A DNA stretch of 64,000 bases, taken from contig OY987245.1 of the NCBI GenBank assembly GCA_963920765.1, forward strand, positions 3,364,727-3,428,726, in the 5' to 3' direction. A program made the position numbers and the translations under genes. A model generated the notes under the pieces. That model did not search any database. It was given only the letters and a program-made list of their open reading frames with translations, and was not told the origin of the DNA. This stretch comes from Ulota crispa. Taxonomy: Eukaryota > Streptophyta > Bryopsida > Orthotrichales > Orthotrichaceae. This document shows positions 1 to 64,000 of the stretch, piece by piece. Numbering within the stretch: the first letter of the stretch is position 1; each line of letters begins with the position of its first letter.

Positions 1-342
1 ATAAATTCACAAACAATAAATTTCCAAAACCAAACCAAAAGAAAATTTCCCTGAAACTACAGAAAAGTGCTGACCTTCAAACTAGAAGAAACATGAATTA
101 ATTCATGCGTTAGAAAAAATTCAAAATGCTAAGTGTGCAAAAGCAACCTCCGTTCTGGCAAGAATTTTGAGGATTCTATAAAAGCCTAAACTGTCCATAT
201 ATTTCCGATTCAGATGTTCTATAAAAACACAACTGAACGGCGACTGCACTGCACAAAAGTAAGCTAACTCTAAAATATATTTTCAGCTGATATGACCACA
301 GAGTCCACAGTCGACAAAAGTATAAACCGCAGGGAATCTTAC
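1..342. other. ABP1 last intron / unresolved 3' part
   Basis: This AT-rich stretch follows, on the minus strand, the last recognisable ABP1 exon, whose donor GTAAGA is at 342-337. I looked for the family's final exon (the part matching the conserved Y-[DE]-D-W and P-H-T-A-A region and the KDEL-type ER signal) and found nothing convincing. That exon probably lies beyond the left edge. One weak alternative is an acceptor near 232-239, which opens a reading frame without clear ABP1 similarity. Confidence 0.5.
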
Positions 343-1734
343 GATTTCATAGGAGGCTTGGAGATGGTAACTATCAGCTGCAAGTCTTCAGCCGGTTTTG
401 TGTTCCTCACCTGCAAACCATTCGACTTTCAATATTCGCCGGAATTTTCTTGATTCTAACTTGAGTGGGCAGTATACAGTTTTCACTAGATCAACTACTC
501 CATAATAACAATCGGACCATCCAATATTCCACAAAGTTTGATTTTGAACATGTTAACTTATTCAAACTTCATCTGATAAAAGAACAGGTAATGTTACCTG
601 GTGCACAGCATTCACTGGAATTGCAAAAGTTGAATTTGGATAAATAAGGAGCTCCTCAGGTTTTCCAGGAACATCAGAATCATGATTACGGCTGAGAAAG
701 AGAGTTCCATATCCATTCAAAGTGATAAAAACTTCTTCACAATCATGCCGATGAATAGGTGTCCCTGAGTTGGGAGCAAAAGTTTGCATCCAAACTTCAA
801 CCTGGAGCAATTGTACATCAATACCAGAAGGTAATGTTGCTTACAGATTTCCAAACTACACATCAGACTGCTAGAACATACATCAAAAAGCCATCTCTTA
901 TTCAAGGTAGACAACACTTTGAAACCTACACAAATGTCATTTATAAACTGAGCTTTGTAAAAAAACTCATTTAATCTGGAACGGCAGACGAAGCAAATAG
1001 ATACCTCTTTCATGCCGTGAGAGACAGCTCCAGCAATAGTCATGTGGGACAGACCAGGTCTACCATAGCTGTCCTGTCCAAGTTCGGTCAGATTTCTCAC
1101 CACTGAAATCTCTGCACGATACCAAAATCAACCATGTTACAGAATGCTCATTTGCCACAAACAAAACAGGAACAGACGCAATATAAGAAATTGTGTCCTA
1201 ATTGACGTGTTCAAATTGACTAAATGTGTCCAAAATGACAAAAAGACTGTCAAATTCGACAATTTGTGTACATTCAGCCGTGTTGATTTGGACATATTTT
1301 TGTCATTTTGGACAGTTTCCCTTGCCATAATTACGGCTGTAACACCTTTCAATCAACCTTGACCAGCAAAATATGGTGGTGCGGTCAACCGAGGCTAGGG
1401 TTCATAGTAAAATGCTATTGCTCACACTCAAAAACAAAATTGCCATATCCAATAAGTCTGACAACCAAAATCGGCTATATACTCCTTACTGTGCCAATCA
1501 TAGAACGTATTCTGCGCTCTCTGAGTGTTATTAGGGTTTCAAATGAAAACTTACAACATCTCATTCAATACATACAAAAACCAACAAGATCCTCACTGAG
1601 CATGATAAAGACAGTGAAGAAATGATACCTGGTATTCCACATACACCTTGAGTCCCCTGAGCACTTGATCTTGCTACGAAACAAATAAACTGCATAAACA
1701 CAAGCAACACAAAACTGTCTACAAACCTAGCCAT
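343..1734 (-). CDS. ABP1: Auxin-binding protein 1, four visible exons, 3' end outside window
   Basis: Exons by eye: 1734-1629, 1102-1005, 801-598 and 410-343. All introns are GT-AG and the phases agree (106+98+204+68 nt). The ATG at 1734 opens a hydrophobic signal peptide (FVLLVFMQFICFVA) followed by a mature start with a cysteine (CGIP). The core has VVRNLTELGQDSYGRPGLSH, then HGMKE joined to VEVWMQTFAP, then TPIHRHDCEEVF. The metal site of the family's cupin fold is complete: His, His and Glu in HRHxxxE, and the distal His in VNAVHQ. Family knowledge: a soluble ER-lumen/apoplastic glycoprotein that binds auxin, with a debated role in cell-surface auxin signalling. Exon 4 reads NTKPAEDLQLIVTISKPP, typical of the family. 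The C-terminus with its ER-retention signal is not visible. The first intron carries an 88-bp hairpin. Identity is very secure; the exact acceptor of exon 2 is slightly less so. Confidence 0.93.
1227..1314. repeat. 88-bp hairpin in ABP1 intron 1
   Basis: An 18-bp perfect inverted repeat, TGTCCAAAATGACAAAAA at 1227-1244 and its complement at 1297-1314, encloses 52 bp with further short GTCAAATT/AATTTG symmetry. It looks like a very small MITE or a relic palindrome. It lies between ABP1 exons 1 and 2, in the transcribed region. No target duplication could be fixed. Confidence 0.7.
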
Positions 1735-1754
1735 ACGTCGACCTCCTCAATAAA

Positions 1755-1762
1755 TATTTATA
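1755..1762 (-). promoter_or_regulatory. TATA-like box just upstream of ABP1 ATG
   Basis: On the minus strand TATAAATA sits about 21 bp upstream of the ABP1 start, between the 78-codon ORF and ABP1. A start site 25-30 bp downstream of it would fall at or inside the ATG, so it is an awkward fit for the ABP1 promoter and may be chance in AT-rich DNA. Confidence 0.25.
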
Positions 1763-1796
1763 CACGAGCCAATTTCGTGTGAAAATCCTCACGCAT

Positions 1797-2033
1797 TTAT
1801 TCGTTTTCCTTGATAACAAGCTCCAGCTTCGAGGGATCTTGTGAAGAAGCAACGGTTTGCTTCTGAAAATGGATGTGCCTCTGGTAAAAAAGGTTGCCGA
1901 GGACGAACACGAAGACGCCCGTGCCAATAGCCCCTACCACAACGTTGGGCTTGGCATGGAGCTCCGGATTCACAAGGCGTGAAAAGGTGGTGGATCTCTT
2001 CAACCAGTCGTACTTATCGGGATTCATTGCCAT
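1797..2033 (-). CDS. Small single-pass membrane protein, 78 aa
   Basis: The ORF runs from ATG 2033 to TAA 1797. I do not recognise the family. The N-terminus is charged (MNPDKYDWLKRSTTFSRL). Roughly residues 31-52 (VVVGAIGTGVFVFVLGNLFY) form one good membrane segment, and the C-terminal ~25 residues are polar. The ORF is richer in GC than its surroundings and has gene-like codon choice, so I think it is real. It ends only 62 bp upstream of the ABP1 start on the same strand. It could be a separate short gene, a long upstream ORF in the ABP1 transcript, or the last exon of a longer gene further right, since a splice acceptor just before the ATG cannot be excluded. Size and topology would suit a small organelle or ER membrane subunit, but that is a guess. 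Confidence 0.6.
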   Translation of the reverse strand: MAMNPDKYDWLKRSTTFSRLVNPELHAKPNVVVGAIGTGVFVFVLGNLFYQRHIHFQKQTVASSQDPSKLELVIKENE

Positions 2034-2528
2034 CAATCGCTCTACGAGTCCTCAGAAAAGCATAATCAAGTTCCTCGTGCTATTAACCTCTTCCCTGGTG
2101 CTAAAAAAGAACGAAAGAAACTCGTCAAATCCCTTGCAACAGCAAAATCTTCGTAGCACTTTCAGAAAGAATATCAATAATGATGCAATTACGTGATACT
2201 GATGTGATCTTTCTACGACGCACTCCGAGGCACCAGCGCAGAGGAGAGGAGGGCTCGGCCAATCCCGTGACAGCACAATTTGGGAGCTTCCGGAAGTGCC
2301 AAGGAGCACACCAAGTGGCAGGTTTAGAAATTGAGAACCGGTTGAGGGGCCGGGTGGACGACGTCAAGGAGCCGGGCATGCCGGGTGGCAAGACCCGATG
2401 CCTGGGTCGGGTGGCAAGACCCATTGGTAGTTGGAGAGCTTGAATTGGGTGAGATGGGAGGGGCAGGAACCTACACCAGCCAAGGATTTAATTTGCAATA
2501 TTCTTCGGTATTTGAATTTGCAATCCTG
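2034..2528. other. GC-richer upstream region of the ABP1 / 78-aa pair
   Basis: No gene is recognised. About 2210-2450 is clearly richer in G and C than the rest of this side of the window, as expected of a promoter or 5' leader. The open frames on both strands are short and look like nothing known. Confidence 0.4.
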
Positions 2529-2658
2529 CTTAAGGTATGTTCACACTTGGTGTTTAGAGGGCAGTAGCAAAGAAAAAATGGATGTATTTGGACACACTTT
2601 TAGGCTGCATTCATATTGTTAATATTCCTCTTAACACTAAGTGTGAACATATCCTAAG
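2529..2658. mobile_element. 130-bp MITE, GTTCACACTTGGTGTT family, copy 1
   Basis: Ends are inverted: left CTTAAGGTATGTTCACACTT and, on the other strand from the right, CTTAGGATATGTTCACACTT, both followed by (G/A)GTGTT. Inner sequence is AT-rich and non-coding. A second copy is at 23018-23144. The TTCACAC core and following GTT recall the ends of the large element at 3008 and 35253. Confidence 0.75.
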
Positions 2659-3007
2659 AGTGGCTAGTTTATGAACATTCAAAGGTAATCAACTTTTAAA
2701 GGGAAAATCTTTTGTTCATTCAAGTGCGTGCATTTTTATCATTTAGAATTTATGGGTAAGTTCTAACATATTTGTCCATATCCTTGCCTGCAAAAGAAAA
2801 CATAATGGAGGTTTCAAATATGCCATTCACTACCAATTTTGTTCAAGTGAATAAGATTTGTGAAAAACCTAACCAAGTCAGTTCATGAAAGAGCCATGAC
2901 GACCTCCTGAGGCCGGGCCCGTATATGCACTGTGGTGGACAAAAACTCGTTCATGACCATTTGTTCATCGTTTTTTTGAGATATCTGAAACCCCCTAATG
3001 TACTGAT
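2659..3007. other. No gene seen
   Basis: An AT-rich spacer between the MITE and the left end of the large element. No open frame or repeat could be supported. Confidence 0.5.
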
Positions 3008-3033
3008 GGCCCTTTCACACCCAATGTTATGGA
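3008..3033 (+). repeat. Left terminal inverted repeat
   Basis: Pairs with 35228-35253 on the opposite strand at 21 of 26 positions, including the unbroken CCCTTTCACACCCA and TATGGA. A related motif, CATTCACACTTGGAGT followed by ACTATGGAGC, recurs 60 bp inward at about 3072, so the end may carry repeated transposase-binding sites. Confidence 0.7.
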
Positions 3034-3256
3034 GCAAACTAGAGAGTCAAAAAGGAGTGCTCTGAGCCTTAGCATTCACACTTGGAGTACTATGGAGCAT
3101 TGAAAATGACTAGAGTCCACAGTGGCATCTTTTAACACTCAACAATTGTTGGTAGTGTTACGATATTGTAATAACTTACAAAAAATAGATGTTAGGATTG
3201 TTGAGGGAGTGTTATGGAGGTGGGGAGGAGTCACACGGTTATTAACCGTATTCGTA

Positions 3257-3273
3257 ATTTTTGCACTTGGCCA
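3257..3273 (+). repeat. Left subterminal inverted repeat with 16-bp palindrome
   Basis: ATTTTTGCACTTGGCCA, identical to the complement of 35012-35028. Here it runs into a perfect palindrome, GCACTTGGCCAAGTGC at 3263-3278; the right copy has only half of it. Position and symmetry suit a binding site for the element's own protein. Confidence 0.7.
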
Positions 3274-3749
3274 AGTGCATTAAACCTACGACAAAATTAG
3301 TGCAATTTTCAAGTTTTGTAAATATGGTATATCAATTCTAGAAGATGTCTCAATTTTTTTGCTCGTAAATTGTGCAATGCAAACCCTCTAACTTCATCAC
3401 CAATAAGGGAAGAATATGTATGATATGATAAAAACTTTTTTTTTTGAATTTGAAAGAATCATTATTCTATCAATATAAAATCAACCACAATCTCAACTAT
3501 TTAAATATACATTGCACATATAACATATTTTTCTTTGTTTATCAAATTTTATTCCATTCATTTCAATCATTTTATCAAAACTCTCCACTTCATTTGAAAA
3601 ACACAACATTATCAATTTATTATCATTTGACCACAAACTTTGAACAAAACAATACAAAGTCATAAAAAAAAAAACCATTCTTTGAAACTACTAAACTAAA
3701 AAAACACACATTAGCTACCATAAATTTTTTAATGTAGCCTATCACTTCA
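3274..3749. other. Left non-coding margin of the large element
   Basis: An AT-rich stretch after the 3' end of the minus-strand gene. It presumably holds that gene's 3' untranslated region and terminus-proximal sequence. No separate gene seen. Confidence 0.5.
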
Positions 3750-6700
3750 CTAATCCACTGTCTCTGGTGTCTCTGCAATAACCCTTGAAGATTGAGTTCC
3801 TATCTCTTCCCCTTCTTCAATATCCATTGATTGTGCGGTAAGTACTGCACAAACTTCAAGTAGAACTTCTGATTCAGCTAAATCTAAAACACGTTCAACC
3901 ATGGCTTCCACTTCTAGAGAAGGTAATCTATCCATGTGTGATGTCTCTTGCAGAACTGATGTGATTTGCTCAAAATTGTACTGCCCTTCAATTCCAGTAC
4001 GACGATATCTAATACCCTCTTGATCGTAAAATAGTCCATCAACTCCTTCTGTCATTGCCTGGTTTGTAGAGGCCCATCCAAAATCCATCCCAAAGAACTG
4101 TGTATCTGTCGCCAACATTACTAGTGTTGCACCTTGTGAGGTTGTTGATGTTGGAGGCAATACCACTTCCTCATATCCATCCACCTTATCTCTCATCTTT
4201 GTATCCACCTCTGTAATAAGCTGAGGTTGAGCTAACTCCTCTAAATCCATGCCTTCTATATTACGCCTTTGTGGATCTACTTCTTCCTCGGCTATAATAT
4301 GTTCTGCAAGATGATCTTTTGTCCAAACCCCAACCATATGAGATAAAACGCCCTCTACACCACTAATTGGCTCTATACCTGCCATTTGTACTTCCTTTGA
4401 CGGCATACGGACCAGCGGTGTCTTCTTCATCTTTTTAGGTCTTTGTTCTTCAGGAATAGTTCTTTCTGATGAATGACTGTCTTGTTGAGATGAATCTTCT
4501 TCTTCCATTGATGAACTAGAAGAAGAATTTGAAGAATCGTCCTCCGAGTTTGACGAATCTTCTTCAGATGTTGATGAACTATTCTCTATCTCATCTTCTT
4601 CCTCTTCATCATGTTGGCCTTCCACATAAGTTGGATCATTATCAACATCATCAATCGCACCCATTTCTCCGATGTCATGGCCTTCTCTAATTGGTGTATC
4701 CTCTGAATGTAAATCTTCACCATCTTCTTCTTCATCATCTTCAACTTCTTCTTCTTCTTCATCTTCTTCTGTTCTTGGATATACCACATGAGATGATGAG
4801 GGTTCCGTACAAGATGCAATGGTCGGTTGAGTCTCTCTTGCCATTGGAATCTCAGTCACTTGTACCGGAGTAGTTGCTACTTGGATTCTTGTAGGATACA
4901 CCTCCTGTAATGTATTGTATAAAAATCGAGTCCGATCTATGGAACCATCCAAGACAATTGCTTGACTACCAACATAGGAAGTTTGTAGTATATCTGATAA
5001 TGCAGTTGTAATGTCCACTGCTACTAACCCCCAGTTCTCCGATAGGTATGTAGCAACCAACCTTTGCAACTCCATAGGAGTTCTCTCTATTGGATCCACA
5101 ATAGCAGGCATCCTCTGTTCGTTCCAAGAATCTGTAAACACTGTAGGTACTTGCTCACAACCTCTTCGCAAATTTTGTACCACTCTTGATGCACTAGGGT
5201 GCACCATCAAAATTGCAACATCTCCTACCGCTTGTACAGTACGCTCTGTTTGCCCATTAAATCGCAAGTCATGAATCTATGTCGGTATTGTTTGCGGTTT
5301 GAACATCCACATGCCTCTTTGCCAAGTACACTCTGTTGGAAGAACCATCTTCTCTCTCATTTGTTCTTCAAAATATGTTCCCAGTGGAAACAAAAACACA
5401 ACTGTCCATCTGTGTACGCCCACCATCCATTGTTGTAACTTTTCTAGTGCTGTATCATATTCAATGTCAGTCCATACTTCATCTTTTCCTCTTGTCCTGC
5501 ACTGTCTGCAATCAAAGATCCACAAGCAAGGACTTCCCAATGCTACTGTCCCATTCGCAAAAAAATCTCTTCTACATTGAATAGGGATATTTCGAGTGTT
5601 ATTTTCTAGAGAGCTGCTTGGAATAGTTAGCTGCCAATCCCATCTTGCCTCATCAATATTTGTCATTTCTCTGCCATATCCATGATATCCAGATTCCCCA
5701 CATTGAAGACTTGCATAATGATCTTTGAGCATTGGAGGTAAAAGAGGGTCAAACCTCCTCAAAGCTTCAACCGTCCTCACTGTAGGAGATGACCAAGCTT
5801 TCTTCATTTTTTTGTCAACTGTTTCTGCAAGCACTTTCAGCTGTCCTCGATGTTGTCCTTCAAATCTGCGCACATTTATGAGGAAAAAATTATCCATAGT
5901 CTGCGGATGTGCACCTCCTGCCTCGACCATCAACCACCGTATGGCATTTCGTACTGCTTCTCTCCATTGAATTTGGTCTGTTATCCAAGCTAAGGTATCT
6001 TTCATTGGTGCATTATTGTTTGCACCGTTGAAAAAGTATCTCTATTGAGGGCGTTTGCCATCAATAATAGGTTTGGCAGCCAATTCCTTTGCCAACTGCA
6101 GGTATTGTGTCTTCGGAACCCTTACAAGTGGTCGCAACCAAATCCTTTCCATCTTTTTCCTGCCTTCCCTCACATCAGTTCCTAGATCCAATGATTTTTG
6201 ACTTGCATACCTCTTCTATTTCCAAAGATCTTCTTTGCCGTACCAAAGATGACCTTCTTCATAGTCATGGCAAACTTGTAAAACAGCTTTGTAAGCAACT
6301 TCATCTTCTTGCCATGCATGACGCGTCACCTTTGCCATCTTTTTGTAGATAACTCCTAAGGAAATGTTGTTTCCAAAAGACCTCGTCCAATGCAAAGCAC
6401 TGGCAGACATTGTTACAGCTCTTGCTTGTTGTACATCATCAGCTCGGACTTTTGGATTAGGCCTACCACATGCTTTCCAAATGGCCCGCAGCTTCACCAA
6501 ATCTTCATTTAGTGTAGTATAAAAATCCCTTTCAAACTCCTTTGCATTTATTCGCACAGAAGCTTCAACCTATACTTTTGAATCATTGTATACAACAAAT
6601 TGAGCCTTCCTCTGCGCAAATATCTTCTTGTACTCCTCTTCCTCAATCAATCCTACTTGGTTCTCCCTTTCTGCTTGTTTGCATGCTTCTACCACATGTT

Positions 6701-8168
6701 GACCATCAACAGGCTCCTAGATTATGCAGTCTTCTAACCAATTGATCCTTGATTTACTGGGATCATCAGGAATTGCACTACCATGTTGTAAGTATGCACC
6801 CTCAAAGTCGTTTACAGCACCAATTTGTGAAAATGGAATCTCTCTTTGCACTGGACCACCATTTTCATCTATACCCTCCATAACATAGGCAATTGGTCGT
6901 AACGTGAGTGGTGACATGTTGGGCTCTTCTCTTCCACTAAGCCGTTTGTACATAGATATAACACGCTTATCCATCAATGCTCAATGATTTGTCTCCACAT
7001 TCTCTACTGTCCTGATGTTTGTAATTTTTGCATGGAAAACAAAATCCATTCCCCAAATATACCCTGCCAAATAATCATCGTTTGTTGGAAACCTTACAAG
7101 TGGACCAACAGCTGCTGAAATATGAGCAACACGGGTCTCTTCATCATCAAAGGTTGCATCGTTACTTTCAGATTCTTCATCATGTTGAACTTCATTTTGT
7201 ACCGCACTTACATCTCTACGTCTGGTAGTTGCTCTACTCCTTGGAGCTACTCGAGGACGTACTCGGCGTTTGCTTTCCCTTGCTCCTACACGTTCTGGTA
7301 TAGTTCTTGCTTTCCTTAAAGACTGTGGTCTTGCTAGCCGTTTTGCAGCCACTCTTGATGATTCTGCTCGCATAGGTGGTGGCTGAGGTAAAATGCTCAC
7401 ACCAACACCTATAGACAACACTGTACTAGTATCGCCATGGGGTGATGTCAAATTGCTATGTGGAACAACTCCTCCCAAAACACCTTCTCTAGATGACAAA
7501 GCATCCACCCGTCCCCCGCGTGGCCTCCTTCCGGGATTGCTTCTCACTGTTTGATGTCCCACAATTGCTGAAGAGGGTTCATTGTTTGCAACTACTCTTG
7601 TTCGACCTTTGTTGGACACAATAGGCATGTTCACCAAAGCTGCAAGTATTTTGTATATAAGATCTATCTCTTTAGGTTTGCAAGGTGGTGTTTTATCTCA
7701 AACACTAGAAGCATCTATTCTCTGCATCTCTTCATATGCCAAACTTTCTTGAACATACTGTTTAACTTTCAAAACATCTTCTGCACTCAATCTCAAGAAC
7801 CTCTGCACTGCTTCATTACGTGCATGCTGAAGTGATTCTGGCATGGATGTCCAATGATCTTGAAGCTTTTGTATAACCCTGATGGGATGGTCAATAGTCA
7901 AACAAATAGATGGAATCGATGCCATCATCAAATTCCTTTGCAATTTGAACCGTGTCGTACTTCCTCCTTCCATGATCACATTCATGAAAATTTGACCCTC
8001 CAAACCAGTAGTAATGGATTGCAATTTTCCTTGCTCGTTGCCCAATGCGGACCAATGCCGCTCGTTTTGCATCACGTGCTCTGTAATCCATAACACTGGC
8101 GCATGTGCGTCTATTGCCTGAAGCCACCATCCATGTTCAAGCCATTGATTGTGTGTTTTGCGTGCCAT
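3750..8168 (-). pseudogene. 1,472-codon partner protein of the large element, stop-interrupted
   Basis: One frame reads from ATG 8168 to TAG 3750. It is broken by TGA at 7698 and 6981 and by TAG at 6717, 6570, 6216, 6042 and 5277, with no frameshift; the stretches between stops read as good protein. I do not recognise the family. Order of parts: about 150 residues with many Trp (NQWLEHGWWLQ); a basic, Arg-rich block around 7200-7560 (RRPRGGR, SKRRVRPRVAPRSRATTRRR), probably nuclear localisation or DNA binding; a mixed middle region; a compact domain at about 5570-5170 with LWIFDCRQ, RWTVVFLFPLGTY, TWQRGMWMFKP and VGDVAILMVHPSASR; a long Asp/Glu then Ser-rich tract at 4790-4480; and an acidic C-terminus. 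The alternating strands of the compact domain resemble a Rossmann methyltransferase with an altered motif IV, which is only a guess. A possible splice acceptor (TTTTGATAG) 7 bp upstream of the ATG leaves the true start open. Probably a transposition partner of the DDE protein at the right end. Confidence 0.75.
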
Positions 8169-9245
8169 GATAATCCTATCAAAACAACATTAATATTGGA
8201 ACTTCACAAAAACATCCCATAACATTCTCAAATCCATTCATGGTAGCCACTTCTTTAAAAATTTGAAGCCCTCTTACTATTTTAAAGCAATATATAAATT
8301 AAAAAGGTTCTTTATCATGTGTAATTGTATAATCATCTATGGTGTTGATAGATGAAAATCTATTCAGAGTTCTATGACAATGGACCACGTAAACTATACA
8401 AAGCTCATTTTTCTAAAAAATAGAAATCATTCTCTTGCAATTTTGGTAACTACATTTTAATACGTAAAATCCTTTTGATGTTAAATTTTTGCTATTCAAA
8501 GTCCTAGACATTTAATATACTTAAATGGAATAGTACCAAACTATAATTTAAGAAATACAACAAACAACATTACTTCTGTACTTGTCAAAGAAAATTTCAT
8601 ACAACGTTGTCTACCATAAATTGTATCAAGCATGTACACAATTACCTTATTCCTATATCTAATAAGAATTACAAAAGAACTAATTCTTGTTTGAATATAA
8701 CTTCAAAATGCATAATGAACTACATATAAATAAATCCCGTGCTATTTTCCATTCTAGAACTTATTAAGAAAAATTACGTACTTCATTATTTTTAAACAAC
8801 AATGCTATAATTGCCTAAAAGAAAAAGCTTTGGACCTATTACATTCATATTGGTAGTGCTAATTAAAAGAATAAGTCCTTCCAATGTATTAATAAATAGT
8901 GTTCTTAAGTATAAAATTTTGATTTAAAAAAAAAATCAAAATTCTTTTTTTCTTTTTTTCTTCAAAGATACTTTTATTTTTTGATTGAAAGAATCGTTAG
9001 TTTTGGTCAATAGCACATACCTCAAATAACAAATCTAGTATATATAAGTAGGTTAAACTGGTGTTGATGATAATGAGGATCTATTTTCCTCATACCTTTA
9101 TTTATACTAGGTTTACATTATTTTACTTTATTTTTAGTTAATTTTTACTTTATTAGGATTCATATCCGCTTTGCTAGTGGATGTTAAGGCATGTATGTGT
9201 CTTGTCCGTGAAAATTTTGGTCAACAACACAAATTAAAATATAAA
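8169..9245. other. No gene seen (upstream of the partner gene)
   Basis: Very AT-rich, with no open frame worth reporting. It should contain the promoter of the minus-strand gene, but no clear TATA box could be chosen. Confidence 0.4.
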
Positions 9246-9659
9246 GGGAATTGATATGTGCACATCGGAGGTTGATATATGGACACTCCCCTAGGGGGTA
9301 AAGTATAGATTTCTACCATGAAAAAGCTAAATTTGAGATGTTTGAAATCAAATTTGGACTTAGAGAGCATGATTTAGTTTAGAACCATAAAAGGGGTTGA
9401 AATTGAACAACACCCAATGAAAAAACTTAGATAGGGGGAAAAGTATTAGTTTCACTTTTGTTTGTAAAATACAGGTAAGCTTTTTCATTGGGTGTTTTTC
9501 AATTGCAACCTTTTTCATGGTTCTAGACTAAATCATGTTCTCTAAGTCCAAATTTGAATTCAAACATCTCAAATTTGGCTTTTTCATGGTAGAAATCTAT
9601 ACTTTACCCCCATGGGGGGTGTCCATATATCAACCCTCGATGTGTACATATCAATTCCC
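9246..9659. mobile_element. 414-bp foldback MITE
   Basis: Arms of roughly 185 bp are inverted over nearly the whole length: it starts GGGAATTGATATGTGCACAT and ends ATGTGTACATATCAATTCCC. Inner landmarks mirror each other, for example TTCTACCATGAAAAAGC and GCTTTTTCATGGTAGAA. Flanking AT-rich bases suggest, but do not prove, a short target duplication. Short GGGAATT ends are shared with the elements at 37701 and 38150. Confidence 0.85.
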
Positions 9660-11108
9660 AATAAAAATGCCATGGACATGATTTTACATCTATAATATAT
9701 ACATCATTATTATTTAGGCCTACTAATAAATATGGACTCAAGTAATTGATCGTGACATGGAATTCTAATTGCCTTATAAGCTTTGTTGTAAGTTATAATT
9801 TTGTATTATTCACTAAAATCAAGGAAGATGTACTTTGTATTCAGGTCTTGTTATTTCTTCAAAACTACTACCTTTGTGAATGTTTACAAAATTTGACACA
9901 TAGCCTCTCCAAATCACATCTATACAATTTTGTTTTCAACCAAATCATATTACATTTCAAAAATATAACATTTCTGCAATTACAATGTTAAGATGATTAA
10001 ATTCAAAAAGTTCCTCAATAATCTATACTCTTCAAAAACACTCAACAATGTTTGCTTATAGCCAACACTTCAACATCTACTGAGCTTTTCCATGTTCAAC
10101 TCAACACATTCTTTAAACTAATGCATTTCACTAATAATCAAGAAATCACAATTAAACAAAGTGTAGGCTTTCAAGTTCAACCTATATTTACATTCACATA
10201 TGCAAATATGCATCCATTAACTCACCTACAGTTTTGTGCCAGTCCAAAAGTAGAGTTGACAAGTAGAAGACCTTTTTGGATTAATGTTTTGAAATTCTAC
10301 TATTTGAAACTCCTGAAAAACAAACAAGCAAGAAACCACTTTTATTAGAAATAATAGGTACCACTACTTAATAATTAAAATGAACAAATAATTTAGTACA
10401 AATCTTTTTTTAGAAGGTGATGATAATTCAGACAATAGAATGGTAATAGATAGTTTATCTATTGCCCACTCACAATAGTCATGTCAAATTTAAATAGACA
10501 CAATTTTGATGGCCTTTCAAGAACTGATCAATAAAAGATTAAACTCTCTATTTGAAGATATAGAATTCTATGTAAAACTCTTTGAAATAAATTATTTAAG
10601 TGCTAGATGAGAAGTTCATTGAACCACACATCATCCAATACAGTCCATTTGCAATATCATTGAGCTTTGAAGTTTCAATGAAAATTCAATTCAAATTTAT
10701 GAATTAAAATGATTCTCTTTATATGCCATGGGTATCCCCCTTAGGAACAAGTGGCTTTGGAGCAAACCCCCTCCTCATGTGCCAACACAAGGAGCCTCCA
10801 TGCAAGCAACGTCACCATAAGGAGTTGATCCCAAAACCTCATGGACTCCATCAAAAGCTCCTTACCACTTGGCCATCACCTAAGGTAATTTCACCCTTAA
10901 ATGTACAAACGGTCTCCAAATTTGACAACTTCTAAAAATTTGTCATAAATTACTATTAGAAAGAGTAATTTGAAATTGACATGTAAATGAAAGTTGTAGA
11001 TTTTGAATTTTAGATTCCGTCCATATGGTTCAATTGTAGATTTCAAAATTTAGGTTCCATCTATATGGTTAAATTTACCAAAGTTATCACCATTATTTTA
11101 GTATAAAT
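9660..11108. other. No gene seen
   Basis: An AT-rich spacer inside the large element. The open frames (for example 10052-10348) have no recognisable content. Confidence 0.5.
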
Positions 11109-12054
11109 TTAACCCCTAAAGGCCCAAGCCCTTTTTTCTGTAAAAATCACTGAAAACTGCCACTTTTGGAGGAATGAGTAGAAAAGTAGGAAAACAAGTT
11201 TGTTTTGGAAATCCAATCGTAGGATCATGTTCTAGACTATGGGAGGTACTTGCTAAAAAAAAATTAGCTCAATTTAGATGTAGAGGAGTGAAATATTGAC
11301 ATCTGAAGTGCAAAAATAAGTTTTTTTTTCCTTGCTGCCCAAAAATTTAAGAAGCCTTTGACCTCTCCTATATCAAAATAGTTGCTTCACGCAAAGTTGG
11401 AATATATTTTTCCCATGTAGGAGACCAAGTTAGGTAAGTGTGGGAGGATTTTCAAATGAATTGGAGGTGTGGATCATAATTTGTAAAATATTGCAGTGCC
11501 GTAAGGCCATGAAATTTGCATATACATTGGGCAACATTGGAGGATTTATGTAAAATTGAGAAATCCAAATTACTTTGATCCAAATAGTAAAAATCATTAG
11601 GAGTCTTAGTCTACTCCAACTTGGAAAAAAAAAAGCCAAAAAAAATTTAAAGCACAAAATTTTACAAGGGGCAAAAGAAATGGAGATTTGGGAATCCAAT
11701 ACCTACCCGCAAACTAAAACTTCTTACTCATCAATCAAAATCAAATGATTTAAAGCTTTCCACATATATAATAATCAAAAGAACCAATTTCAGATTTTTT
11801 TAATAAAGAAAAAAAATTTTAAAGAAGTTATTTGGGCTGCCCAGACTGCTTGCCCCTCCCCTGTTGTTCAGAAGTTCATGCATAACTTCTTCAATAATTG
11901 TCGCAATGAAGAAAAAATTGGATGTGCAAGTACATCTTGGAATTCCCCACCATCCACAAAAATTTCAAAAAAGGTATAAAAACTGGTTTATTCATAGGTA
12001 CATGCTCGAGGTCCATTTGTCCCACGAGGGGACACTTGGGCCTTTAGGGGTTAA
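11109..12054. mobile_element. TTAACCCCTAAAGG-ended element, 946 bp
   Basis: The left end TTAACCCCTAAAGGCCCAAG is matched perfectly in inverted form at the right end (12035-12054). The interior is non-coding and shares blocks with 21544-22477, 44246-44700 and 55551-57126 (for example AAAATCACT..., CACTTTTGG and CATGCATAACTTCTTCAATA), so these are one non-autonomous family. Confidence 0.8.
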
Positions 12055-12286
12055 AAAGTAAAAGAATCAAATTCCTTCTAAATTTGATTACAAGCAAAAT
12101 ATTAACATTTTGTGAGTACAGGTTGTTGGAGTGGATTTGAAATGATTATACTGACATGGTGATTTCTTGGATTTTTTAGGTTTTTTAAATCTATAACCTC
12201 ATTTTTTCAGAACCACTTTTGAACTAAAATCAATGCAATTGACAACTTGACATACTTCTAAACTTGTTATTTTAGAAAAACATATA

Positions 12287-12640
12287 CTCCCTCCGTCCCA
12301 AAATAATCTTCCTATTACACAAAATGTTATAGATTATGCTCAAAAAGAACCGTTTAAAAAAATTTGACCTATGAATAGAGTTTGATGTCCTCCTATTGTT
12401 CTGAAATTTGAGTTTCAAATTAGTTTTCAAACTGTGGTTTCAAAGTGATTGGAAATTGAATTTTTGAGGCATTTATGAAGATCATCGGTGACCACTCACT
12501 TGATGGCATGGGATTTATTAGCATGCCCATGCTTTTGAACTATGTGCAAGTGTTGCTAGCTCTGTTCTTCCTCCAACAAGAAGATCATTTTGGAACACTA
12601 AATAAAGGTCAACCTGAAGATCATTTTGGGACAGAGAGAG
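12287..12640. mobile_element. Stowaway-like MITE, 354 bp
   Basis: It begins CTCCCTCCGTCCCAAAATAA and ends ATTTTGGGACAGAGAGAG, flanked by TA on both sides (12285-12286 and 12641-12642). CTCCCTC-type ends and a TA target are the hallmark of plant mariner-derived Stowaway MITEs. Inner mirror blocks include GATCTTC/GAAGATC-type motifs. No coding capacity. Confidence 0.88.
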
Positions 12641-15600
12641 TATTTTAGTACCACCAAATCCAACCATTGGATAGGACCACAACTTCATACAATACCTCTA
12701 AAAATTGGGTTCACTTTCATCCATGCAATAAATGAGAGAGAAAAGAGAGTTTGAATTTTTCATCAGCTTGAAAACGTCTCTTGTGACGCTTAGGGGTTAA
12801 AGTCATTCCAGACCAATATCTATGAAGTTATGAAAAACATTCACATGTAAATCCATGAAGAACCTAAGAGCCTAATTTGGCCTGTTTGGAAACTTGGACA
12901 TGCCCTATGGACCTCACAAAATGGAATTGAAAAATTCTCAAAAATTCTCAAAAGAATGTGATACTAGTGGATGTTATCACCGTATCATTTTAGTCACAAT
13001 TCTAAGAACATTCTATTTTTTTTTGCATGTTTGTTCTATGACTTTTATTTCTCACAAAAGAGTACCTTCTACTTTATAATTTTTTATAAATGAATATGAA
13101 GGCTGTTTTTATTGAAATTTTTAAATGCATATTTTCATTCATTTTCTCAACATATTAAATAAAATCCACAAGTCACAAGACCAATTATATTGGGGCTAAA
13201 AAATGTTATAAGAAAAAACCCTATCATTTCAGCATTTGGAATGACTACAAAATAAAATGTTTCAAAGTTTATGCACGCTTGACTTGCAATTGATGAGAAT
13301 ATTTACTCTAAGGTTTTCAAAGATTGTATTTCAATAAATTAAAAAAAAATTAATATGGTACGAGTGCTTTCAAACTATAAATGGATGAATTCTTTATCTT
13401 CTTTTAGTGATGACTGTATTTCAGCATTTTTTGGCCTTCACACTATAGAGTTAAAAGGCTACAAAAAAAATCAAGCAATTTTTTGGGGGGGGAATTAGAG
13501 TATAAGAGAACTTGCTTGTAAATAACGTGGATTCAAAAGCTGAAATGCATTCCACATACAAGGAGGCAATGGTTAGATTGATTGTACAGTCCATAATCTT
13601 TGCTGCAATAGTTTAATAAAAAATTAGTAGCTTATTAGCTTGTTCAAAGGATTTCAAAAAAACCCTTAACTTCAAGATGAAAGTACATAACTCTATTGCA
13701 AGATCTTGATTTTATTGTCAGTATATGCTAATTATCATTAGCTTCACTTGTGTAATATTGACGCAAAGGGGACTCAACAATTATTTACAAAATTCAACTT
13801 CAAAAACATTGAAATTATGATTGAATGTCTTGAATGGTTCATTAGATTAAGAATTTAGTGTACAATAGATTCAGTTATATCTTTTTCTAGGTAATGCTAA
13901 TCATGAAAATTACAATTGAGATTATTTCTTGTCTTGAACAACAATATCTTAATAATGGCACTTGAAGTTATTCAAATAAGAGTATATTATTATGCTTTTC
14001 TAAAGTAATACATTTGAAAAAATACCTTTTCAAAGATGGCAGCTTTAAATCCTACAAATTTGATGTCCATAAGTACATTTAGTTTGGTTGCCAGTTGCCA
14101 CTATTCACCTCTTAGAGCTTGTACAAACGTATAGTCTTGCAATTCAACATCACGCACAAAAATGTAGTTATTTATTTGCAATCTTCCACATCCATAACAT
14201 TTGAGTAATGAGTAGACAAGTCAATTATTACACCTAGAAAGAAATAAGTAGTTTTCCAAACTTCTCTTCAACTATTTACATAAAACTATCTTTATATACA
14301 AAGCTTGCTCATAATTTTTTAATTAGACATTAATTTACAACGTTCAATCATGAATTTCAAAATCATGATTAACTGCCATATGCACTTAGGAACAAATGAA
14401 AATAAATCAATTGAAAGATTGTGAGAATATCACAATCTAAATTTGTAATTAATAAAATTCTTCTTCATTGCTATCTATTACCAATGAAGACTTTTTGACA
14501 TTAAATTTTTTTAAAGTGAAGTCGAACAATTCATTGCATAGCGTAACATATTGTAGAGTACTTGCTAATAGCAGCTAATCAGACCCTTCAAGTGGGACGT
14601 CAACGTCGCTTTTTATTGCTTTGCATCCTTCAACTCTTTCTATCAATTCCTCATACCAAAGATTGCCTACATAGTCACATCATTTCTAATTCCCAAACCA
14701 CAAAGAAGCGGCTGTCAATGGGAAATTCAATTAGGAGTCATATTTCTACACACTAGCCAAGCCCAAGCAACAACCATTCATAAAACTAGAAAATTTTGTA
14801 CAATCACAAGATTTGAGCAAGGAACAAAAAAGGTGCAACTGCTTTGTAGGCTATAACTGACAAAAGCATGTTGTGGTTGCGTAAGTTGTCTTCTCCCTAT
14901 ACAGAATGTTTAAACTAAACTGTTTAATCAATTAGGATGCTTTATTCCAAAAAAATTACTTTACATGCCATCAACATTAAGATGTACTTCTATAAATGTT
15001 TCCATTTGTATTCATTGGGTTTCATGATTGCTAATTACTACAACACCTAATTCAAAAGCATTGCATTCTTGTATTGTAGTTGTGAAAATTTATGTAGTGT
15101 CAAGTGTTAAGAAATTAGTGTGAGCAATCTAATTTGACTACTTTGTGTAGATACAACAAAAGATTGCCAACCAAAGATAAACCTTTGTAATGTTACATGC
15201 TTCACACATTTTAGTTGAGATATGTGATTGCAAATTCTCCTTTAATTTTTGCCATTTGAATCATACTATTTGAGATTGTATCTAAATATTATAGGGGTAT
15301 AGTAACCTAAGTTACTAATTAGTCATTTTACAATTTTGCCTAACAAATTCACTTGTTGCTTGAATTAGTGCAGACTAGCATTATTAGTGTAGGGCACAAT
15401 AACTTGTATAGCTCTAGTTTTAAACTTTTGAGTTGGTTTAAAAAAAATTGATGTTTAAAACTCCTAATTCATTACTTCACGCTACATTTGTTAATTGTAG
15501 AATTTTGCAGACTTATGTCCACAAATATAGTCTATAGAGGACAAAATGAAATTGTTTTGTGCTTAATGGAGTTATAAGCATGATGGTAATCCAAACAATT

Positions 15601-16349
15601 GCTCTTGAATTTTAACATTTTTAAAGAGTTTCAACAATGGACTTTATATAAAAAAAAATTGCATAACAAATCATTGGAAAGCTTTCTAAACACTCTTGGT
15701 TCAATGGTGTGTTTCAAAACCAATGTGAAACTAATATTCAAATTTTAGTATCTCTGTAAAAATCTCATTATGAAGGTGACTTTTTTATGTAGGTCAAATT
15801 CATTTATCAAGTTTGGGTAAGTTCTATGTCAACAAAATAATTGAATCACAAATGTTGTCAATAATACAACTATGGCGTATGAATTATTAAGCAATTGCAC
15901 GTTTTGATCTAAATCCTTTACAAATATCAAGGAAAATGCCAGAAAAATGTAACATAAAATTTTAGCAATCAAATGCACAAGCAAACTCGCAACTACAAAG
16001 ACAAGAAAGTTATTCAACAGCTCACGTGGTGAGTTCCTTAGCACTTATTGACCAGAAAATAACAAAACATTACTTGCAAAGTACATGCAACTTCTGACAA
16101 TCATTGAAAACGATTTGCTATCCAACAATACAGGTACACAGTCAAAACTAAAAGTGGACAACGGACACACTGCGGATGTGCTTTACCGCTACAAGTTTGT
16201 AAACAAGTCTTGTGCACTGTTGAGCAAGTGACAAAGCAAGCATTAGAAGGAAATGCCAAACTTTTGCTAGCAATAAACCAAGCTCTTCAGATTCCAAATG
16301 CAAGAACATGTTCTCTATGAAAGAACAGCTTCACAACTGCCTTCCTCCT
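12641..16349. other. No gene seen
   Basis: AT-rich DNA in the centre of the large element. Both strands were checked: only short open frames, none with a recognisable motif, and no clear foldback. Confidence 0.5.
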
Positions 16350-17040
16350 ATTTGCTCAAATAAATAACACGAGCTCAATTTCTTAAGCAAGCTAAACATT
16401 GATAAGCTGAAGGCTTCACTTGGAGAGAGCCCCGCCAAGGCTGTAACTGAGTGTTGCAACTAAAACTCACTAATAAAATCTAAGAAAAAAGGTCTGGTGT
16501 TGTGTCTCTAGGAGAGACAGTGGTTGATCAGACCTCACACCTCTATTAAAACTCCGTTCTGATGAAAATGCACTTAAACCTGGCATTGTAGAACCAAAAA
16601 GAAAAACTCTAATAAACTTCTTCAAAAAAAACTCCCAAGGCACGCAACAAGCAAAAACCTAATGTGCTATCAAACTCTTTCATTATAAAGCAAAGTATCA
16701 CTAAGCTGAAGGCATCACCTTGAGAGAGCTCCGCCAAGGCTGTAAAAGAGTGTTGCGACTAAATCTCACAACTAAAAACTTGAACAAAAGGTCTAGTATT
16801 GTGTGTCTAGTATAGAATAAGGCTAATTAGACGTGTCTAAGTGACCAAGGGATTAAATCTCCGTTTTGATTAGCTTGGAAGAGGAGGTTTCCAAAAGCGT
16901 ACTCAAACATTGCATAATTAAACCAAAAAGACAAGCTGTACAAGACTTTCACAAAAAAAAGACTCTCAAGATCACTCAGGCTCCCAAAAGCCAAGAGCTA
17001 AGTAAGAAATTGCAACAATGAATCAAAAAAACAACGCAAC
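16350..17040. repeat. Diverged ~300-bp tandem duplication
   Basis: Two copies follow each other. Both contain GCTGAAGGC(T/A)TCAC, then AGAGAG(C)CCCGCCAAGGCTGTAA or its variant, then GAGTGTTGC(A/G)ACTAAA, then AAAGGTCT(G/A)GT(G/A)TTGTGT, at about 16,399 and 16,695. Divergence is substantial. The copies are non-coding on both strands and somewhat less AT-rich than their surroundings. Confidence 0.7.
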
Positions 17041-17959
17041 ATTCAAACTTCAAAGTTGTGCCAGAGATAAATCACGGACACTAGAAATTGGAACCCTAAT
17101 GCCGCATATGCTTGACATTTTTCCCTTAACATAACAACAGAAGTGTTTACGCAAATGGGTGCAATTTGTTGCTTAAAATGTGTCGACATAATACTATGAG
17201 GAAATTTGTCAAACTTTTTCAAATCAATGAAAGACCTAGTAAGGACATGCAACTGTATTGTACTTAGTAAATGCAAAGAATGACTCAGACAATCGTCCCA
17301 TGCAAGTTGACGCATACCAATAAATCAAAATCAATTCCAGCAAATTCTAAATCTTAAGAAGGAAAGAGGATATGACGACATACCACAAATCTGGTTAAGT
17401 AGCCTGTATCTTAGGAGAAACACGACAATATTCATTCACTGCAAATCACTACATTTCAAATAAACCATTTATTTCTCAAACCCTAATGACGACGCTTATG
17501 AAGAATTCTGAAGAACGAGCTAAAATTTCAACCAAAAATGCTGCTCTCACAGCTTTTGTTGCAGTTTAGGGTTTTAGGTCTCATTTGTGAAGACAAATTG
17601 CACAAAACTTGGCAAAAAATCTCAAGTTTCTGTAGATGGTGGATTTGCGCAACAGGTTCACTCAGACTGACGGATAACCATGCAATTCGTCGCCAGTCAC
17701 GCTCATAAAATTGAGGTGTGCTCGTACCTAAATAACTATTGTCCATGGCGTCATGACTCATGAGTCATGGTCTCATCATTTGCGGCAGCACTTTGGAAAT
17801 TTGCAGCCGCGTTTGTCATGCAAATTGTGCGCAAGTTAGGCCTCAAGTCTGCTGGTGATTGCCACACATGGTACTCTCTGTACCACGAGAATCCCCTCCT
17901 CTACTACAAATCTCGACAATTGTGGTCGTCACTCTCACAACATCTGCACACAAAGCCAC

Positions 17960-18090
17960 ACACACAAGATCCTCTCAAAATCCAGAGAGAGCATTCAACT
18001 GCCTTGTGACCAAGATGCATCACTGTAATCCTCTTAAAATCAAGAGAGTGCATTTGACTGCCGTGTGACCAAGATGCATGCACTATAGTA
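17960..18090. repeat. Two-copy ~65-bp tandem repeat
   Basis: The units share GATCCTCT..AAAATC or its variant, AGAGAG(A/T)GCATT..ACTGCC, and TGTGACCAAGATGCAT. The block lies in the less AT-rich stretch leading to the promoter-like region at 18.57 kb. Confidence 0.65.
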
Positions 18091-18249
18091 ATTAGTAAGC
18101 TTAGTAGTAGCCATTCCGACCAAGAGACTTGTCTCAGGTTGTGCACGTCACAGTCGCGCCCCGTCACCACCAACTACCACACTCTTCGCACACAATGTAA
18201 CAGACAACCCGCCAAAAAATCTACTAAAAATTTTGGTCAAGAATGACTG

Positions 18250-18362
18250 CTCCACACTCATTCCAAAATCCGAACCTTGCAGAATGAGTGCATCTGCTTC
18301 AAGCTCCACAATCATTCCAAAATACAAACCTTGCAAATTGAGTGAGTGCGTCTGCTTCAAGA
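18250..18362. repeat. Two-copy ~56-bp tandem repeat
   Basis: Both copies contain CACA(C)TCATTCCAAAAT, AACCTTGCA and GTCTGCTTCAAG or GCATCTGCTTCAAG. It lies about 200 bp upstream of a TATA-like motif and could be a regulatory duplication. Confidence 0.65.
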
Positions 18363-18571
18363 CTGAGATCCCAGAACCTCCAACCCCGTCAAAATATCCC
18401 CACCCGCGCGCTTTCCACTACTGTCTTAATCCCAATTGCCCGTCCCAAGATTTACACTCTAGAATTTTCCCATTAAGTTTTGCCAATGACTCCATATCCA
18501 AATACATACATAGCCAGGCAATGGAGTCTTCTAGCATTTGATATGCCCGTCATCTCTTTCCTCTTGTGTAG

Positions 18572-18579
18572 ATATAAGT
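18572..18579 (+). promoter_or_regulatory. TATA-like box before GC-rich leader
   Basis: ATATAAGT lies about 30 bp ahead of a sharp change to GC-rich, purine-rich sequence. With the downstream splice donor it suggests a transcription start near 18,605 on the plus strand. Confidence 0.35.
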
Positions 18580-18604
18580 ACAAGCTTGGCTGAGGAAACA
18601 CTCA

Positions 18605-18900
18605 CTTCATTCACTGAGTGGGTGCAGAGGGAGCGAGGAGCAGGCTAGAGCGAGAAATATAGAGTGAGGCAGACGGAGCGAGTAGCAGGTAGGAGCGCCG
18701 GAACAGGCAAGAGCAAGGACCAGGGAGGAGCGGTTGGAGCGAGCAGGGAGGAGCGGTTGGAGCGAGCAGGGAGGAGCGGTTGGAGCGAGCAGGGAGGAGC
18801 GGCAAGAGCAAGGAGGGAGGAGCGAGAGGTCCGATTGAGCGTGGAGGAGCAGGCAGGAGCCAGAAAGGACAACAACGAGCGCATTAACGACAACGCAAAG
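18605..18900 (+). other. Possible transcribed non-coding first exon
   Basis: A GC- and purine-rich block stands alone in AT-rich DNA and ends at CGCAAAG followed by GTAAGATG, a strong plant splice donor at 18901. It contains a 23-bp tandem repeat. No convincing plus-strand protein follows downstream, so this may be the leader of a long non-coding RNA or of a lost gene. Antisense frames rich in Pro, Ser and Leu come from the repeat. Confidence 0.35.
18721..18805. repeat. 23-bp minisatellite
   Basis: The unit CAGGGAGGAGCGGTTGGAGC plus GAG starts at 18721, 18744, 18767 and 18790; the last unit is partial and diverged. It sits inside the GC-rich exon-like block. Confidence 0.85.
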
Positions 18901-20405
18901 GTAAGATGCTCCCAAGTCCCAATGCAGCAATGGTATTGTTCTTGACCCAACGAACGTTCGCGGGGCCTGAACTCTGAAGTTGTTGTTTTGGTAAAGGCCC
19001 ATTTGCACTAGGTGTTAAGCCTGGTTTTATAGCAATGTTATGTACAAGTTTTTTTCTGAGTGTTCATACTAGGTGGTGCTATTAGTCACCGCACCTACGT
19101 GGAGGTCAATGTGGCAAAGTGATAAGAGCGGTGTTAGCATGCCATGACTTCCTATAAAAGCGTCACCACTTCCAGCTTTTACATAAACATTGAATTTATG
19201 AAATATGAAGATTTTAGAGATACCTCCCCAATGTTTGCTATTTGAGCTCTTTAGCATACATTACATAAGAGTTGAGCAGCGGTTGAGCTTCATCACTGCC
19301 TGGCTTTGCAGGAATGTCGAAACTTGAAGGAAGCTTGCACAATAGACACCTCTAACTTCAAATACCCGAAAGTGACAAATAGATTGATAGGCTATGACTA
19401 TCTTCACGGTTTGTATTCATACTAAAATTCAAAATCAAATGAGCTTTTATCCTCTTGTTCCACACAAGATTTTTGTTCTCGTTGAGCTCATTGATATCTG
19501 GACACCTGCATTATCTTTTAATAGATGTGCTGCCCTAGCCAAACGTCACACTTGACAGTGTCTTCCACCTAGAATGGCTCTCTTGAAAGAAATGGCATTT
19601 AGTTAAGACCAAAAGCTAGAATAGAGTCTTCAGTTGTTTCCACCTCATGGAATAAATAAAACTATTCACAGTAGTGGTATTTCACCGGCGCTTTGAGGGC
19701 TCCCACTTATCCTACACCTCTTAAGTCATTTCATAAAGTTGAAGTACAATCAAACTCAACAGGGTCATTTTTTTCCAGCTAATTCTTCCAAGCTTGTTCC
19801 CTTGGCTGTGGTTTTGCTACAGTAGAAATACCATAAATGGTTAAATTAAGGCAATTTAGCCTCAAGATATGGGAAATTTCTTGAGAAATTAATTTCAATC
19901 TGTGGAGAAACAAAGATAAGGAAGAGTGTAAAAAATAAAATAATATAATATAAAACTCAAAAACAAATATTTTATGCAATACAAATGTGGATTTAGGGTT
20001 TGGACCATTTACGGTTTCATAGGTGTACTTTAAATGGCTACCTCTAGAACCTTGATCCGAAATAAATTTGAACCAATCAAATGCAAGGAAAGAGCATCTT
20101 TCTCAAATCTCTTTCAAAGCCAGCTCTTGTTGGTTTAAGGACACTCTACTCTACCGTTATCATGTAGTAACCATTTAAGGTATTTCTCCCTTAGATGCAA
20201 CCGCGGGCTTTGACTTGACGTACAACTTTGTCAAGCTTGTGTAATTGCCGGCTATGCATATGTAAATGGCTCCGTAGTACGTAACATTTGGCTAGTCTAC
20301 AACTTGGGTTTGTATGGACCACTCTTGTTGCATAGGCACGTTTCAGTCCAAGCCCTATTCTTACATATTCTTGGGGGATATTAGTTACAACCCAATGTGA
20401 ACGGA
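18901..20405. other. No gene seen
   Basis: Mixed-composition sequence after the possible splice donor. No exon with protein content was recognised. Around 18,990-19,080 there are faint traces of the TTCACAC..GGTGTTA MITE family, too weak to call. Confidence 0.4.
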
Positions 20406-20767
20406 CCTTAATCCCAGAGCGCCTGGTCGACATCATATTGTCGATGGGCCCACAAACTTTATCTCACTTTTTTTCTTTATTTGTACAATGAAAACAGTCA
20501 TATTTGGTCCCTATCAGCAAAGAAGGTAGTAGCCGTGAGCGCCCATAGTTATTTTGGGATTTCAGAGAAAATGGGGGTGTAATGGCCACCACAACTTGGA
20601 AAATTACATCCAAAAAAGTGACTGTAGGATTTGAAAAAGGACTGTCATCTTTGTTGATGGGGACCAGCTGTGATTGTTTTCACCGTAAGAATTAATAGAA
20701 AAAATGAGATAAAATTGTGGGCCCCAACAACATGATCCTATTGCTGGGGCTCTTAAGGATTAAGCTT
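20406..20767. mobile_element. Two facing copies of a TTAATCC..GAGCGC repeat
   Basis: A forward copy (about 20,524-20,767) matches 63098-63334 along its length: CCGTGAGCGC, AACTTGGAAAATTA or its variant, GATTTGAAAAAGGA, GATGGGGACCA, TGTTTTCACCGTA, TTGTGGGCCCC. Before it, 20406-20523 is a truncated inverted copy starting TTAATCCCAGAGCGCCTGG and containing ATTGTCGATGGGCCCAC. No coding capacity. Confidence 0.7.
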
Positions 20768-21543
20768 GGTTAGAAGGTCCGACGCCCATCCAACCTATGA
20801 GCCAGATTAATTCATCCGTACGGTTGGGCCATTCTAGAGGGTACAAGACCACGTCAACATTTCCCTTCAGATTGCTGGTTTAATCAACATCAACGTGCTA
20901 GACTGCTATGTGCCATCCGATCTAGACAGAAGTCTACATTTGGATAGTTCTATTTGTTGCTTTCATGCAATTTGGATTCTGTTTTTTTGCATATGCAAAC
21001 GAAGCCTTAGAATAATGCGTAAATAATTAAGCAATTTTTGAGATATTTTACATTTTCCCCCTTTACAATCTAGCAAATTTGGAACCAAAAGTTTTATTGG
21101 GACTAATAGATTTGAGGGGCAATTTGAACTTGATAATTGATACAATTTCCTTTATGTGAAATTTGGTCTCAAATTGGATTTTCATTCTTGCTAGACTCAA
21201 CTCTTGCATGAGTCTATAAAAACAAGAACTTCTCAAAAGTGTTGCATTGTTGATGATTCAAAGTGAAATGGCACTTGAAATGTAGTGTGATGCTTTTAAA
21301 TTCAAATTTGAACCCTTTGACCTATCCAATAGTAAAGATTTTGTGGGATTTGTAACATGATGTGAATAGTCCCTCAATGGAAGTATTTTCCACCATATTG
21401 GTGCCAGTTCATGTGAGTAGTCCAATTTATTTTGTTGGAACAATTCCAAGACCCTAATAAAACATAATTATATTTTACTGTATATGTGTATTTTTGAATG
21501 GTTAAAGACCCTAAAATGGAATTGAAAGCTCGACAACTCACCT

Positions 21544-22477
21544 TTAATCCCTACAGGACAAAGCCATTTTTTTAGTGAAAATCACTCAAAATTGCCACTT
21601 TTGAGGGGTTAGTAAGAAGGTAATGTTTTTTGAAAATTTGGGAAATCCAATTGTAGGATCTTGTCCTAGACTAGATTAGGTACTTGTGGAAAAAAAATCA
21701 AGTCTTTCTGGATGGACATGAGTGAAATATTTACATCTAAAGTGAAAAGAATTTTTTTTTTTCATACTGCCGCAAAATTTCAGAAGCCTTTGACCATTCT
21801 TACATGAAAATAATTGCTCTACGCAACTTTGCGCTTTATTTTTCTCGTGTAGGAGATCAAGTTAGCTATGTGTAGGAGAAATTTCAAATCAATTGGAACT
21901 ACACAACACATAAGAAAAATCAGTAAGTAAAAAGAAGTAGAGAATGAGTCAAATCACTAAATTGTTAAGAATTTATTTATTAAAATGAAAAATGCAAATC
22001 CGAATGGTCATAATGTTGTGATAAACAATCTACATCCTTTGATTTTGTTTTTTTCCAAAATATTAAAATCAAGTAAAATAAAGGACTTCAAAGTTTATTT
22101 TAGAGTAGAGATTCCATAAATGCCCGCAAATAAAAACCCCTCATAACTATCATGTTAGTGATTGAAATTGAATGATTCAAAGCTTTTCACCTATAAAAAA
22201 AAATCTAAAGAACCAATTTCAAATTTTAATTCAAAAAAAAAAAATTAAAGAAGTTTTTGGGCTGTCCGGATGAGCAGTCCTCCCTTGCTTTTCAGATTTT
22301 CATGCATAACTTCTTCAATAATTGTCCAAATGAGGAAAAACTTAGATGCCCGTGTAGATCTTTGAATTCCCCACCTTCAATAAAAGTTTTAGAAAATTAC
22401 ACAAAGTAGCTTATCCAAAGGTACATGCCCAAACTCCCACATGTCTCTCGAAGGGACAACAGTCCTTTCGGGGTTAA
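21544..22477. mobile_element. TTAACCCC-ended element, second copy
   Basis: The left end TTAATCCCTACAGGACAAAG and the inverted right end TTAACCCCGAAAGGACTG are degenerate forms of the family end. The interior aligns in order with 11109-12054, including CACTCAAAATTGCCACTTTT, GACTTCTCT-like blocks and CATGCATAACTTCTTCAATA. Confidence 0.75.
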
Positions 22478-22611
22478 TTTTTTACTTTGTTAGTCTTCTC
22501 TTTCAATTCTTTATAAGTACAGCCTTAACTTTGTGATCTCAAGTCCCATTAGGTGCAAGAGGAAAAGGCTCTCATTAAAACTCTTATTGTAATGAGTGTC
22601 TTCTATGCCCT

Positions 22612-22990
22612 ATAAGGTATCCCTACCCATTTTCTAGTGGCTCCCAATCTCACACCCTAAGTTTGAGGTGTTCATCATATGCTGTGAACCTAAAGTGGAG
22701 TTGTAAATGCCACTTGCACATGCAAGTCATGACTGAAGTCAACTTAGGAGCTAGTTTAGGAGGGATGGGATTGGGACCGTCAAATACATGTATAGGAACA
22801 CACCTACGCAATTTCACTTTTAGTTTAAAGTTGCTTGTAGGGTCTTATGAGCTATAACTTTGCCCTTTAGTATAAAACATTCTACCATTAATTTTCCACA
22901 AAAATGGCATTCCGTGATAGCTTGTTGAAAGGATAACCCTATGGATTTTGTTCTTGAATTTTCTGAGACTTTACGGTACCCCAAACCCTG
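22612..22990. repeat. Dispersed repeat, partner of 42890-43285
   Basis: It shares long stretches in order with the second copy: GGCTCCCAAT or variant, GTTCATCATA or variant, GGGATTGGGACC or variant, ATAGGAACACACC, GTTTAAAGTTGCTT, AACTTTGCCCTTTA, TCCACAAAAATG, GATAGCTTGTTGAAAGG. Non-coding; class unknown. One copy is inside and the other outside the large element. Confidence 0.75.
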
Positions 22991-23017
22991 AAACAATCAG
23001 GGTTGGGTATACATACC

Positions 23018-23144
23018 CTTAGGGTATGTTCACACTTGGTGTTAGGAGGGATATTAACAAAATTAATATAGTTTAAAAATGAGTCCAAATAGATATAATT
23101 TTCCTTTGATACTACTACTCTTAACACCATGTGTGCACATAAAG
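23018..23144. mobile_element. MITE, GTTCACACTTGGTGTT family, copy 2
   Basis: It begins CTTAGGGTATGTTCACACTT and ends with TCTTAACACCATGTGTGCAC followed by ATAAAG, matching the copy at 2529-2658 in end sequence and size. Nested in the large element. Confidence 0.75.
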
Positions 23145-23718
23145 TGCTAAATTTTAGGTTTAGTGGGTTGGACTTGCCCTAAACTTAGGGAGCTTCAAAA
23201 TTAAACTTTTTTCTAGTGACTCTCGTTGCAATTCACCTCTATGAATTCACTAGTGAATCACAAGGTGACTCACCTTTGGTCTTCACTCCTAACATGGTTC
23301 ACGCGAGGAGTGAACTTCAAGAACTCACTTTTGTGTCTTCGCGTGGCTCATTCACTTGAGTCCTCAAACCCCAAAACTTCTTTCACAGAAACTTCCACAA
23401 ACTCACGTGTGTCTTAGACTTAGCGCGTGCAAGGGAACAAAAACAATTCACTAGTGAGCGGAGATCCTACAAGGTGAGAAGTTTGAAAGCCGGATTTTGT
23501 GTTTGAAGCCCCCTATTATTGTGCCCCATGGCCAACTCACATTGGGCCTTTTTCTTTTTTGCGGTTGCAGATAAACCTCCGCAAGCCAATTTCGGTTCAT
23601 GAATTGGACTATTACAAAGGAGGCTCTAGATCAGAGACTGGCCTACTGCTAGAACATTTCAGCTATTTTTGACGTTAGTTACCCTAAACCTTGAATCTCA
23701 CAGGGTCTGTTCATTTTT

Positions 23719-24460
23719 TTAAACCCCTAAAGCCTTGAACACATTTTTTTGGCAACATAGCAATTTTGGGCAATTGACTACCAATGGGTTGTTCATTTTT
23801 TTCCTGTGAAATTTTCACACATGATGTGTCCAAGGAGTAGCTTTAAGGTCCAATAAAGTTCATAAGTTTTGACTTCATGGTTCAAAAGTTATTGCATGAT
23901 ATGTTGTTTTCTTTACTCAACGGTTAGCCTCGGTAGCTCAAAAAAAATTCTACATTTCTTTTTTTTTATTTAATTTTTTTGAAATTGGTTTTTTAGATTT
24001 ATGTATACATGGAAAGCTTTGAATCATTAATTTTCTATTATGAGATGAAAGTTATGAAGGGTTTTAGTTTGCAGATAGTTATGGATTTGAGAGACTCCAT
24101 ACCTATGCGCAAGCTAAAACTCTTCATAACTTTCATCTCATTAAATGAAAATGAATGATTCAAAGCTTCCCATGTAAATCTAAATCTAAAAAACCAATTC
24201 AAAAAAAATAAAAACAAAAGAAAATTTAAAGAAGTATTTTTGAGCTACCCGAGCTACCCGCCGAGCAAAGAAAACAACATATCATGCAATAACTTTTGAT
24301 TATGAAGTCAAAAGTTATGAAATTTGTTGGATCTTAAAGTTACTCCTTGGACACATCATGTGTGAAAATTTCATGGAAAAAAAATGAAAAACCTACTAGC
24401 AGTGAGCTGCCCAAAATTGCTATATTGCCAAAAAAGGATGTTTAGGGCTTTTGGGGTTAA
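23719..24460. mobile_element. 742-bp foldback element
   Basis: A near-complete palindrome centred near 24,090. The left arm carries TTTTTTGGCAACATAGCAAT, CACACATGATGTGTCCAAGG, CATGATATGTTGTTTTCTTT and CATCTCATAATAG-type blocks in one order; the right arm carries their complements in reverse order. The outer ends are ACCCCTAAAGCC and its inverse, so it belongs to the TTAACCCC group. The transcript, if made, would be an almost perfect ~370-bp hairpin. Confidence 0.88.
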
Positions 24461-25287
24461 GCTAAAGGAGCAGTTGTAAAATGTAACATAGAGGAATCTT
24501 TTGGATTGGTTTGCAAATAAGTTATAGATATTGACTTTTAAACGACAATCTATATGGTGGTATTTACCAATATTCTCATGCAAAAATCTAAAATTCCAGG
24601 TCCAAAATTCATTCTATAATGATTACAACAATAAAGAGTGACTAAAACAAAGTGAAATTGTTGAAATACATTTGAGTATAAATATTGTCTCATTGTAGTA
24701 ATTTTCTTTGTTTCTATATTTGTCTCTAAAAGCTCAAATTTTCAAAAGCACTAATAAACTAGAATTAAATTTCATAGCGTCTTCACATAGCCTTATTTTT
24801 TAATTTCTATTTAAGTGTGCAATCTAGCAATGTTCAGTATTGTTGTCATCTTTTTTCAACTATCATGAAATAATAATAAAAATCACGTTAACTCCTAAAG
24901 CCCAAAGGATGTTGCAGAAAAAAATAATACCAAAACTGCCATTTTTTGATGATATATTTCAAATTATAAAAAATAAAAAAAATAAAAAATAAAACTTGAG
25001 TTTCAATCATACAAAAGTGTAATATACAAGTAAGGAAATGTGTGCAAAAAAATTCAGCCCAAATGATCATGTAGATTGTAAGGTAATGTTTGAAGTGAGA
25101 GAAACAAATTTTCTTTATTCTTGCAAAATAGGGTAGTAAACATCAAGCCTTTCTAAAGGAAAATCTTTGTTGAACTCAAAAAAAAAAAAACCATTCAAAA
25201 GTGTATGATGCTAGGTAAACTCATGAAAAGTTACAGAAGCAGATATAGAATCTAACCTATTCTAAATAACCCTGCAATACAAGGAGG

Positions 25288-25519
25288 TTAACCCCTGAAC
25301 AACCCAAAAGCCCTTTGCAGCCGTATGTATAGTCTTATGTATAGACGTATTTGAGTTGGTTTGAGGGCTTTCCAAAAAAAATTATGCATCCACCATCATA
25401 CAACCCTTCAATATGTATGGTTGTAACACTTAATTTCTAACTAATTCAAACTTCTAAATATTGGTAGCGACCGTATTTGATATCGTATCTCTAAAGCCCA
25501 ATGAACCTTCAAGGGTTAA
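25288..25519. mobile_element. 232-bp MITE, partner of 59517-59815
   Basis: The ends are TTAACCCCTGAAC and CCTTCAAGGGTTAA. The interior (AAAGCCCTTTGCAGCCGTAT, ACCATCATACAACCC, TATGGTTGTAACACTTAAT) matches the complement of 59517-59815. Confidence 0.75.
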
Positions 25520-28500
25520 GTGAATTGAAAATACATTTGTAATTTTTTCATTATTTCTTGTGCAATGAAGAAGTCTTTTATTTGAAATCTAAACAGTGAA
25601 TAGTTAGAGGCTTACATTTGGAATATTTAAAAAAAGTTTCAAGAACTTTGAAATTATAGAATGCAAGATGATGGGGCTTCAATTTAGAATAAACGATTTT
25701 TCCTGAAACCACCTTCACAGAGTTGACAAAGTTTGACTCCTCTTAGATTGTGGTTTGTAAGCTCATTATATTTTTATTTTGGATGCATTTACACCATATT
25801 TTAGTAGCTACATAAATGCCAAAGTTCAAAAGTTCATGAAAGTTTTAGGGTAAAATTCTCCACAGATGCCTTCACCGCCAAGGTGCCCAAATTCTTGTGG
25901 GCAAAATAACTTTTTACTTTAGCATCCAATCAAAGTTTATTTTTTCTTCACACAAAGACGTTCATTGTGTGCACCTTGTCTCATAATTTTAGAAACATTT
26001 GCAAGAAATTGACTTTGTAGGAATCTACCCAAACTTTCAATTGGTTATTGAACGAACAATTGTGGTTTAGGGGTTAAGAAATGCTTTTGCTTGTGAGTAT
26101 TGAAAACTGGTTGGAACTTACGTCTAATAAGAGTTCAATGAATTTTTTGCCAAACTTGCCCTCATTAAAACATTACGTTCACCAAAATGAGGATGAAAGT
26201 TTGCTACAACAATTGATTTTATGGATGAACAAGCAATTGTGGATGATTATATCTAATGATTTTCTCACTTGCATGTATTTGAAATGTGCATTTTGCTTGA
26301 ATAATGAAATACTAAACAAATTTCCATGAGCACGTGCCATAGAGTGACAACCAATACTCATCAAGCAGTAGCTTGGAATGTGCTTGTAACTTGCTGTAGA
26401 ATTGCTGAAACAACCTCCAAGTTGGGGGCATCCAAGGCCACCACAACGGCCTAGCCACATGTTCTTTCTGGAGGCATAAGCGTTCCCTATGGAACAGAAG
26501 TTGTGGGCCAAAAATTGCAAAAATGTCATATTGGCATGAGGGGTAGTTGAACCTTCTCTAAAAATGAAATTTATGTGAAGAATGAGAAGTCGTCAAATGA
26601 AAATAGGATGGATATAGGAGTCATGGGAGCACTTCTCCATTCAAAAAGTGTAACTCTCTTTTTGTTAGCGATGGAGAATGGAGAGTGAGTTTAGCTAGAA
26701 AGTGGTGATATGGTAAGAAAGAATGTTGTATTCATCCTCTCAATTCAGGTCTCCAACTACTAGGAGAGTGAAAGCAAAAGAGCAAGATAAAAAAGGAAAA
26801 CACATTGGTAATATTGTCATACACTCAAAGTTATTTACTATCATTCATCTCTATTGGAGGTGAAGAAAAAACTTCTCAATCTTCAAAGAATGGGATCTTC
26901 ATAAATCAAAAAGAGAGTGACACGTCTTCATTCTTTGAAGATTGAGAATGAGGTGAAAAAGATGTAACTACCTATTAGCAAAGACCACCTCAATTGTCAT
27001 CCATATCTTTATCTTTGAAATGACATATTTCAAAAACAATCTAGTTAGGGTTGCTTTCATTTTTGAAACACTAGTGTTTCCTTCTACAATGTCCAATTTT
27101 GTAGGGGTCAAAGTTGGGAGTTCAAGAGAGAGACATTTGTCTTCACATTTCCAAAAATATGACAACCATCCATGTAGCCACATGTAGCCAAATGACAGTA
27201 GTTTCTAGGTTTCCTTAAAATATTACTCAAGAGGTGAATTTTGTGAGTTTTGCATATTTTTATAACACAACATGCTTAGTGTAATAAACAACAAGAACAT
27301 TGTCTCCCCCTTTAACTTCCAACTGTGATATATATTGTTTAACATTTTTAAGATTCCTTGTCATTATTTTCATAATTTTGGCACAATGTAGTTTTTTAGA
27401 GTTTTTCTTTGCAAATAATTTATGGTTAAACAACACAAGCATGTTTCATCTCATAAATCAACTAAATTGGTTAAAAAGTAAAACTTCAAATATGACTCCA
27501 ACGAAGGAGTAACATAATTACTCTAAAGAACAAACAATTGCAAACTTATCATGTTGTCTTGGTGATTAAATAAATTTGTGTGAATTGCTAACATGTAGTC
27601 ATTTGTGAAAAGAAATTTGAAATTTGTGTTTTGTTGGTATATATCTGTGTGTATACTTTCATGGATGCAATCAATTGAGTATAAGTCTGCATCTTTTGTT
27701 TGCAATTTGTGGCTCTTTTTTAATTGTACTTTATAATACATCTTCAACTATTTTTAATACTTGGACTACCTCCAAAATCTTTGGGGAATCAAAGAACTAC
27801 TTTGGTACACAAATAGTATCTTGTATACTTGTTTTTTATAGGTATTTTGAGATCCTAGAAATTACATTATCTTTTGCACTTAGATTGTTATTTAAATCAT
27901 ACTTTTTAAAATGAAATGAGGAATTGATATTTGTACCACCTTTTTTAACTATTCTAGCACATCCTTTATATATGCCCAATATTTACGATATCATAATAAA
28001 TGTGAACCAGGGGCAAAACATCACTAATTTGAAAATATTATATGACATAGAAGTTGCAATTTCAACTCGGTGTTTTAGTTCTAAATCCTGCTCATACTAT
28101 TGAATTAAAAACCTAAAATTATACTTAGCATAATTTAGGATGCATTTTAGTATAATTTATGATTTTTTTAAATTACATTATATTAGAAATTGAAAGGGGA
28201 TCCCCTCAAACTATGTAGGTGTTTTACATAGTCATTAAATGAGGAAATTGTGAGTTGTTGAATATGGTATGCAAAAGCATTACAGACTAACACTTGATTA
28301 TCCAACAATTTCATGTATTGATCATTGACCTCTTTTGTTATTAATATCATACTATGTTCTTCATCATTTGAATATCTCCCTCTTTTGAACGCATAATAAG
28401 GCAGAGGTTATAGGTGACAATTACATCAATATTTATATTATTATTTAATTTACTCTTGAACCCAAACCCAATCTTGACTCAAATAGTAATCCTAATCTTA

Positions 28501-30178
28501 ACCCCCTATTTATAATTATAGATTAATATGGAACATGCAATTGATATGGGATATTGCCCTTAACATATTTATACGTGTATTCATATTTGTGAACATATCC
28601 AAGATGAATGGTTTGAAAATTAATTTCAAGTTTTTTTTTTGAGCAAAGCAGTAGTTTACAATTTTTGAGAATTGAAAATGGGATGTTAATGAATACATAT
28701 TGTTTGCGTCTTTTCAGTTGTTAGTAGTCCAAATGCACAAGCAAATGCATTTATTGTATTTGGGTACAATAAATGATGGGTAATGCACTAAACTATTTAC
28801 TAAAACAAGATTTTTATAAAAATAGTAGACAATGAATCATATTTAGAGGCTTGAAATCTTATTAGGCAATAAAAAGTAATCTTATAATGAGCTCTGCAAT
28901 GGACATGCAGTGGTTTATTCATAGAACCTTATTTACTTATTGATTTAATTAGAAAAAAAAAATTACTGCAAGAATCAACCATTTTCTTTGTTTTTTCAAT
29001 TTGTTTGTGGAAGTTCTACGTGAATGTTTTATAGTAGATCTAGAATCATGAATAGGAACCTACAACACATCTTGTTTGAAAATTCATGAGTAACTCACTT
29101 TGCTTCCAAAAAAACAAAACAATTTGTTTTACATTCAATTTTTGTAATTGTTTGTCTAAAAAATGTGCTAAAGATATTTACATTCAAAAAATCACATGGG
29201 AGAAAGGTTCACTAACCTTCAAATGGTCAATTCACAAGTCTCTAATCTCAATATTACTTTACATTAACCTTTTGTTTATGAATATTTAATTTAGATGTGA
29301 TTTTTTCTTTATTGTAAATGATGTGTACTATGTGATCTTTTGACATTCCGTTTTCTTTAATGTGCAGATGTTATGCGTTCTGAATAGCCATCAAATTGAA
29401 ACTACAGGATAAGAAATTCCAAAATCAAACTGCATATACCATTACATGTAGATATTCAAGTATATATATTTATTGGTACTATAGATTGATTTTTATAAAT
29501 GATTTTTAGTAAAGAACAACATATAGAAATTCTTAAATGCACTTGAACAAGAAACATAACAAAATTTGTGAATTTATCCTATAAAGGACAAAGGCAATTT
29601 TATTTTTGAAATAGATCAAAATTGTCTTTCCTATTGCGGTCGAGTAAAGGAATAAAACAATATTTTTTAATATTTATTTGTTGAATCTTGTACTTTGCTT
29701 GTCCACAATCATGGGAATTTTTTTTCATGAAAGTTGTCCTCTGAGAATGGAAGATAATAGCATTCAAAGTAAAAAAACAATCATTTTTGAATGTTGGTCT
29801 ACAATTGTAGATGGCTTTCACAGGTAGTGTTGAAATTATTTTAGCAATATTGACATTGGAATAAGTGATTTCATATTGAATGATTGAGCTAAAGTCTATG
29901 ATAAAATGTTACAAAAATAGCATTTGATTTTTTCTTCTTTAAATTTTTTTTAAGAATGAGGTAGTCAAAAACATAATGAAAAACTAAATTGTTAATAGCT
30001 CAAACATAGGATTGAAACAAAGTATTCTTCAATGCTAAATTTTTAATAACAAAGGAGTTTAACCTTTGCACCCATTTTTTCGGGAAGATGAAGAATTTGC
30101 ATTCAAACTTGAGTACTATAATTTACTATAAAGAAAAAAAATGCTTAGGTTGTCCACAGAACATAATTCTAAAGTATA
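25520..30178. other. No gene seen; one short perfect hairpin
   Basis: AT-rich interior of the large element. Open frames up to about 115 codons (26179-26529, 27624-27914) show no known motif and have the composition of random AT-rich DNA. Confidence 0.5.
26873..26948. repeat. 20-bp perfect hairpin, 36-nt loop
   Basis: TTCTCAATCTTCAAAGAATG at 26873-26892 and its exact complement at 26929-26948. A second, outer inverted pair (around 26,646 and 26,908, CAAAAAGAGAGT) overlaps this order, so it may be the remnant of a larger foldback. The stem is about miRNA length, but nothing else suggests a miRNA gene. Confidence 0.6.
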
Positions 30179-30751
30179 CTCCCTCTATTTCACTAAAAAC
30201 CCCGTATTTGAGAAGTTGTGAAAGATTAAGGAATATTAACAACAAATTATAATAGGAGGTTATTGGATATTAAGCTTAAACTATTCCAAATCCAATTTTA
30301 GTTTTTTTTAGAATTAAGGTTTTTTTTAAAAGAGAAGAAATTAGTACTAAAGTTTTGAAATTGAAGTGTTTTATTATTGTCTCAAATAGTTAGAAAATTG
30401 ATTGATATGAAGTGTGTCAATGCAACTATTAGTAAAAAATGCATTACCCTAGGTGTCCAAGTCGTCCCATCTATCAAAAAACCAAATATTAATGTTGATA
30501 CTATTGATGATTCTAGCTTAATGATAAGGACAATGTGCAAACAGAAATCACTAAATCAAGTTTGCATTCCTAACATTAGCAATTGATGAGCATGAAATGC
30601 TCCAAAAATATCACCAAACATGCAAAGCAACTCACTTTATTTTAGAGATAAGCAGAATTTTTTTTTAAAACCACGTGAAAAGACAAATACATATTTATAT
30701 TTGAATCAAAAAATAAGTCAGAACACTAGTATTTTAGTGAAATAGAGGGAG
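30179..30751. mobile_element. Stowaway/mariner-like element, 573 bp
   Basis: It begins CTCCCTCTATTTCACTAAAA and ends TTTTAGTGAAATAGAGGGAG, a perfect 20-bp inverted repeat, flanked by TA on both sides. Longer than the typical MITE. A 69-codon open frame at 30377-30586 (MSQIVRKLIDMKCVNATISK...) might be a scrap of a mariner transposase N-terminus, but I cannot confirm it. Confidence 0.88.
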
Positions 30752-31384
30752 TACAATAAGATATTTTTTAGGAAGCTGAAATCAAAACCTTGGAATTTAT
30801 TGTAATTCAAACGTTAAAGAAATTGTGAAGATTGAATAAAGTAGAGTACAAAACTGAATTGAACTTCTTGTAACAAGATTTTTTGTATATGATTGTTGAT
30901 TTTACTTCTTTTATGTATGATTTATCATATATCATTTTTACTAGAATTGATAAAATTAATACAATATATGCCCATGTTATATGAATTATAAATGATTTTA
31001 TAGTTTTCAAGAATCATTATGAAACTATAACCCATATTGTAATTGAATGAAGAAGATAGAACAAAATTGAGAATGGAATTACTATAGACTTTGTTGATGA
31101 AACTATTGAAGTATAAATAATGGTAGTTATGCTTGAACTATATGAAGTTTGAAAGTGAACTAGTACATGATAATAGAAGTGATTGTATTATTTGTAATAA
31201 TGCCTATTAATTGAGTGTTTTTTTCATGCTATCTGCTTTAGTATAAGGAACTATGCTTATGGAAAAGAAGTTCAATTGGCATTCAAGGCAAAGTAGGTTG
31301 TACAAAACTTTTGATTTATAGAAAATGAGTGTATGTCATTATTTGCTACCCTAATACATTGATATTCACATTTGAATAATATAA
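30752..31384. other. No gene seen (upstream of the DDE gene)
   Basis: AT-rich. It should hold the promoter or a first intron of the plus-strand gene. An acceptor-like AATATAACAG ends at 31387. Confidence 0.4.
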
Positions 31385-34300
31385 CAGCAAAAAAAAACAA
31401 CAACTGTGGATATTGGAGCTTTTGGAAGTCCAGTAGCACTGCCATTGATTTCTTCAGAAGGAAGACCTACGAGACCAAGTGTTGGGCAAAGATTTCTTTG
31501 AGCTCGTTGTGCTCTACTCTTTGAAGGTGGTGATAATGCAAGACAACAAACTACAACTAAGGGAAGAATAGGCACTATGGAGCTTCTTTCAGAAATTGGA
31601 GCAGTGGTTGCAATTGGAGTTATTGATGCAAGTATTATATGTGGAATGGAGTTACACTACGTCAAACTTTTTCCTCATGAGGTGGCTGTATGTGTGTTGC
31701 ATGTTGTAGATAAAGCAATGTGGACAGGGGAGTTAGTGGAGGAGCGTCTTGGTCAATGTGTGGGATTGGTGATTTGTTGGCAAAAATCAAGAGTTCGTAC
31801 TACAAGAGGAGAGACAACATACAATGCAAGAACTGGAGGAGGACAGAATTTTACCTTTTCACGTACAGGAACATCTGAATTTGAGTTCCATGAGAGCAAT
31901 AGTAGTCCAAACCCATCAGAAGTATCCTTGAGCAGTCTTGGCTATAGTAGCAACCCTCAACAGAGATCTCTGAGAATGAACCAATTAAATAGCTTTGGAG
32001 GCAATGAAGAAGTTAGAGATGGGTTACCAAACTCTACAAGCACTCAAAGTTATTCTATGGCTACCCGAAGGAGACGAGAACATAGACCCCGTGTTAGAGG
32101 AGAACCACTAAGTCAAAAAGTGACATTGCAAAGTGTAGTAGCAGCCAAGCATAAAGGTGGATGCAAACAAAATTGTTTGACAGAAGTTGATGACAAGTAC
32201 ATTCTGAATCAATAATACATGGCATGGGGACAAAAGTACGAGCTTCGATCAACTTGGATACTACAAATGTTGAGTGCTTTTTACAAAAGAACTGAAGAAG
32301 GAAAGAGAGATAAATACAAGACTAAATTAGATGGCTTCCATGTTTGCAATGTATGCTATGCCACAGCTCTTGGTTACTCACAACGGCAATTCAAGCAATT
32401 GAAGCAATCACAACAAGTATATGGAAGAGTGGCTGTAGTGCATGGAAATACATGCCACTTGAGAGAAGGAGCAAGATTGTCTGCAGCACGTGAATGTTTT
32501 GAAGAGTTTGTAAAAGAAGCTGGATGCACACAACCTCACAGACAAATACGAAGAAAGCTAGACAATAGCATAGTGCCGTTGATTTTGTTATCTATGAACA
32601 CAACAAAGGTGGATGTGTTTCACTACGTCAATGAAGAAGTGAAACAGATGGTGGATGGAGAGCCATTGTCCCTCACTTCCTTCCATCGGTTGTGGCGCGA
32701 GGAATTTCCGCATGTACAAATTCCACCATACTTCCATTTTTCAAAATGTTACCATTGCTGGGAGTACAAGTGTGGGATGGAAGCTACAACAAATATGGCA
32801 GCCCGTGAGGAGATAAAGAAGTGGTACTTTATACACATCCAACATCAAATGGAAGAAAGGCGTGATTATTGGTCGTTTAAAAGGTCAGCAATGATTACGC
32901 CGGATTTGTATATATGTTTGATAGTGGACGGCATGGATCAAAACACAACCATGGTTCCGAAGATGAGGCAGATCGTAAAGAACATAGAGTCATGTTTTGT
33001 GAAAACTCATCTTTGTGGAGTACTAGTGCATGGAATTGGATTGTATGCAGATGTGTGGATAGACGCACACCACAAGCATGACAGCAATCAAGTGATAACC
33101 TCAATCATGCATGTGCTTTCTGATGTACGGAGAAGAAAGAGAAAACTTCCACCAACTTTGCGAATTCAAGCAGACAATATAACTCGCGAAAACAAGAACA
33201 TATACATGTTTGCATTATGTGCAGCACTAGTAGGCCTAGGATACTTCCAAGAGGTGCAATTGTATTTCCTAATTGTTGGCTACACACATGAAGACATTAA
33301 CCAACGGTTCAGCATTATTTCAAACACGTTGAAGAGGACAAATATTGACTCTTTGGACGAGTTGTTGTTTTTGGTGGAGAAAGGGACATCTTACACATAG
33401 ACATTTGTCAGTGTACGAAAACTAGAGAACGTTCCGGATTGGAAGTCATTCATCACACCACACCTTTTGAGGGGAGGAGAGCAATTGACAAGAATAACAT
33501 TTTTGCATCACATGAGGTTCTACATGGAGAATGAAGTGCCTAGAGTTCAACACAAGCACTTTAGCAAAGACACTTGGGGACCAACAGAAGGACACATGTG
33601 TCTACAATCCTTACCTAGTACAATGGAGAAACCAGCTCTAGCAGAGGTGTTTGCAGCAGATGAGAGAGAATTGAGGGCATTGCAAGATTTTATTGTGTAC
33701 AAAAACAAGTGTATAGAGAGGGAAATACATGTGGAGAAGAAGCATGAAGCAATGAAAAAAACAGAGGATTTCATCACGTATTTGAAAAGATTTCTCTCTA
33801 TGGATAGAACTGTAGAGAGGGACCAGCCTTTTTGGCCATCAGAAGTTCAAGGAAATGACATGGAGAATATAGAGTTCATTATAGTTGGAGCTGCAGAAGA
33901 GGAGTCAAATACAATGTCTACTATGGTGGATTCAATCATGGCAACAATGCCAAATCCAGAAGCACAAGGATACTTTGGTCCACGTAGAAATAAACCTGTA
34001 CAAGCTTCTGGAACAAGGGCTCCAAGAAAAAAAATGATAATTGAAGGGACAGAGACAACTGCAACAAGGAGCGCAAAAGAGGGGCAAGATCCGTTTCTGG
34101 TGTTTGAACCAGAGAAAGACCTTCAAGTTGGACAATTTGTAGCCCTCTCAATAGAGCCAACTGAAGTAAGAGCAGGAGTACCATTTTATTTGGGGAAGGT
34201 TTTAGAATTTGGTCAGCGGAAGTGGGCATCAAAGATGAAGGTTATATGGTACTGGCCAATTCTAAGATTGGGAGCTAGAAGAGGAGAGAAATCAAGCACA

Positions 34301-34576
34301 TACCGATATATGAATTGCTTGGAAGCATCATGGGAGCCATCTGGTGAGAGCCACGGATGGGTTGAGAAAGATGCAGCAATATTTTCATGGGAAGACATAC
34401 CTACAAGAATAAAAAGTGGATTTGTGCAGGATAACAATGTACTAGTTCATGGAGAAGTTACGGAGGAGAAAATCAGTATCCTAGCACTTGCAAAACCTCA
34501 TTTGGTAGAGTACATTGCGATGCAAGTAAAGGAGTTGGACAATGAGCGAATGCAAAATGACATACATGCATATTGA
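31385..34576 (+). pseudogene. DUF7869-type DDE transposase-like protein, stop-interrupted
   Basis: One plus-strand frame reads from about 31385 (first ATG 31577) to TGA 34574. It is broken by TGA at 31499, TAA at 32213 and TAG at 33398, with no frameshift; text on both sides of each stop is protein-like. The core matches what I know of DUF7869 proteins: a Cys motif VCNVCYATALGYSQRQFKQL; a second Cys/His cluster HFSKCYHCWEYKC; LIVDGMDQN (Asp codon 32927); LRIQADNITRENKN (Asp 33173); and VGYTHEDINQRFS (Glu 33290). The last three fit a DDE/RNase H-fold catalytic triad. The C-terminal part (about 34,110-34,400: VGQFVALSIEP, PFYLGKVLEF, KVIWYWP) resembles a small barrel of the Tudor/BAH-like kind common in these proteins. 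The N-terminal 200 residues are low in complexity with a basic RRRREHRPRVRG block. The frame runs toward the right end of the element and ends about 680 bp from it. A transposase role is inferred from the triad, the termini and the repeat context. Confidence 0.82.
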
Positions 34577-34699
34577 AGAATGATATGATATTTACGAGGA
34601 CTTAAGTAGAAGAGTGGTATATTTACTATGAATTGTTGTAGTGATAGACATGAAGTTGGCTCAATTGAATGTATATAACAAAGTAGCAATTTTTGCTTG

Positions 34700-34702
<3 letters not shown>

Positions 34703-34749
<47 letters not shown>
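34703..34749. repeat. (AT)n microsatellite
   Basis: An uninterrupted alternation of A and T over about 47 bp, just after the 3' end of the DDE gene. Confidence 0.95.
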
Positions 34750-34750
<1 letters not shown>

Positions 34751-35011
34751 CAAAATTGGTCTACCGAGATCAATCTAGTATTGAAATGCAGTAGCAAAAT
34801 TGTGGAGTTGTAAATTTCAATGATGTGTGTTGTATTTTTCATTGTAAATGGAGAAAAAAATTGGCATAAATGCTACCATTTCACAAAACAAAAATGATGT
34901 TTGGTTTTTCAATTTTGTACAAATACAAAATTTTAAAAAATTGCAAAGTGGCCCCCCCTTATTGGAAATGAGGCTTGTTTTGCTTGTACGGTGTGTAAGG
35001 GCAATTTTATA

Positions 35012-35028
35012 TGGCCAAGTGCAAAAAT
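35012..35028 (-). repeat. Right subterminal inverted repeat
   Basis: TGGCCAAGTGCAAAAAT, the exact complement of 3257-3273, 225 bp from the right end. The palindrome seen at the left copy is only half present here. Confidence 0.7.
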
Positions 35029-35227
35029 AACAAATTCCATGTTTTAAGTTAGTTGTTAACATTGTTGTTGCTTTATGTAAAACTCTAGTGTGAACCTCAA
35101 ACAAAAGATCTCTCAAAATATTTTAATTATTGCAATGTGATTTAGTTTCAAAATCAAAGCTGTGTATGTGAATACAAACTCAGTTTTTAAAGGCGACCAG
35201 TACTAGCTAGTGTCTAGTACTGCATTT

Positions 35228-35253
35228 TCCATAGTGCTGGGTGTGAAAGGGGC
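35228..35253 (-). repeat. Right terminal inverted repeat
   Basis: Read on the minus strand it begins GCCCCTTTCACACCCA and continues to TATGGA, as at the left end. The next bases outward (TTTAAGTG) do not match the left flank, so no target duplication is visible. Confidence 0.7.
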
Positions 35254-35301
35254 TTTAAGTGCAATATTTTATGACTATTTATTGACTTAATATGTTGATA
35301 C

Positions 35302-36266
35302 TTAACCCTTAAAGGTTTGTGCATCCAAAAAGTGGATGCATCTTGGTCAACCCTAATTGTAACTTTCAAAATATCAATTTTTGGTACATAGTTCAAACTA
35401 AGAAAATGAAGCTTGACAAGTTTCCTTTTTATCCCATCTAATTTTTTTGAGAAATGTCAAAAATAAAAAGAGTTATTGCCATTGAAAGCTCCAAGTGTTA
35501 GAATCTAAATAACACAATAACGCATTATTCATTAAATTGGGAAAAGTGACATTTTGAGACTTTTGGATTTTATGTTTTCTAAAGAGTGTTCACCCAATTT
35601 AATGAATAACGCATTCAATATGGTTTGTTTTTCATTCATATTTTCCACTTTTTAAATGTATTTTAAATCAAAACTACAAAAATATGTTTCTCATTCTACC
35701 ATTCATTTATGGTAGAAATTATAGCTTTTTTTTTATATACATTCTTGTTGAAGTGATTTTATTTCCACAATTAGCTTCAAAAAATCACAATAATTTGAAT
35801 TTTCAATCAAATTTATTGAAAAAATAACTTAAGTAGAAAATGAATGTGTTTTCTAGTAAAAAATATCAAAATTTCATAAATTAATTAAATATAAGGATGA
35901 ACTTGGTTTGATAGTCAAATGTGACTTTAAATTTTTTGTCATGACTATTTTGGGTGTAAAAAATAAGATAACCAATTGAAATTTTTTCACACTAGTCTCT
36001 AATTTTGCTTGTACCTCTTGAAAAAACTTCAAATAATTTAGATTATTTTTGTTATTTTAACTTATTTATGTTCATTTTATGAAAACAAAATGATAAAAAT
36101 TACAAATTTTCATGAAACAAATTGAAATTTCTTGTAGTGATGCATCCTTCATAATTTCAAGCAATAAAGATATAAAATTGTTGTTTGAACACACTTTAAA
36201 AGGTAAAATTAAGCTCAGACATGAAGTTTGACCATTTCAAAATGGATCAATTCCTTTAGGGGTCAA
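35302..36266. mobile_element. TTAACCC-ended element or remnant, 965 bp
   Basis: It opens with TTAACCCTTAAAGG and closes with CCTTTAGGGGTCAA, degenerate ends of the TTAACCCCTAAAGG family. The interior is AT-rich and non-coding, with the short palindromic block GCATCCAAAAAGTGGATGC near the left end and a mirrored CCCAATTTAATGAATAACGC / GCGTTATTCATTAAATTGGG-type pair around 35,520-35,612. Confidence 0.55.
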
Positions 36267-37011
36267 TCTAGGGCAAAATTTTCCCTAACTTTAACACTTT
36301 ACATTGGACACATATTGACACTCAAGAAGGACTTTAGAGGATTCTTATGACTAACCCCTTTTATATAATTAGTTACTGCAATTGTGTATGTTTTTGGAGT
36401 TAATCATTTGTGGTCAAACCTTAATTTTGAATTCAATGTAGTCTTCTAGAAATGCATTTTGGTTTCAAATTTGCAAGTTTAATACTATTAGAAATTATGT
36501 GTTAATCTAATGAAAAAAATCCTGTTGATCTGATTTTTTGAGCAACTATGAAAACAAAAAGGTAAACACAATATAAATTTCCATTTGATTTAAGTTTTTT
36601 TGTTTAAAAATTCAAATAGAAATGAGAAATAGCTTTCAAGCCTCATTCTTAATATGAAGTTATTGTATTACTTCAGCAAGCACTACATCTTTTGTTTGAT
36701 GTAAAAGTTGATTTATCACTACACATGTAATTTTAATCTTTATACACTTGACTGAATAAATCTACAAAAATTAGGGTTTAATAGCAAAGCTAAAAAACCA
36801 TTTTAAAAAATTAATTACCGTAAACTCAAAAATTGAGATCCATCCTAATGAAAAAACACAAACCAAGATTCTAATAAACATGCAAATATATATTCCAATG
36901 TATGTGTGGATGCTTCAACAACAAGTTTTTCATTGCACTCTTTTAGTAAATTCAAAAGTAGAAGTCAATTCCAACAAAAAACAAACAAACAAATAATAAT
37001 CATACATTTGC
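36267..37011. other. No gene seen
   Basis: AT-rich spacer leading into the GATA array. Short AAAC repeats (about 36,976-36,992) come just before it. Confidence 0.5.
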
Positions 37012-37463
<452 letters not shown>

Positions 37464-37700
37464 TACTATGCCTACTTACACGCTTTGCCTCCTTCTCCAA
37501 ACGACCACCCCCTAGTCTCGTGTATACCCCATCCCCAAGGACAACCATAACTGCCACACAACCATAGAAATAAGAATAACCACCACATAACTGCCACTTA
37601 ATCTTCTTGGAGCAACACCCAACTACCCAACTAATAGAGATTTTATTCTATTATAGACATCCAACTACCCAACTAATAGAACTAAGCTTATTATATATAT

Positions 37701-38116
37701 AGGGAATTACTACAACGACACCCTAAATTGCTAACGGGACACCCCCTCTAAGCAAGAAAATGTGATTTTTAATACTGATTTTGTTGATTTTTTTATTTGG
37801 ATCAAAAGATTTATTTCACCTTTATCATTCTAAGGCTATACTAAAAAAAGAAAAAAGAAGGTGTGCTTAAATTTCAAATAAAAAATATAGGACTTTTGAG
37901 TTACTTAAAGCAAAAATATATCAAAAAATAGTATTGGTGCAATAATATTTCAAAATAGACTTGTATTTGTCATGTTTTCTTTCAAGGAGGTGATAATGTC
38001 GTGATTGAATGTATGATGGATCACTTAATAAATAAATAATAGCACTAAATTATCAAATTTCATGCTCAGAGGGGGTGTCCCGTTAGCAATTTAGGGTGTT
38101 GCTATATTAATTCCCT
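37701..38116. mobile_element. MITE A of a facing pair
   Basis: It begins AGGGAATTACTACAACGACA, followed by CCCTAAATTGCTAACGGGAC, and ends with the complement (GTCCCGTTAGCAATTTAGGG, then a TTAATTCCCT end). TIR of about 50 bp, flanked by TATATA tracts. The interior carries CAAGGAGGTGATAATGTCGT. Confidence 0.85.
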
Positions 38117-38149
38117 ATATATATATAGATATATGTACATATGTATATA

Positions 38150-38500
38150 GGGAATTGCTAAAGTCACACGCATGTGAGCATGTAATTTGAGAATTAGTGC
38201 TATTTTTTAGTATAAGTGGTCCATCATTCATTTAATCACAAAATGACCACCTCCTTGAAAGAAAGAATGAAGAACAAGTACAAATTTTTGTTAAACTTTT
38301 ATTGCACCATTATTAACTTTTGATGCATTTTTGCTTTAAGTGATTCAAAAGACTTGTATTTTTAGTTTCAAGTTCAAGCACCTCCAATTTTTTAGAATAA
38401 AAGGGCAAAACAAATCTTTTGATTCAAATAATAAAGAATCAGCATAAATTCTCATATTTCATGATAAAAAGACACCTTGAGGTGTGGCTTTAGCAGATTC
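38150..38500. mobile_element. MITE B, inverted relative of MITE A
   Basis: It begins GGGAATTGCTAAAGTCACAC and ends near GTGTGGCTTTAGCAGATTC. Its interior is the complement of MITE A in the same relative order: GGTCCATCATTCATT, CACCTCCTTGAAAGAAAG, TTGATTCAAATAA or variant. The two face each other across 33 bp of TATA-rich DNA. Confidence 0.82.
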
Positions 38501-39972
38501 TTTTATTTATATATATGTCTATATATGTATATGTGTACATATTTTTAACATGTAAATTTGGAGGTAGATGTAGAACAATATCTTCACCTTCACAACTGTC
38601 TAGAATTATTCATCTTAAATCACAAACCTTTATTTTATTTATGTGTATAGTAAATTTTATTTTATGGTACACAGTCACTTGTACTTTTGGTGTAGGCGTT
38701 TACATACATACATACAATGATAGAATCAAATTTGGCAACTTCATGTTTTTTCCTTACGAATTTTATTTCTACTTCTTATATGTACAATTTTAAACTTTAT
38801 GCTTTTGATTTGGATAAGACATAGAAGTATCAAATGTAACATTAGTCTACGTTGCCTTTCAAATGTATTAAAGAAAATTAAAGTGACTACATTGATAATA
38901 GAAAATCTGTCAAACCAATTAGTCACTCATTTTCACAAAAAAATGTGCTTTTTTCAAATAAAGACACCATATTTGATTAAATATTTATGCATATAATTGT
39001 TAAACATTAGGATTGAAAAAGTAAAGAAGGTGTTTCATTTGCCACTTCACAGAAGTATCCACTCCATGTTGTGGCCCACTTAAAACCTCTCTTCAAGTGT
39101 GACAAATCGTTCTCAAGTCATTTCTCTTGTTTGATGTGGCACTTGATTTTATGGCTTGTTTACAAAAGTGTGAATTGCAACTTACAACACTTTAGATCCC
39201 TAATACACCACTATTACACCATGAACGTCTAATTGCTTTAATGAGTTTTGTCTCTAAAATTGCTCTTTCCAATCAAAAGGAGATGACTTCTTCATTGCCC
39301 CGCTCAATGAATGGAGCCAAAAGCGTGGTCAATTGCTTTATGTGTGTGGGGCTAGGGTGTAAAGCTTTGTTCTTTTATATATCAAAATCGTGACAAATGA
39401 AAATTTTATTATTTGAAGATTGAATTTGGAAATTTCAAATTCATATTGGAATTCAGAAACCCTGATTTTTTTTAGAACCATAAAAATAACACCATTCAAG
39501 AACGCCAAAATGGAGAGCAAATTATTACTTTGATTTGTGTTTGTAGAAGTGTGGAATTATTTCACTTTAATTGGGAGTCAAGAATGTACAATAGATAAAG
39601 CTCCGCAAACCCATATACATATGGGGGGCAATGATGGGCATTGTTTAAAAAACTAGCAAACTTTTGTCAAAATCTTACCTCAATTTGTACCATAACACCA
39701 AAAAGATTGGGTGAAAAAATGGATAAAATCACCAAATCTCTCTCCAAGCTGACACTGCGTTTTGCCAAAAATTGGATGAACCATACTAAGATTTGTAGAT
39801 TTTATGCATGAACATGCACACTTTGTTATTTCAATCCATTCACTATCCAAATTTTGCTTACCTACTTGTATTGATTGGTGCCTATTGCACAACCACCCAA
39901 AAAACCAATTTCAAAGGCTAATTTGAGGTTTAATTCACACTGCCTACTCCTTTAGAGAACTATACAAACGGA
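38501..39972. other. No gene seen
   Basis: AT-rich, with a short (ACAT)n tract near 38,702. No supported feature otherwise. Confidence 0.5.
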
Positions 39973-40190
39973 GGGCAATGAGGGAGGGAAGTCAAATCAC
40001 CTGGCTGCCCCTTGAAAGAGCTATACAGGCGGGAGGCAATAAGAGAGGTCAATTCACTTGGCCGTCCCTTCATAGACATGGGCAATGGGGGAGGTCAATT
40101 CACCTTGACCGCCTCTTCAGAGTGGTATATAGACAAGGGGCAATGAGGGAGGTCAGTTCACCTGGCCGCTGCTTCAGAGTGCCAGGTTTG
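39973..40190. repeat. Four-copy 47-60-bp repeat upstream of a TATA box
   Basis: The units start near 39973, 40033, 40080 and 40138 and share GGGCAATGAGGGAGGTCA, TTCACCTGGCCG and CTTCAGAG with substitutions. The array ends only ~5 bp before the TATA motif, so it would be the proximal promoter of a plus-strand transcript. Confidence 0.8.
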
Positions 40191-40194
40191 AAAG

Positions 40195-40203
40195 TATAAA
40201 AAG
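40195..40203 (+). promoter_or_regulatory. TATA box
   Basis: TATAAAAAG, followed about 30 bp later by a pyrimidine-rich stretch (CACTTCCTTCTC), a good arrangement for a plant core promoter reading rightward. Confidence 0.55.
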
Positions 40204-40409
40204 CCAGACATCCCGTGCATTTCCTCACTTCCTTCTCATGCCGTTCCCTTTTGAGCTTCTGCTTCCCATTGTTGCTTTTGCTTGTGCAATCGCAGCTCCA
40301 CGCATTTCAGAAGGTCTGTGTACCGTGCTGTGATATTTCTCTCTTTCCCCTTGTCACTTCAATTGAGCACACTAGGATTTAAAGTCAGCTGCTGAAAGAG
40401 CAGTTGATT

Positions 40410-40568
40410 ATGCAGGATGACCGATGTGACAATTGTGGGAGCAGTGTCGCAACGGGCCATACGAGGGTTAAAACTCTTATAGAACCAGAGAGGTTTCAAG
40501 AATATTTCTGGTTAATGATATTCCAGAGTTCTGCTGAGTTGTTTTTTTATGTTATTCCTCTGCTGTAA
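40410..40568 (+). CDS. Short ORF with CxxC motif, 52 aa
   Basis: From ATG 40410 to TAA 40566. It starts MQDDRCDNCGSSVATGHTRV and continues with a Leu/Phe-rich half (EYFWLMIFQSS...). The CDNC pair could be half of a zinc knuckle. Position fits a first coding exon after the promoter at 40.2 kb. No family recognised; it may equally be chance. Confidence 0.25.
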   Translation: MQDDRCDNCGSSVATGHTRVKTLIEPERFQEYFWLMIFQSSAELFFYVIPLL

Positions 40569-40838
40569 TGTGCTTACGTCTCCTGGCATTCCTTAGTATG
40601 CTTCAGAATGAGTGAGTACCGTGTTATCATGGTTAGTTGAGAAATCCTTCTGCCTAATCTACATTGATGTTGCGGTATATGAAGTTTTTCACTTATTTTA
40701 TTTTTTTGCTCTACAATACGTGCCACTTTTATTATAACATGAGTTGTCACCGTTGCATTGAGGATCAGGGTTTGAATCCCTTCAGAAAAGGGGGTGTTTC
40801 ACAAATTTTTAAGGTTCTTGCTTTCTTTCTCAAGCTAA

Positions 40839-41873
40839 ACCTTTTTGTTGTGACTATCCAGGTAGAGCCAGCAAGGCCACGAAGAAATCGCAGATGTATT
40901 TAGCGCTTCAAGCTGCATTTACAAGAGGCAACAGTTTCTCCTGCAAATTGTACTCTTCCATTATTTGTCCACAAAGATGCGGCATTTAGCGAACCTCTTT
41001 GGTACAGGTGAGTTATTTTGTGGATTATTCTTTACTTGTTGATACTGCTCTTGTCCTTCTTTTATTGCTGGCTATGGTCTAGTACTGCTTTTTTTCGTAA
41101 GTTTCTGTTTTCACAAGCTTCATGTGTTAGTGTTTCACAATGCGGAAGCACAATGACAGAATGTGGGTACACATTGACCTAATTTATAACTTATCTCAAC
41201 GGATGTTATTTTTCTTGGACCGCCAATGGGGATAAATTTAAATTATTCAAATTTGTTCACATTGAAGTTCTTAAGAAAAGCAACATTCGTAGTGATAAAC
41301 TGTAATTTGTAATAATTAGTAACCACACTCTGCCATCGTGCTTAGAACTGTATCTACGCTTTTTTGTTGTGACGATCCAGTGCAGCTGTAGATTTTGCCA
41401 ACAAGGCCACGAAGAAAACGCATATGTATTTAGGACTTCGTGCTGCATTTCCATGAGACAACAGTCTCTCCTGTGTCCACAAAGATGCAGCATTTAGCAA
41501 ATCTCTTTGGTGCAGGTGCATTAATTTATGGATTATTCTTTAATTGTTGATGCTGCTCTTGTCTTTCTTTATTTTTGGCTATGGTCTGACTCAGTACTGC
41601 TTTTCAGTACTGCTTTTTTCCTAAGTCTCAGTTTTCACAAGCTTCATGTGTTAGTGTTTCACAATTCGGAAGGACAATGACAGAATGTGGGTACATATTG
41701 ACCTAATTTATAACTTATCACAACGGATGTTGCTTTTCTTGGAATGCCAATGGGGACAAATTTAAATTATTTAAGTGTGTTCACATTAGCATTCTTAAGA
41801 AAAGTAGCATTTGTAGTGATAAATTGTAATATATAGTAATTAGTAACCACACTCTGCCATTGTGCTTTTGTAT
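40839..41873. repeat. ~515-bp tandem duplication with exon-like cores
   Basis: Two copies. Each has TTTTGTTGTGAC(T/G)ATCCAG, AAGGCCACGAAGAAA, TTCACAAGCTTCATGTGTTA, GACAGAATGTGGGTACA and AACCACACTCTGCCAT. In copy 1 a stretch bounded by TATCCAG and TACAG|GTGAGT reads FKLHLQEATVSPANCTLPLF then VHKDAAFSEPLWY in one frame, but with a TAG before it. Copy 2 has lost about 20 bp there and the frame is destroyed. This looks like an old exon duplication with one copy decayed. Confidence 0.75.
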
Positions 41874-42624
41874 TCTAGAATATATATTTAAAGGTGCTGC
41901 TCCTTCAGAAATGCCATCGCCTGCTTAAATTCTTCGAGTGAAGAATTATGCTGTGGTCAGTATGATGAGTTGCAGCCGTGATTTTATATATCTTTTGCCT
42001 GTGGCAACTCGAGAGTCGAGATTCGTTTCATGGACCTAGAAACTAAAGCTGGCATGTGGAGCAATTAATGAAATCCCTCCTCAAGAAGGTTCTAGCAACT
42101 ACAGTAACATTGACCACAAGCGCTGTGCTTTGGGAGGGTGTGGGGCGTGTACAGGGAGCTGATGAGCCGAAGGGTGATGCAATCCTTTGCTACTGCCTCG
42201 ACAAGGTGCTCAAGAAGCCCTTTTTGTAATAATTCTTTGGCAAAGTTGAAGCAAGTTGAGTTGGAGATGTTAACTTTATATTTTTTAGACCCGTGGAGCT
42301 ACACGAGGTACTTGTGCGCTCCAAGATTTGTGGCTAGCAGTCGGATGTGCAAAGGTGTTAAACAATGCTGTTCATTGTTTGTGATGGATCCTCAGTAATT
42401 TTGCATGATTTGTACTATGGTATGAAAGTGCTGACAGAAGTTTTCCATTAGCTTAAGTCACCGAAAAATGAAGTTGAACTCTGAACAGGCAGGAAATACA
42501 ATTTTAGAAATTTGTTAGCCGAATAGAGGAAAGGAAACTGTATGGCACTTAACCTCCACAATTGATGAATTTTATCCATTTTTGAATCAAAAAAATTTCT
42601 GCTTCGTATTCTGGATGTTACCAG

Positions 42625-42730
42625 ATTGTTGTGCTGGTTGGGGGCCACAAAGATGGTAAAAGCACATTGTTACAATGTTTGGCTGGATTTGAACGCATGA
42701 GCAGCGGTGATGCTCTTGTATGTGGAGCAA
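42625..42730 (+). pseudogene. Orphan ABC-transporter Walker-A exon
   Basis: After an acceptor (GTTACCAG) one frame reads IVVLVGGHKDGKSTLLQCLA, then GFERMSSGDALVCGA, up to a possible donor (AA|GTCTGT). This is the first part of an ABC nucleotide-binding domain: the Walker A motif GxxxxGKST with the usual LLxxLAG and SG(D/E)xxVxG that follow. The usual GPNGAG loop is altered to GGHKDG. No Q-loop, signature or Walker B exon follows in the window, so I read it as a captured or decayed fragment. Which ABC subfamily is not decidable; the SGDALVxG wording is ABCA-like. Confidence 0.6.
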
Positions 42731-42889
42731 GTCTGTGCCAGTTATTACTGATCGACTTGCATGAAACTAAGGAACCATTTCTACCTGCTTTACCATTGAT
42801 TAGATAAGATCATGAGATTGTGATACTAGTATTGAGCAGCCTGCTTTGGTTAATCATCGTATTGCCAAGTTGTAACAACCTTGGTTTGC
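42731..42889. other. No gene seen
   Basis: Short spacer between the ABC exon and the dispersed repeat. Confidence 0.5.
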
Positions 42890-43285
42890 AAACCATGTAA
42901 GGTACACACACCCATTTCCGAGCAGCTCCCAATTTTGCATACCAGATTTGAGGGTTTCATCATACACTATTGAATCTAAGGTGGAGCCATGAATGCACAA
43001 GCAAATCCTGCCACATGCCAGCTGCTAGGTTGGTTTGGGAGGGTTGGAATTGGGACCATCAATTGCCGTTATAGGAACACACCCAAGCATTTTCAGGGCT
43101 AGTTTAAAGTTGCTTTTAGGGACCCTATGAGTTGTAACTTTGCCCTTTAATAAAAAATATTCTACAATATATTTTTCCACAAAAATGACGTTCTATGATA
43201 GCTTGTTGAAAGGTCAATCCTATGGATTTTTTACTTGAATTTTTTGAGACCTTGCAAAACCTTAAACCCTTAAACGCTTGGGAAT
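42890..43285. repeat. Dispersed repeat, partner of 22612-22990
   Basis: Same order of blocks as the other copy (CAGCTCCCAAT, GGGTTTCATCATA, GGAATTGGGACC, ATAGGAACACACCC, GTTTAAAGTTGCTT, AACTTTGCCCTTTA, GATAGCTTGTTGAAAGG). Confidence 0.75.
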
Positions 43286-44245
43286 GAGTGTCTACCTTAC
43301 ATGTCAATAACAATAAGACTGTAAGAGAGCACTTGCAGCTTCATGTTGTGTAGCTCATCCACAAAGTTCAGCTTTGGAAACAACCTTGCAAGCTATTCAA
43401 CTTTTTGGTAAAGACTGATTTGGATGGCCTCTACACCTTACCTTGTGAATTGATCCAGTCTCAGCATATTTATGTTTCTCCTCCACTATGTGAATTATTG
43501 TGATGACCAGACATGAGTGCAATTAGCTAATGAAGATCAAAATATTGAAGGTCGAATAGTAAGTGTATTTGTATAGTAGAAAATGCTCATCTGTTAATCG
43601 ATTTAGCGTAGCTTAGAGTTGACAACATAACGATCTCAAAAGTCCATCTTACATTGTAGAATTCAATGACGTCACACATCAAGCTCACTATAAGATGTGA
43701 TATGGCTTCTAAAGTTGAAGTTCTACCTATCCTCTGTATAAAACAATAGTGCATCATTTGTTGATGTTTTGTTAAGATTTATTCTTTGAAGATAGCATGT
43801 GAAATAGGTTCTTCCTAAAGTAATTGTTTTCCAATGTAAGTATGCCTTGAAAAAAGAGGACAACATCAAGCCAGGTGATGCAAACAAGTTCAAAGGTTGG
43901 ATTTATATGGTGTTTGAGTACATGAATTTTTGACTCTTCATTTTTAACTTGGTACAAAGCAACTTCTATCTAGCGTACATTATTGCCATATAAATCAAGT
44001 TCTACACAAGGATATAAAAGTACAATTTCAAAGGTCTTTTTTTGTTTATGTGAACCAAATCAACCAATGCTCAGGTCATTGGAAGTGAACCATTGTTGCA
44101 GAATGTTTTTTGGTTTGAACCAATTGTTGTAACTTGAGACCTATGAAATTTGGGGGGGGGGGGGGGTGTCCAAGTTCAAACCTCCTTGTTGATACCAACA
44201 ATATTTTGAAACTTGTTGACTTTGGGCTTGCAAGGTCTTTCTTCA
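43286..44245. other. Degenerate sequence, perhaps retroelement-derived
   Basis: No gene is supported. Because a copia RNase H remnant lies at 45.2 kb on the plus strand, this upstream stretch might contain further eroded copia body, but I could not align any of it. A 15-base G run is at 44152-44166. Confidence 0.3.
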
Positions 44246-44700
44246 TTAACCCCTAAAGGCCCAAGCCCTTTTTTTGTGAAAATCACTCAAAATTGCCACT
44301 TTTGGGGAGTGAATAGAAATGGTTTTTTTTTTTAAATTTTTGGAAATCCAACCATAAGATCTTGCCCTAGACAATGGGAGGTACTTATGGAAAAAAATTA
44401 GCTCATTCTAGGTGGTGAGGAGTGAAATATTTACATAAGAAGTGAAAAAAAAAGTTTTTTTCCCTACTACCCAGAAATTTCAGCAGCCTTTGACCATTGT
44501 AATATCAAAAAATGTACTCTACAAAAAGTTGAGGTTTATTTTCTCATGTAGGAAACCAAGTTAGGTACACATGGGAGAAGTTTCAAATGAATTGGAGGTG
44601 TTTTGCATAATTTGTAAATTCTTGCAATGGTTGAAGGTCATGAAATTTGCAATTACACAAGGGAAAACTGGAAGCTATGTGAAAAATTCAAAAACTTGTT
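44246..44700. mobile_element. TTAACCCCTAAAGG element, truncated
   Basis: It opens with the full family end TTAACCCCTAAAGGCCCAAG and follows the 11109-12054 copy for about 450 bp (CACTCAAAATTGCCACTTTT, GGTACTTATGGAAAAAAATT or variant, GGAGTGAAATATT). The right end is missing. Confidence 0.75.
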
Positions 44701-45189
44701 TCACAAAAATCAAACTAGTGAAAGGATAGTCATACTAATAAATTACAACTTTCCAAAAAAATAATAATTGTGCAAACCACAAAATTCAATAACATAAAAT
44801 TCAATAACATAAAATTCAAAACATTTTTTTGGCTTGGGGCAAGTGGAATGGTGGGTTTCCCCAGCCATGGAAAGGGTCCATTCCACCCCCCCCCCCCACA
44901 ATTCTTTTCTCTGACAGGCCCCACTTGCTCTTGCTTTTCAGCTGGTTAACTATTGACAAATTGGGTCATCATATTTTGGTGCAAAAAAGGCTATGGTGCT
45001 CTGTTCTTGCAAGTGATCAAGTGAAACACTTTAGGTTATGGATGTCTTGAGACTAGAGAGTTTAATCTATTTCTTGACAAAGAGTACACATCATATGTCT
45101 GATGTAACTTTGAGGTTAGTGGTCATTATGAATTGGTTTGTCTTGTACTCTAGGCTTTATGGTTGAGAAGAATTTCTTTGAGGACATAA

Positions 45190-45425
45190 ATGAACCTCAA
45201 ACATTACTGATAATTGTACATTTTGATAACAAAAGTGCAATTACACTTACTAAAATTCCCAGGTATCATGCAAGAACAAAGCATATTGAATTTGTCATCA
45301 TTTTATCAAAAAGCATGTTGAAAAAGCTAAAATCAATATTGTTCAATAAAATCAATGGTGGTTGATGTTATAACAAAGGTGCTTCTCAAAAACCCAAACA
45401 TATATGGTGTACTTATAATATAGGC
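45190..45425 (+). pseudogene. Ty1/copia RNase H remnant
   Basis: The frame reads HFDNKSAITLTKIPRYHARTKHIE, the conserved RNase H end of plant Ty1/copia polyproteins (usual form: CDNKSAI, NPxxHxRTKHIE). A frameshift near 45,299 moves the continuation to the next frame (HFIKKHVEKAKINIVQ), and further stops follow. No LTR was found near it, so this is a fragment. Confidence 0.85.
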
Positions 45426-47007
45426 CTGCAAAATAGAGAGCTTTAGTAAGGGCTAAACAAAGCCTCATGTTTATGAACAACAAATTCACAAATATCAAGC
45501 GTAAAAGTTGTTGCATCCATGTTTAGCAAAAAGATGAAATTTAAAATCAAAGAATAAACTCTCTTTATCAAATTTAATGGGAGTGTTCAATAAAAGGATT
45601 TTAGAAGATAGGAAAAATTCATCCATCTATGGAGTGTGGAAACTATTCATGTAGCCAAAAGGTGTAAGATCAAAAAGATGACTATTCACATGTTGATATA
45701 ACTCTTTTACTATTACTAAAACTAATTTATATTTGAGAACAATTTAATTTAAAAAGAGGATCCTTCACAAAGATTAATATGTGCCTCTTTCTTAAATTTT
45801 CAAATAGCAAATGCATCATTTGTAGATCAAAGCTTGATGTTGAAAGTCTATTTTTTCAAACTTTATCAATCTATCATTACTTCACACTAAATTGAGACAA
45901 CACATGTTTTATTGCACTAGTAAAATTAGACTTGTAAAAAAACTTTTTCCAAATTGGTTGATGAACACAAAATGTATTCATGAATTATCTATATAAAAAT
46001 TGCATATGGAAAAAAATAGGTGAAGATAAATAAGAAAAAATCCCACCTTGATATGTGTTTCTTGCACAATTGTGGCCATATTGCGGTTGAATTTAAAATA
46101 TGGGATTAACACAAATATAAGTGAAAACTTACACCACATTACATGGAGCTAAAATAGAGTTTGAGCTAATTTCATTTGAAATCTTCTACTATATCATGTG
46201 ATACAACATAATAATTTGAATTAAGACTTTAAATGATATTTACTTTTCATACTTTTAGTTTGAATTTTAATTGTTTAAAACATCATGATTTTTTTATTAA
46301 TTTTGATCAGTATTAAAAATAATTTGAATGCAAAACAATTATTGTAACAAGAAAAAATTGAACTTAGTATTACAAACATGCACGTTAGATTGTTAGTAGA
46401 GTTTTTGGATTTGTATTTTAATTCAAATTCAAATGAAAATATTAATAAAGGCCCAAATGAAGTTGCTCATCACATTACTTGATGTTGAGATACTAACCTC
46501 TTTTTGTTTCCTCTAAATTATATCCCATTATGTAACATAGTATAATGATATGAAAGTAAGTGAGTGTTCTTGTAAATTTTAAAAAATTACATAGACATCA
46601 TTTATCTACTAAATATTCTAACAATATAAAAAATCATCTTTTTTTTTGTGTAAGCTCAACATAACAATAGTAGTTTAAAATGAGTAAATTTATTTCTTGT
46701 TATGAAAATAATGTTGAATCAAAAACCAAAAGTAAAAATTTAAGACATTTTTTAGACATACTAAAACTCATATAAATACTATACAAGATATTAGTAATAA
46801 TATGATTTTGATGATTCATTTCTAAGTACAATTAATTTTAAACAGAAGTAGTAATATAAAATAATATATATTTGATTAATTCAGCATTAAATTCATAATC
46901 ATTTTTATATAAAAATTTATAAAGCTTTCCATAATTAAAAAAAGTTCAAAAATAATAAATAAGAAATTTCAAAAACAAATCTAAATTTAAATTTAGATGA
47001 TTAAATA
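45426..47007. other. No gene seen
   Basis: Very AT-rich. Possibly the eroded 3' part of the copia element at its start; otherwise nothing. Confidence 0.5.
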
Positions 47008-47540
47008 TTGGAAAATATCAAAAATGCCCTTTTATTCTTTTAAAATATCATATATACCCCTATATTATTTGAAATATCAAAAATATCCCTGATTTTATGT
47101 AAGAATATCAATTATATCTCTAGTTCTTTTCAAAAACATTTACTACCCTTAATTTTATTGTGTCTCTTCAATAAGAAATTTGTAAGTCACATTTGTGCAC
47201 CAAAAACATCCGTAAAAAAAAAGGTGTTGTTTTGTCAATGCAATAAATTTGGCCACAACGAACCTAAATACAAAAACTTATATAAAGCTCAAAGAGCTTG
47301 CCTCTAAGATATGACTTGCATTCAAGTTGCAATTAGTTTTTGCAATCTCCATTGTCATCCCAATATTTACAAAAAATTGCACTAAAGAGGTACAAGAAGA
47401 TAAGAGCATTATGTGTTTTCAAATACAACTAGGGTTATAATTGTTATTCTTACACAAAACCATGGGTGTTTGAAATTTCAAATAACATAAGGGTATATTT
47501 GATATTTTGAACGTATTGAGGGGAATTTTTGACATTTTTC
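47008..47540. mobile_element. Element with ~93-bp inverted ends
   Basis: The left end GAAAATATCAAAAATGCCCT and the inverted right end GAAAAATGTCAAAAATTCCC keep aligning for about 93 bp (CAAAATATCA..ATATACCC, TTATTTGAAAT, TTTT(A/G)TGTAAG) at roughly 70%. Long TIRs without a gene suggest a Mutator-like MITE. The flanking bases resemble each other only weakly. Confidence 0.65.
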
Positions 47541-47675
47541 TTAAAATGTTCTAGTTTTCTATTAAAAATTAAAAACATATATGTAAAAAAACCCAAGGCA
47601 ATGTTGGATTCAAAACTTAATGTATCTGGTATAAACTAGCAAAAAGAAGACATCAAATGGTAAAAAAAATCCACT

Positions 47676-47679
47676 TATA

Positions 47680-47722
<43 letters not shown>

Positions 47723-47723
47723 G
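47676..47723. repeat. (AT)n microsatellite
   Basis: Alternating A/T with one TATACATATA interruption in the middle. Confidence 0.9.
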
Positions 47724-48169
47724 TTTATAAATGAATATTTTGCAATTTGTATATGTAGCCTTGTGCTATTGGCACAATTTTGCACCCCTCTTCGGCAAGA
47801 GCTTTTTGACAATACCAAGGACGTCACAAAATAAAAGTAAAAGCAAATTTTTAAATTTTAAATTTATAAAAAACTTTGAAATTCAATAACTTTTCCATTG
47901 TAGGCCCAAATACCACAAAACCAAGCCCATGCACCTCTCTTTGCCAAGAGCTTTTCAATGGTACCAAACACGCAATTGGGGGACACATGGTTTGGGAGAT
48001 CTCACAATGACAGGCCTTTAAAATCTTATTTAACTGAGGTAGAGAGACTTGCACTTACCCAAGAACATGGTAGCAATAATGGCTAATTTTTTTCTCACTG
48101 ATTTAACCTTGGCTTTTTGAAAAACACTGAAGTAAAAGGTAGCAACCCCATTTTTTGAGAGGTGTGATT
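47724..48169. other. No gene seen
   Basis: Spacer before the next element. It contains two similar short blocks, TTCGGCAAGAGCTTTTTGAC near 47,790 and TTGCCAAGAGCTTTTCAATG near 47,940, each followed by a TACCAA motif: a ~150-bp diverged duplication. Confidence 0.5.
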
Positions 48170-48178
48170 GTACTAGCC

Positions 48179-49646
48179 CAGCGATGCTAAGGTGTGAGTG
48201 GCGAGCAATGAGCATTGAGCGTAGAGCAATGAGCAGTTAGATTTTAGCAGTGAAAATTCACATTTTATTAAAAAATATATTTTTTAAAACAATAAATAGT
48301 GAGGTGAAGCCAAAAATTGGTAATGAAAAAATGAACAAAATTGACAAATTACTAATTAAACTTGGAAGAAAAGGGTTTTTATAAATTAATTTAATGTCAA
48401 AATAATATTTAAAAAGGTAAAAATGGTGAAATTATATTTTACGCACATGCAGAGAATTTTGGATTGGATGAAAAATGAATTTTAGTCATCCATGTTCAAA
48501 AACATTCATCAAATCATTCATCCAAGTATCATCCAGCAAATGAGATAACGACATGGAATTTGGGTACATAATGTTTTTCTTTAACTTTTCCTTTTTTTCT
48601 TTTTTTCTTTTTTGCTAAAAAGTTGTTTTTTGTTTTTTTTACAGATTACTATTTTGTGTTCTATGACCCTCCACAGAATTTGGAGGCCCAATTTTGGTGG
48701 TTTTGGATGTTGTAAAGGCCTCCTCGGAATCTGAGGAGCACTCCTCAAAAAAGATTGTATTTATTTGTTTATTTATTTTTGGATTACTTTTTTGTGTTCT
48801 AGGATCCTCCTCGGAATCTGGAGGCCCAATTTTGGTGGTTTTGGATGTTGTAGAGGCCTCCTCAGAATACGAGGAGCACTTCTATATATATAGAAGTGCT
48901 CCTCGTATTCTGAGGAGGCCTCTACAACATCCAAAACCACCAAAATTGGGCCTCTAGATTTCAAGGAGGGTCCTAGAACACAAAAAAATAATCTAAAAAT
49001 TAAAAAATTTTAAAAACTTATTTTTAGAAGTGCTCCTCGGATTTTGAGGAGGCCACTACAACATCCAAAACCACCAAAATTGGGCCTCCAGATTTCGAGG
49101 AGGGTCCTAGAACACAAAAAAATAATTTAAAAATTTAAAAATTTTAAAAACCTGTTTTTAGAAGTGCTCCTCGGATTCCAAGGAGGCCACTACAACATCC
49201 AAAACCACCAAAATTGGGCCTCCAGATTCTGAGGAGGGTCCTAGAACACAAAAACAAAATTTGTTGCCTTGATTTGTATTTGTGATTTATCATTTTAAAC
49301 GGGTTTTTATCATATTTGTTGTCCTCTTTTCATTTTTATTCACCCATTTCAATTTTTATTCATCCAGTATGTTTTTTCATTTGTTTGTTTCAATGGATGA
49401 ACTTCAATCATCATCCATTTTTTTTATTTATATAGTGATCACTTTTGTCTATTTATAATTATGTAGAACTCCCTAAAATATGATTTCAAATTTCAAATTT
49501 TTACGAAAAGTCTGCCCATCGCTCAACACTCATTGCTCAACACTCAACACTCATTGCTCAACACTCAACACTCATTGCTCAACACTCAACACTCATTGCT
49601 CAACGCTCAATGCTCATTGCTCCCTGCTCACAGTTTAGCAACCCTG
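48179..49646. mobile_element. 1.47-kb non-autonomous element with 9-bp target duplication
   Basis: The left end CAGCGATGCTAAGGTGTGAG and the inverted right end CAGGGTTGCTAAACTGTGAG continue into matching GAGCAATGAGCATTGAGCG stretches. The flanks are GTACTAGCC (48170-48178) and GTACCAGCC (49647-49655), a 9-bp target-site duplication with one difference. CAGGGNTGC ends are hAT-like, whereas a 9-bp duplication is typical of Mutator, so the superfamily is unclear. It encodes no transposase. The right margin has a ~19-bp tandem array of CTCATTGCTCAACACTCAA. The centre is a large palindromic repeat cluster. Confidence 0.85.
48640..49260. repeat. Five-unit inverted/tandem cluster inside the 48.2-kb element
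   Basis: Units of ~120-160 bp share GGAGGCCCAATTTTGGTGGT, TTTTGGATGTTGT, GCCTCCTCGGAATCTGAGGA and GCACT(T/C)C. Two copies read forward (from about 48,665 and 48,805) and three in reverse (from about 48,890, 49,028 and 49,158). The junction at about 48,876-48,903 is a perfect palindrome, GAGCACTTCTATATATATAG then AAGTGCTC. Confidence 0.9.
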
Positions 49647-49655
49647 GTACCAGCC

Positions 49656-50199
49656 ACCTCAATTTTGTATAAGTACAATTTATGGCAAACTCGCCCCCTA
49701 TGATTTTCAACTTCTGGCAAACTTAAACTCCAAGCTATACAAGATTTGGCAACTTCATTTTAGGGTATCTATATAAATTTTAGTGAACTTTGAGTGTTGC
49801 ATTACTTAATGTGGCCATTGAACGTTAGTGACATAATCAAGAATACTTACAAAGAAAAATGAAAACTGCAGTTGTATCAAATGACATTCAATTCTACAAA
49901 ATAAAATTGCTAACACTTATCACATTTAAAAACAAATACTGCATTTGTCTCAATTCTCAAATGACATTCAATCCTACCAAAATATATTGCAAACACATAT
50001 CACAAAGAAAAACAAAACTTGCATTCCAAATGACATTTAGTTCTACCAAAATAAATTGCAAACACACACCTTAAATAATTTTGTGGGAATTTGAATCCTA
50101 TTGTAGCACAAAGTCCCACCCCCACCTCAATTAGTCCACATTGCACAATAGAAATTAGAATTTGAAGGTTGCGGCTATTATGGAGACATTTGTGTTTAT
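49656..50199. other. No gene; short dispersed duplications
   Basis: A ~60-bp motif recurs near 49,875, 49,955 and 50,025 (AAATGACATTCAAT or variant, CTACCAAAATA, TTGC(A/T)AACAC). No coding content. Confidence 0.5.
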
Positions 50200-52440
50200 T
50201 GATCCGCTTCAATCTTCATTTGAGGCTCCCTCCTAATAGTGAATGCCTCAAAACATGGAAAGGACTCCATATTGTAGAAAGGGTGTGAATACATGTTCAC
50301 AAAGGTACTCAAATGACACTGCAAGCGGTTGCGGAGGCGGCTTTTACAAAAGCTGAGTGTTGAGAAAGTCCTTTTGTCTTCAACGCTCCGCTATGATTGC
50401 AAATTCCACGAGTTTCATAAACTCACCAATCTTGCTCAACAATAGAACGTTACAACTAAGCCCTTGCCAAAGCTTGAACATCGGGTTGATACTATACGGT
50501 GGTTCCATGGCCTTTGGTGATTGTGATTTCATAGTCATCTTGAAAAGGCTAGTCTATAAACCCAAAGTACAAGCATTTGAAAGACTTGAAAACTCTCTCA
50601 CTTCTAGGGTTTCAGCTTGCCCAAATCAAGTGGTCTTTGTGCAATAGAACCAATCTTTCAAAACTTGTATGTGGAGCAGAAAGAGTTCATCACATTGTGG
50701 GTTAAGCCAAAATTGCGGAAAAGCAATGCCTAAAGCTTCCATGCCAATAGGTCAGAGTGTGGAAACTGATGGGCCACCTCTTTTATGGATACTTCTGTTG
50801 CAAAAGTGCATTGGTCTTTGACTAAAGTCACGACCCCACCAAAGTCAACCCTGCTGACAAGATGTTGATGTCCCGTAAGTAGGTCAATTCAACGAGCATG
50901 GTAGAAATGCCCATTTATCCAAAACTCCAAAAGGATAAGCTCTCATCCCCATTATTGAGATTGGTAACCCAATCTTGGGTCACAATGTGCAAATGGTCAT
51001 TAATCACGTCCAAAAACATCTGAAAATGAGTAAACTCTGTTTGGCATATTTTAACGGCAACTATGTAATTAGAAATGAAAACAAACTCTAATTGTAAAAG
51101 TTTAATGAGTGATTGCACACACTCTAACAATGGGTAAATGCAAGGCAAAGCTAGCAAGATTTGAACATCACAAAGCAAGGAAAAGTTGTGCGTAGCGGCA
51201 CTTTCTTGATTATTGGCATCCTTGCTAGACTTCACTATAAGAGTTTTATAGTTGAGCATTATCTGCTTCATTAGTTCCAACAACAAGATCCATGGTGTTG
51301 ACACCTAATTCAAGATCTTCAATCCTGCCGTCTCCACAACTTCCACAAGCTTTGTAAATTCCAAGTGTCTCTTGGGTGAACTAAAAAAGTAGAAGTGCAA
51401 CTGACTGCACAAGCTTTCTAGCTTTTGAACCATTGGCAAGTTTGACAATGCCTCAATAGCTAAATTGGTATGGTGAGCTACAATGTACACCTATGGCAAA
51501 ATGAGCATATTTCTCTATCAGCTGTTGAGTAATCCTAGCCTTATATCCATGGAACAGAGATGCTCCATCTGCCCCAAAGCAAATCAACTACTGCCATATA
51601 TGCTCATCAGTAGGTTCTCTAGTAGTGCTAAGTGCATTTTGTATCATATGCAAATGATGGTTGACATTAGAACTGCCAACCATCCGCTCAAGCTGAAGGA
51701 GCATAGAATGCCTACTAAACAAGTTTGGAAAGTACACATGGATACTAAGGCATAACTGATTATCAATCAATGTCACTTCATTGGTTGAAATTGAAATGCA
51801 AGTTGCTTTCAATAATTCAGCCTTCACACGGTTTAGAATTACTTTTTTCATCACTTCAGCCATCTCCCAACCGGATAGTTTGCACTAGTGCTAATGAGGC
51901 AAGTTTGGCGTGTTCAACTATTGGAGGAGCGACAGCATCAACGTGTAGGTTGATATAGATTGTCTTTGGAAGAGGACTTGAAAAAGAGTACGGAACTTAA
52001 CCATCTTCTTTTGCCTTTCTATAACCGCACTTTAGGCAACCTTCTGCAAAACAATATCCCCTCCTTTTGCAAAAAAAATTCGTTTATTTTATATGTGCTG
52101 GTTGCTGCCCAAATAATAGTGTTTTCCACATTTCACTTTACCCATATTGCTAAGAGCATGCCTTCTCCTTGCATGCTTCCACAAGGAGTCTATCTTAGAA
52201 ACTAGAAATTTCTCATGACCTTCAACACCGGAACAAACCTTACAGCAAACTTGAGTAATGCAACCGTCTACTCCTAGGACGGCCTCAACCCAAGGTAATT
52301 TAGTGGCCCACAAATCCTGAAAGTGGCGGTTCACTTCATAATTCTTTTTTGTTTTGGACCTAACTCCTACTGAGCCGCACTTGAACCAAGCACTTCAACA
52401 TCAAAGTCACCGGTTGTGTTTATAGACTCAATGATACCCT
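50200..52440 (-). pseudogene. Broken hAT-like transposase (ZNF862/DUF4371 type)
   Basis: Read on the minus strand from about 52,400 to 50,200 the fragments fall in family order. They are: RHFQDLWATKLPWVEAVLGV with a C..C zinc-binding part (52,325-52,100); ISTNEVTLIDNQLCLSIHVY (51.8 kb); CFGADGASLFHGYKARITQQ (51.58 kb); VAHHTNLAIEALSNLPMVQK then SSPKRHLEFTKLVEV (51.48-51.32 kb); NYKTLIVK, AATHNFSLLCDVQILLALP and VAVKICQTEF (51.25-51.03 kb); and a degraded C-terminal hAT dimerisation part, KLVEFAIIAE..KDFLN (50.45-50.35 kb). There are many stops (TAA, TAG) and at least one frame change between 51,600 and 51,490. Clearly dead. I could not fix its terminal repeats. Family knowledge: these are hAT-superfamily transposases related to ZNF862/KIAA1586-like proteins. 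Confidence 0.85.
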
Positions 52441-53577
52441 ATGGCAACTAAACAAACACGGTACCAACAGTCAAGTTGAGAAATTGCGGAATTGGAGAAG
52501 ACCCCCTCCCCCCCCCTCCACCTATAAATCACTAGATCCTTCTACAACTTCAAGAACTTGAGTGTTGTAGAGAAATTTCTATAACATGCACTGAACTTTG
52601 GAGGATCTTGTCATTTTGTGACTACCGCTAAAACCACTTGGCCAACACAAGTCACTGTAATGGCAAATGCAACAATAAGCAAGGGACAATGTACACAATT
52701 ACAACATACAATGCTAAGCAAGAACAAGTGAGAAGTACTCCAGCATCACCTGAACTTATAATTTACCAATACCGTCTCCAATCTCCAAGCAGCGTCACTT
52801 GACTTGTCACCCCACTTGCAGCCATGCAATTCTAACACTCCATAGTCCACACTCCATAGTCCACACTCCACACTCCACACTCCTCAAATGCACAATCAGA
52901 GTCTCTAAGACACGGACGCCACGCTCAATTTTCAACCACCAAGTTCCCAATCCTGGCTAAAATACAGTTTGGCAAAATTAAATCCACAACCTAAGGCTCT
53001 GTTTGCTCAACAAAAGAAGCAGTATTGGAGATCAGTGAGACAGTGACGATGCAAGCAATCTAGCACCTGCGCATCACACAAAAAATGGTGATAACTACGG
53101 GCAAGACATGCACAACAATTGAAGATGACAACAAGGAGCTCGTAGGGCTTTGCCAGCTTAGCAGGCAAAGACAATGACAAAGAGCTTATAGGGCTTTGCC
53201 AAATCAGTCAGCACAACTAGCACCAGCAGCATTGCGAAGTGCGGGAGGTGGCATCATCAGCAAGAAACGGCACGGGAAAATGGAGAGCTCAGTAAGTACA
53301 AAGTCAAGTGAATCCTAAAATCCAAACTTTGAGGAGGCGACAGATGTTTAGCTGGCCTATGTGGAAAGCAATATTGACAAGAGGCGGTCGGCCACTCCCG
53401 GCACTCATCGCTTCTCACAATTAGCCACATCAATGATCGAGGCCCAAAATCAAGCAATATCCAAGCAAATGCAAACGGATTGAGGATTGCAAAAACATGT
53501 GTTGTATTTGCCAAGGGCTAAGGGAAGTAAGGTTTTGGCAAAAATTTGCCTAGTTTTTATTGGCTAACTGTGACAAA
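52441..53577. other. No gene seen; simple repeat near 52.85 kb
   Basis: Moderate GC content. Probably 5' flank of the hAT-like element. Tandem CTCCATAGTCCACA / CTCCACA units lie at 52,838-52,885. A pair of similar blocks, AGGGCTTTGCCA followed by A(G)CAA, at 53,145 and 53,190 marks a short duplication. Confidence 0.4.
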
Positions 53578-53606
53578 CAAATAAACAAACAAACAAACAA
53601 ACAAAT
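53578..53606. repeat. (AAAC)n microsatellite
   Basis: About seven AAAC/CAAA units. Confidence 0.9.
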
Positions 53607-55550
53607 ATGGATTTTTTTAAATGTATTCAAAATAATAATATTGATTTTTTTAATATAACCATTGATACAAAAATATTTATAAAGTTACTGTAGAATTTGC
53701 GGTATTTGTATAAATTATTTTAGAGTTTAAATAGCCTAAGATTTTGCAACACTAGAAGAAAATACAATTAGTTAAGAGGTTTAAGGTTCAATCAATGTTG
53801 ATTGAGAATTTTTTGGTCAAGTTTTTTTGTATTCAAAAACTATACTTTTCACTAACATACTATTAAAAATGACCATAATGCAAAATTTATTATTTGCATA
53901 CATAAAGATTGTCTTGTTAATTTTTATGCATTTGAAATTTTCTTATAAATTTGCATTTTGTTTATTATTTTTACAATACAGTATTTGTAATATGGAAATT
54001 TTGCAAGATTTTTTTTTGGAATTGCTTGAATTTTTTTTTTTGTTTAATTCAAAATATAGTAATATACTATTTGTTAGAGAGCATTAAATGTGTTTCATTG
54101 CAAAAAATAATCAAAGTGTAAAATTTATATATTTATATAATTATATCACTTATACAATTACATTTTATGTTGTTATTGGTATAAATTTTGTATTTATAAT
54201 GTAAACATATTTTTGATGACAAATTTTTATTAAATTTATATTTGTATAAAATTAATTGATTACTAGCCACAAGATTGAGTTTTATGATGTCATAAATTTC
54301 AATAAATATTCAATACATTTATATGTTTTTTAAATTATATATTGCAGCAACAAAAATATGGTGCATTTGCAACTAGTTCCAACTACACTATCAATGACTT
54401 GGGGAGATCACTAGCCCATGTATTAATAACCACGTGAGTTAAAAAATAAGATTCATTTAATTCAAAGAACAATTTTTTTATAATATGTAGAGCTACTATA
54501 GGGTCATAAAATACTATGAATTTTACTATATATAAATTAGGGTATGTAAAATAATTAGGTAGAAAGATTTTTACTTTTAAATAAGCCTTGACAAATAGGG
54601 GTAGTGAAAACTTATAATGGTTTTTGTTTCTTTGCGTGATAAATTGTTTTGAATACATGTCATAGAATTGAGAAATACTTGAAACTTGGTAATAAAAAAT
54701 GTCACTTAAAAAATTACCCTTTAATTTGTATGCATACTTGTTATTGATTTTATTATGTACACCAAGTACGTAATTTTAATAGAAACAAAGATTTTTTTGA
54801 TGAATATAGAAGATAAGATCAAATTGAGAAATTAAATTTATACATAAAATAGCTCAATTTAAAAAGAAAATGAATAAATTGACAATAAAACATAGGGTAT
54901 TGGTCAAAAATATGTTTTGTGTAGCTTTTTATATAAAAATATGGTTATATTAAACACTATATTTTAGATAAATATGCTTACATCAAATACCCTCTTAACG
55001 CTAAAAACTCAAAGGGATAAGGACAAAACATAGATGTGTTATAAAATGGTACTTTTATAACTTTGGTGAAGTTTGCTTCAAAAGAGAAAATAAGAATCAC
55101 AATGTTTAGTAATTATCCATACGGTCAAACACTCAAAAAAATTGGATTTTTTTGTAATAAATTTAGAAGCATTTATAATTTAATATTCACCAAAATTACA
55201 AATTTTACTCATAGATTTCAAAAATTTGGTATGATTGGATAAAAATGTACATTCTATTCTAAACTTCAAAAATGCAATCTTTTGAAAAGAGAGAACACCA
55301 TTAGTTTTCCAAAATAGTTAACATCATTAGTTTTCCAAAATAGTTAATTTTACAACACTAGAAAATATTGAAGTGTTTGTCTTTAAAAAATTCTCCTTGG
55401 TGGAGTTTAACTTGGATTGACTTGATTCAAGTTAAGTAGGAAAGTAGACTTGATTTTCTATTACAAAAGAATTTTTTTTTTTTTTTCAGCTTAGGCAACC
55501 CAAAAAAATTTGGGCAACAACCAAAAAATGGTCAATTGAGCGCATAGGGG
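53607..55550. other. No gene seen
   Basis: The most AT-rich part of the window. The open frames are low-complexity Phe/Leu/Lys translations. Around 55,480-55,556 there is an inverted terminus of the TTAACCCC family (GCGCATAGGGGTTAA) abutting the next element. Confidence 0.5.
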
Positions 55551-57126
55551 TTAACCCTAAAGGACCAACTGTCTCCTCAAATGAAAAATGGGATTTTGGG
55601 CATGTACTTACAACTAAACTATTTTGTATGATTTTTTGAAATCTTTTATGGAAGTTGTAGAAATTAGATGCCCACGTAGATCTTTGAATTCCTCTTCATT
55701 TTGACATTTATTGAAGAAGTTAAAAATGAATTTATGGAAAAACATCCAGATTGGGCAACCCAAAAAATTCTTCAAAAATTGTATTTAAAAAAAGGAAAAA
55801 TATGAAATAGGTTCTTTAGATTGTGGAGAGTTTTGAATCATTCAATTTTCATTGATGAGATGAAAGTTACAAGAAGTTTTTGACAAGGAAAGAAGAGTTA
55901 GCATAGAGAAAGAAGAGAGAAGGAGAGAGAGACATAGTTGGAGAGCCAACAGAGCAAATGAGAGGGTTGATTCTAGGCTAGTATTTATTGTGGAGCCTTG
56001 CATCAAGGAACCAATGGAATGACGTGACAAGCTTTGTAGACACGATTGTACTGGTGCAAATTCTATTCACTTCGGGTGTCATGTCCATGTGGCGCCACCT
56101 CAATGAGAGTCCTGCAATTTTGAGTTCCCAACTTTGTTGGAATTGCTTGGAGAACAAGGCATTGTGAAATCATCCATTTTAAACTAGGCTGGGGTTTCCT
56201 GACATGCTGTTTTGTGGTGTGAAGATCAATTTTTTTTTTGTTCTTTTTTCAAATAAAAGTAAAAAAATAATGTATCCCTATGTTGAAGTTGGTTAGTTTT
56301 GTCCTGCTCCATGGTTCCAAACTAAATCCGGTTACTAAATCCAAACACAAATTCAGAATTCTCAAATTCAATCTCTCTCTATGGTAAATATGTACATTTT
56401 TACATATTCTAGGATAATGGAAAAGTTGAGGTTTTCCATCCTAACCTCTTAAAAACACACACCATCTAACTTTAACTGCTCACACTACATTGCATGTTCA
56501 ATGTTTGCAAGTCCCACCTCAATGCAAAATCCCAACTTCACTAGGTTATTAAGGTTTAAAAGGAGTGTTGAAGAAAGTTGTGAATATTTTATGCACAAAT
56601 ATTGATGAGACTTGGATTGAAAGTTAGGTCTACCAAAATAGTCAACTCAAACCTTGAGAGAATTCCCACCTTCTTTGGTGCCAAAGCTTCCAAATAATGG
56701 TTGTCATGTAAGCAGAACACATTGAATTGGAATGTGGGACTTTGGAAGTAGTGTGAAGTGCCAAATCACACCTACCCGCAAACAAAAACTTCTCATAACC
56801 TTCATCTCATCAATGAAAACTAAATGATTTGAAGCTCCCCACCTATATATAAGTCTAAAGAACCTATTTCATATTTTTGTTTTCTTTAAATGCAATTTTT
56901 GAAATTTTTTTTGGGTTGCCCGATCTGGACTTTTTTCCATAAATTCATTTTTAACTTCTTCAATAAATGTCAAAATGAAGAAATAATTAGATGCCCATGT
57001 AGGTCTTTGAAATCCCCATCTTCCATAAAAATTTCAGAAAATCATACAAAGTAGCTTAACCATATGTACATGCCGTAAATCCCAAATGTCCTTTGAAGGA
57101 AGGGCCAACGGTCCTTTAGGGGTTAA
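55551..57126. mobile_element. TTAACCC-ended foldback, 1.58 kb
   Basis: The left end TTAACCCTAAAGGACCAACT is matched in inverted form at the right (ACGGTCCTTTAGGGGTTAA). Mirrored arms of roughly 330 bp include GAAGTTGTAGAAATTAGATG or variant, GATCTTTGAATTCC or variant, GTTCTTTAGA, and CATTGATGAGATGAAAGTTA with its counterpart at 56,795-56,825. About 900 bp of unrelated sequence separates the arms, probably a later insertion; it includes a purine-rich AGAAGAGAGAAGGAGAGAGAG stretch. Confidence 0.75.
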
Positions 57127-57297
57127 AGTAGGTAGCTCAAATTGCAACCCCTTTCTTGAAAATCGTCCTATAGGTAAGGTAGGAGCACCCATAAACGTCA
57201 AACTAAGAGTTTTGAACATGATGACTATTATTAAACAACTAGCAAACTTTAGGATCCTGTTAGGAACATAAAAAATGAGTTTGCACTTTCAAATGTA
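57127..57297. other. Spacer
   Basis: A short segment between the foldback and the Tc1-like element; nothing seen. Confidence 0.5.
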
Positions 57298-57513
57298 CAG
57301 GGACTAACAAAATTGTTTCAGTGTTTGCTGCTACGACTAGTTTTTTTCAATATCTCCTCTATACATCATCCAATCAACATGCCCCTTCACATGAATAATA
57401 AATAGCATCTTTCAAATAAATACTACAAAAATCAAAGCGATTGCACTTACAGAAAAAAAAAATAGGCAAAAAATGTCCATAGTAGGCATTGAGACAATTT
57501 TGTGACTATTTAA

Positions 57514-58530
57514 TCAATACTTTGTTGGGCCTCCTTTGGCCTTCAAAATTGCATCTACACGGCGCAGCATGCTATCTATGAGATTGAGAATCACATCCTT
57601 GCAAATTCCCTCCCACTCCGTTTTGATGCTCTCCCATAATTCAAGCATGCTGCTTGGTTGCATTGGCTTGGAGCACAACTGGCGCTTCAGATGATCCCAC
57701 ATGCGCTCAATAGGGTTTAAATCAGGCAATTGTGTTGGCCAATGTAAAACCTTCAACCCTAGCTCTTCCAAGCAAGCTTTGACCATTTTGGATGTGTGTT
57801 TGGGATCATTATCATGTTGGAAAATGACATCTTTCACATCCATGTTGTAATATACCAAACTGCTCATGAGCTCATCTTGAAGAACTTGACAATACAAATC
57901 TCCATTCGTGGTGCCTAGTATCTTGGTTAGATATCCAGTGCCTTCAACAGTTATGCATCCCCAAACCATCACCAATCCGCCGCCGTGCTTAACAATTGCA
58001 TTGCAAGTTCTATTTGACAATGCTTGGCCTCGTCGCTTCCAACACCACACTCAGCCGTTTGAACCAAATCTATTGATCTTTGTCACATCAAACCAAATAA
58101 CCTTGCGCCAATTGTCAATAGTCCAATCTTTGTGACGTTGTGCAAACTATAGATGCGCTTGGCGATGACAAATGGAGAGCAACGGCTTCTTGACTTTTGG
58201 CATCGCTCGCATGCCACATTCCTTCAGTGTCTTGCAAATCATCTGTGTGCTAACGTAGACATTTGTTGTTTCTGCCAGCCTAGTAGATGCTTGGACAGCC
58301 GTGTTGCACTTGTTAGAGGTAATATTGCGGAGCACCTTCCTCTTGTCAGTGTTTGAAAGTAGTTGCGATTGTCCTGATGACAAGGCAATGCGCTCTTTGA
58401 CACGCCTTTTGCATATGCGACCAATGCTTGCTAGACTTATACGTATCTGTGCAGAGACATTTTGCATCGATATTCCACATTCAAGCAACTGAACTACTTC
58501 GTTCTCTTTCTCTATAGCAATTGCCTTCAT
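57514..58530 (-). pseudogene. Tc1-like DD34E transposase with two in-frame stops
   Basis: One frame of 338 codons runs from ATG 58530 (MKAIAIEKENEVVQLLECG) to the stop at 57514, the usual Tc1 length. It is broken by TAG at 58147 and TGA at 58051 only. Order of parts: helix-turn-helix DNA-binding region (GISMQNVSAQIRISLASIGR) with a basic linker; WFDVTK (first catalytic Asp, 58087-58089); GGGLVMVWGCI; VIFQHDNDPKHTSK (second Asp); PDLNPIERMWDHLKRQL (Glu). There are 34 residues between the second Asp and the Glu, so this is DD34E. TGA sits where the family usually has Arg (NG-R-VW) and TAG where Gln or Glu would fit, the pattern left by single C-to-T changes. The element is recently dead and its ends look usable in principle by a related transposase. 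Confidence 0.92.
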
Positions 58531-58554
58531 TTTGTGAAGAAAAAACCTGCAAAT

Positions 58555-58680
58555 CACAACTTGCAACACTTAACTTGCAACACTCAATGTGCAACACAGA
58601 ACGTGCAACCCACAACTTACAACCCACAACTTACAACCCACAACTTGCAACACACAACTTGCAACACACAACCTGCACAC
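58555..58680. repeat. ~12-bp tandem repeat in the Tc1 5' region
   Basis: About ten degenerate copies of CAACTTGCAACAC / CAACTTACAACCC, immediately upstream of the transposase start. Confidence 0.9.
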
Positions 58681-59005
58681 AAAAAACAAGCACGGAGATG
58701 AAGGGAAGAGACAACATTGAGCATAATATGTAGACAAATTGACAGCATAATGTGGACATTGAGAACTAGTCATAGAACTGTCTCAATGGGGTATGACCAT
58801 GTGCAGCTCACGAACTTTGCTAGCACTCATTTTTAAACTGTCACTTTTGCATGGTGGACTAATAGTTGACACATGTACAACTTTACTTCAAAATATCCTT
58901 GAGATTTGTATTCCTATCAGCAAGTAAATCAATTTTTTTGAAATATTGCAAACTTAGAGATTTTGAAATATCGCAAACTTAGAGACAGTTTTGTGAGTCA
59001 CTGTA

Positions 59006-59516
59006 TTATTTGGATATTGTGAGAATAAGTTGTGAATTTTTAAAGAGCAAAATGCCATTGCACCCATAACCATTTTTCAGATTTCATGTTCACATGTTGT
59101 ACATCCTTGTCATTACATCTATTCACTTTAATAGATTTTCCAAGATTTCAAAGATGATGGTTATGGGGACACTAACGCTTATGGGTGTTATTACCTTAGT
59201 CCAAGAATGAATATAAGGAGGTTCTTGAATGAACCTTCTTTAATCATAGAAGAATAGGTGTATTATAGTGCAAGAGTCAATTGTATTCCTTGATTTCACC
59301 TCACCTTCTTACAATTTGTAGGGCAATAGTTTATAAGAGGCCTAGAATCAAAAATAGATGCTTATTACAAAAAACTTTAAAAATTCATTAACAATTGAGT
59401 AATAATTCAAAAATAAAATAAAAATTGTATTACATTTGACATCCAATTCTCTTTGTCAGAAAATTAGACAAAAAAAAATTTGTCTAAAAATGACCATGAA
59501 AAGGTAAATTAGCCAT
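59006..59516. other. No gene seen
   Basis: AT-rich spacer. Confidence 0.5.
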
Positions 59517-59815
59517 TAACCCTTGAGCGGCCAACTTTTTAAGATAAGACAGGATTGCAGACCAAAATGGTTCACTTGGGCACACCAGGATAAACCCCAG
59601 AAGGGCCCTTGGGCTATAGAGATACGGTACCAAATATGATCACAATCAATATTCAAAAATTTGAATATGGAAATTAAGTGTTACAACCATACATATCAAA
59701 GGGTTATATGATGGTGGGTGCACAAAAAAATTGGAAAACCCTCAAAGCAGCTCAAATACATTACATATGACCGTACATACGGCCGCAAAGGGCTTTCGGG
59801 CAGTTCAGGAGTTAA
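59517..59815. mobile_element. MITE, inverted partner of 25288-25519
   Basis: It begins TTAACCCTTGAGCGG and ends CAGTTCAGGAGTTAA. The interior GGTTATATGATGGTGG and ACGGCCGCAAAGGGCTTTCG are the complement of the 25.3-kb copy. Confidence 0.75.
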
Positions 59816-61604
59816 GATGTCGCTTTTCAAGCTACCTTGGAGACCAAGGTCAAGGGTGAACTAATTCAGTAACTGCCCCCAGCCTAAATGAATGGAGCTG
59901 AGAGCTTGAACAACTGATTTACAAATTCCAGTAAGTTAATCAAGGTGAAAGGCTCCGCTATTCTACATTTCAAGAACTGTCAAAATTATGAGAACTTGAA
60001 AATTTTATCATCAGATGACTGAACATAGGAACTTTGAATTCACTATTAAATTTAAAAACCCCTGTTCAGTCTAAAAACCTCGAAAAAGAACACCGACTCC
60101 AAATTATGAGCATACCTGCACTTCTTCACCCTTCTGCACGAAATAAGCAAAGCTTTTCAGCATCGACTAACTTAGAAATCATGAATGTGCCCTGGACAGC
60201 ACACCGCTCCCACTCAATCGGGGCCATGAGGAGCTTCTTTCACCCTTGACGTCTTCAGATATATCATGTTTTGATCTTCTCTGAAAACTGACGATATTAC
60301 CATACTTAATTTCATAATAGCTCATCAGAGAGTTAACTTATGATGACGAAAAAACATTCAAATGATGCTGGACTGAGAAATACATCAGGGTTTCCATCAC
60401 AAAACCATTGTCAAGTACATGACACAGTGAGGGGGTCCTGCAATCTTGTGAGTGGTTCAAACAAAGAACATGTCACATCCTAATAGAAGACTGTCACAGC
60501 GACAAAACGATGATAGGATATTTTAGACCAGGTATGACGCTCATCACTATATTAGTCATTCGAATCTCTCCAGGAAGTCCAATTTCTCAATGTCACTTCC
60601 TAGAAATGAAACTGACCGAAACAATACTGAAGTGACTATACCAAACATTGTGATAAGATTCGGGTACATCTGGAATTGGTGGTCATAGCAATCAAGGCGA
60701 TCATCTTAAACCAAAACACCATTGAAGCTTATACATCTGATAGTTACTAAAATCTACACATACCTACTGCTTGTGCCAACAAAAAAAAAAAAAAAAAAGT
60801 CAAAACAGTAGTCCAGAAAACTCTAACTTACCCTCCTGTAAACGTGCCAAATTCAGAGTTGTGACCTCTGGACAACGATCAGAACCAAGCAGCAACAGCC
60901 ATGAAAATTACACCTAAGAAGTCTAAGAAAACATCCCACATCCAACCCCCAAATGCTTTGACTTCTCAACACCCAATCAACTCACACACGCTCATAAGAA
61001 TCTACTAGGGTTCCCACAGGCCGTCCGAACGCGGCAAAGATAAACTCGTCAACTTTCCAAGTACCATCACTACATAAATTCCACCAGAATCGCCCAGTTC
61101 ACAAGTTCATCACAGGTCAAACCACATCCATGATAGCCATCTTATCGAGAACTAACCCTACCACGGCCATCCGCCCTAAAAAAAAACATCACTACTGATA
61201 TTAGTGCTGTGGCCTGTGATCGATTTAGCTCCACAAGTTCAAGGAACGCTTGCACGTCGAACAACCAAAATCCTTCCGGTATTGCATCCCGCAACACAAC
61301 GACCATATCAAAGGACCAATATGTTACTCACCCAAATAACACCACCAACGACAAAAGGATTGCCAAACATGAATCAACTTGAAAGAACACTGACAAAAAA
61401 AAAGATGTCAAAATCCTCTGCAACCACCATCCATAATAGAACATCGAAAAGAAAGCGAGCAGTGCCATGACAAAAGAGACCAGTTTTATGATTGCGAACG
61501 AGATTGCGCGCGGGACCCCCTTCGCTGATTGCATTGCATTGATCGAAAAGTACATGTACACGACGACACAAAACCCGTCGCCGCTAACCCTCTCCGCTCT
61601 TCCG
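59816..61604. other. No gene seen (3' side of RPL8)
   Basis: Composition is closer to genic than in the repeats, and the right part must contain the RPL8 3' untranslated region. No protein could be recognised on either strand. An A-run at 60,781-60,798 is the only simple repeat. Confidence 0.4.
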
Positions 61605-62747
<1,143 letters not shown>

Positions 62748-63097
62748 GGCTGCTGCTGGAGTAGAGGCGCAAAACCCCCCGAAGCGTCTCGCGTGGGAGC
62801 AAGAGTGAAACGAAAAGAAAGATCCAGGGCTCGACCCTGCCCTAAACCCCTGCGACCGAGCCACGGGGCTCCAAACCCTAATTTTCCTACATCGCTCCTG
62901 CGGAGAGAGATGATGTTCCCTTGTCGCGTTCCCCTCGGTTCCCTCCCGCGTTCTTATCCGCCACACCCAGTCCATGGCCACTACACTACATTAGTAATGA
63001 AATTTAGGGCGGTTCACATTACGTCTCCCGTCCCATCTCTGCAAGTCCCACTTCATCGTGAACTCCCAACTTAGTTTACTGTACAGTAGTTGAGGTG
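62748..63097. promoter_or_regulatory. RPL8 leader and promoter region
   Basis: GC-rich DNA directly upstream of the ATG, rich in C/T on the coding strand complement. It carries a telo-box and the related GCCCTAAACCCC at about 62,840. No clear TATA box, as is common in ribosomal-protein genes. Confidence 0.6.
62873..62881. promoter_or_regulatory. Telo-box AAACCCTAA
   Basis: A perfect plant telo-box about 125 bp upstream of the RPL8 ATG. These elements are enriched near the start sites of plant ribosomal-protein genes. Further AAACCCTAA or AACCCTAAG copies lie in the intron (about 62,062 and 62,278). Confidence 0.75.
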
Positions 63098-63334
63098 TTA
63101 ATCCGTGAGCGCTCAGAGTTATTTTTGGATTTAGGAGAAAATGAGGTTTTTTTGGTCATCACAGCTTGGAAAATTATATTTAAAGAAAGGGATCATAAGA
63201 TTTGAAAAAGGATTACATTCTCTACTGATGGGGACCAACCATGCCTGTTTTCACCGTACAAACTTTTTTTTTAAAGGAGATGAAGTTGTGGGCCCCATCA
63301 ACAGTATATTGTCGATGGGGCGCTTAAGGGTTAA
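63098..63334. mobile_element. TTAATCC..GAGCGC repeat, full copy
   Basis: It begins TTAATCCGTGAGCGCTCAGA and ends GGGGCGCTTAAGGGTTAA, a ~15-bp imperfect TIR. Homologous along its length to 20,524-20,767. Non-coding. Confidence 0.8.
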
Positions 63335-64000
63335 GAGCCAAAAGGTGTACTATAGAAAGTCATGAATATTTTATGCAAAATTTTGGTGGAATTTGGACTA
63401 AAAGTCGGTTTGGCAAAGTGGTCAATCCAGACCTTGAGTGAAGTCCCATCTTCTTTGGCCCCAAAACTTCAAAAAAATATTGTTGTGTAAACAATTGAGA
63501 CATGAGACTTGAGATATAGTGTGAAGCTCCCCATCCCAACTTTTGGCCTCCAACTTATCAACTTTACATTTTTTTGTGAAATATAGGACATATGACATAG
63601 TGTGAGCCACCTCTTAGTGTTGTGTATCTTACAGTGTTATTACTCTAAATTTGTTTATAGTTAACATTGAGTATTCATGGTGAGAATTAGTATTCATGCT
63701 GGAGATTACCTAATTGTAAAGTAAAATATTCAGTGATTAACTTAAGGTATTTGGTAGAGAGTTAATTGGCATTTCATGTTTCTATTCTCTATCTTAGGTT
63801 GTTTTCATTACCGGTGCAATTTTTTTTGGGAGCAATGTCATTGTATTGAACTTGTAGTCCAATTGGATGGTTCAAAAAGGAAGTGCACAAATCGTTCATT
63901 TAATAATGTGGAAATTCAATTGTTTTTGAAGTGTATTGCTAATTATAATAAAATGCAATAGAGTATGGTTGTTATATACTTAATTAATATATGTATAGAG
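63335..64000. other. No gene seen
   Basis: AT-rich right margin. Short open frames only. Confidence 0.5.

Follow-up and report, generated by a model that had tools for sequence, protein, structure and literature searches.

The window, by which we mean the whole stretch of 64,000 nt analyzed here, covers C4:3364727-3428726 (OY987245.1) of the Ulota crispa assembly GCA_963920765.1, and the genome searched was this 275-Mb assembly of 157 contigs. Two large genes that face away from each other lie in its first half, between inverted repeats, and Table 1 gives their coordinates together with those of the other features of the locus. The initial annotation had described both 3′ ends as pointing outward, about 740 and 680 bp inside the edges of a single element; the left gene does end 742 bp from position 3008, at 3750-3752, and the right gene stops 677 bp short of position 35253, at 34576.

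Table 1. Features of the two-gene locus (positions in the window).
Feature	Position	Strand	Basis or remark
Target MITE, left part (left end of the element in the initial annotation)	3007..3241	+	Aligned with L079, L080, L002, L007
Left target-duplication copy, TTA	3239..3241	+	MITE empty site
Two-gene transposon, window copy	3242..35043	.	MITE homology breaks and terminal motif common to related copies
Left terminal inverted repeat, including palindromic GCACTTGGCCAAGTGC	3242..3280	+	Common to 5 window-type copies
Left gene, about 1475 codons, one frame, 7 internal stops, no frameshift	3750..8177	-	Without convincing family match
Conserved C-terminal domain of left protein	4893..5867	-	Alignment A1; beta-class methyltransferase-like, degenerate, by eye
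Palindromic insert	9246..9659	.	Absent from four collinear copies
Insert with high-copy repeat of about 945 bp	10892..12796	.	Absent from four collinear copies
High-copy repeat inside element	21544..22477	.	Seen in window copy
Insert of about 220 bp	25292..25512	.	Absent from three collinear copies
High-copy repeat	30181..30751	.	Not at this point in three collinear copies
Right gene, about 1051 codons, 3 internal stops; presumed transposase	31421..34576	+	Alignments and Pfam
DUF7869 domain (Pfam PF25273) of right protein	32993..33565	+	E 1.7e-45
Right terminal inverted repeat	35012..35043	-	24-bp match to left end, 91.7%
Right target-duplication copy, TTA	35044..35046	+	MITE empty site
Target MITE, right part (right end of the element in the initial annotation)	35044..35254	+	MITE alignment

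Four further features were seen elsewhere in the window: a partial auxin-binding protein (717-1127, minus strand) and a ribosomal protein L2 C-terminal domain (62304-62990, minus strand), both apparently belonging to host genes, an ATAG tandem array of 113 copies with 100% match (37012-37463), and a broken Tc1-like transposase (57514-58569, minus strand) with a DDE_3 match and a Tc3-type HTH match, the latter below its cut-off. Tc1-like elements have been reported in plants (PMC4054914).

Boundaries of the element and its target MITE

The initial annotation had drawn the element from 3008 to 35253, with 26-bp inverted repeats as its ends. These outer repeats are present, with 21 of 26 positions matching, and their core, CCTTTCACACCCA, gave 110 matches in the genome versus 5 for a reversed-pattern control. 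When other CCTTTCACACCCA loci were aligned with window positions 2700-3300 and 34950-35600, a MITE of about 430 bp emerged, intact in L079, L080, L002 and L007 and flanked by a TTA or TAA duplication in all four. The left flank of the window tracks this MITE as far as ...CACACGGTTA (3241), and the right flank picks it up at TTAAGTTAG (35044); the empty site is ACGGTTAAGTTAG, and the intact MITE copies align across it without the 32 kb. Since MITE homology breaks off at 3241 and continues from 35044, the MITE has been split by a 31,802-bp insertion that duplicated TTA. The window element is therefore 31,802 bp long, occupies 3242-35043, lies inside a MITE and is flanked by TTA.

The boundaries 3008/35253 belong to the target MITE, and the empty site led us to reject them as ends of the element. 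The missing target duplication, which had been recorded as a gap, was sought at the MITE ends instead of at 3242/35043, where the empty-site comparison reveals TTA. Homology among copies does stop inside 3008-35253, an outcome that the initial annotation had regarded as damaging to its proposal, and it stops at the inner repeat, which marks the true ends. That the element extends from 3008 to 35253 would agree with the match between the outer repeats and with their symmetric distances from both genes, but the outer parts are what lies on either side of the break in a MITE, intact copies of that MITE do not contain the 32 kb, the homology of the other two-gene copies ends at the inner repeat, and no outer-repeat site was found at the ends of C6a, C8a, C3a and C1i among 100 of the 110 sites; we give this delimitation practically no chance.

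The perfect 17-bp inverted repeat described earlier as subterminal was found as reported (ATTTTTGCACTTGGCCA at 3257-3273, inverted at 35012-35028; C4:3367983 + and 3399738 - in the genome), at 249 and 225 bp from the outer ends; it makes up the core of what is in fact the terminal inverted repeat (TIR). Allowing one mismatch at most, it matched the genome 73 times, versus 2 in the control.

In the window the MITE itself is flanked by TGA (3004-3006) and TTA (35255-35257), which differ by one mismatch. PIF/Harbinger-like elements make 3-bp TTA/TAA target duplications, as found at 4/4 intact copies of the target MITE. The Harbinger label for this MITE is doubtful, however, because its TIR also adjoins other DUF7869 genes: in a survey of 100 of the 110 TIR sites (the two of the window included) and 110 DUF7869 sites on C1-C10, from which C11 and some second pieces of single loci were left out, 8 of 98 listed sites with the TIR CCCTTTCACACCC lay 0.6-1.7 kb beyond a DUF7869 3′ edge, all 8 downstream of the DUF7869 match and in the orientation that an outer end should have. 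A second DUF7869 family of the genome thus seems to have the target MITE's TIR. It differs from the window family in its TIR, and its MITEs have 3-bp TTA/TAA duplications; the left gene was not found beside CCCTTTCACACCC-type DUF7869 elements by tblastn (21 left loci).

Copies of the element and linkage of the two genes

Searching the 275-Mb genome by tblastn with the right-gene domain gave 18 loci at 63-100% identity, pieces of one locus being merged in all locus counts, and matches near 40% were other DUF7869 genes. A piece of the left gene, searched in the same way, gave 21 loci. The left gene was present 13-47 kb from the right gene at 15/18 right-gene loci and was divergent from it in 15/15. 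At C8b both genes are present, 76 kb apart and in the wrong relative orientation, and C5o and C10 have the right gene without the left one. The left gene has no normally placed partner at 6 of its 21 loci (C8b, two loci on C3, and a single one on each of C11, C8 and C9); at one of these, C11:6186480, a DUF7869 match lies 10 kb off on the same strand, that is, in another orientation. The orphan C5:21953396 has one adjoining right-end match.

Both ends were located in nine copies including the window, with lengths of 17.9-31.8 kb and one end beside each gene, so that at least eight further copies, on different chromosomes, carry both genes between shared ends. The compact copies measure 17,881 (C3), 20,895 (C1), 21,709 (C4b) and 20,885 bp (C6b), and the window-type copies, from their end positions, about 24.7 (C1i), 30.4 (C8a), 31.0 (C6a) and 31.5 kb (C3a). 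This survey of ends left out C8b, C10, the left orphans, the left side of C2b, C9, C2a, C6c and C5b, and took C5 on its right side only. Left and right halves occurring independently with second ends of their own, which the initial annotation had named as evidence against a single element, were not seen in the copies whose ends were examined; 3/18 right and 6/21 left loci are without a partner in the normal place.

The boundaries of the compact copies C1, C3, C4b and C6b agree within a few bases on both sides, and compact-copy ends (for C5 the right side) read AACACCAAATTTGC or close to that. The window-type copies C6a, C8a, C3a and C1i end in AACAC or AACAT/AATAG, followed by the 17-mer or a near match. 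Flush target duplications of 4 bp (GTGC, GTAT) were found in C3a and C6a and of 5 bp (AATTG) in C8a, with 0/20 mismatched flank pairs in each control; C1i gives TTA only with the boundary moved by one base, whereupon 1/20 control pairs matches too. The four compact copies showed no duplication of at least 4 bp, and their 3-bp matches, all AAA, were no better than the control. No uniform target duplication was found; where one is seen, its length varies from copy to copy (3, 4 or 5 bp).

Short relatives exist as well, since eight inverted 17-mer pairs lie 0.39-1.9 kb apart and represent short pairs with similar ends. Over 84-85 bp, two of them, compared along their full sequence, match the window right end at 76-79%, and they also carry the palindromic left motif; the other six were examined at their ends alone. 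A clear target duplication was not found at the short derivatives.

Between the genes, window positions 8200-15,941, 20,995-21,495 and 24,514-31,210 are collinear with C8a and C6a at 78-88% identity, and C3a is collinear, within the same range, with most of 8200-15,941 and 24,514-31,210. The C11 copy is collinear only for the first 4.7 kb. Positions 25,892-27,182 are common to the window and C3a, and C8a and C6a lack them; no collinear partner was found for 15,942-20,994, and 21,496-24,513 was covered only by one repeat-swamped comparison. The initial annotation had considered the element bloated by nested insertions. Four inserts of the window copy do add about 3.1 kb, and at least one further high-copy repeat lies inside the element, but the subfamily is itself large: three other copies measure 30.4-31.5 kb, which makes large size a property of the subfamily. 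The middle of the window and compact C3 yielded no convincing common protein by tblastx. Compact C3 and C1 are 84-90% identical near their ends and about 71-75% in middle patches, and the left identity step adjoins a small inverted-repeat insert.

The two proteins, their past selection and their decay

The right protein matches DUF7869 with 155.4 bits in the window, against a curated cut-off of 26, and the domain was found in 10/10 family members scanned. Candidate acidic residues D506, D585 and D625, a triad placed by eye, are kept in 17/18, 13/18 and 15/18 copies, and we infer that the protein is a DDD/E RNase H-like transposase. No viral relatives of it were confirmed. A match to PDB 7lo5, a DNA methyltransferase (E 0.015), was discarded, as it falls on residues 139-267, by eye a Ser/Gln-rich linker. 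In the whole genome DUF7869 gave 157 matches, counted as pieces, and the domain was not found mentioned in the open-licence literature. Contig C11, which may be a sex chromosome, holds at least 31 of these 157 matches in 6.3 Mb, 2.3% of the genome.

The left protein had only weak, scattered matches in Pfam and PDB (best Pfam E 0.018), none of them a ParB or a DNA methyltransferase, and its conserved domain gave no convincing match in NCBIfam or PHROGs. Compared by hhalign with YhdJ and eight phage methyltransferases, the domain scored a probability below 1%, and the same domain of a compact copy, searched against phages by tblastn, gave five matches at E 4, none a methyltransferase. A single-sequence structure prediction of the domain reached a pLDDT of just 32.5, too low to be of use. 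By eye, three stretches of the domain resemble motifs IV, X and I. The alignments used had 13 (A1), 10 (A2) and 10 (A3) rows. Compact copies have a non-matching stretch of about 0.7 kb, an intron or an insert, before residue ~771 of the left protein, and residues ~575-770 are missing from six of these copies.

Both genes have been under purifying selection between subfamilies in the past: dN/dS was 0.11-0.30 for the left and 0.13-0.33 for the right gene (from 11 of the 21 left-gene loci and 10 of the 18 right-gene loci), the ratios being rough because many between-subfamily dS values are saturated. Within subfamilies dN/dS was 0.31-0.76, which indicates that recent copies are mostly dead. In C1i and C2b (L044, L024, L045, L020), dS to the window was about 1.2 for the left halves versus about 0.5 for the right halves; this unequal divergence (1.21 versus 0.47 in C1i) suggests that halves may have been exchanged.

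Before the final stop, the window has 7 stops in the left gene and 3 in the right gene, and at least three were present in each of the 20 left (of 21 loci) and 18 right copies aligned, several of which were covered partly; all aligned copies are thus decayed. Stops fell on columns with a W, Q or R majority in 127/210 cases on the left and 96/147 on the right, as counts without a null model, a pattern consistent with the C-to-T/G-to-A changes expected of methylated repeats. Many columns have stops in several copies, such as left residue 399 with stops in 7. Programmed stop codons are unlikely, as the stops lie mostly at W/Q/R columns and none is common to all copies.

Relation to known transposons and possible role of the second gene

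We consider it very probable that the locus represents a large cut-and-paste DNA transposon family with two divergent genes near its ends, and the proposal that a DUF7869 protein, which we read as DDE-type, and a second large divergent gene form a single mobile unit held up, the unit being repeated on many chromosomes. The right protein would act as a DDD/E transposase on inverted repeats of about 24-30 bp, and the left protein would be an element-borne accessory that binds or marks element DNA and may help transposition or counter silencing; short elements with similar ends would be mobilized in trans.

Several giant elements offer comparisons. Soybean Tgmt* has 20.5 kb, encodes a transposase and a presumed DNA-binding protein, and has a 3-bp duplication (PMC2613891), and red-algal EnSpm elements have 16-20 kb and 4-5 ORFs (PMC6431247). 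Like the window family, these are TIR elements, with sizes of about 20 kb; unlike in CACTA/EnSpm, the genes of the window family are separate and divergent instead of forming one spliced unit. CACTA-type termini were not found, the ends reading AACACC, TTAACCG and AACATGG, nor was a tnp2-type transposase domain, DUF7869 alone being above cut-off. Sola elements, which are also found in Physcomitrella, have a DDD transposase and 4-bp duplications and are in some cases longer than 15 kb (PMC10741241). Compared with this 4-bp duplication, window-type copies have 4 bp in 2/5, 5 bp in one and 3 bp in the window, and compact copies none of at least 4 bp. The Sola1-1_Ec32 element of Ectocarpus is 21.5 kb long and has a ParB-methyltransferase gene opposite its transposase; for most giant families, the source reports nested insertions that are fixed among copies (PMC12477816). 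The window element is likewise large and has a second large gene on the strand opposite its presumed transposase, whereas the Sola1-1_Ec32 accessory has recognized ParB and DNA methyltransferase domains, none of which is matched by the window left protein. A divergent accessory gene is thus already known from giant transposons.

Two single-gene transposons standing back to back by chance could account for the three right-gene and six left-gene loci without a normally placed partner, and for the unequal divergence of the C1i halves from the window. This is most improbable, since 15/18 loci are linked in a fixed orientation, each of the nine copies with located ends has the same pairing of end and gene, and the middle is collinear between copies. 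If instead the left gene were a captured passenger without a role in transposition, one would understand that no domain is recognized in its protein, that 157 DUF7869 matches face 21 left-gene loci, 15 of them paired with a close right gene, and that the left gene at C11:6186480 has its DUF7869 match 10 kb off in another orientation. The presence of the left gene at 15/18 close right-gene loci and its purifying selection across deep divergence make a mere passenger somewhat unlikely.

A possible identity for the putative accessory comes from the giant algal Sola1 elements. The left protein could tentatively be read as a ParB plus methyltransferase accessory of their kind that has lost the catalytic DPPY. 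Its gene lies on the opposite strand, as in Sola1-1_Ec32 (PMC12477816), and is divergent at 15/18 loci, as expected if it were a ParB-methyltransferase accessory gene, which in a giant TIR element faces away from the transposase strand; by eye, it encodes a ParB-like NHR...PVDGQH stretch and stretches resembling motifs IV, X and I in that order. Recognizable ParB and N4/N6 methyltransferase domains were not found, however: the Pfam, NCBIfam, PHROGs and PDB searches were negative, hhalign stayed below 1% against nine bacterial or phage methyltransferases, and the identification is unsupported by any of these five. The methyltransferase reading predates the comparison with the PMC12477816 element, and the ParB reading came later; with the methyltransferase tests negative, the combined reading stays a lead. 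A wider scenario, which we regard as rather unlikely in its entirety, is that DUF7869 elements constitute an undescribed land-plant transposon superfamily, one branch of which became a two-component machine of 20-30 kb; the partner in it would have a ParB fold and a dead methyltransferase domain, and would read or shield element DNA and not methylate it.

As the initial annotation had stated for plant elements, we did not find this gene pair described in the open-licence literature, and the literature searched yielded no land-plant TIR transposon that approaches 30 kb and carries a constant pair of large genes. Soybean Tgmt* has 20.5 kb, and the other giants there are algal. The family ties DUF7869, a transposase-like domain common in this genome, to a large partner under selection, and it provides a test case for two questions: is a second protein required by giant elements, and do land plants have a relative of the methyltransferase-type accessory of algae?
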